A stretch of 40,104 nt of DNA, from positions 1 through 40,104 of the forward strand of contig CABYSN010000007.1 of assembly GCA_902521645.1 (NCBI GenBank), given 5' to 3'. Each line of letters opens with the position of its first letter. Position 1 is the first letter of the stretch. The position numbers and the translations under genes are program-made. The stretch is from Planctomycetota bacterium (GTDB lineage Bacteria; Planctomycetota; Phycisphaerae; Phycisphaerales; SM1A02). Below are positions 1-40,104 of the stretch, in pieces. The notes beneath the pieces were generated by a model. The model ran no database searches and had not been told where the DNA came from. It was given only the letters and a program-made list of their open reading frames with translations.

Positions 1-903
1 ATCGGTCGCACCGTCGACGGGATTGTTGGTCCAATCACCCTCACGACTCGCACCCGCGAGAAGAACCGACTTCATGATCGGCAGCCTGGAGGCCAGTGGA
101 TCCGCGGCGAGGATGGGATCGAGTTCGATGGTCTCGAAGATGACGGCTGCGGCCGCGGACGCGACCGCGGTCGAATAGCTGCTGAGACCGCCGGGAGCGA
201 TCACGTCGGGCTTCATGCGCCCGGGACCATCGAAGTTTGATGGCGTGTCCGCGGTCGCATGCGTTCCGCTGGTGGTTCCGACGGTCAACGAGTTGAAGGC
301 GTACGCGAAGAGTCGACTGTCGGACCCCGCATCGTTGGCACGGCCGTTCATGGCGATGAGGTTGTCGCGCAAGACGGCGTAGTCGAAACGATTCACCGCC
401 TGATTGTCGTTGCTGTTGCCGAACTGTCCGATCCAGCTGTGGTTCATCACTCGGATCGAGGAATCCGGCGGACTCAGAGGGGCGAGACTCCCCTGCCCGG
501 TTCGCAGATATCCGGTGAAGAGAAAACTGCCGGCCTCGTAGACATAGATGTCGGTGATGTCGGGAGCGATGCTCCAGTTCGAACCGTAGGCCCAGCGACC
601 GACGTTCGTGGCATGAGTGCTCACGCCCGGCGCCCCCGCGGGAAACACGAAGGACTTGCCGCTGAATTCCGGAAGACTGGTATCAGGACCCCAGTTGGCC
701 CCGCCTTCCGAGGCTTCGGCCTGAAGGATTCCGATGCCCGAACCCGTGGGAACCTGTCCGGCACCAAGTCGCTCCGTGAGCGAGTTGAGCCCGATCATTT
801 CACGAACCTCCTCGGCCGTCTCCGCATGCGAAAGCGTCTGCTGAATGGACATGCCGAACAACACGGCGGTGGCGGACAACATGAGCTGATGTCTGATGGT
901 CAT
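1..903 (-). CDS. Subtilisin (S8)-like secreted protein, C-terminus truncated by the window edge
   Basis: Reverse strand open from ATG at 903 (preceded by GAGGATG) to position 1: MTIRHQLMLSATAVLFGMSIQQTLSHAETAEEV...; signal-peptide-like start; S8-like blocks GSGIGILQAEA, STHATNVG and GRMKPDVIAPGGLSSYSTAVASAAAAV. Not in the supplied ORF track because it runs off the edge. Confidence 0.6.
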   Translation of the reverse strand, partial: MTIRHQLMLSATAVLFGMSIQQTLSHAETAEEVREMIGLNSLTERLGAGQVPTGSGIGILQAEASEGGANWGPDTSLPEFSGKSFVFPAGAPGVSTHATNVGRWAYGSNWSIAPDITDIYVYEAGSFLFTGYLRTGQGSLAPLSPPDSSIRVMNHSWIGQFGNSNDNQAVNRFDYAVLRDNLIAMNGRANDAGSDSRLFAYAFNSLTVGTTSGTHATADTPSNFDGPGRMKPDVIAPGGLSSYSTAVASAAAAVIFETIELDPILAADPLASRLPIMKSVLLAGASREGDWTNNPVDGATD

Positions 904-1078
904 GTCTGGTCATCCTCGGAGTGACTCGTGAATGAGGTCGGCACACTTCGTGCCCGGTCCCGGAACCCTTCGTGGGGCACTTCAAAACTATGACCTGAAT
1001 TCAGGACTGGCCAGAAACAAATGGCAAACCGGGGCAATATCGGTCCCATGTGACCCGCACAAAGCGGCGAAACGCGCC

Positions 1079-1915
1079 TCAGGGCGCATCCACGGGGACG
1101 GTGCGCACGGGCTCGACGGCATGTCGGTTCGTGACCCGGATCTCGACTCGCCGATTCGGAGCGTCCTCGATCGAGTTCGAAGGATGATCCGTGAAGGGCT
1201 CGTTCTCACCCGCGGCGACGATCTCGATTCTCCGCCAGTCGACGCCATCGGCCACCAGGGCTCTCGAGACCGCCATGGCGCGTTCGAAGGAAAGTTCCAG
1301 ACCGGCTTCGGTATCGTCGCCCGCTTCTCCGCGCGAGGCGTGCCCGTGGACTTCGATGACCATGGGGAGCCCACGAACCTGGCGAGCCAGTCGCTGGATC
1401 CGATCCAGCCCCTCGTCGGTGAGATGCTGCGAATCGTGACCGAACTTGAGATCGATCATGAGCGAATGCTCACCAGCGTCGCGAGGGGAATGAATCTCCT
1501 CCCGTTCTCCGGGCTCGCCTTCGTCCTGTGCGCGACCGGGACCGTTGGAGTAGTACCAGTCGACGACCTTGCGCAGCTCGGGATCCGTGGTGTTCAGATC
1601 GATGGGGTTGCCGAAAGCCGCCCGGGTGTTCCAGACGAATTCAGCCCATCGATCGAAGGAGACCATGTCGCTGCCCTGTCCCTCCGAGTTCCCCCCGGCG
1701 CCCGCGGTCTTCGGAGGCGCCATGTTCAATGCGAAGAGGATCACGAAGAAACCCATGATCAGCATGACCATGTCCGCGAACGAGATGAGCCATTCGGGCG
1801 CACCCTCGTGCTCGTCGTCGTGCCCACCGCCGGTGGCGTGGGCCATCATGGCACCATGCGGAACGTGCTCGTCATCGTGACTCCGGTCGAAATCACTGTC
1901 GTTGTAATCGGGCAT
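1079..1915 (-). CDS. motB: MotB-like stator protein (plug/TM segment plus OmpA-like peptidoglycan-binding domain)
   Basis: PEWLISFADMVMLIMGFFVILFALNM (MotB TM with Asp); C-terminal OmpA-like IEVHGHASRGEAGDD...RAMAVSRALVADGV...GENEP...NRRVEIRV; directly downstream of motA. Confidence 0.85.
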   Translation of the reverse strand: MPDYNDSDFDRSHDDEHVPHGAMMAHATGGGHDDEHEGAPEWLISFADMVMLIMGFFVILFALNMAPPKTAGAGGNSEGQGSDMVSFDRWAEFVWNTRAAFGNPIDLNTTDPELRKVVDWYYSNGPGRAQDEGEPGEREEIHSPRDAGEHSLMIDLKFGHDSQHLTDEGLDRIQRLARQVRGLPMVIEVHGHASRGEAGDDTEAGLELSFERAMAVSRALVADGVDWRRIEIVAAGENEPFTDHPSNSIEDAPNRRVEIRVTNRHAVEPVRTVPVDAP

Positions 1916-1969
1916 CGGAAGACTCCGGAAACGGTTGGGGGTGTGACGGTTCGCGCCGTGGGGGACGGA

Positions 1970-2758
1970 TCAGGCCGCGGCCTTCAGACGAAGACGTTGC
2001 TGCCTGGGCACGAATGCCAGCATTTTCTCGAAGGTCGCACGGGGATTGTCTCCGGCATGGATCGAGAGGACGCCCTGAAGCATCATCTCCTTGCTGAGGA
2101 TCTCCTCGCCCGAGCGCAGTGACAGCTTGTCGCCCATGGGACCGGCCACCGCGTTCGCCAGCAGGGTTCCATAGAGGGTGGCGGTCACGGCCACGGCAAG
2201 CATCGCGCCGAGTTCCTCGACGCCACCGGTCCCGAGACTCCCGAACATGCCGATCTGACCGATCAAGGTCGCCGCCAGCCCGTAACCGGGTCCGTAGAGC
2301 TTGATCAGGTCGAAGAACTTCTTGCCCGACTTGTGCCGTTCCTGCATGGCCATGATCTCCATGCGCATGGTGGTCTCGATGACGTGCGCATCGGAACCGT
2401 CCACTGCCATCTTCAGTCCCTGCTGAAGGAAGGGGTCCTCGAGCTGCTCGACTTCGTTTTCGAGTGCGAGGATCCCGTCACGACGAGCCTTGTCACTGAG
2501 CATCGCCATCTTCTCGACGGTTTCGGAGAGCCCCATCTGCTTGTTCGACATGAACCGCTTGATGTAGCTGGGGACCTGCTTCAACTTGTCCATCGGCATC
2601 GCCATGAAGACGACGCTGATGGTTCCACCGAAGACCATCACCACACCCTTGAGGGACCAGAACATGCCCCATGAACCGCCATGATTGACGATGAGGAACC
2701 CGGTGCCGATGCACACCACGATTCCAAGGATGACTCCAATGACACTTGCTTTATCCAT
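1970..2758 (-). CDS. motA: MotA/PomA-like stator protein
   Basis: MDKASVIGVILGIVVCIGTGFLI..., long MotA-family cytoplasmic loop and GPGYGLAATLIGQIGMFGSLG...ATLYGTLLANAVAGPMGDKL; AGGAGG ribosome site upstream. Confidence 0.88.
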   Translation of the reverse strand: MDKASVIGVILGIVVCIGTGFLIVNHGGSWGMFWSLKGVVMVFGGTISVVFMAMPMDKLKQVPSYIKRFMSNKQMGLSETVEKMAMLSDKARRDGILALENEVEQLEDPFLQQGLKMAVDGSDAHVIETTMRMEIMAMQERHKSGKKFFDLIKLYGPGYGLAATLIGQIGMFGSLGTGGVEELGAMLAVAVTATLYGTLLANAVAGPMGDKLSLRSGEEILSKEMMLQGVLSIHAGDNPRATFEKMLAFVPRQQRLRLKAAA

Positions 2759-2893
2759 CTGTCCGCCTCCTGGCAGGCCGCGAAAAGTGCGGCATGCTGG
2801 TGTGATCGGACGCTTTCGACCCCGTCTGAAGTAAGAATCTTTGGGGATGCGCAGACTGCGTCACCAGATCATTCGGACCTGCCCTCACAGACC

Positions 2894-3196
2894 TCAGCGG
2901 CCATGGGTTCTCGGACTGTCGTCTCCTTGAACGACTTTTTTCAGTCTCGAACCCGGCCGAAATCCCACCGAAATCGAGGGTTCGACGGTCATCGGCTCTC
3001 CAGTTGCTGGGTTGCGCACGATCCGCCCCACGCGCTCTTTTCGGGAAAACCGCCCGAAGCCGGAGAGGGTGACCGAATCGGACTGCGAGATCGCGGACTC
3101 GAGACCCTGCAGGACGGTATCGATGGTCTTCAATGCAGAGGCGCGAGAGCACCCCAGATCACGAGCGATGAGTTCGGCCACTTCCGTCTTGTTCAT
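2894..3196 (-). CDS. HU/IHF-family DNA-binding protein
   Basis: MNKTEVAELIARDLGCSRASALKTIDTVLQGLESAISQSDSVTLSGFGRFSRKERVGRIVRNPATGEPMTVEPSISVGFRPGSRLKKVV; start chosen at 3196 rather than the ORF-track start 3316. Confidence 0.88.
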   Translation of the reverse strand: MNKTEVAELIARDLGCSRASALKTIDTVLQGLESAISQSDSVTLSGFGRFSRKERVGRIVRNPATGEPMTVEPSISVGFRPGSRLKKVVQGDDSPRTHGR

Positions 3197-3264
3197 GAAA
3201 ATCATCCCTTCGATCGGTGATCCGCGAGGCGTTGGAACGAGTATCCTGCACGTCGGAGATCGTG

Positions 3265-5593
<2,329 letters not shown>

Positions 5594-5648
5594 AAGGATC
5601 GTGTCATCGTCCACTGAACCAGAATTCAGACGTTGATTCCGTCTCTCG

Positions 5649-7469
5649 ATGGCCAATTTTTCGACCCAATTCCGACTCATCCGCGCGCTGCTGCTCAGTG
5701 AACGCATGCGGTACGGCCTGGCGCTGACCGCGCTCATCGGCGGCACGCTGCTGATCTATCTGATTCCACTGGTGCCTCAGGCCGTGCTCGACGTGGTCTT
5801 CAACGACGACCCGGACAAGGCGTCGGGAATCTCACGAGCCGTGATCGACGGACTCGGGGGCATCGAACAGGTCGGCCGGCAGCTGTGGCGTCCCGCGCTG
5901 CTCATCGGAGCCCTCGCGCTCTCGGCGGGTGTCTGCGTGCACCTGCGACAACGCTTCGCCGCCGGCGCGGCCCAGAACATCGCACGTCGCATGCGCAGCG
6001 ACATCTACGATCACGTGCAGAAGCTCCCCTGCCGCACCCATGAGTCACTCGAAAGCGGCGACCTCCTGCAACGATGCTCCTCGGACGTCGACACCGTCAG
6101 TCTTTTTCTCAGTGAACAGATCACGATGATCGGCCGGGCCTTCGCGATGCTGCTGGTGCCGCTGCCACTGATGTTCGCGCTCGACTGGCGGATGGCGGTG
6201 ATCTCACTGGTGCTGGTGGGACCGATCGCCATCTTCTCCTACAGCTTCTTCAATCGGATGCGCACCCGCTTCCTCGAGAAGGAGAAGGCGGAAGCCCGCC
6301 TGACCGCCACGGTCAACGAAAATCTCAACGGCGTGCGAGTGGTGCGATCCTTCGCACGACAGTCGTTCGAAAGCGAGCGGTTCGACGGACACAACGCCAT
6401 CCATCGAAACCGTGACAACGACCTCTACCGTCTGATGGCGCGGTTCTGGTCGCTTTCGGACGCACTCTGCTTCTGCCAGCAGGGGCTCGTCATCGGCTTC
6501 GGACTCTGGTGGCTGACCCAGGGGTCGCTGGAGATCGGAACGTTCTACTTCTTCATCTCGGTGGTCAACATGTTCCTGTGGCCGGTGCGCATGCTGGGAA
6601 GAATTCTCGCTGAATTCGGAAAGGCACTGGTCGCGATCGGTCGAATCGACGAGGTGCTGGAGCGACCGATCGAATCATCACCCGAAGAGCCATGCGATCC
6701 GGAGACGCTCGACGGTGCGATCCGGTTCGAAAACGTGTCGCTTCATCACGGCGATCTTCCGGTGCTCGACGAAATCGATTTCACCATCGCTCCCGGGGAG
6801 ACCGTCGCCCTGATCGGACCCGCCGGTTGCGGCAAGACCACCATCGTCGACCTTCTGCTTCGACTGCACGATCCGGACGCCGGCGTGATCTCGATCGGTG
6901 ACGTGGCCATCGATCGCATGCAACGCAGTCATGTCCGTTCGAGGATCGCCGCGGTGATGCAGCAGCCCTTCCTCTACTCCAGATCGATTCGGGACAACAT
7001 CGCGATCACGAGTCCCGATCTGGACAACGACCCCATCGAAGCCGCGGCGATGGACGCCTGCATCCATGACTCGATCAGAAGCTTCGATCAGGGATACGAG
7101 ACCATGGTCGGCGAGCGTGGACTCACCCTCTCAGGCGGACAGCGCCAGAGAGTCGCCATCGCCCGCGCACTGATCCAGAGACCGGACATCCTGATTCTCG
7201 ACGACGCTCTGAGCGCGGTCGACACCCGTACGGAGCATCAGATTCTCTCCGCGATCGAACGACGACACGGACGTCAGACCACGATCCTGGTCGCACATCG
7301 CCTCTCGACCATCCGGACCGCCGACCGGATCCTCGTGCTGGAGGCCGGGAGGGTGACCCAGCAGGGAACCCACGAGGAACTGATCGATCAACCGGGACTC
7401 TATCGCCGCATCTGGACGATCCAGTCCGATCTCGAGACCGATGACATCGTCGAGACGGGAGGTGCGTGA
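5649..7469 (+). CDS. ABC exporter half-transporter (TMD-NBD), degenerate-Walker-B subunit
   Basis: N-terminal ABC TMD; Walker A GPAGCGKTT, LSGGQRQRVAIARAL, Walker B ILILDDALSAVD (Asp in place of catalytic Glu), VAHRLSTI. Confidence 0.9.
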   Translation: MANFSTQFRLIRALLLSERMRYGLALTALIGGTLLIYLIPLVPQAVLDVVFNDDPDKASGISRAVIDGLGGIEQVGRQLWRPALLIGALALSAGVCVHLRQRFAAGAAQNIARRMRSDIYDHVQKLPCRTHESLESGDLLQRCSSDVDTVSLFLSEQITMIGRAFAMLLVPLPLMFALDWRMAVISLVLVGPIAIFSYSFFNRMRTRFLEKEKAEARLTATVNENLNGVRVVRSFARQSFESERFDGHNAIHRNRDNDLYRLMARFWSLSDALCFCQQGLVIGFGLWWLTQGSLEIGTFYFFISVVNMFLWPVRMLGRILAEFGKALVAIGRIDEVLERPIESSPEEPCDPETLDGAIRFENVSLHHGDLPVLDEIDFTIAPGETVALIGPAGCGKTTIVDLLLRLHDPDAGVISIGDVAIDRMQRSHVRSRIAAVMQQPFLYSRSIRDNIAITSPDLDNDPIEAAAMDACIHDSIRSFDQGYETMVGERGLTLSGGQRQRVAIARALIQRPDILILDDALSAVDTRTEHQILSAIERRHGRQTTILVAHRLSTIRTADRILVLEAGRVTQQGTHEELIDQPGLYRRIWTIQSDLETDDIVETGGA

Positions 7470-9286
7470 TGACGCACGACCCCGGTCTCGATGACGAACG
7501 CTCGGGTGCGATCGACCTGCGCCTGTGGATGAACTTCATCAAACACCTGAAACCGCACCGCCGCATGGCGTTCACCATGTGCGGAGCCGGATTCGGACTC
7601 GCGATCGTCGAAGCCTCCCTTCCGCCGCTCACGGGGATGATGATCGACGAGGCGATCGAACAGGGCGTCACGAATCGACTGCTGGTGATGGGTGGCATCT
7701 TCATGGCGATGATGATGATCTTCGCCTTCACGGTCTGGCTCTTCATCAAGGCGGCGGGAGAACTCGCCACCGGCGTCGCCTACGACCTGCGCAACGGATG
7801 CTTCCAGCGTCTGCAGGAACTCCCCTTCTCGTTCTTCGACGTGCGACCCACCGGATGGCTGGTCACCAGAGTCACCAGCGACTGCGCGAAGGTCAGCGAT
7901 CGCATGCCCTGGGTGCTGCTGGACATCTTCTGGGGTTCGACGATGCTGATCGGCATCTGCACCGCGATGATGATCATCGACTTCCAGCTCGCGCTGTGGA
8001 CGATGGCGATCGTGCCTCCGCTGGTGATCGCGACCTGGATCTTCAAGCGCAGGATGCTGGCCAGCTCACGCGACATGCGTCGCACCAACAGCGCGATCAC
8101 CGCCAGCTTCAGCGAATCGATCAACGGCATACGAACGACCAAGAGTCTCAATCGCGAGAGTCAGAATCTGGATGAGTTCGACGGTCTCGCCGACGCCATG
8201 CGGGGGCACAGCATGCGCAACGCCCTGCAAGCCGCGGTGTTTCTGCCCATCGTCGCGGTGCTGGGATCGATCGGGGTCGGCATCGCGCTGTGGAAGGGTG
8301 GCGTGCAACTTGAAACCGGAACCGGACTGTCCATCGGCATGCTGATCGCCTTCATGGAATACGCCATCCTCTTCTCGATGCCGATCCAGGAACTCTCGGC
8401 GAGACTGGCCGATCTGCAGTCCGCTCAGGCCGCCGCGGAGCGGGTGCAGGGACTGCTCGAGGAGGTCCCCTCGATCAAGGACTCGCCCGAGGTGCTCGCT
8501 CGACTCGAGGCGGCACGCGGTACGGACGGACCGCCCGACGGTGGCGAACAGGTGGTCGAGACGATCGAGTTTCGCGGCATCCGCTTCCACTACAAACCGG
8601 AGGAACCGATCCTCGAGAACTTCGACCTCACGGTGCGCAAGGGTGAATCGATCGCTCTGGTCGGCCCCACCGGCGGCGGCAAGTCGACGATCGTCAATCT
8701 CGCCGCGCGCTTCTACGAACCCAACGAAGGACGGATCCTCATCAACGGCGTCGACTTCCGGGATCGTTCGCTGGAGTGGTGGCAGGCCCAGTTCGGAATC
8801 GTGCAGCAGGTCCCCCACCTCTTCTCCGGGACGATCATGGAGAACATCAGATACGGCCGACTCGAGGCGGACGACGAGGCCGTCAGGAACGCCGCGCGCC
8901 AGGCGGGTGCGCATGAGTTCATCGAACGACTCGACGACGGCTATGAACACGATGTGGGTGAGGGCGGAGAGCTCCTCTCCACCGGCCAGCGACAGCTGAT
9001 CTCCCTGGCCCGGGCGCTGCTCGCGGATCCGCAGATCTTCGTGATGGATGAAGCCACCTCGTCGATCGACACCGAGACCGAGACCCTCATCCAGGCGGCG
9101 ATCGACGAGGTGATGACGGGACGGTTGAGCTTCGTGATCGCACATCGTCTTTCGACGATCAGGGACGCGGACCGGATACTCTTCATCGAGTCGGGATGCA
9201 TTCTCGAGGACGGCACCCACGAAGAACTCATGCAGGCCAACGGACGCTACGCGGAACTCTACGCGGGACAGTTCGCCGGGACCTGA
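7466..9286 (+). CDS. ABC exporter half-transporter (TMD-NBD), catalytic-Glu subunit
   Basis: 4-bp ATGA overlap with the previous CDS; Walker A GPTGGGKST, signature LSTGQRQLISLARALL, Walker B IFVMDEATSSID, IAHRLSTI. Confidence 0.9.
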   Translation: MMTHDPGLDDERSGAIDLRLWMNFIKHLKPHRRMAFTMCGAGFGLAIVEASLPPLTGMMIDEAIEQGVTNRLLVMGGIFMAMMMIFAFTVWLFIKAAGELATGVAYDLRNGCFQRLQELPFSFFDVRPTGWLVTRVTSDCAKVSDRMPWVLLDIFWGSTMLIGICTAMMIIDFQLALWTMAIVPPLVIATWIFKRRMLASSRDMRRTNSAITASFSESINGIRTTKSLNRESQNLDEFDGLADAMRGHSMRNALQAAVFLPIVAVLGSIGVGIALWKGGVQLETGTGLSIGMLIAFMEYAILFSMPIQELSARLADLQSAQAAAERVQGLLEEVPSIKDSPEVLARLEAARGTDGPPDGGEQVVETIEFRGIRFHYKPEEPILENFDLTVRKGESIALVGPTGGGKSTIVNLAARFYEPNEGRILINGVDFRDRSLEWWQAQFGIVQQVPHLFSGTIMENIRYGRLEADDEAVRNAARQAGAHEFIERLDDGYEHDVGEGGELLSTGQRQLISLARALLADPQIFVMDEATSSIDTETETLIQAAIDEVMTGRLSFVIAHRLSTIRDADRILFIESGCILEDGTHEELMQANGRYAELYAGQFAGT

Positions 9287-9300
9287 TCACGACACTCGCA

Positions 9301-12264
9301 TCAGAGTATGCATTCGCCCCAGAAGATCAGGACCGAGGTGATGTCCGCGCCGTCCACGACGCCGTCTCGATTGATGTCACCGAGCACCGCGGGTCCGGTG
9401 AGCCCCCAGTTGTTCAGGAGGAGCGAGAGATCCACACCATCGACGAATCCGTCGAAGTTGAGGTCGCCGGAGCAATCGCAGGGGTCGGGAATGTCGTTTC
9501 CGTTGTTGTCATCCGAGATGCCCTGTTCGATCTCGTATTCGTCCCCGTAGCCGTTGAAGTTGCAGTCGAAGAGCGGCGCGAAGGGATACACGTAGGCCGA
9601 CCCGGACTGGATGCCGTTGTCGTTGTCGTAGCCGGCACCGACCAGCACCAGATCCTGCTCGAGCGCGACCGACATGCCGTACTGGTCACTGGTCTCGCCA
9701 TCGAAGGCATAGAGCTGATCGACGATGAACCATGATTCCTCGACCTTCTTGGCGATGAACGCCGCACCGGAATCGACCACTTCGCTGATGTCGCTGAGCG
9801 GCGCGCCGATCACGAGACGATCCCCGTCGATGGCGACCGAGGTTCCGAAGGCGGCGCCCTCGTCACCCAGCAGCGGCCCGATGCTCCAGACCTCGTTCCA
9901 TTGGAGACCGTCGAATTCATAGACGAAGATGAGACCATCACCGTCATCGGCACCTGGTGCGCCGATGATCATGCGATCGCCCGAGATGGACACGGACGCT
10001 CCGTACATGGTGCCGGCACCGAGCGAATTCTCAGTGAGCTTCTCGAGGAAGAGCCATTCGTCGCCGACCAGTCGATACATGGCGACCAGCCCGCGTGCGT
10101 CGGAGGTCTCGGGCGCTCCCACCGCGAGATGGGAACCGCTGATCGCGAGAACGTCTCCGTAGCCGACCAACTGCGATGTCAGACTCAGATCCGGTTCCAG
10201 ACGCTGATCGAACGCCCAGGCTCCGGGATCCAGAGGATCACCGTTGCTGTCCTCGCCGTTGTCGAAGGCCGGGTCGTAGCTGAAGAGTTCGACCGAACCG
10301 TTGTAGAAAGTGGTTCCGGCGATGTCGTCGTACCGCTCGCTCGTGACCGCGATGGTGGTTCCGTCGGTGGCGACCACGTTTCCGAAACGGAATTCATCGG
10401 TGGGTTCCTCGGAGTAGATCTCCTGAGAGAGGCACCATGAAGTGTCGCCGTCACTGGCGTGCACGAAGACCGCACCGCAGTTCTCGTTCTGGAGAACCGG
10501 TTCGTCCTCTCCGGTGGCGTCGTTCTCCTCGAGCTCGTAGAGGTCTCGAAACGGCGCGCCGCTCACGAGCAGGCCGTTCTGGGCCGAGACCGACCTGCCC
10601 ATGCCGTCGACGGGACGTGATTCGAGGATGGGCGCCTTGCCGTCCTGGATCCAGCAGGTCTCGGGTGTGAATCCGGTGTACGGATTCGGATCGCAGAGGC
10701 CATCGAGTTCCGGATCGGAGGTTCGATAGAGGTAGGTGGCGCCGGTGTTCTCATCACCTTCGTCGGACAGATAGGAACCGATGATCGGTTGTCCGTTCTC
10801 GATCGCGATCACGGTTCCGAAGAGATCCAGTTCGACCGGATTCGAGGGCAGGATCTTCACCGTCGAGGTGCCGGCGGAGACGCAGGCCCACTCCGCGGCG
10901 AAAGGCGTCACGATGTTCATGGTGGTGATGTTGTCGGCACCTTCGTATTCATCCTTCAGAACCTCCTCGATCTCCTCACCGGTGGGCTGTCCCTGATAGA
11001 GGATGTAGGGGTTCGAGTAATGAGGGATCCGGGTTCCGGGCGAGTAGGCCATGATCGTGCGGTACTGGTTTCCGGAATCACCGGTGAAACGCCATCCGTT
11101 CGAGAAGCCGAAGATGCCACCGTTCTCGCAGCCTCCTCCGTCACCCTCGGCATGACAGGCGCCGAGGTTGTGGCCCAGCTCGTGCGCGAGCACGAATCCA
11201 CCGAGACAGAAGCGCGAGTTGGCGTGGTACTGAGGCCCGAAGGGGTTGAAGAGGTAGGCGACACCGCACCAGCCCTCGTCGTATTCGACGATCAGCGAGG
11301 CGGCATCCGCACCGGCGGCCTGCATGATCCCCTGCACTTCGTCCATGTACCCGTCGTCGGGATTGGCCAGATGATCGAGATGACCACTCTCGACCGAGTC
11401 GTCGTAATCGACCTCGCCGAGGTAGACGATGCGCACCCGGGTGGTCGAATCGGAGTTCTCGAAACCGGTGTTCGCCTGCAGGACTCCGAGTTCGCACAGT
11501 GCTTCGACGACCAGCGGGCTGCCGGTTCCGAGCACGGTGTTCTGGGTGTAGAAGATCGCGAGGTCGATCGTGGTCGAGCTGCATCCACCGGAACAGAGAG
11601 GCCCGAGCGAAGGACCGTCTCCAGCGAGACCGCCCTCGGTCGGATCATGCAGATGATCGGCGGGGTCGATCAGGTCGGAGAGCTCACCGACCTGCGCGGG
11701 GTTTCTGGTGGCACCCTCGCAGAGCGGAAGATCGTCACTGTTCATCGGCTCGACCAGCATCGCGAAACCGGGCGCCTCCGTCAGTCGCCACCAGGCACCG
11801 TCGCCGGTGTGAAGCGCGGCCGCGACGGCACCGTTGCGCAGGATGAACTGAGCATGCGCCTCGCCCCCATCGGCGTCCTTCAGGACGACGGCCACGCGTT
11901 GGTGACCGAGAATGCGGCGGGTGTCGACCTTCAACGTCAGCACGTCACTTCGCTTGGAGAAGCGTGCCCTCGGCGCGGTGAAACGCAGGGTCTCACCGAC
12001 CTGAAGACGATCGATGAACTCGGCATCGAGCCGAGGCGTCGTGGACCCGCCGTCTCTCGTCGAGTCACCGGAGGGGCGTGAGAGATCAAGCGTGATGATG
12101 CGATCGGTCGCCTCGCTTTGAATCGGTGCGGAAGGACGGTCGATGTCCTTCGCATGCACGGACTGCATCGCGTGCACCCCACCGGAGAACGAACTCGACA
12201 CCAGCACTCCGAAGGCAAGCATGCACAACGGGCGGGCGAAACTGATCTTCACATATTCCAGCAT
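9301..12264 (-). CDS. Secreted reprolysin-like metzincin metalloprotease with FG-GAP-like beta-propeller repeats and C-terminal dockerin type I-like pair
   Basis: HELGHNLGACH (HExxHxxGxxH) and Met-turn-like TIMAY; repeated G-V-I-A-V/L-V-I-G-A-P-x-D units; C-terminal GDLNFDGFVDGVDLSLLLNNWG...GDINRDGVVDGADITSVLIFWG; start at 12264 (MLEYVKISF...) with AGGAG upstream. Confidence 0.82.
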   Translation of the reverse strand: MLEYVKISFARPLCMLAFGVLVSSSFSGGVHAMQSVHAKDIDRPSAPIQSEATDRIITLDLSRPSGDSTRDGGSTTPRLDAEFIDRLQVGETLRFTAPRARFSKRSDVLTLKVDTRRILGHQRVAVVLKDADGGEAHAQFILRNGAVAAALHTGDGAWWRLTEAPGFAMLVEPMNSDDLPLCEGATRNPAQVGELSDLIDPADHLHDPTEGGLAGDGPSLGPLCSGGCSSTTIDLAIFYTQNTVLGTGSPLVVEALCELGVLQANTGFENSDSTTRVRIVYLGEVDYDDSVESGHLDHLANPDDGYMDEVQGIMQAAGADAASLIVEYDEGWCGVAYLFNPFGPQYHANSRFCLGGFVLAHELGHNLGACHAEGDGGGCENGGIFGFSNGWRFTGDSGNQYRTIMAYSPGTRIPHYSNPYILYQGQPTGEEIEEVLKDEYEGADNITTMNIVTPFAAEWACVSAGTSTVKILPSNPVELDLFGTVIAIENGQPIIGSYLSDEGDENTGATYLYRTSDPELDGLCDPNPYTGFTPETCWIQDGKAPILESRPVDGMGRSVSAQNGLLVSGAPFRDLYELEENDATGEDEPVLQNENCGAVFVHASDGDTSWCLSQEIYSEEPTDEFRFGNVVATDGTTIAVTSERYDDIAGTTFYNGSVELFSYDPAFDNGEDSNGDPLDPGAWAFDQRLEPDLSLTSQLVGYGDVLAISGSHLAVGAPETSDARGLVAMYRLVGDEWLFLEKLTENSLGAGTMYGASVSISGDRMIIGAPGADDGDGLIFVYEFDGLQWNEVWSIGPLLGDEGAAFGTSVAIDGDRLVIGAPLSDISEVVDSGAAFIAKKVEESWFIVDQLYAFDGETSDQYGMSVALEQDLVLVGAGYDNDNGIQSGSAYVYPFAPLFDCNFNGYGDEYEIEQGISDDNNGNDIPDPCDCSGDLNFDGFVDGVDLSLLLNNWGLTGPAVLGDINRDGVVDGADITSVLIFWGECIL

Positions 12265-12521
12265 CGAGATCTCCTGTCCGGATGAGGTCCGGTCGGCGCG
12301 AGAACGTCCCGGATGGAACGATGGCGCCACACTTGACTATGACCGCATCCTGACAGGCTGCAAGCCCCTGATGCGGTATCCGAAGGTCCAAATCAGGCGC
12401 TCACACGCCTGAAAGAGCGAAAACGCCCTCAGAGCCTCCCCAGACCGCGCGACCCGAAACGAACGGGTCAGAAAACCATACGTCGGCGAGGAGTTGGAAG
12501 GTCCGAAAAAACGGAGTTCCG

Positions 12522-12568
12522 AAAAAAGCCCGCGCCCTGTCAGCGGATGAGCGTGGCAAGACACGGGC
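12522..12568 (-). terminator. Candidate terminator downstream of the gspK-like gene
   Basis: On the minus strand GCCCG...CGGGC arms followed directly by TTTTTT; loop is long, so this is tentative. Confidence 0.35.
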
Positions 12569-12610
12569 GGATGTATCACTGGATTGTCGGCCGCTGAGAC
12601 ACCGGGGGTC

Positions 12611-15600
12611 TCATTGAACCTTGGTGAAGGCGAGGATCTTCGGCTCGTCGCTGGGCGTCGAGACCGAGCTTCGGTCGATCACCATCATGTAACGGCTCTC
12701 GTCGATGATGCGATCCTTGTCGGTCGCATCCCAGAGTCCGGTGGTCGGATCCTGCGAGAAGGTGCGCACCTTGAAGTAGACGGTGAAGACGTCGCTTCGC
12801 GTGGTCAGCATGTTCGCGATGCCGCTGAAGAGAAGCGCCGCTTCCTCGGCGTCACCCCCGACGTTGTCGGGACGGAACACCTTCTCGGGTGCGTTTCCGA
12901 TGCCACGCAACCAGTTCAGGTTGAGGCGTTCGGTGTTGCGATCGGTCGAGAGCCTGGCATCTGCCTGATTCTGCACGGGAATCGAGTAGCCGCTCGAGGT
13001 GTCCTCGTCCGACTTGAAGCCGCGCCATCCGAGTCGGTAGCGTTCACGAACGTAGTCGAGAGACACGTTTTCATTGATCTGTGGATTCGGATACCCGAGC
13101 CCGTACTGAACACCACCGAGCCTGGACAGCTCGTAGGGGTCGTTCGCGAACGAACGAACCGAGGCGCTCTTGCCCTCCCACTCCTTCGAACCGACCAGGT
13201 CGATCGGAAAACCGCTCTGGATCTGGTTCTCGTCGAACTGCGTCCGACTCATCGTCAGAAGTTCACCGAGCGAGACGATGCCTTCATCGTTCCGCATCCC
13301 GGGGAAGAAGCCGTAGAACTGATTGTTCGGATCACCATTGAGAATGGTCGGGAAGTCGACCGCATCCGGCTGATCGATGCCACGGAAACCACGGTCCGCG
13401 TAGGTCGGAAGAGATTCCAGATCACCCGCAGCCGCGAGTCCTCCATCACGATTGAAAACGTCCCCGAGGCGGTATCGCTCGATCGTTTCCGCGAAGCGCA
13501 CATGCATGTCGTTCTGCACACCGTAGGGAATGTCAACGGGGGCGGAACGACGGTTGCGGCCCTTGCTGTTGTTGTTGTGGTTGCCCACACCATGATTCCA
13601 GGCGAAGTAGTCGTTGTAGATCAGGCGACTCATCTGGGGCAGAGCACGCATCACCTCGACCGGTGCGGTGTTGATGTTGATCATGCCGCGAGTCGGTTCG
13701 CCGGTGAAACCACGAGCGAGGTTGAATCGGTTCTCCTCCGCGGCCAGCTGCTCGACGAAAGAGAGATCCCCGCTGTTGTCGTAGTCGTAGTCGTTGAGCG
13801 CGGTGCCGATGCCATCGACCGTGACGGCATCGAAGAGACCGGCGCCGGCGGGAAGCAACGGACGGTAGGCCGCGACGAGGAGGTTGCCCGCACCGAGCAC
13901 CTGACGCCAGGGACGACCTGGGTCCTTGCCGTTGGAACCAGCCGAGGCGACCAGACCGGCGGGACGTCCCTGGCCGAGATCGAGTCGGTTCGCGAAGACG
14001 CCCACACCCACCGGATATTCGTCGGACGGAAGCTGCTGCCCGCTGGACGCCATCCCCCACCACTCGGGTACGAACAGCGTCTGACCGCCGACGACCTGCT
14101 GCGTGGGTCGCTCGAATTCGATGACGTTGGTCATCAGTTCCGAGAAGGTCCGCTTCACGGGAACGAGCTCCCCTGCGGGCAATCCGCCCTGCGGGAAGTT
14201 CAACACCGGCCCCCAGAGGAAGACGTGGTTGAGTTCACCGATCTGTTCGAAGTCGGCGTCCTTCAGCAGCATCTGGAGCGGCGAGGCCCAGAGGTCCTCA
14301 CGGAAGCCCTTGAAGAACTCCTCCTGCTCCTGAGCCACGAGGTCCATTGGAATGATGTCGGTCTGTTCGAAATTGGTGGGCGTGCCGTTCGGACTGGTGG
14401 TGCGCTCGCGAACCAGCAGCTCGTTGTTGCCGAGCACGGTCTCGAGCGGGAAACCCTTGCCGTAGACGGCGGTCTGACCGGACTGATCAACCACGGTCCA
14501 GGTCGGGAAGTTGGTGGGCTTGCCACGAATCTCCCATGCGACCGGACGACTGGTCTGGCTCTGCCAGAGACCGTATCCGGGTTCGTAATCACCGAGCGGT
14601 CCGTTGTTCCACTTCCAGAGAGGTGCACCGTCCTGGATCTTGGTGATCGGCAGCGTGTAGACGACGGGCGTCGCCCATGGATTGCTCATGTCGTCGGGAC
14701 CACCGGTCTCGAACTGTGCGAGCGAAAGCGTGTTGCCACGAATCGGGCGCGCACCGAAGGAATCACTCTCACCGAGGGTGCGATCGAGATCGGGCGCGTT
14801 CTCGAAGGCGCAGATCGGTTCGGAGGTCACGCTGTAGACGAATCGAGGCGAGACCTCGTTCATGTCGTAGAGACCGTTGGCATCGACATCCCAGCCCCAG
14901 AACCGCGAGACGTGCGCCCAGGTGAAGTAGAAGTCGTCGTTGTTCAATCTGATGCCGGCCCATTCGAAACGACCACCGACCAGAGGGTCGAAGTTGTTGC
15001 CTCGCTCGGGTGGCGCGCTCTCCGTCAGGAAACGTTCGAACTTGAGTGCGAGTTCGTTGCCGTTGTGACGGGGATCGTCCTCCTCCTCGACACGATCGTT
15101 CTGGAGGCGATCGACCACCACGTTCGCGATGACGTTGATCCCGTCGGGAGCGTCGGTGCCGTCGGGCAGGGTGGGCGGATAGATGTTCCTGACCAGCTGG
15201 ATGAGCGGACGCTCCTCGGCACTTCCGGAACCATTGCCATCGGTGCTGAAGATCGATTCGGGCGTCTTGCCACTCATGATCAACGAGGCGTCGAAGACCA
15301 GTGACTCATGCCGGGAAAGCGGCATGTCGGGTTCGTACCCGTAGAGTTCACCGGGCGCGAGATCGAGATAGTCGAGACAGGCGGTCTTCATCTCCTGATA
15401 GGGAAGACCGAACGTCTCCTCGAAGGCCGCATCATCGAGTGGACCGATGTTGCCGGGTCGGATCAACGCGAAGACGACCGCACTTCTGGGCGCTTCCGGC
15501 TCGGTGGGACCGAGGTAGATCTGGTCGGCGAAATAGCGCTTGTTGAGATGCCCTTCAGTGAGGGCGTTGGGATGCGCGCAGTCGAGCAGGCGGAACGGGA

Positions 15601-18600
15601 TCTGACCGCCGGCGTTTCCGACCTTGAGTGAATAGTCGTAGAGCGAGATCGGTTCGTCGAAGGGATTGCCGAGCTGGATCGCCACCAGAATGGCGGGTCT
15701 GGAGCTGCTGTCGACGTAGTTCTCACCGGTCGCGGACGTGGCGCCTCCGGTGCCGTTCGCGAAGTAGGCGGGTGCCTGCTCGTTCGGGCAGTCGATCGCC
15801 GGGATGTCGCTGCCCTCGGCCCAGCAACCGCCGGGACCCTGGCCATGCGAACTCTTGGGATAGATCAGTCCGTAGAAGGCCTGCATGATGAACGGCTGCT
15901 TCTCGAAACCGATGTAGGCGTCATCACGCATGGGCTCGACCTGACCATCACCATCGAGGTCGACGTCGGGCAGGAAGTCGCCGGTGTTGGGATCGTAGGT
16001 GGAAGGTCGCAGCGCGAAGAGTGGATGGATCGGCTGGTCGATCAGGATGTCACGACCGTCGCTCGAAGGGGTGTTCGGGCTCGGCGTGAACGGGCTCGGA
16101 CCGTCACGAAACGACTCGATGTTGGCGGCGAAGCTCGGTGCCAGACGCAGCGACTTCAGATAGGCGTTCTGGAACTTGCTCTGCCCGGTCGAACCGTGGG
16201 CGGGTTCATCCGAGTCGTCGAGACTCCACCCGGAGTCGGTGAAATAACCCTGAGGAATCGAACGACCGGTGAAGGGATCGGTCGCGATCAGCGTGGTCGA
16301 TCGATAGATCACCTCCTGAAGGTCATCAAGCCACAGCCGCCGGTTCTCGAGCCAGTTCGAATCGTTGACCTGGACCCCGGCACCCTGGAATGACTGACGC
16401 AGATCGATCTTGCGACGACGGGTCTGGTACTCGTCGAAATCGTTGCGATCGCCGGTGGCATAGGTCTCGGAGTCGCGGTCATAGTCGAACTCACGGTTGA
16501 AATACGGGGTCTGCCAGAGCCAGAGCGGACGGTACTCGTTGCGCACACCGGTGATGGTGGTCATGCGGTGGCGCATGTCACGCACCTGCTGCTCGTTGAT
16601 CAGTGAACCGGAGGTCGCCCCGGGACTGTTTCCGCTGATGCCCTGACGCAGAGTCGCGGTCTCAGCGACGTTGATGTCCGAGCGCAGCGGGGAGAGACTG
16701 AGATCCCCATCGGTCACGTGGTTGCCGAGCACCCCTTCGAGTCGGGTGAAGCGCGTCGGGTGGTTGAGTCCGGAGAAGGCGCGAAGCTCGATCTCGTCGT
16801 TGACCCCGAACCGGTCGGCCACGTAGGGGACGGCCTCGTTCTCGCTGGGATCGACCCAGGTCCCGGTGAAGTCGTTCTGGACCAGATTGTTCCAGAGCTT
16901 GCGTTCACGAACCCCGAGTTCCGGCAGATCGTCCATGCCGGCGAGGGTTCGATACTGACCGTAGAAGGGACCGGCGCTGTTGTCGTCGGTGAGCAGCAGC
17001 TTGTCGACGCCACGTGCGTTGAGCATCGTCTGGGCCGTGACGGACGAATCGTCCGAGTACCAGCGGTTGAAATCGAAACGTGTCTCGATGTTCATGCCGA
17101 CGGTCTTGTAGAAACCTTCGTTCACCCTGTTCTTGGGATCTCCGAGCAGACCGGTCCAGGTGTCGAAGTCATCAAGATCGACTCCCCCCGATCCGGTCGG
17201 ATCTCCGAGACGACTGACCAGCGCGGCATCCGCCGGAGTGGCGCCCGAGGTCGACCAGCGGTCGAAGACGGTGGCGACGTTCATGTCGAGCATCGAATTG
17301 TTGTCGATGACCGAGACCCCCACCACCTGCTTCACACCGGGCCGTCCGGCAGTCGGCGGCACGAACCAGAAACTGTCGGTGAAACCGTCGCCGTCCGTGT
17401 CGCAGAAGGTGCGCTCGACCACGTTTCGCTGGGTGCCGCGAACGAAGGCGTCCTTGGGCGTGCTCAGAAAACCGTCGTTGTCGAACAGCCCGTTGAGATC
17501 GATGTAGTTGGGCAGAAGATCGTTCGAAACTCGGATCGCACCGAAATTGCCGGCGTCACCGAAGTGGACGCGGGGCGTGTTGAACCAGAGATTGCGCCGT
17601 CGCTGGAACTCGTCGACGAAACCCTGGACGTTGGGGCCTTCGATCGAAGTCGGCAGCACGTTGGGATACCACTGCTCGTAAGGCGTCTGAATCGCCACGG
17701 GGAATTCGGCATCGTGGTAGGGCCGATCGCCACCAGCGGGACCGTCGACCGAGACGGTGCTCAGCGTGAAGCCCCAGTCCGGTCCGTTGTCCTGATCGGG
17801 ATTGTCGGTGTAGTCGCCCGCCGCGAATCGGTACGGATCGAGTGGTGCCACGTTCGAGATGTCGTAGCACACGCGCCAGCCGTTCTCGGCCGTCGGGATC
17901 CAGGACAGATGCGTCCAGTGGGTGTAGCGTTCGATGTAGGGATCCTGGGCCTCGGGGTTGGAATCATACGGACCGCCGTAGTAATTCCCGACGCGACGCG
18001 GCTCGGTTTCACGAAGCCAACGGGTGTCTCCGAATCCGGGGTTGCCACGGGGATTGCCCACACCGTAGACGACCCCTGCATCGTCACGGAGTCGTCCCGC
18101 ATTCGCGACCGGGGCTCCGGTTCCGAAGGGAATGAAGAGCGGGTTGCTCGAAAGTCCGCTTCCGCTGAGATCGACGTCATCCGGCCAGTTGGTCCAGGGT
18201 CGGGTCTCGAACGGGGCGAAGTTGAAGTCGAAGGTCGAGTTCTGGTCGAGACCGAAACGGTCGTAGCCGAGCTTCACGTCGTCGTAGATCAGATCTCCGT
18301 CGACGTCGAAGACGCCTTCAGGCACCAGGACGGTCGAACGGGGCAGACCGCTCAAGGTGGCCTCGGCACGCAGCTCGAGCGGATCACCCGCGGCGTTGTA
18401 CTGACTGTCGGTGAAGATGTTGTAGTCGTCGTAGGAATCCTGCTGGACGGTTCCGTCGACCGGACGTGCGAAAAGCGAGGTCGTGATGTCCTTGACCAGC
18501 TGATCCTTCAGCACGGAGACGTTGTCGCCACGTTCGTAGGCGGCCTGCTGGCTTTTGGCGAGCTTGCGACCTTCCTGAGTACGAGTGATGAACGCGGTCG

Positions 18601-18760
18601 CGATGATCACCAGCAGCACGAGAATCGCGGTCACGAGGACCAACGTGTTGCCACGACGGGAGGAGACTGGAATGTCGGAGGCCGGAATCATGTCGGAAGA
18701 ACTCCACATGGGCGTGCTGACGGAACCGAGGGACTTGGTGACGATTTTTTTTCGACTCAT
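12611..18760 (-). CDS. Giant (2049 aa) GspK/PilX-like minor pseudopilin
   Basis: N-terminal SSRRG|NTLVLVTAILVLLVIIATAFI (prepilin-like site, hydrophobic helix, no Glu at +5); GspK-like RGMININTAPVEVMRALPQMS; last position of the E-F-G-H-I-J-K-like order; multiple Asp-rich Ca-loop-like motifs. Confidence 0.75.
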   Translation of the reverse strand: MSRKKIVTKSLGSVSTPMWSSSDMIPASDIPVSSRRGNTLVLVTAILVLLVIIATAFITRTQEGRKLAKSQQAAYERGDNVSVLKDQLVKDITTSLFARPVDGTVQQDSYDDYNIFTDSQYNAAGDPLELRAEATLSGLPRSTVLVPEGVFDVDGDLIYDDVKLGYDRFGLDQNSTFDFNFAPFETRPWTNWPDDVDLSGSGLSSNPLFIPFGTGAPVANAGRLRDDAGVVYGVGNPRGNPGFGDTRWLRETEPRRVGNYYGGPYDSNPEAQDPYIERYTHWTHLSWIPTAENGWRVCYDISNVAPLDPYRFAAGDYTDNPDQDNGPDWGFTLSTVSVDGPAGGDRPYHDAEFPVAIQTPYEQWYPNVLPTSIEGPNVQGFVDEFQRRRNLWFNTPRVHFGDAGNFGAIRVSNDLLPNYIDLNGLFDNDGFLSTPKDAFVRGTQRNVVERTFCDTDGDGFTDSFWFVPPTAGRPGVKQVVGVSVIDNNSMLDMNVATVFDRWSTSGATPADAALVSRLGDPTGSGGVDLDDFDTWTGLLGDPKNRVNEGFYKTVGMNIETRFDFNRWYSDDSSVTAQTMLNARGVDKLLLTDDNSAGPFYGQYRTLAGMDDLPELGVRERKLWNNLVQNDFTGTWVDPSENEAVPYVADRFGVNDEIELRAFSGLNHPTRFTRLEGVLGNHVTDGDLSLSPLRSDINVAETATLRQGISGNSPGATSGSLINEQQVRDMRHRMTTITGVRNEYRPLWLWQTPYFNREFDYDRDSETYATGDRNDFDEYQTRRRKIDLRQSFQGAGVQVNDSNWLENRRLWLDDLQEVIYRSTTLIATDPFTGRSIPQGYFTDSGWSLDDSDEPAHGSTGQSKFQNAYLKSLRLAPSFAANIESFRDGPSPFTPSPNTPSSDGRDILIDQPIHPLFALRPSTYDPNTGDFLPDVDLDGDGQVEPMRDDAYIGFEKQPFIMQAFYGLIYPKSSHGQGPGGCWAEGSDIPAIDCPNEQAPAYFANGTGGATSATGENYVDSSSRPAILVAIQLGNPFDEPISLYDYSLKVGNAGGQIPFRLLDCAHPNALTEGHLNKRYFADQIYLGPTEPEAPRSAVVFALIRPGNIGPLDDAAFEETFGLPYQEMKTACLDYLDLAPGELYGYEPDMPLSRHESLVFDASLIMSGKTPESIFSTDGNGSGSAEERPLIQLVRNIYPPTLPDGTDAPDGINVIANVVVDRLQNDRVEEEDDPRHNGNELALKFERFLTESAPPERGNNFDPLVGGRFEWAGIRLNNDDFYFTWAHVSRFWGWDVDANGLYDMNEVSPRFVYSVTSEPICAFENAPDLDRTLGESDSFGARPIRGNTLSLAQFETGGPDDMSNPWATPVVYTLPITKIQDGAPLWKWNNGPLGDYEPGYGLWQSQTSRPVAWEIRGKPTNFPTWTVVDQSGQTAVYGKGFPLETVLGNNELLVRERTTSPNGTPTNFEQTDIIPMDLVAQEQEEFFKGFREDLWASPLQMLLKDADFEQIGELNHVFLWGPVLNFPQGGLPAGELVPVKRTFSELMTNVIEFERPTQQVVGGQTLFVPEWWGMASSGQQLPSDEYPVGVGVFANRLDLGQGRPAGLVASAGSNGKDPGRPWRQVLGAGNLLVAAYRPLLPAGAGLFDAVTVDGIGTALNDYDYDNSGDLSFVEQLAAEENRFNLARGFTGEPTRGMININTAPVEVMRALPQMSRLIYNDYFAWNHGVGNHNNNSKGRNRRSAPVDIPYGVQNDMHVRFAETIERYRLGDVFNRDGGLAAAGDLESLPTYADRGFRGIDQPDAVDFPTILNGDPNNQFYGFFPGMRNDEGIVSLGELLTMSRTQFDENQIQSGFPIDLVGSKEWEGKSASVRSFANDPYELSRLGGVQYGLGYPNPQINENVSLDYVRERYRLGWRGFKSDEDTSSGYSIPVQNQADARLSTDRNTERLNLNWLRGIGNAPEKVFRPDNVGGDAEEAALLFSGIANMLTTRSDVFTVYFKVRTFSQDPTTGLWDATDKDRIIDESRYMMVIDRSSVSTPSDEPKILAFTKVQ

Positions 18761-20619
18761 GAATCGACCCTCGGCAGCGGAATGATGAACTCGAAGGCGC
18801 GCCCACCCTCGAGCCGTGCTTCTGAATCATGCAGGCGGAATGAGATGCGAACCGCCGTCGGCCAGGGGGTGTAGGTGCTGACGCCACGCCCGTTGTTGCC
18901 GGAGCCGACGATCCTGGAGCCCAGACCGGGCACGCCTCCGTTGAAGACGTAGGGTTCTCCGCTCGGCGTGCGCAGAATCGCGTTGTCACCGTTGAAACCG
19001 AAGACCGCGCCGTACCGGCGGATCACACTTCCCGGATCGTTGGCGGTCTCTTCTCCGAATTCGATGTGGGCGAGCGTCTCATCGGTCTGAAGACCGAAGG
19101 GATCGGAGATGAAGAAGGTGCCGGAGCCCAGTTCGGTGCCGACCGGAGGACCGATGCGGACCGCATCCCCACCCGCACCACCACCACCGGTGGCGCGACG
19201 TCCGGGATCGCCGATGTGCGACCACCCGGATCCCGAGTCAGGCGGAAGCGAGCCATCCATGAACGCACTGGCGGGCGCGGATCCGATGACCTCATCGGAA
19301 AGTCCGAACCAGGGTGTGCTTCCGCCATTCACAAGCGCGGTGCCTTCGACGACCACGCCGGGCAGTCCACCGACGAGCCTCTGGTCGGATCCGTTTCCGG
19401 GAAAGGACACGTCCTTGTCGCGACCGACGCCATCGGCCCAGGTCCACTCGACGCGAAAGTCGGAGACATTGGGCCCGAGCACGGCATTGGTCAGCATCGT
19501 GTCCATGCGCTGCATGCTGGGCGCGCGAAGTTCTCCACGCGGGTATCCGTTGTACATCGCATCGAGCACCTGATTGGTCTTGACCAGGTCGGTCGGACTG
19601 GCGAAGAAATCGTTCTCGCCGCCCTGATTCGAGCCGTTGAAACCCCAGTCGCTGGGATCGTTCCAGAAGTAACAGACTTCCTGACGCAGCGTGTCACGCT
19701 CGGTGGCGGCGATGTCGACGCGAGAGTTGATCAGGTCGGGCCGAAAGCGAATCGAGCCATCGTTGAAGGGATCGTAGAAGATCGAGGGTGCGGAGTTCGG
19801 GTCGCCTCCGGCGTCACCGGACATGAAGTAGTCTCCGGTGTTGCCGACATCCCCACCACCGGTCTGACGCGAGCCGTCATCATCACCCAGCAGCGTCGAT
19901 TGACGACACAGGATCCAGTTCTCGGTCGACTCCGGAAGCAGAGGCACGTTCGAGGCCGCGTTGGCCCCGCTCGGCCAGCGTTGGAAGGGAAGGTCACCTG
20001 CAGGGTAGTAACTCCAGGGATAGAGCCCTTCGTTGTCGGCGTTCTCGAGCCCTTCCCGATCGATGTCGAGGATGTCGCCACCGACGGGGTCGTTCTGATA
20101 GGGCTGGATCTTCACCTGAACCCCGGGACTGTAGAAGACGCTCGAGTAGTAGCTCTGAGCGGGCGCGGGCTTGTCCAGACCGACCTGATCCGAAGAGGCG
20201 TTCGCGTAGGAGTCGAGCGCCCGGGTCGAGGCGGCCAGACCCTCCGTGAAGAAGAAGAGCTGGTCGGAGCGGATCTCCGCGTCATCATCCCGAGTGGGGT
20301 CGAGCAGGCGACCGGTCTGTGGCTTGTTGATGTCGTTTGGGACACCCACGCACTGGACCGCGAAGAAACCATCACGCGTGATCCGCTTGAAGTCGTTGCG
20401 GATGACTCGTTCGATCGCGTTGGCCTGCTGGAGGATGTCGGAGTTCGCCTCACCCAGCGAGGAGACCCTCTGCGCGGTGCTGAAGATCGAACTGGTCGCG
20501 AGAATCACGACCAGAAGGACCGCGATCGCGATCAACATCTCGGTCAGGGTGAACGCAGCCCGAAGAGGGGCGATACTTGAGAAACGTGAATGGGTCCGCT
20601 GTCTTGGTGTGCGAGTCAT
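18757..20619 (-). CDS. Large GspJ-like pseudopilin (620 aa)
   Basis: RAA|FTLTEMLIAIAVLLVVILATSSIF prepilin N-terminus; 4-bp overlap with the gspK-like gene; position J in cluster. Confidence 0.72.
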   Translation of the reverse strand: MTRTPRQRTHSRFSSIAPLRAAFTLTEMLIAIAVLLVVILATSSIFSTAQRVSSLGEANSDILQQANAIERVIRNDFKRITRDGFFAVQCVGVPNDINKPQTGRLLDPTRDDDAEIRSDQLFFFTEGLAASTRALDSYANASSDQVGLDKPAPAQSYYSSVFYSPGVQVKIQPYQNDPVGGDILDIDREGLENADNEGLYPWSYYPAGDLPFQRWPSGANAASNVPLLPESTENWILCRQSTLLGDDDGSRQTGGGDVGNTGDYFMSGDAGGDPNSAPSIFYDPFNDGSIRFRPDLINSRVDIAATERDTLRQEVCYFWNDPSDWGFNGSNQGGENDFFASPTDLVKTNQVLDAMYNGYPRGELRAPSMQRMDTMLTNAVLGPNVSDFRVEWTWADGVGRDKDVSFPGNGSDQRLVGGLPGVVVEGTALVNGGSTPWFGLSDEVIGSAPASAFMDGSLPPDSGSGWSHIGDPGRRATGGGGAGGDAVRIGPPVGTELGSGTFFISDPFGLQTDETLAHIEFGEETANDPGSVIRRYGAVFGFNGDNAILRTPSGEPYVFNGGVPGLGSRIVGSGNNGRGVSTYTPWPTAVRISFRLHDSEARLEGGRAFEFIIPLPRVDS

Positions 20620-22019
20620 CAGAGTTCTCCCACGGTGGCATAGACGGGCGTGAGCGTGAATCCATTGCGGGTCTCTGGAGGAATGAACCAGATCGACTTG
20701 ACCGCACTCGCGATGTTGGCTCGCGCGGTGTTGTCGACCGCTCCCCCGGGCGTTGCGTTGTTGAGATTCCCGTTCACGTCCATGACCGGAACATAGGGCA
20801 CCTGCTGCGTGAGCCGGACAGGTCCTTCGGCACCGTTGTCACGGCCGGCGAGAACTCGATGCACGGTCCCGTTCTGATCGATCAACCACTGCCCGGACTG
20901 CTGCCACCCGTTGGCATAAGGGTCGAGCTGACTCAGGACGGAACCCGAGGGAAGCGTGCCGGGAACGGTGAGATTGTTGAGCGGATTGTTGTCGGGAGTC
21001 ACGCCGCCTTCCGGATACCAGCGATCATTGACCGAAGGGAAATCGACCCTGACTGGAAGTGGGGATTCACGGGGGTTCTTGATGGCGACACCCGAGATGA
21101 GGTCGGGACTGGCTGGAGCACCCTGATGACAGACGGCGTAGGGAAGCTGTTCCCCACCATTGAAACCGACTCGATAGACGAAGATCGCGACCTGGACCCG
21201 ACCTTGATACCGACGGAACATGCAGTCCCAGTAATACTCGGGCGCATCGGCACCGCGCGGCCAGCCACGCTCGTCCTGAGTCACCATGACCAGGGGCTCC
21301 GAACGACCTTCGCGAAGCGGGTCGGTGTGATCGTCGAAGTTGCCGTTTCCTGAGGGAAGGAATTCGTTGAGAATCAGATACTTGTTGCGGTTGAATGGAA
21401 TGCCCGCGAGAAACCGTGCTTCCTCCTCGTCGAAGTCGTCCTGAAAGACGGGATCAAGCGAGGGCGAGATCGGCGTGGGACAGAACCCCGAGTAGAACGT
21501 GCCCATGTTGGCGAAATCGCTGGTGTAGAAGGAACTGGAATTGTCTTCCTGGGTCGTGGCGGGGTGCTGACTGGACATGTTTCCGACAGCACGGGTGAGG
21601 CGCAGACCGAAGATGTCGATGGCGCCATCGAGGGCATCGGGCTCACGATTGACATCGGGAAGTTCGTTCGGACTGGGTTGGGACGCTCCGTCGAGAATGA
21701 AGGACGGACGCATCCATCCCCAGTCCCCGGAGACCGTCTGCAGGTTGTCGTCGCCGACCGTGGAACCGGCTCGCACAGCGCCGGCGGTCAGATCGAACTG
21801 TTCGAATGTTCCGAAGTCCTCCTGGGACATCTTGGTGCGCAGCAGATTCAGACCCTGCGCGGCGACGATGGGCCCCATGACGTCATCACGAGTCCGCTGC
21901 TGCTGGGCGATGCCCGCGGGAAAGATCGCAGCGACCGCGATGATTCCGATGCCGAGAATGAAGATCGCAAGCAGAAGCTCGACCAGCGAGAATCCGGATG
22001 GCGTGTTGCGAGTGTTCAT
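20619..22019 (-). CDS. Large GspI/PilV-like pseudopilin (466 aa)
   Basis: SG|FSLVELLLAIFILGIGIIAVAAIFPAGIAQQQ prepilin N-terminus; stop/start overlap with next gene. Confidence 0.72.
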   Translation of the reverse strand: MNTRNTPSGFSLVELLLAIFILGIGIIAVAAIFPAGIAQQQRTRDDVMGPIVAAQGLNLLRTKMSQEDFGTFEQFDLTAGAVRAGSTVGDDNLQTVSGDWGWMRPSFILDGASQPSPNELPDVNREPDALDGAIDIFGLRLTRAVGNMSSQHPATTQEDNSSSFYTSDFANMGTFYSGFCPTPISPSLDPVFQDDFDEEEARFLAGIPFNRNKYLILNEFLPSGNGNFDDHTDPLREGRSEPLVMVTQDERGWPRGADAPEYYWDCMFRRYQGRVQVAIFVYRVGFNGGEQLPYAVCHQGAPASPDLISGVAIKNPRESPLPVRVDFPSVNDRWYPEGGVTPDNNPLNNLTVPGTLPSGSVLSQLDPYANGWQQSGQWLIDQNGTVHRVLAGRDNGAEGPVRLTQQVPYVPVMDVNGNLNNATPGGAVDNTARANIASAVKSIWFIPPETRNGFTLTPVYATVGEL

Positions 22020-23002
22020 CGTGCGCCCACCTCCGCGAGACCGGTGTACCGATTGAAGTGGATCCGATCTGCGTTCTCGGTGACCCAGGGCCCGAGTTCG
22101 GCGTTTCGATCCTGAATGAAGTTGACGACTCCACCGTTGGCTCCCCAGTTGGTGTAGTCGACGTCCTGCTTGGCTCGTTCCTCGTCATATACGACGAGAA
22201 ACTGGGCGGAGTTCACGAGAAAATCGCGGTCGGTCTGCCGTTGCTCGAAGTACAGGCTGTTGCCGCCATAGCCACCGGTCCCCTTGGAGACGTCGAACTG
22301 ACGATCCGAATCGAAATCGACGAAACGGTAGGAGGATTTCTCGGCTGAGACGATGGTGTTGGGATCACGCATGATCATGGTGCCGTCGCCGCTGAAGAGC
22401 ACCGCGAAACCTCCGCCCCACTGCCCCGACTGCGTGTCGTAGGTGGTGCTCGGGGCGCTGTCGCCGTTGAAGGTGATCTGGGTGAGGACCATCGGACCCG
22501 TCGCCATGAAATTCCAGAGCGTGTCTTCGTCGTCGGTGGTGACCTCGCTGATCAGGCTGAATTCCGTGTAGGGGGCGGCGACCTTGATGCCCTCTGGAAG
22601 GAGACGAGGTGCGATCGTCGGCACCGGCTGATACCGCTCGAAGTAGGCGTTGGAACTGGACCCGTAGAAGCCAGCCGGCTTGATGTCTCCGGTGAACTGC
22701 GCGACGACGACCTCGACCTGTTCGGGCTTGCTCGGATCCTCGTAGTCCTTGACGACCCGGAAGGTGACCAGTGTCGGCGTGTTCGTTCGAATGGCCTCCG
22801 AACGGGCGGAGGTGAGCGCACCGAGCACGCGATTCACTCCGGTCGAGAGCTTCACGTCACGTGACACCTTCTGAACCGAGATCACGGTCGCGACCGAGAG
22901 CACCGAGATGATGCCGATCACGACCAGCAGCTCGAGCAACGTGAAGGCACGCAGCCGTCTGAGGACATTCGACGAGGTCGACTTGCTGAAGCGCTTCATC
23001 AT
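22016..23002 (-). CDS. GspH-like pseudopilin (328 aa)
   Basis: LRA|FTLLELLVVIGIISVLSVATVISVQKVSRDV prepilin N-terminus; 4-bp overlaps on both sides. Confidence 0.7.
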   Translation of the reverse strand: MMKRFSKSTSSNVLRRLRAFTLLELLVVIGIISVLSVATVISVQKVSRDVKLSTGVNRVLGALTSARSEAIRTNTPTLVTFRVVKDYEDPSKPEQVEVVVAQFTGDIKPAGFYGSSSNAYFERYQPVPTIAPRLLPEGIKVAAPYTEFSLISEVTTDDEDTLWNFMATGPMVLTQITFNGDSAPSTTYDTQSGQWGGGFAVLFSGDGTMIMRDPNTIVSAEKSSYRFVDFDSDRQFDVSKGTGGYGGNSLYFEQRQTDRDFLVNSAQFLVVYDEERAKQDVDYTNWGANGGVVNFIQDRNAELGPWVTENADRIHFNRYTGLAEVGAR

Positions 23003-23832
23003 GGCTTCTCCGGCTGATAGGAATAGACGTTGTCCTGATGATCCGGAATCCCGTCGTTGTCGCCATCGGTCGTTCCGAAATCACCGAACCGACCATCCGG
23101 CCCGGAAGACACGAGAAGCGGCCGGCGATTGCGGCAGATGCCGAATTCGATTTCATCCTGCGTCAGGATCGTGCCGTCGGTGTCGCGGAAGAAAGATCCT
23201 TCGTCACACTCGTACCAACGACGTCCCGGGAAGATGATGTAGACCTGACGATTCCAGGGGTCCACGAATTCCTTCATGTTGAAGGTGGTGATGAGAGGTT
23301 CGCCCTGGGTGGAACCGATGACGCAATCAGCGGCATGGACCAGGGTGGGGTCCGCCTTGGCGATGATCTCGGCGCAGGCCGGACTCTGGCCGAGCACGGA
23401 GAGTGCCGCAGCGAGCCACTGCCGTCGCGGATCCGAACTGCTGTTCCAGGGATCGCAGTTGTTGTTGCGTTCCCACCCGAAGGCACCATCCTCGATGTCC
23501 CCGTTGAATCGGAGATCCCCATAGGGCGCGTAGGGGACGTCGTAGTACGCATTCACATAGCGACAGTTGGAGAATCCGCAGTATTCGTCATCGACGCCTT
23601 CGAAGATCATCTCACGACCCGCCTGCTGTTCGAACTCGACCAGTGCGGCATCGACGATCGCCATGGTCGATCGGATCTGCCGGTCCTCCGACTGCCTGAG
23701 CACGATCGAACCGACTCCGAGGACGAGCCCCATGAGCAGCAGGATGATGCCGAGCACGATGACCAGCTCGAGCAGCGTGAAGGCACGTCGAACAGGTCTC
23801 ATGATGTGGGAGCGGGATGGCGTCATGATCAT
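22999..23832 (-). CDS. GspG-like pseudopilin (277 aa) with C-terminal DGDNDGIPDHQDN loop
   Basis: RRA|FTLLELVIVLGIILLLMGLVLGVG; EFVDPWNRQVYIIFPGR resembles GspG DPWGNPY; C-terminal SSGPDGRFGDFGTTDGDNDGIPDHQDN. Confidence 0.7.
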   Translation of the reverse strand: MIMTPSRSHIMRPVRRAFTLLELVIVLGIILLLMGLVLGVGSIVLRQSEDRQIRSTMAIVDAALVEFEQQAGREMIFEGVDDEYCGFSNCRYVNAYYDVPYAPYGDLRFNGDIEDGAFGWERNNNCDPWNSSSDPRRQWLAAALSVLGQSPACAEIIAKADPTLVHAADCVIGSTQGEPLITTFNMKEFVDPWNRQVYIIFPGRRWYECDEGSFFRDTDGTILTQDEIEFGICRNRRPLLVSSGPDGRFGDFGTTDGDNDGIPDHQDNVYSYQPEKP

Positions 23833-24932
23833 TTGCCGGTCTCCACGATGTTGTCCGCGTTGTAATCGTTCTCGGCGTCGATTCGAACGTCGTCGGCGCT
23901 CTTGCCGTCGGCACCGGGGCTGAACAGCGCGTAGCGTGACGCGACGAGGGCACGTGAGGCGGAGGAGTCGCCGTTGGCATCGTTGTAACGACTGTTCACG
24001 TCGGCTCCGGTTTCGAACGAATTCGGACGAAGCGCGATGACTTCGGCGAGCGAGAAAGTCTCATCGAAGAGTCGGGGATCACGGACGTCGGCAGGCGGAC
24101 GCCGGTAGTAGCGCAGAGGGTTTCCCCAGTAGTCGAGAAACACCTTGGGGTTGTTGCCATCCGCATAACCGGCATCACCGGGAAGCAGCACTCGATCCCA
24201 GACCTGGCCGTCGGCGGTGCCGCCGCTGCCATTTGAGAACGCCATGTCCTGAACCTCGCCGATCACGGTGGCGTCCTTGAGATCCAGATAGGGACCGTAG
24301 ACCTTGCCCTGCAGGGTGTGTCCGTTGTTGCCGCTGTAGGAGACGTTGCCCAGATTGCCGGGATTTCGACTGGCGAACGGGACGCCGCTGGCACTGACAT
24401 TGCTGCCGCCACCACCGAAACGTGGATTCAAGGTGGCATTCCAGAAACCATCGGGCCCGGGGGAACGGAACCCGAGCGCGGGATGCTCCCGTTGACCGGG
24501 CGTCATGTCGGAAGGCGACAGGGTGATCGGAGGCGAAGGATTGCCGCCTTCGGGCACGTAGCCGTAGCCGTCCATCCGTCGATCGTCGTAGCCGAGCAGG
24601 AACTCGGGCAGCGAGGTCAGCGAGTAGTAGGCCTGCTGCTCCTGGAACCCATCGGGAAGCGCCAGCAGATCACGCCCATGGCCCACGCCACCGGCCGCGG
24701 TCGACTGCGGCCCGAGCACCGGCGGGAGGTACCCGTGGTCGGTCTCGAAGCGGGAGATCGCATCGTTGATCGCGTTCATCAACTGGACCGTCCGGCCCTG
24801 CTGGGCGGTCCGGGCGGCCTTCGAAAGCGTGGTGATGAGGATGCCCGCGAGGATCACGATCACCCCCACCGTGACGAGCATCTCGGTGATGGTGAAGGCG
24901 CGAGCGCGTCTGTCTGATTCGAGTCGAAGCAT
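23829..24932 (-). CDS. GspG-like pseudopilin (long form)
   Basis: MLRLESDRRARA|FTITEMLVTVGVIVILAGILITTLSKAART; VFLDYWGNPLRYYRRPP; C-terminal FSPGADGKSADDVRIDAENDYNADNIV resembles the GspG SxGADG...DADI loop; start 24932 supported by AAGGAA upstream. Confidence 0.72.
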   Translation of the reverse strand: MLRLESDRRARAFTITEMLVTVGVIVILAGILITTLSKAARTAQQGRTVQLMNAINDAISRFETDHGYLPPVLGPQSTAAGGVGHGRDLLALPDGFQEQQAYYSLTSLPEFLLGYDDRRMDGYGYVPEGGNPSPPITLSPSDMTPGQREHPALGFRSPGPDGFWNATLNPRFGGGGSNVSASGVPFASRNPGNLGNVSYSGNNGHTLQGKVYGPYLDLKDATVIGEVQDMAFSNGSGGTADGQVWDRVLLPGDAGYADGNNPKVFLDYWGNPLRYYRRPPADVRDPRLFDETFSLAEVIALRPNSFETGADVNSRYNDANGDSSASRALVASRYALFSPGADGKSADDVRIDAENDYNADNIVETGK

Positions 24933-24986
24933 GTCGATCGATTCCTTACGGTGCACGGTGGAGGTCGGTTCGCCGACTTCCACGGT

Positions 24987-26279
24987 TCATTTCTGTCCGG
25001 AGACGCTTTCGATCATCGAAACCAGCGGAAGGAAGAGGGCGAGCACGATCGTGCCGACCACGCCTCCGAGGATCACGACCATCGCGGGCTCGAGAAGACT
25101 CAGCAGCGACTGGACCGCCACATCGACCTCTTCGTCGTAGTTGTCGGCGATCTTCATCAACATCACGTCGAGGTCACCGGTCTCTTCACCCACCTGGATC
25201 ATGTTGACCACGATCAGGTCGGTGACCTTGGCGTCACGAAGCGGGTCCGCGAAGGTCTCACCCTCGCGGATCGAATCATGCACGTTTCCGAGAGCACGTT
25301 CGAAGACCCAGTTGCCGGAAGTCTCCTTGGTGATGGTGATCGCCTCGAGAATCGGCACGCCGGCCGCGATCAGGGTTCCGAGGGTACGGGTGAAACGGGC
25401 GACCGCCGTCTTCTTGATCAGATTGCCGACCACCGGAATCTTGAGGATGATCCAGTCGGTCGCAGCGCGACCGACCTTGGGTATGCGTATCAATTTGTAG
25501 CCTGCGAACAGGAATATCGGTGACAACACGATCCAGACCGCGCCCGGTATGTCCTGCCCTTCGTCCTGGCCGGCGACCCAGCGACTCGCGTCGATGAGGA
25601 ACAGGGTGAGGTCGGGAAGCTTGACGTCGAAGTCGTTGAAGATCTCCTGGAACTTCGGAATCACGAAGTACATGATGCCGGTCACGATCAGCACCGCGAT
25701 GGTGATGACCACCGATGGATAGATCATCGCGCCCTTGATGCGGCGGCGCAGGCGCTGCCCCTTCTCCATGAAATCAGCGAGACGCTGGAGGATGATGTCG
25801 AGCACGCCACCGATCTCGCCGGCCGCCACCATCTTGCAGAAGAGTCGGTCGAACGCACGTGGATGCTTCGCCATCGCCTCGGACAGGGTCGTGCCCTGTT
25901 CCACATCCTCGGTCACGCCCTTGAGGATGCGCTTGAAGCGCCCCCCCTTCTGCTGACTCTCGAGAATCTGCAGCGAACGAAGCAGCGGAAGGCCCGCGTC
26001 CTGAAGCGTCGAGAGCTGGCGGGTGAAGAGCGTGAGCTTCTTCAGGCCGACCTTGCCCACCGGCAGATCGAGGACGATGCCCTTGCCCTTCTTCTTGGCC
26101 TTGGCATCGCCTTTGTCCTTGCCTCGCCCTTTCTGCTTCTTCTCCTTGATCGAGCCCTGCATCGGAAAGAGTCCCTTTTCACGGATCTTCTTTCCGGCTT
26201 CCTGAGGAGAGCCGGCGTCGATCGTGTTGGAGAGCTCCTTGCCCGTGGCGTCGACGGCCTTGTACTGGTAAGTCGGCAT
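24987..26279 (-). CDS. GspF/PilC-like inner-membrane platform protein
   Basis: MPTYQYKAVDATGKELSNTIDAGSPQEAGKKIREKGLFP..., FTRQLSTLQDAGLPLLRSLQIL, ARFTRTLGTLIAAGVPILEAI, TGDLDVMLMKIADNYDEEVD, LEPAMVVILGGVVGTIVLALFLPLVSM. Confidence 0.93.
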   Translation of the reverse strand: MPTYQYKAVDATGKELSNTIDAGSPQEAGKKIREKGLFPMQGSIKEKKQKGRGKDKGDAKAKKKGKGIVLDLPVGKVGLKKLTLFTRQLSTLQDAGLPLLRSLQILESQQKGGRFKRILKGVTEDVEQGTTLSEAMAKHPRAFDRLFCKMVAAGEIGGVLDIILQRLADFMEKGQRLRRRIKGAMIYPSVVITIAVLIVTGIMYFVIPKFQEIFNDFDVKLPDLTLFLIDASRWVAGQDEGQDIPGAVWIVLSPIFLFAGYKLIRIPKVGRAATDWIILKIPVVGNLIKKTAVARFTRTLGTLIAAGVPILEAITITKETSGNWVFERALGNVHDSIREGETFADPLRDAKVTDLIVVNMIQVGEETGDLDVMLMKIADNYDEEVDVAVQSLLSLLEPAMVVILGGVVGTIVLALFLPLVSMIESVSGQK

Positions 26280-26342
26280 CGGTGTGGATTCCCATCGTTG
26301 TTGCGCGAATGTCCGCGACTTGAAAAAAGGTCACTGTCTGAA

Positions 26343-26373
26343 GCCCGCGTGCGGTCGGAAGACCGATGCGGGC
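26343..26373 (-). other. Intercistronic hairpin between the pilB/gspE-like and gspF-like genes
   Basis: Minus strand GCCCGC-AT-CGGTC-TTCC-GACCG-CAC-GCGGGC; a T6 run lies further downstream at 26323-26328. Confidence 0.5.
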
Positions 26374-26384
26374 GCTTGTTCCAA

Positions 26385-28103
26385 CTAGTCGTCGAGAATG
26401 GTCTCACGGACGACTTCATCGATCGTGGTCTGGCCTTCGTAGAGCGCCATCAATCCGCTTTCTCGAAGCGTGCGCATGCCATGCGATCTGGCTTCGGCCC
26501 GAACCAGAGCGGTCGAGGCCTGGCCCGCCACCAGTTCACGAATCTCGTCGTTCATCTGCATGATCTCGAACAGCGCCATTCGCCCCTTGTAACCGCCGTG
26601 ACATGCATCGCAACCACGGCCGCGATAGAGGGTGCGACCTTCGATGTCCTCGGGCTTGAGCTGAAGCTCCATGAGCTGTTCGAGAGATGGCGTGAACTCC
26701 TCCTTGCATTTGGCGCAGACCTTGCGGACGAGGCGCTGGGCGACGATCGCTTCCACGGTCGCGGTCAGCAGGAAGCTTTCCACGCCGAGGTCGGTGAGTC
26801 GCAGCATGGTGCTCGGTGCGTCGTTGGTATGCAATGTCGCGAACACCAGGTGACCGGTGAGCGACGCCTGGATGGCGATCTGCGCGGTTTCAAGGTCTCG
26901 AATCTCACCGACGAGGATCACATCCGGGTCCTGACGCAGGAAGGAACGCAGCAGCGCCGCGAATGTCAGGTTCTGCTCGGTGTTGACCTGACACTGGATC
27001 AGACCGTCGATGTCGTATTCGACCGGGTTTTCAGCGGTGAGGATCTTGGTTTCGGCGTCGTTCAAAGCGGTGAGCGCGGCGTAGAGGGTGGTGGTCTTGC
27101 CGGAACCGGTGGGACCGGTGACGACCACGATCCCGTTCGGGCGTCGAATGATCGAATCGACCTGCTGGAAGTCGTCGTCGCGAAGGCCGATGTTCTCGAG
27201 CTCGAGGCTGACGACGTCACGGTCGAGAATTCTCAGCACGCCGGATTCACCGAACATGGTGGGCAGGATCGAGACACGCAGGTCACGCCCCATCATCGCG
27301 ATGCGACCGTCCTGAGGCAGTCGCCGTTCAGCGATGTCGAGGTCGGCCATCACCTTGATTCGGCTGATGATCGCCATGGCGAGATGCTTGCGCACCGGAG
27401 CCATTTCATACAACACGCCGTCGATGCGCTGACGAATGCGAAGCTGATCTTCGAACGGCTCGAAATGGATGTCCGATGCCTGTTCCTGAATGCCGATTCG
27501 AAGAACGAGGTCGAGAAGTTCGATGATCTGGTTGTCGCCGGCCGCCTGCTCGATGACTCCGAGATCGATGGACTCGCCGCGGCTGGAGAGGGTGTCCAGT
27601 GCATCGGAATCCCCGGCCCGAGCCAGAACCTCACCGAGATCCGTCGCACCTGAGAAGTGTTCCTTGATCAACGCATCGACCTGCGCAGGATCCGCGACCA
27701 CGGCCTGAACCTTGAAGTCCATCAACTGCGAAAGGTCGTCGATCGCCCGGAAGTTGTCGGGGGACTTCATGGCGATGAGAATTCGCCGAGAGCCTTCGTC
27801 GTATTTCAGCGGCACGACGGAATACGCACGTGCCGTTTCCGGTGGAATCGCGGCAAGCGCCTCGGGGTCGATGGTCCGACCTTCGAGGTTCACCATCTGG
27901 AACCCTCGCTGGAGGGAGAGCGCCTCGGTGATCTGAACGTCGGTGCAGTGCCCGAGTTCGATCAGCAATGCACCCAGCTGTTCCTTGCGCTCCTTCTGGA
28001 GATGCAGTGCTTCGTAAACCTGCTCACGGGTGCAGCGTCCCATGCGACGGAGAATCCGCCCGAGACGTTCGCCCTTGAGTACTTTTGGATCGATCTTTGC
28101 CAT
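26385..28103 (-). CDS. GspE/PilB-like assembly ATPase with MshEN-like N-terminal domain
   Basis: GPTGSGKTTTLYAAL Walker A, VGEIRDLETAQIAIQASLTGHLVFATLHTNDA, tetracysteine CAKC...CDAC; N-terminal RLGRILRRMGRCTREQVYEALHLQ and QLGALLIELGHCTDVQITEALSLQ. Confidence 0.92.
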   Translation of the reverse strand: MAKIDPKVLKGERLGRILRRMGRCTREQVYEALHLQKERKEQLGALLIELGHCTDVQITEALSLQRGFQMVNLEGRTIDPEALAAIPPETARAYSVVPLKYDEGSRRILIAMKSPDNFRAIDDLSQLMDFKVQAVVADPAQVDALIKEHFSGATDLGEVLARAGDSDALDTLSSRGESIDLGVIEQAAGDNQIIELLDLVLRIGIQEQASDIHFEPFEDQLRIRQRIDGVLYEMAPVRKHLAMAIISRIKVMADLDIAERRLPQDGRIAMMGRDLRVSILPTMFGESGVLRILDRDVVSLELENIGLRDDDFQQVDSIIRRPNGIVVVTGPTGSGKTTTLYAALTALNDAETKILTAENPVEYDIDGLIQCQVNTEQNLTFAALLRSFLRQDPDVILVGEIRDLETAQIAIQASLTGHLVFATLHTNDAPSTMLRLTDLGVESFLLTATVEAIVAQRLVRKVCAKCKEEFTPSLEQLMELQLKPEDIEGRTLYRGRGCDACHGGYKGRMALFEIMQMNDEIRELVAGQASTALVRAEARSHGMRTLRESGLMALYEGQTTIDEVVRETILDD

Positions 28104-28480
28104 CGTCTCACATCGTCCTGGCCACAGCCGTACGTGCCCTCGAGGTTGAAGACCTTCTCGGTGCGAAGGTCCGTGACGGTGGATGAGACTCGGACCAGTC
28201 CGAGACGCCTCCAGAAAGACCGCCTAGTTCAGCCACAATGATCGGCGGATGAGAAGCGTCCTGCAAGGCTCTCAAGGCTGAATTTGATTGTGACATCTGG
28301 ATTTTATCACTCCTATACAGGTTCATACGCAGAAGACCTCGGCGCTTCCTCAGACAATTTTCCAATTGCTGAAAATGGAATCGGTCCTGAGCGACTTCAA
28401 AGGGCTTTTTATAAATTGTGACACATGGATTTAAGTGCATATGAGCCGGGCTCGAATCCAACGGAGAAAGCTCAAGGCAG

Positions 28481-28508
28481 AAAAAAACCGGCACCTTCGT
28501 ACCGGTTT
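28481..28508 (-). terminator. Rho-independent terminator of the pilT-like gene
   Basis: Minus strand AAACCGGTAC-GAAG-GTGCCGGTTTTTTT: 10-bp stem (one G-T pair), 4-nt loop, T7 tail, about 30 nt after the pilT stop. Confidence 0.85.
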
Positions 28509-28539
28509 GAAATCATGACATGGAGGGCGTGAGGCGTGC

Positions 28540-29655
28540 TCAATCCCCTGCCGATTCCTCGTCCAATTCGGCTCGTCCCACGGACCCGCCGAGCTTGTGC
28601 ACCTTGGCGGTCAGGCCGCTTGGGTCTCGACACTTGTCGATCATCTCCTCGGCGGAAATCATGCCGCGCGAGAAAAGCGTCCACAGATGGTCGTCAAGCA
28701 ACTGCATGCCGAACTTCTTCCCGGTCTGAATCGCGGAGTCGATACGGAAGGTCTTGGCTTCACGAATCAGGTTCGCGATCGCAGGCGTCACGACGAGGAA
28801 TTCGTAACAGGCGACTCGCCCGGGCTTGTCGGTGCGGGCCAGGAGAACCTGACTCAGCACGGCGATGAGACTGGTCGAGAGCTGGACCCTGATCTGTTCC
28901 TGCTGATCGACGGGAAAGGCGTCGATGACTCGGTTGATGGTGCCCGCGGCACCGGTGGTATGCAGGGTGGCAAACACAAGGTGACCGGTTTCCGCGGCTC
29001 GAATGGCGGCTTCGATGGTCTCGAGGTCTCGCATTTCACCGACCAGGATCACGTCGGGGTCGGCGCGCAACGCACGTCTCAGCGCTTCCGAGAAGCTGTC
29101 CACGTCGATGCCGAGCTCACGCTGGTTGATGATCGACTTCTTGTGACTGTGGTAGTACTCGATCGGATCCTCGACCGTGATGATGTGGTGGTCGTGGTTC
29201 ATGTTGATGTGATCGATCATGGTGGCCAGGGACGTCGTCTTTCCCGAGCCGGTGGGACCGGTGACGATGAAGAGACCTCGAGGCCGCCGGATCAGTTCAC
29301 GACAGATCTCTGGAAGCCCGATCTCGTCGAACGTCAGCAGCTTGTTCGGAATCAGGCGCAGCACCATCACCGTGTCACCGCGCTGCTTGAAGACCGCGAC
29401 ACGAAAACGTGCCTTTTCACCGAACGCGAAACCGAAGTCGGTCGAACCGGACTCCTGAAGTTCCTGCTGGTTCTTCTCGGGCGTGACGGCCTTCATCAGA
29501 ACGGTCATGTCGTCGTTGTCGAGCACCTTGGTCTTGAGCTCTTGAAGCCGTCCGTTCAGACGAAGGGTCGGCTTTCGGCCGGTCGTCAGGTGGAGGTCGG
29601 AGGCGTCCTCTCGGACGACTGTCTCCAGAAGTCGGTCGATCTGCATTGTGGACAT
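28540..29655 (-). CDS. pilT: PilT-like twitching/retraction ATPase
   Basis: MSTMQIDRLLETVVREDASDLHLTTGRKPTLRLNGRL, GPTGSGKTTSLATMIDHIN, AEDPIEY-like VEDPIEYYH, LVGEMRDLETIEAAIRAAETGHLVFATLHTTGAAGTINRVIDAFP. Confidence 0.95.
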   Translation of the reverse strand: MSTMQIDRLLETVVREDASDLHLTTGRKPTLRLNGRLQELKTKVLDNDDMTVLMKAVTPEKNQQELQESGSTDFGFAFGEKARFRVAVFKQRGDTVMVLRLIPNKLLTFDEIGLPEICRELIRRPRGLFIVTGPTGSGKTTSLATMIDHINMNHDHHIITVEDPIEYYHSHKKSIINQRELGIDVDSFSEALRRALRADPDVILVGEMRDLETIEAAIRAAETGHLVFATLHTTGAAGTINRVIDAFPVDQQEQIRVQLSTSLIAVLSQVLLARTDKPGRVACYEFLVVTPAIANLIREAKTFRIDSAIQTGKKFGMQLLDDHLWTLFSRGMISAEEMIDKCRDPSGLTAKVHKLGGSVGRAELDEESAGD

Positions 29656-29743
29656 CGTTCAGGCCGCTCTTTTCTTGACTTGGACTCGATGGGGTCAGCT
29701 TCGGTCGTTACGAAAGACCGAGATACACGTGGGGCTCATGGAT

Positions 29744-31558
29744 TCAGATTTCGTTGGGATTGAATCCCTCGATCTGCGCGAACTTCGCGATCTCCTCGGG
29801 CGTGGTGTCGCCGCGGAGAATCTTCACTTTACCATCACCAAGAAGACTTCTCATGCCTCCTCGAATGGCCGCTTCGCGGATCTTGGAGATCTGCGCGCGC
29901 TCGAAGGCCAGTTCACGGACCTCCGCATTCATCCGCATGAGCTCGAAGATGGCTTTTCGTCCTCGGTAGCCGGTGCCTGCACAGTTGGGGCAACCGACCG
30001 CCTTGCGAATGTTGCCCGCCTCGACCTCGTCAGGACTGATGTTCACCAGCTTGAGGAAACGAGGATCGGGGTTTTCATCGACCTGGGCGCACTTCGGACA
30101 GAGGATTCGAATCAGCCTCTGAGCCATGATCGCCTGGATCGAACTCGCCACCAGGAACGGTTTCACACCGATGTCGATGAGTCGCGTGATGGCGGAAGGC
30201 GCGTCGTTGGTATGCAACGTCGAGAAGACCAGGTGACCGGTGAGGGATGCCTGGATCGCGATGTCGGCGACCTCACGGTCTCGAATCTCACCGACCAGAA
30301 TGACGTTGGGCGCCTGACGCAGCATGGCACGGAGAATCGCCGTGAAGCTCAGACCGATCGACTCGCGGACCTGGACCTGGTTGATGCCGCTGAAGTTGTA
30401 TTCCACGGGATCTTCGGCGGTGATGATCTTGCGATTGGGCGTGTTCAGCGTGTCGAGCGCGGAATACAGCGTGGTCGTCTTGCCGGAACCGGTGGGCCCG
30501 GTCACGAGGAAGATGCCGTTGGGACGCTTGATGATTCGTTCGAAGATCTGGAGGTTGTCCGGCTCGAAACCGATGTTCGCCAGACCGATCCGGACCGAAT
30601 CGGGACGAAGCACTCGAAGCACGACGCTTTCACCGTGGTAGGCCGGACAGAAACTGACACGGAAGTCGATGTCCACGGGCTCGCCACCGGACTCCTCGGC
30701 GATCGCCATCTTGATGCGACCATCCTGGGGAATTCGGCGTTCCGCCACGTTCACACCCGCCATCAGCTTCAAACGAGCGAGCAACGAAGGCTGGAGACTC
30801 TTGGCGATGTCGTGGCGTTCATGGCAGATGCCGTCGATTCGATAACGAAGACGCACACGGTCGACCATGGGTTCGAAATGGATGTCGCTGGAACGACCGC
30901 GGACGGCCTCCTTGATGATCTTGTTCGCGAGTGCGACGATCTTGGAATCGCCGTCCACGGCGACGTCGACGGAGGCGTCGATGGAGTCGACCGACTGCTC
31001 CCGGTCGACCGAACGGTCATCCGATTTGTCGATCGTGCTGTCGTCCCCGCTGATCTCACGCTTCATACCGCCGCCGAGATCGTCGATGTAGGCCTTGATC
31101 TGCCCGCGGGAACCGATGACCAGATCGATGTCCTTGCCGAGACGGAAACTCAAGGTGTCGATCAGGCCGAGATCGGAAGGGTCATGCGCGACGAGGGTGA
31201 TGCGACCGTTGGACTCCTCGAGAGGGAGCACCAGATGTTTCCGAATGATGTCGCCATCGATGAGCTCGACGTCGATGCGTCCGAGACCTGCCGCCGTGGA
31301 GAGATCGATGAAATCGATGTCGAACTGGGTGGCGATCGACTGAGCGATCTGCTCTTCCGTCGCGACGCCCTCCTCGATCAGGACCTCACCCAGCTTCTTG
31401 CCGGTGGCGGAGGCGGTTTCGCTGGCACTGTCGACCTGGGCCTCATCGGCGATTCCAGTTTCGATCAGTATCTCACCAAGCTTCTTGCGTGCCTTCAGAA
31501 CCAAAACAGTCTCCGTCGCGGACCTCCTCGAAAAGGCTCGCATCATGAATGGGGACAT
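29744..31558 (-). CDS. Second GspE/PilB-like ATPase
   Basis: GPTGSGKTTTLYSAL, AEDPVEYNFSGINQVQV, VGEIRDREVADIAIQASLTGHLVFSTLHTNDAPSAITRL, CPKC...CPNC. Start placed near 31558/31546 (MSPFMMRAFSRRS); the ORF-track start 31945 would run through the divergent CoaB gene. Confidence 0.88.
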   Translation of the reverse strand: MSPFMMRAFSRRSATETVLVLKARKKLGEILIETGIADEAQVDSASETASATGKKLGEVLIEEGVATEEQIAQSIATQFDIDFIDLSTAAGLGRIDVELIDGDIIRKHLVLPLEESNGRITLVAHDPSDLGLIDTLSFRLGKDIDLVIGSRGQIKAYIDDLGGGMKREISGDDSTIDKSDDRSVDREQSVDSIDASVDVAVDGDSKIVALANKIIKEAVRGRSSDIHFEPMVDRVRLRYRIDGICHERHDIAKSLQPSLLARLKLMAGVNVAERRIPQDGRIKMAIAEESGGEPVDIDFRVSFCPAYHGESVVLRVLRPDSVRIGLANIGFEPDNLQIFERIIKRPNGIFLVTGPTGSGKTTTLYSALDTLNTPNRKIITAEDPVEYNFSGINQVQVRESIGLSFTAILRAMLRQAPNVILVGEIRDREVADIAIQASLTGHLVFSTLHTNDAPSAITRLIDIGVKPFLVASSIQAIMAQRLIRILCPKCAQVDENPDPRFLKLVNISPDEVEAGNIRKAVGCPNCAGTGYRGRKAIFELMRMNAEVRELAFERAQISKIREAAIRGGMRSLLGDGKVKILRGDTTPEEIAKFAQIEGFNPNEI

Positions 31559-31634
31559 CGGCGAGATGTCCCCGAGCTTCGTAGTATGGTCGGCAGTGCA
31601 CCCTGAGGCAACCACTCCCCATGAATGGAGTCCG

Positions 31635-32357
31635 ATGATGGGCAGAAACCCTTCCGAATCCAATGAGCGACAACCCACCCTCCACACGACGCCTCCGAGG
31701 GTCCTGATCACGGCCGGACCGACGCACGAGCCTCTGGATGCGGTTCGTTTTCTCGCAAATCGCTCTTCAGGACGGCTTGGGATCGCTCTGGCGGAGGCTT
31801 CAGCCAGCCGAGGCTGGCTGACCACGCTCCTCCTGGGGCCGACGGACCGAACTCCGAGGGACCATCCGACGCTGACCGTCAAACGGTTCCAGTCGACTGC
31901 CGATCTCCAGACACTTCTCGGACGTTGCTGGATCGACCATGACATTCTTCTGATGGCTGCCGCGGTGGCCGATTTCAGACCCGGTCACCCGCTGCAAGAC
32001 GACAAGATCAACCGCTCTTCCGAAGGCCTCACCCTCGAGTTGGAACCGACTCCTGATCTGCTGGCGGAGCTTTCCGCCTCGAACCCGGAGCATGGTCTCC
32101 GTATCGGATGGGCGCTGGAGCCCCACAAGACGCTTCACGAATCCGGCAGACGAAAATTGCAGGCCAAAGGCGTCCATGCACTCGTGGCGAATCCTCTTGA
32201 GACCATCTCGGATGAGGACATAGAGGCCGTTCTCCTTCTGGACGACGGCACCGACCGAACACCTCCCGAAGGCCGCTTGTTGAAAACAGCCTTTGCCGAT
32301 TGGCTGCTGGACAGGGCGCAGGAGCTTCGGGACCGAAGGCCTGACGACACGCCATAA
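31635..32357 (+). CDS. Stand-alone CoaB-like phosphopantothenate-cysteine ligase domain
   Basis: PRVLITAGPTHEPLDAVRFLANRSSGRLGIALAEASASRGWLTTLLLGP...MAAAVADFRP...DKINRSSEGLTLELEPTPDLLAEL; about 240 aa, no CoaC flavoprotein domain. Confidence 0.85.
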   Translation: MMGRNPSESNERQPTLHTTPPRVLITAGPTHEPLDAVRFLANRSSGRLGIALAEASASRGWLTTLLLGPTDRTPRDHPTLTVKRFQSTADLQTLLGRCWIDHDILLMAAAVADFRPGHPLQDDKINRSSEGLTLELEPTPDLLAELSASNPEHGLRIGWALEPHKTLHESGRRKLQAKGVHALVANPLETISDEDIEAVLLLDDGTDRTPPEGRLLKTAFADWLLDRAQELRDRRPDDTP

Positions 32358-32374
32358 GCCTCGGTGCAATGCGT

Positions 32375-32380
32375 TATAGT
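32375..32380 (+). promoter_or_regulatory. Candidate -10 element (TATAGT) upstream of the gnd-like gene
   Basis: TATAGT about 50 bp before ATG 32432; no strong -35 seen. Confidence 0.25.
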
Positions 32381-32431
32381 CCGGTCTGCGTCGACCAAAC
32401 CCTCAATGAATCAGGATATGGGATCAAGAAC

Positions 32432-33469
32432 ATGCAGCTTGGAATGATCGGACTCGGACGAATGGGTGCCAACATGGTTCGTCGACTCATGAAGGATGGG
32501 CACGAATGCGTGGTCTTCGACGTGAACCCGGATGTGGTCAAGGAACTCGAGGGCGAAGGCGCGGTCGGTTCGACCTCCTACGAGGATTTCTGTGCCAAGC
32601 TCAAGGGCCCTCGCAACGTCTGGATGATGGTTCCAGCGGCACTGGTCGACAGAGTCATCGATGAGGTGGTCCCCCACATGGGCGCGGACGACACGCTGAT
32701 CGATGGCGGAAACTCCTACTACAAGGACGACCTCAGGCGATCCAAGGACCTTCAGGAGAAAGGGATCCACTATCTGGACGTCGGGGTCTCCGGTGGCGTC
32801 TGGGGCCTGGAACGAGGCTACTGCCACATGATCGGTGGTGATGATGCAGCGGTCGCACGAATGACTCCGATCTTCGTCTCGCTGGCACCGGGCGTCGATG
32901 CCGCCCCTCGAACACCGAACTACGAGAAGAATGCACAAGGCGCGGGCAAGACCTCTGAAATGGGCTACCTCCACTGCGGCCCCAGTGGTGCCGGACATTT
33001 CGTCAAGATGGTTCACAATGGCATCGAATACGGTGTGATGGCCGCCTACGCGGAGGGCCTGAACATCCTCAAGCACGCGAATGCAGGGCTCAAGAAGCGC
33101 GATGAAGACGCTGAAACGACGCCGCTGCGCAACCCCGAGGAATACATGTACGAGATCGACTGTGGAGCGGTCGCCGAGATGTGGCGACGCGGCAGCGTGA
33201 TCGGATCCTGGCTGCTCGACCTCACCGCGAGCGCGCTCGCCGAAGACGGCGAACTCACGAAGTTCCAGGGGCGCGTGAGTGATTCCGGTGAGGGACGATG
33301 GACCAACCTTGCCGCGATCGACATCGGCGTCCCCGCCCATGTCCTCAGCGCCGCGCTCTTCGAACGCTTCGAATCACGTGGACAGTCGGACTATGCGGAC
33401 AAGATTCTCAGTGCCATGCGATATGAATTCGGTGGACACCTCGAAAAGACCGACGGCGCACACACGTGA
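32432..33469 (+). CDS. gnd: 6-phosphogluconate dehydrogenase (decarboxylating), short form
   Basis: MQLGMIGLGRMGANMVRRLMKDGHECVVFD..., GNSYYKDDLRRSKDL, DVGVSGGVWGLERGYCHMIGG, HCGPSGAGHFVKMVHNGIEYGVM. Confidence 0.93.
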   Translation: MQLGMIGLGRMGANMVRRLMKDGHECVVFDVNPDVVKELEGEGAVGSTSYEDFCAKLKGPRNVWMMVPAALVDRVIDEVVPHMGADDTLIDGGNSYYKDDLRRSKDLQEKGIHYLDVGVSGGVWGLERGYCHMIGGDDAAVARMTPIFVSLAPGVDAAPRTPNYEKNAQGAGKTSEMGYLHCGPSGAGHFVKMVHNGIEYGVMAAYAEGLNILKHANAGLKKRDEDAETTPLRNPEEYMYEIDCGAVAEMWRRGSVIGSWLLDLTASALAEDGELTKFQGRVSDSGEGRWTNLAAIDIGVPAHVLSAALFERFESRGQSDYADKILSAMRYEFGGHLEKTDGAHT

Positions 33470-33502
33470 TCTAGATCGGTCGGTCACTGGAATCCCGCAC
33501 AC

Positions 33503-33586
33503 GGACCTGTGGCGGAACTGGCAGACGCAGCGGACTTAAAATCCGCGGTCCTTCGGGACATGTGGGTTCGAGTCCCACCGGGTCCA
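33503..33586 (+). tRNA. tRNA-Leu (anticodon TAA)
   Basis: Acceptor GGACCTG/CGGGTCC + A; anticodon arm GCGGA-CTTAAAA-TCCGC; long variable arm GGTCC-TTCG-GGAC; T arm GTGGG-TTCGAGT-CCCAC; CCA not encoded. Confidence 0.95.
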
Positions 33587-33595
33587 TTTCAGACT

Positions 33596-34111
33596 TCATC
33601 CCTCCGGGGGCGTTGACGGGGGATCCGAGGAGACCTCGAGCACTTCGAGCGGGCACGCCACCGATCGCCAGTCTGACGTCGCCATGATGATCGACTCGGT
33701 CATCGAGCCCGCATTGAAAGCGATTCGCTCCTGCTCGAGGACCGACGCATCGACGAGCAGATCGAGCTCCAACAGGGGCCGCCCGAAGGGTGGCACGCTG
33801 CCGGGAACGAGCCCGGTCAGTTCCTGAAGTTCCTCGCGAGAGACGAAGCGGAGGGACCTGGCCTTCAGGGCCTTTTTCAGACGCTTGGACTCAAGACGCC
33901 GGGCGGCGCTGATGACCAGCAGAAGAAACCGCCCATCCGCCTTCATGACCAGAGCCTTGCCTCCGACCTCCAGCGGCTCACCACGAACACGCGCGCTGTC
34001 TTCGGAGGTCGGCGTCGATTCATGGACCAGATGGCGATAGGTCACGCCCACCCCGTCGAGCATGCCACGCAGGCGGGAAGTCACTGTTTCCGATGGCTGG
34101 GGCGGCGTCAA
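33596..34111 (-). CDS. YbaK/EbsC-family (ProX-like) aminoacyl-tRNA deacylase
   Basis: YRHLVHESTPTSEDSARVRGEPLEVGGKALVMKADGRFLLLVISAARRLESKRLKKAL...LRFVSREELQELTGLVPGSVPPFG. Confidence 0.85.
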   Translation of the reverse strand: MTPPQPSETVTSRLRGMLDGVGVTYRHLVHESTPTSEDSARVRGEPLEVGGKALVMKADGRFLLLVISAARRLESKRLKKALKARSLRFVSREELQELTGLVPGSVPPFGRPLLELDLLVDASVLEQERIAFNAGSMTESIIMATSDWRSVACPLEVLEVSSDPPSTPPEG

Positions 34112-34282
34112 AGTATTGTTCCTCGGTGAGAAAAGGCGGGTTTCACCCCTGGGGGAGCAGGCCGTGGCAGGCTCCTCGGCGCCGTTATTTCGACGACAAT
34201 TCGGAATGAGATTTCATCTTCTGATCGATCGGGGCTGCTATCCTAAGGGGTCACAGGACCACACCACTTGGGAGGCCTTTTT

Positions 34283-35086
34283 TTGAGTATCGCAAGCACC
34301 CAGAATAATGAACTGCCCGATGTCCAGAGCGCCGCGGATGGTCGTTCGGTCGCGATCGATCGAGTCGGTGTCAGCTCGGTACGGCATCCGGCCCGGATCG
34401 TCGATGCGGATGGCACCGCCCAGACGGTGGCGGCGACCTTCACGATGACCGTCTCCCTGCCTCCCGAGGTCAAGGGAACCCACATGAGTCGCTTTCTTCA
34501 GGTGCTCGACGAGTACCAGAATGATCTGGGACCGCAGGGACTCCGACGCTTCGCAGTCGAGCTCACCAAGCGCCTGAACTCGGAATCGGCCCAGGTCGTC
34601 ATGAGCTTCCCATGGTTCGTCGACAAGCCCGCTCCCGTGACCGGTGAGATCGGCATGCTGGAATACTCGGTCACCATGAAAATCGACATGTCGACCGACG
34701 GAACCGCGACCCAGTCACTCAAGGTCGCCGTTCCGGCCACGAGCCTCTGCCCGTGTTCGAAGGAGATCTCGGAGTACGGCGCGCACAACCAACGCTGCGA
34801 ACTGACCGCCGAGGTCGAGACCAGGGAACCGATGGGCATCGGCGCGCTCGGCAATCGCCTTGAAGCGTCCGCGTCCTGCGAAGTCTATCCCGTGCTGAAA
34901 CGACCGGACGAAAAGCATGTGACGGAAGTCGCGTTCGAGAACCCGAAGTTCGTGGAAGACATCATCCGGGACATCGCGCTCGAAATGGACGGCGACCGGA
35001 ACATCACGAAGTACAGGGTCACCAGTGAAAACTTCGAATCGATCCACAGCCACAATGCGTGGGCGGAGATCAGTCGAAGCAAGTAA
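34283..35086 (+). CDS. folE2: GTP cyclohydrolase FolE2 (type IB), probable TTG start
   Basis: SLPPEVKGTHMSRFLQVLDEYQ, SLCPCSKEISEYGAHNQRCELTAEVE, SASCEVYPVLKRPDEKHVTE, NFESIHSHNAWAEI; TTGGGAGG ribosome site precedes TTG at 34283. Confidence 0.92.
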   Translation: MSIASTQNNELPDVQSAADGRSVAIDRVGVSSVRHPARIVDADGTAQTVAATFTMTVSLPPEVKGTHMSRFLQVLDEYQNDLGPQGLRRFAVELTKRLNSESAQVVMSFPWFVDKPAPVTGEIGMLEYSVTMKIDMSTDGTATQSLKVAVPATSLCPCSKEISEYGAHNQRCELTAEVETREPMGIGALGNRLEASASCEVYPVLKRPDEKHVTEVAFENPKFVEDIIRDIALEMDGDRNITKYRVTSENFESIHSHNAWAEISRSK

Positions 35087-35171
35087 CGACCCCGCCGGGA
35101 AGAGTCGGCGGCCCCATCCCGGGAATCCCGCCATCAGGCTCGACACCTTTTCCGGAATCAGGAGTCTCTAC

Positions 35172-36299
35172 ATGCGCCACAGGAAGACACGATCAATGAT
35201 CACACAGTTCTGCACCGCCCTGGCAGGTTCGGTCCTCGCCGCCGGCTGTTTCGCGCAGGATGCACCGACAAGGAACGTTCAGATGGAAGACGCGAAGCCC
35301 GGCATCTCGGACAGTGGATACGACCTCACCCCTCCGACCGAGGAGGAGAAGAAGGAACTCCTCGCCAAACTGACTCCGGAACAGATTCGCATCACTCAGA
35401 AAGCCGGCACCGAAGCGGCATTCTGCGGGACGCTTCTCGACAACAAGAAGGAAGGCATCTACGTCTGCGTGGTCTGCGGCCTTCCCCTCTTCGACAGTGA
35501 CGACAAGTTCACCTCGGGGACCGGATGGCCCAGCTTCACCAAGACCTTCGACCCGTCCCACGTGGTCGGAAAGGTCGACACGTCCTACGGCATGGTACGG
35601 ACAGAGATCGTCTGCGGTCGTTGCGGCTCACACCTCGGACACGTCTTCGAGGACGGCCCTCCCCCCACCGGCATGCGCTTCTGCCTCAACTCGGAATCAC
35701 TGACCTTCATCGAAAAGGGAGAGGAACTCCCCGAGAACTCGAAGCCGATGAAAGCGGAGGAGGCGTTCTTCGCCGGTGGATGTTTCTGGGGCGTCGAATA
35801 CGGTTTCGCGCAGCTGCCGGGCGTGCTCAGCGCGACGAGCGGGTACCAGAACGGTGAGACCGAGGATCCCGACTACAGAGCGGTCTGCAGCGGCGAGACC
35901 GGACATGCCGAATCCGTGCGAGTCCGCTTCGATCCGGACAGGATCGACTACGAGACCCTGGTCAGATTCTTCTTCGAGATCCATGATCCGACCACGCTCA
36001 ACCGCCAGGGCCCCGATGTCGGGACCCAGTATCGTTCCGGCATCTACACGGCATCGCCCGAACAGGCGCGGATCGCCGTCAAGGTCGTCAAGGACGTGGC
36101 CCGCAGCGACGAGTTCAAGGATCGGACGATCGTGACCGAGATCGAACCCACCGGCAAGTTCACTCAAGCCGAGGACTATCATCAGGACTACGTCGTCCGC
36201 ACCGGAAGGACCTGTCATCCGGGGATCGGAACGGCGGTCGCGAAGTATCAGAGAATGCTTGATCGTCAGCCGGAACGCGTGGTCTCACCCTCCGAATGA
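35172..36299 (+). CDS. MsrB-MsrA fusion methionine sulfoxide reductase, predicted lipoprotein
   Basis: Lipobox ALAGSVLAAGC; MsrB zinc pairs CVVC and CGRC, GHVFEDGPPPTGMRFCLNSESL; MsrA GGCFWGVEYGFAQLPGV...VRVRFDPDRIDYETLVRFFFEIHDPTTLNRQGPDVGTQYRSGIY. Confidence 0.93.
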   Translation: MRHRKTRSMITQFCTALAGSVLAAGCFAQDAPTRNVQMEDAKPGISDSGYDLTPPTEEEKKELLAKLTPEQIRITQKAGTEAAFCGTLLDNKKEGIYVCVVCGLPLFDSDDKFTSGTGWPSFTKTFDPSHVVGKVDTSYGMVRTEIVCGRCGSHLGHVFEDGPPPTGMRFCLNSESLTFIEKGEELPENSKPMKAEEAFFAGGCFWGVEYGFAQLPGVLSATSGYQNGETEDPDYRAVCSGETGHAESVRVRFDPDRIDYETLVRFFFEIHDPTTLNRQGPDVGTQYRSGIYTASPEQARIAVKVVKDVARSDEFKDRTIVTEIEPTGKFTQAEDYHQDYVVRTGRTCHPGIGTAVAKYQRMLDRQPERVVSPSE

Positions 36300-36318
36300 A
36301 CGCAGCCCCAGAGGCCGC

Positions 36319-37368
36319 TCAGGAATCAAGCAGCTTCCGCAGCTTGTGCTCGCACAGCCTGGTGCAGAGCACGGTGAAGGCGATTGCCACGATGATCGCA
36401 TAGATGCCGGGCTTGATATCGGTCTTGACCATCTGCTCGCCTTCGGTGACCACGATGGAAAGCGCCATCAGAAAGACGCTCAACATGGACCACTCGCCGA
36501 CGATGCGGATGAGGACGAGCCGTTTCGAGATCCGGTAGCGGGTCTTGTGGAACAGCCAGCACTGTCCGATGAGAACCAGCGTCAGCAACGGTGCCACACA
36601 CAGGAACAGCACCATGAATACCGTGAGCAGGAATCGGCCGTCTTCATACAGAGCCACGATCGCACCGTGAATGCTGTAGCTCTTCGAGAAGAGCGGGATG
36701 TTGTTGATCTTGAAGAATGGCAGTTCGATCGCGTAGACCATCGAGACGATGCCGCCAAGCAGGAGGAAAGGCATGGCCCAGCCGAGCCGCCCCGTCGTGC
36801 TCAGAGGTTCGTAGACCTTCTCCTCCTCACCGAAGAGCACTTCGGGATCGAGGTTGTAGCGCTGATCCAGGGACGACACCAGACGACTCATCAACATGTT
36901 GCCGATGATCGCGATGATGAACAGAAGAAGTCCGATCTGCGGTTCGGTGTTGATGAAGGTCTGATTGGTGGAGATCACCATCAGGAGGATCACCACGAAG
37001 ATGTCGAACATCGACCACTTGCCGGCGGATTCGAGAAGGTGGATGAATCGCTTTCTGGCGATCGGCCTGATCCTGATGAACCAGATCAGGATCAGCGAGA
37101 CGGTCTTCACCAGGGGGAAGGTTATGGAGAACACGACGATCAGGATCGCGATCAGATAGAGCTTGGTCTCCCACATCAACTGGACCGAATGCAGAAGACT
37201 GTAGATCTCCTTGTTCATGAAGTCGATGGCGAGAAAAGGCACGAACAAGGCGGCGATGTTCGACAGGAGAACCAGGAGCAATCCTGCGGGAACCAACCAT
37301 CCACGACGCCCCGCACAGGTGACGAGACGATTGGGAGGAGCCTGTTTGAATTCTTCGCTGATTGTCAT
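36319..37368 (-). CDS. PqiA-like multi-pass membrane protein with two tandem homologous halves
   Basis: MTISEEFKQAPPNRLVTCAGRRGWLVPAGLLLVLLSNIAALFVPFL...; paired motifs ESAGKWSMFDIFVVILLM and RIVGEWSMLSVFLMALSIV; many TM segments. Confidence 0.75.
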   Translation of the reverse strand: MTISEEFKQAPPNRLVTCAGRRGWLVPAGLLLVLLSNIAALFVPFLAIDFMNKEIYSLLHSVQLMWETKLYLIAILIVVFSITFPLVKTVSLILIWFIRIRPIARKRFIHLLESAGKWSMFDIFVVILLMVISTNQTFINTEPQIGLLLFIIAIIGNMLMSRLVSSLDQRYNLDPEVLFGEEEKVYEPLSTTGRLGWAMPFLLLGGIVSMVYAIELPFFKINNIPLFSKSYSIHGAIVALYEDGRFLLTVFMVLFLCVAPLLTLVLIGQCWLFHKTRYRISKRLVLIRIVGEWSMLSVFLMALSIVVTEGEQMVKTDIKPGIYAIIVAIAFTVLCTRLCEHKLRKLLDS

Positions 37369-37422
37369 TGACGTCCAGATCTCTGCGTGATGATTGTGGT
37401 GCCACGTCAAACCGCGCCGACG

Positions 37423-37443
37423 GTACGAACGGTACAAGAGTAC
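37423..37443. promoter_or_regulatory. GTAC-rich candidate operator/promoter between the pqiA-like gene and the metal ATPase
   Basis: ACGGTACGAACGGTACAAGAGTACACT: three GTAC at 37423, 37432 and 37440, overlapping a TACACT -10-like hexamer at 37441. Confidence 0.35.
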
Positions 37444-37471
37444 ACTGCGACAGGCCTTTTGTGAGACTTCA

Positions 37472-39418
37472 ATGCACCAACACGCGGATGCGTCAGACAA
37501 CTCATGCTCCATCCATGGCCGGCACCATGGCGTGCTTGGTGCCTATCACGACCTTTTCCTGCCGACGCTGGCCGGAATCACCCTGCTGGCGGCATGGCTG
37601 GTCGAAACCCTGACATCAGCCCCCGGTTCGGTCCATCTCACCTTGTACGGGCTCAGTTACGCGCTGGGTGGCGGGGTGCTCTTCATAGACACCATGAAGA
37701 GACTGGGCCGAGGTCGTTTCGACATTCACTTCCTGATGCTGGTGGCGGGAATCGGTGCGGCACTCCTTGGTCGCTACGCGGAAGGCGGACTGCTCTTCTT
37801 CCTATTCTCCCTGGGCCACGCGCTGGAACATTACGCGATGGGAAGAGCTCGCAAGGCGATCAGAGCGCTCGGTTCACTGACGCCCAGGAATGCCTTGCGA
37901 ATCGACGAGCATGCCGAACATCTGGTTCCAGTCGAGAGTCTCGAAGTCGGAGATCGGATTCGGATCAGATCCAATGCGAGGATCTCGGCCGACGGCACGA
38001 TTCTCGAGGGAAACTCGGCGATCGATGAATCCTCGATGACCGGGGAGAGCATTCCCGTGGAGAAAGGCGTGGGTGATCGAATCTTCGCGGGAAGTCTCAA
38101 CGGCGATCAGTCACTCATACTGCGCGTCGACAAGCTCTCGAAGGACACCACGATGGCCAGGATGATCACCCTGGTCGAGGAGGCGAGGGCCAACAAGGGA
38201 ACGAGCCAGCGGTTCACCGAGAAGTTCACCAGGATCTACGTTCCGTTCGTTCTCCTCGGTACGATCCTGCTGATCACCTTCCCCCCGCTTCTGGGCATGT
38301 TGTCCTGGTCGGAAGCGTTCATTCGAGGGATGACGGTGCTGGTCGGGGCATCACCCTGCGCACTCGCGATCTCCACGCCCTCCGCGGTCCTTTCGGGCAT
38401 CGCGCAGGCCGCCCGCAACGGAATCCTGATCAAGGGAGGCAGACAGCTCGAGGCGCTCGGACGCATACGCGCCATAGGCATGGACAAGACGGGCACGCTC
38501 ACCCTTGGGCGTCCCGAGTTGGAGCGGCTGGAATTGACCTCCTCCACCAGCGAGCAGGAGGTCCTCGAACTCGCCGGCGCATTGGAATTCCAGTCGACCC
38601 ATCCGTTGGCGAAGGCCGTCACTCGAACACTGCAGGCCAGAAACATCAAGGCCCGTGTCGCCGAGGAGGTGACCACCGAGTCCGGCATCGGCGTGGTCGG
38701 AATGATCGATGGAGCCCGCTACCGCATCGGTTCGGATCGATTGCTCGCACGGATGGATCTACCCGAGAGAGATGCCGCGCGAGAGATCGTCGATCGTTTT
38801 CAGAGTGAAGGACGAACCACGATGATCCTGGCCTCCGAGGATTCGATCCTCGCGGTGTTCGCTCTCGCGGACCAGCCACGATCGAATGCGGCGCAGACCA
38901 TTCAAAGGCTCAAGCAGATCGGCCTGAAGAAGATCGTGATGATCACCGGAGACAACCGCCGGGTCGGAGACATCGTGGGCGAGACGCTCGGCGTCGATGC
39001 CGTGCACGCGGAACTGATGCCGGAAGAGAAGATCGAAGTGATCAGAAGGATGACTCGAGAAAACAGATCAGTGGCCATGGTCGGCGACGGTGTGAACGAC
39101 GCACCAGCTCTTGCCGCCGCCACGGTGGGCATCGCGATGGGCGCGAGCGGCACCGATGTGGCACTTGAAACCGCGGACATCGCGTTGATGGGGGACGATC
39201 TGGGCAAACTTCCGTTCACCATCGGCCTGAGCCGCCGGACCAAGTCGATCATCGAACAGAACTTCCTGATCTCGATGGGCGTGATCGCGGCTCTGGTGCC
39301 GGTCGCCGCCCTGGGACTGACGCCGATGTGGATCGCGGTGATCTTCCACGAGGGCTCCACTCTGGTGGTCGTCGCCAATGCGCTGCGACTCCTCGGATAC
39401 AGGGAGCACCTGAGATGA
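37472..39418 (+). CDS. P1B-4-type transition-metal ATPase (CoaT/CtpD-like)
   Basis: GASPCALAIST (SPC in TM4), DKTGTLTLGRPE, SSTHPLA-like STHPLAKAV, MVGDGVNDAPALAAA, IFHEGSTLVVVANALRLL (HEGxT-like); His-rich N-terminus MHQHADASDNSCSIHGRHHG; no HMA domain. Confidence 0.9.
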   Translation: MHQHADASDNSCSIHGRHHGVLGAYHDLFLPTLAGITLLAAWLVETLTSAPGSVHLTLYGLSYALGGGVLFIDTMKRLGRGRFDIHFLMLVAGIGAALLGRYAEGGLLFFLFSLGHALEHYAMGRARKAIRALGSLTPRNALRIDEHAEHLVPVESLEVGDRIRIRSNARISADGTILEGNSAIDESSMTGESIPVEKGVGDRIFAGSLNGDQSLILRVDKLSKDTTMARMITLVEEARANKGTSQRFTEKFTRIYVPFVLLGTILLITFPPLLGMLSWSEAFIRGMTVLVGASPCALAISTPSAVLSGIAQAARNGILIKGGRQLEALGRIRAIGMDKTGTLTLGRPELERLELTSSTSEQEVLELAGALEFQSTHPLAKAVTRTLQARNIKARVAEEVTTESGIGVVGMIDGARYRIGSDRLLARMDLPERDAAREIVDRFQSEGRTTMILASEDSILAVFALADQPRSNAAQTIQRLKQIGLKKIVMITGDNRRVGDIVGETLGVDAVHAELMPEEKIEVIRRMTRENRSVAMVGDGVNDAPALAAATVGIAMGASGTDVALETADIALMGDDLGKLPFTIGLSRRTKSIIEQNFLISMGVIAALVPVAALGLTPMWIAVIFHEGSTLVVVANALRLLGYREHLR

Positions 39419-40104
39419 GTCGTCTCTTTCTGACGTGCTTGATCCTGACGATGCTGCCGGCCTGCATTTCCGGTGGCACGGAAAGAACACCTCAGGACGA
39501 AGGCCCGTTCGAACCCCACGAGTATGTCGAGATGGTGATGGCTTCGCCGGTGATCATCAGGGTCTACGCTCGATCGGAAACCACCGCCCGAAAGGCGGTG
39601 CGAGCCGCCTTCGACCGGATGCATGCGCTTGAAACGACCTTGAGCGACTGGATCCCGGAATCGGAGTCGAATCGACTGGAACGTGCGGCACCCGAAGCGA
39701 TCGAGATCTCGGATGATCTGAGAGATGCCCTCACCCTGAGCCGGGCGCTCTGGCAGAAGACGGATCGTGCGTTCGACCCCACCATCGGCCCGCTGGTCGA
39801 ACTCTGGAGGACATCACGCAAGACCGGGCGTCTGCCGGAGGACGATGAGATCAGTGCGGCTCGAAGGAGAATCGATTTCAATTCGATCGAAGTTCTCGGC
39901 AAGGCGGCACGAATCACCAGAACCGAGGTCGAGCTCGATTTCGGAGCGATCGGAAAAGGCATCGCACTCGATGCCGCCGGAAGCATCCTGGATGCTCATG
40001 GACTGAATCGGCATCTGATCAATTTCGATGGCGAGATCCTCGTCGGTGACAGACCTCCGGAAAGAGCGTCATGGCAGATCAAGCTCATCCCGGATGACAC
40101 CAGC
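39415..40104 (+). CDS. apbE: ApbE-like FAD:protein FMN transferase lipoprotein, C-terminus truncated by the window edge
   Basis: MSRLFLTCLILTMLPAC lipobox; RAAFDRMHALETTLSDWIPESESNRLER; DRAFDPTIGPLVELW; VELDFGAIGKGIALDAAGSIL; NFDGEILVGD; 4-bp overlap with the ATPase. Confidence 0.88.
   Translation, partial: MSRLFLTCLILTMLPACISGGTERTPQDEGPFEPHEYVEMVMASPVIIRVYARSETTARKAVRAAFDRMHALETTLSDWIPESESNRLERAAPEAIEISDDLRDALTLSRALWQKTDRAFDPTIGPLVELWRTSRKTGRLPEDDEISAARRRIDFNSIEVLGKAARITRTEVELDFGAIGKGIALDAAGSILDAHGLNRHLINFDGEILVGDRPPERASWQIKLIPDDTS

Follow-up and report, generated by a model that had tools for sequence, protein, structure and literature searches.

Which machine is built by a planctomycete locus that starts with pilus-type motors and ends in a prepilin of 2049 aa? 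We analysed a stretch of 40,104 nucleotides (hereafter the window), for which an earlier note had proposed a locus like that of a type II secretion system (T2SS) or type IV pilus in canonical E-F-G-H-I-J-K order, with six prepilin-signature proteins of about 367, 277, 328, 466, 620 and 2049 aa over about 12.3 kb. All ORFs it named are present at their positions on the minus strand, and the six prepilin genes measure 12.37 kb together. The gene order is PilB, PilT, PilB/GspE, PilC/GspF and then the six prepilin-type proteins, G to K, of 384 (or 367), 277, 328, 466, 620 and 2049 aa. The G-to-K series stands, but the order E-F-G-G'-H-I-J-K is not purely that of a T2SS, since an additional GspG-like protein (G') separates G from H and PilB and PilT precede the series. 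F to K form a single tightly spaced operon: F and G are 3 bp apart, and each junction between G and K has a 4-bp overlap (ATGA) except the one of I with J, the remaining junction of the five, which overlaps by a single base. No secretin, PilM/N/O or GspC/L/M gene was found in the window, in agreement with the earlier note.

PilB (29744..31558, minus strand like all genes below; 604 aa from the ATG at 31558, the mechanical ORF reaching 31945) matches TIGR02538 pilB at 2.7e-168 and T2SSE at 2e-122. It has an N-terminal MshEN c-di-GMP-type domain (NF053729 c-di-GMP motif, 2.2e-13) and, among relatives with a fetched stretch long enough to include it, mostly stands first in the conserved block. 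PilT (28540..29655; 371 aa) scores 452 bits with TIGR01420 pilT_fam, above the cut-off of 319, and groups with the PilTs of syntenic loci in one 26-row clade of the tree. The second PilB/GspE (26385..28103; 572 aa) also carries an MshEN domain (NF053729, 6.9e-12) and scores higher as PilB (TIGR02538, 578 bits) than as GspE (TIGR02533, 547 bits), while PilC/GspF (F, 24987..26279; 430 aa) matches T2SSF at 3.2e-64, NF052606 PilC with 384 bits and TIGR02120 GspF with 380. The TIGR02538 scores of the two PilB-type ATPases (578 and 561 bits) and the PilC and GspF scores of F are all lower than the equivalog cut-offs (675.65, 700 and 424); judged by profile, PilB and PilC of the locus are diverged type IVa members. 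The block motors form their own clades in the tree, apart from other planctomycete type IV ATPases.

The prepilin signature occurs in all six proteins, taking the form A/G↓F-[ST]-[LI]-x-E in five, whereas that of K, RRG↓NTLVLV, is without Glu5. G (23829..24983; 384 aa from GTG, 367 from an inner ATG) has the signature AFTITEMLV, a gspG match of 4e-4 and a C-terminal S.G.DG motif, suggesting a GspG-like prepilin and perhaps the major subunit. G' (22999..23832; 277 aa) is similar, with N_methyl at 4.7e-5, gspG at 0.007 and a C-terminal SSGPDG motif. H (22016..23002; 328 aa) is GspH/FimU-like (gspH 1.3e-6), I (20619..22019; 466 aa) GspI/PilV-like (TIGR02523 PilV 2.7e-6, gspI 0.013) and J (18757..20619; 620 aa) GspJ/PilW-like (gspJ 0.039). 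The dN/dS values of J, I and H are 0.09-0.17.

The giant prepilin K

K (12611..18760; 2049 aa) is a real, single, intact gene under strong purifying selection along its whole length. Two independent MAG contigs carry it at full length, L055 with 2043 aa (92% identity) and L056 with 2053 aa (90%), and dN/dS between the window and near relatives is 0.04-0.11 in each full 250-aa segment. Although long antisense ORFs occur in this 61% G+C window, these full-length copies in other assemblies, the low dN/dS throughout and the presence of K homologues, 0.65-2.9 kaa long, throughout the phylum leave virtually no chance that K and J arose by fusion during assembly or through frameshifts, the refuting outcome named earlier, or that they are fortuitous reading frames of G+C-rich DNA.

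Sequence comparison indicates that four landmarks of the GspK type are retained in K, and that they surround an insert which contains a lamin-tail-like domain. The first is the prepilin N terminus (18563..18658; aa 35-66), in which G37 is invariant and Glu5 is lacking in the N-terminal alignment; the N-helix aligns with that of T2SS GspK (hhalign probability 96%, E 2e-9), and an AF2 model of a short K homologue has a helix at 15-71 with pLDDT of about 76-88 over residues 21-70. Next come a DxDGDGxxD loop and a first 'RIID-N-x-NVN' motif (17273..17401; aa 454-496), the latter resembling GspK 'V.I.DE.GKININ'; D454, D456, G457, D458, D462 and D486 are invariant in 18 homologues. The lamin-tail-domain-like stretch lies at 15251..15682 (about aa 1027-1170, boundaries approximate). 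Pfam LTD is found in K homologues (down to 6e-6), whereas K of the window has no LTD call, nor any other Pfam match, and the best Foldseek match of the short homologue is the lamin Ig domain 1ufg, weak at E 0.029. A second, GspK-typical NINTA helix-hairpin-helix (HhH) motif follows (13451..13687; aa 1692-1770), with HHH_3 at 5.2e-7 and T2SSK at 4e-4 in homologues and an hhalign match to T2SS GspK (93%, E 3.5e-7). Most conserved is the C-terminal domain (RSDVF...RY..DRS; 12614..12883; aa 1960-2049), in whose alignment S/D/R/DRS are invariant.

Taken alone, K yields weak NCBIfam matches, and homologues were needed to place it. The curated GspK model NF037980 gives 0.98 for K of the window and about 1e-6 at best for homologues, with the L172 homologue reaching 28.2 bits against a cut-off of 130. 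The HhH is a short GspK motif, and homology to GspK appears to be confined to local motifs. AF2 modelled K weakly (pLDDT 44 and 55), and Foldseek searches did not lead to a confident match with a pilin or GspK; for the insert, no PDB entry matched significantly. Nevertheless, GspK-, GspH- and PilV-type profile matches were found among the large proteins, so that a placement outside the pseudopilin families, which the earlier note had named as evidence against its view, did not occur. Its claim that the pseudopilins are enlarged, K most of all, was confirmed, and K is large in all relatives. With K, the sizes known for pilin-family tip proteins reach further than before, as this tip-type subunit exceeds every textbook counterpart several-fold. 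A literature search of titles and abstracts found no published planctomycete locus with enlarged pseudopilins.

Distribution and putative partner genes

The synteny survey that had been proposed reveals a mostly single-copy system across the phylum. A C-terminal profile search found K in 100 of 392 sampled phylum genomes, and the block is present in 42 of the 43 genomes of the order, nearly always once. The conserved arrangement, syntenic in about 38 fetched loci from Phycisphaerae and other classes, is PilB-PilT-PilB-PilC, four to eight prepilins and giant K, the last gene always being large (about 0.65-2.9 kaa). In one family (f62) PilT genes lie outside the block, elsewhere in the genome, and none was seen in the loci of another (f99).

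A search of the remaining genome for a secretin and PilM/N/O-like genes was partly successful. A TPR-secretin is encoded on another contig of the window's own genome (C27), as well as in relatives, and a prepilin peptidase is present; PilM/N/O-like genes for the block were not found in this 54% complete genome. Relatives have enlarged PilM/N/O-like genes unlinked to the block (a long PilM and two membrane-anchored proteins), and in G329, G336 and G425, from two other families, PilM-N-O-TPR-secretin form one operon. The only other two secretins of G329 belong to T2SS and Tad loci. A6, a gene of this PilMNO/secretin set, occurs together with K in 72 genomes, with 28 having K only, 20 A6 only and 272 neither; common descent raises this co-occurrence, and the sensitivity of the profiles restricts what is detected. 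Elimination and co-occurrence suggest that the TPR-secretin and PilM/N/O-like genes serve this locus. Two other possibilities were rejected. The block is distinct from a PilMNOQ-bearing locus on contig C4 of the same genome, which has its own PilM, PilN, PilO and secretin and an ATPase that is 38% identical to E of the window and falls outside the block motor clades; and giant secretins of 4.6-5.1 kaa, present in only some K-bearing genomes, are thus not the partner in general.

Relation to known pili and secretion systems

A planctomycete-type, retractable type IV pilus is in our view the fairly probable product of the locus, which would supply its motor, its platform and every pilin, among them a very large one at the tip; this pilus would be related to both type IVa pili and the T2SS pseudopilus. 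The locus shares PilB and PilC (below equivalog cut-offs) and PilT (above its cut-off) with type IVa pili, the PilM-N-O-Q-like operon of relatives may be a further counterpart, and the block has the H-I-J-K order of the minor pilins FimU-PilV-PilW-PilX, the last without Glu5. GspK and PilX, both lacking Glu5, occupy the tip (PMC7541494, PMC6211770). Differences are that all block pilins are enlarged, that K (0.65-2.9 kaa) is GspK-like rather than PilX-like, that the putative partner secretin is fused to TPRs and that two PilB genes flank PilT. No PilY1 was seen in any of 17 genomes, in a search whose control genomes gave no match either. The block does not carry the Tad/Flp set (TadB/TadC, CpaF, Flp pilin, RcpC), and Tad components lie on contig C82.

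The nearest named set is NCBIfam's Verru_Chthon cassette (proteins A-D of Verrucomicrobia), in which C and D are of prepilin type and the very long A aligns at its C-terminus with the C-terminus of K. The block may be a planctomycete branch of this cassette, a version of one ancient PVC pilin set in which protein A is giant, a reading to which we give somewhat less than even chances. H matches cassette D (TIGR02596) at 2.5e-8, a family pairing that recurs in another family of the phylum (1.4e-7); J matches cassette C (TIGR02599) at 0.0056 and its homologue in L165 at 9e-5; and the K C-terminus matches cassette A (TIGR02600) at 2e-5, with matches to cassette A also in 4 of 18 homologues. However, in this comparison with the NCBIfam models, the A, C and D matches are partial, all scores fall far below the family cut-offs and cassette B is unmatched. 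The cassette is not known to be linked to motors or a platform, and a literature search found no paper using the name. This reading is a statement of relationship, compatible with a retractable giant-tip pilus.

The block also resembles the T2SS pseudopilus in its F-G-H-I-J-K order, in the NINTA/HhH motif and N-helix that K has in common with GspK, and in the C-terminal S.G.DG of its GspG-like proteins. It differs in having PilT and an extra GspG-like protein, and K is 3-7 times longer than GspK, with an LTD-like insert. The locus is not the T2SS of these genomes, because PilT lies inside the block and most block-bearing genomes, the nearest relative among them, have GspD in a locus of its own, together with a GspK of ordinary size (355-650 aa); the ATPase also scores higher as PilB than as GspE, no GspD, GspC or GspL/M is linked in the window, and K falls short of the curated GspK model. 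A separate T2SSK_1st GspK was found in 183 of 392 genomes, one of them that of the nearest relative, which also has a GspD, and in G424 and G329 GspD is linked to another, canonical GspK. The earlier description, of a divergent machine for secretion or for a pilus that bears a massive tip complex, holds, but the system is neither the T2SS nor a one-off, and putative partners are encoded elsewhere.

Because the order up to K and the HhH are T2SS-like, a secretion role keeps some probability. A second, specialised T2SS is in our judgement unlikely; in it the filament would act as a short piston within the periplasm, and K, as its large tip, would recruit very large or polymer-bound exoenzymes as substrates. 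A secreted metalloprotease (9301..12330; HELGHNLGACH motif, dockerin-like C-terminal tail) lies directly behind K and also in L055, L056, L057, L178 and several marine relatives. It is a possible client rather than a machine part and would be an example of such an exoenzyme; outside one clade this neighbour is not conserved. A complete separate T2SS (GspD, GspK, GspL/M-like) in the same genomes, PilT and PilB-type motors in the block and the absence of any GspC seen also argue against a specialised T2SS. A DNA-uptake (competence) pilus with a DNA-binding tip is less probable still: PilT and the retractable architecture would suit it, and small ComGC/D/E/F models weakly match the prepilins, but these matches extend no further than the N terminus common to prepilins in general, and the HhH of K is the short GspK motif.

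Proposed machine and planctomycete surface fibres

In the retractable pilus that we favour, the c-di-GMP-type PilB motors would extend a filament of enlarged GspG-like pilins and PilT would retract it. H, I, J and K would prime the filament and sit at its tip, with K as first subunit since, like GspK and PilX, it lacks Glu5. The insert of K, about 1.2 kaa, would be displayed outside through the TPR-secretin and work as an adhesin or polymer receptor, such that retraction pulls bound material to the outer membrane. The giant-tip pilus would thus probably serve as a surface adhesin or uptake fibre. Modular type IV pilins such as Streptococcus sanguinis PilB similarly carry a bulky functional module predicted at the tip (PMC8179133). 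There the module is appended after a small pilin module, whereas the extra 1.2 kaa of K is inserted within a GspK-type pilin and is conserved phylum-wide.

Planctomycete crateriform structures bear thick, pili-like, dextran-binding fibres (PMC5394234), and planctomycetes take macromolecules into a wide periplasm (PMC8303584); the papers found name no gene set for these fibres or this uptake. The proposed fibre would be a candidate for the 12-nm dextran-binding fibres. More speculatively, and with rather low confidence, the block may represent a class apart among type IV filaments, at the level of the phylum, with its own motor clades, enlarged pilins, TPR-fused secretin and giant GspK-type tip, which builds the crateriform fibres and drives polymer uptake into the enlarged periplasm.

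A GspK-type tip and PilT in one machine cross the boundary between T2SS and type IV pili. Its retraction motors and giant tip protein, together with its mostly single-copy occurrence, make the set a concrete candidate for crateriform fibres and uptake. In the genetically tractable Planctopirus limnophila, three pilQ-like genes were deleted singly with viability kept (PMC11958385), and the candidate could be deleted there if that species carries the set. The origin of the unusual surface fibres of planctomycetes thereby becomes directly testable, in a phylum whose carriers include marine and freshwater Planctomycetota.

Gene content of the block and the nature of K

The ten genes named in the earlier note were all recovered on the minus strand at 12611-31558, where curated models identify two PilB/GspE ATPases, one PilT and one PilC/GspF (F). 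Both extension ATPases carry an MshEN-type c-di-GMP motif and score higher as PilB (578 and 561 bits) than as GspE (547 and 525 bits). G begins 3 bp after F, four G-to-K junctions overlap by 4 bp, and I and J overlap by one base. Five of the six proteins downstream of F bear a classical prepilin signature; that of K, the 2049-aa product of the last gene (P0001), is RRG|NTLVLV, without Glu5. The proposed order E-F-G-H-I-J-K mostly holds, the exception being an additional gene that makes it E-F-G-G'-H-I-J-K. Since both G and the 277-aa G' end in a GspG-like S.G.DG motif, the additional gene is a second GspG-like prepilin.

The enlarged pseudopilin genes, also claimed previously, are genuine on comparative sequence evidence: two MAG contigs, L055 and L056, encode K at 2043 and 2053 aa (92 and 90% identity to the window K). 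Every full 250-aa segment of K has a dN/dS of 0.04-0.11, and H, I and J give 0.09-0.17.

Across 18 K homologues the invariant residues cluster in a few islands. These are the cleavage glycine; a DxDGDGxxD loop with RIID-N-x-NVN after it; Arg730; N-P close to position 1033; GxxNxN(TA) at 1692-1699; and a C-terminal domain with RSDVF...RY..DRS. Homologues match HHH_3 (5e-7), T2SSK (4e-4) and LTD (6e-6) in Pfam and GspK in NCBIfam (1.7e-6), while P0001 itself matches Verru_Chthon A (2e-5). When K was compared profile to profile with GspKs of genuine planctomycete T2SSs, the N-helix (96%, E 2e-9) and the NINTA-HhH motif (93%, E 3.5e-7) aligned. The motifs follow the same order in K as in GspK, with an insert of ~1.2 kaa in K between its two NxN motifs. 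Absence of Glu5 is shared with GspK, described as the tip pseudopilin, and with PilX (PMC7541494; PMC6211770). An AF2 model of an 873-aa homologue had low overall confidence (pLDDT 44); it was better predicted in the long N-helix, in two strands that precede the first NVN motif and in the three C-terminal strands, as expected of an insert-split pilin fold. Lamin Ig domains were among its best Foldseek matches (1ufg, E 0.03), in agreement with the Pfam LTD match. The window K insert model (pLDDT 55, pTM 0.63) had no significant PDB match in a structure search.

Directly behind K lies a secreted metalloprotease (HELGHNLGACH; 9301-12330, minus strand) with a dockerin-like C-terminal tail (LNFDGFVDGVDLSLLLNNWG...), found also in L055, L056 (split over two ORFs), L057/L178, L061, L064, L070 and L074. 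Stator genes resembling MotB and MotA, assigned by reading the sequence alone, are found close to the block (1079-2758, minus strand).

Distribution and separation from the T2SS

A search with P0001 itself found relatives in 34/120 class genomes. With a profile built from the C-terminal 130 aa, K was detected in 100/392 phylum genomes, nearly always in single copy; these include 42/43 genomes of the order and each of the ten further Phycisphaerae genomes listed. Open frames for K vary between ~0.65 and 2.9 kaa. The order PilB-PilT-E-F-prepilins-K is kept in ~38 fetched loci, up to each stretch's limit, save that the block lacks PilT in the f62 and f99 loci, f62 genomes encoding it elsewhere. 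In two f62 loci (L171, L175) PilC is separated from the prepilins by a histidine kinase, a response regulator and a response regulator-PAS-GGDEF-EAL protein, the domain scan covering L171; this arrangement suggests c-di-GMP control of the machine there. One contig with a planctomycete-type K gene (L122, JASGCF010000128.1) is filed under Limnohabitans, probably through a binning or naming error.

The block is not the T2SS of these bacteria: 183 of the 392 genomes encode a separate T2SSK_1st-type GspK of 355-650 aa elsewhere, and in the nearest relative, of the same genus (G424), such a locus has an 853-aa GspD with an N0 domain and a 601-aa GspK. In an ATPase tree, the block's two PilBs and PilT fall in well-supported clades separate from other planctomycete type IV ATPases, and the ATPase of contig C4 of the window's own genome lies outside these motor clades. 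That small genome (G000) holds several type IV filament systems (contigs C4, C7, C27 and C82), including the K machine of the window, a Tad locus on C82 and another PilM/N/O/secretin locus, with a histidine kinase and HD-GYP, on C4; its nearest relative has a canonical T2SS in addition.

Probable secretin and PilM/N/O partners

The secretin reported missing from the window is indeed absent there, and a search of the rest of the genome found three: in the Tad locus (C82), in the C4 locus, and one fused to TPRs (C27). A prepilin peptidase is also encoded. Because the assembly (108 contigs) is 54% complete, little weight attaches to genes absent from it.

Relatives carry a recurrent three-gene cassette, in which a PilM-type protein of 590-796 aa is accompanied by two large proteins with membrane anchors. 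In three genomes from two distant families (G329, G336, G425) the TPR-secretin follows it on the same strand, as a pilM-N-O-Q-like operon. Three secretins were detected in G329. Of the other two, one belongs to a T2SS locus with GspK and one sits among Tad-like genes (read from sequence), which by elimination leaves the TPR-secretin and its cassette as the likely partners of K and its block. Across 392 genomes, K and the third cassette gene occur together in 72, K alone in 28, the cassette gene alone in 20 and neither in 272 (Fisher p ~1e-36, inflated by common descent, with counts bounded by profile sensitivity).

In the third cassette protein, 'W.HD..V.PG.TYRYR....V.NP' marks a conserved domain that matches nothing in Pfam (L229, L238, L234, L278), and glycine-rich linkers occur in all three cassette proteins in several genomes. 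Four of 16 K-bearing genomes encode giant secretins, whose open frames measure 4634-5073 aa (L245:650-15196, minus strand, in G412; G084:C18, G032:C1, G013:C2) and in which a long run of repeated N-domain-like units precedes a single secretin core at the C terminus. The Planctomycetia forms reach about 1.2-1.5 kaa, with six Secretin_N domains in L233.

Proposed working and known relatives

The block's components are members of the type IV filament superfamily, a survey of which leaves Planctomycetes unmentioned in its main text (PMC6668835). The nearest named proteins are members A, C and D of the NCBIfam Verru_Chthon cassette; modular design in pilins is already established (PMC8179133). We call the K machine a variant within the known type IV filament kind.

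Beyond gene content, its probable working is drawn from T4aP and T2SS biology. H-I-J-K would prime a filament with K at its tip, the motors and platform would polymerise GspG-like pilins, the TPR-secretin would provide the exit, and PilT would drive retraction; c-di-GMP sensing by the MshEN domains may set extension. Boedeker et al. described dextran-binding 12-nm fibres on large crateriform structures, with dextran taken up into the periplasm (PMC5394234), and type IV pili of Fimbriiglobus are reported, as cited in PMC11131199, to raise adhesion to chitin. The K machine is a candidate source of such fibres.
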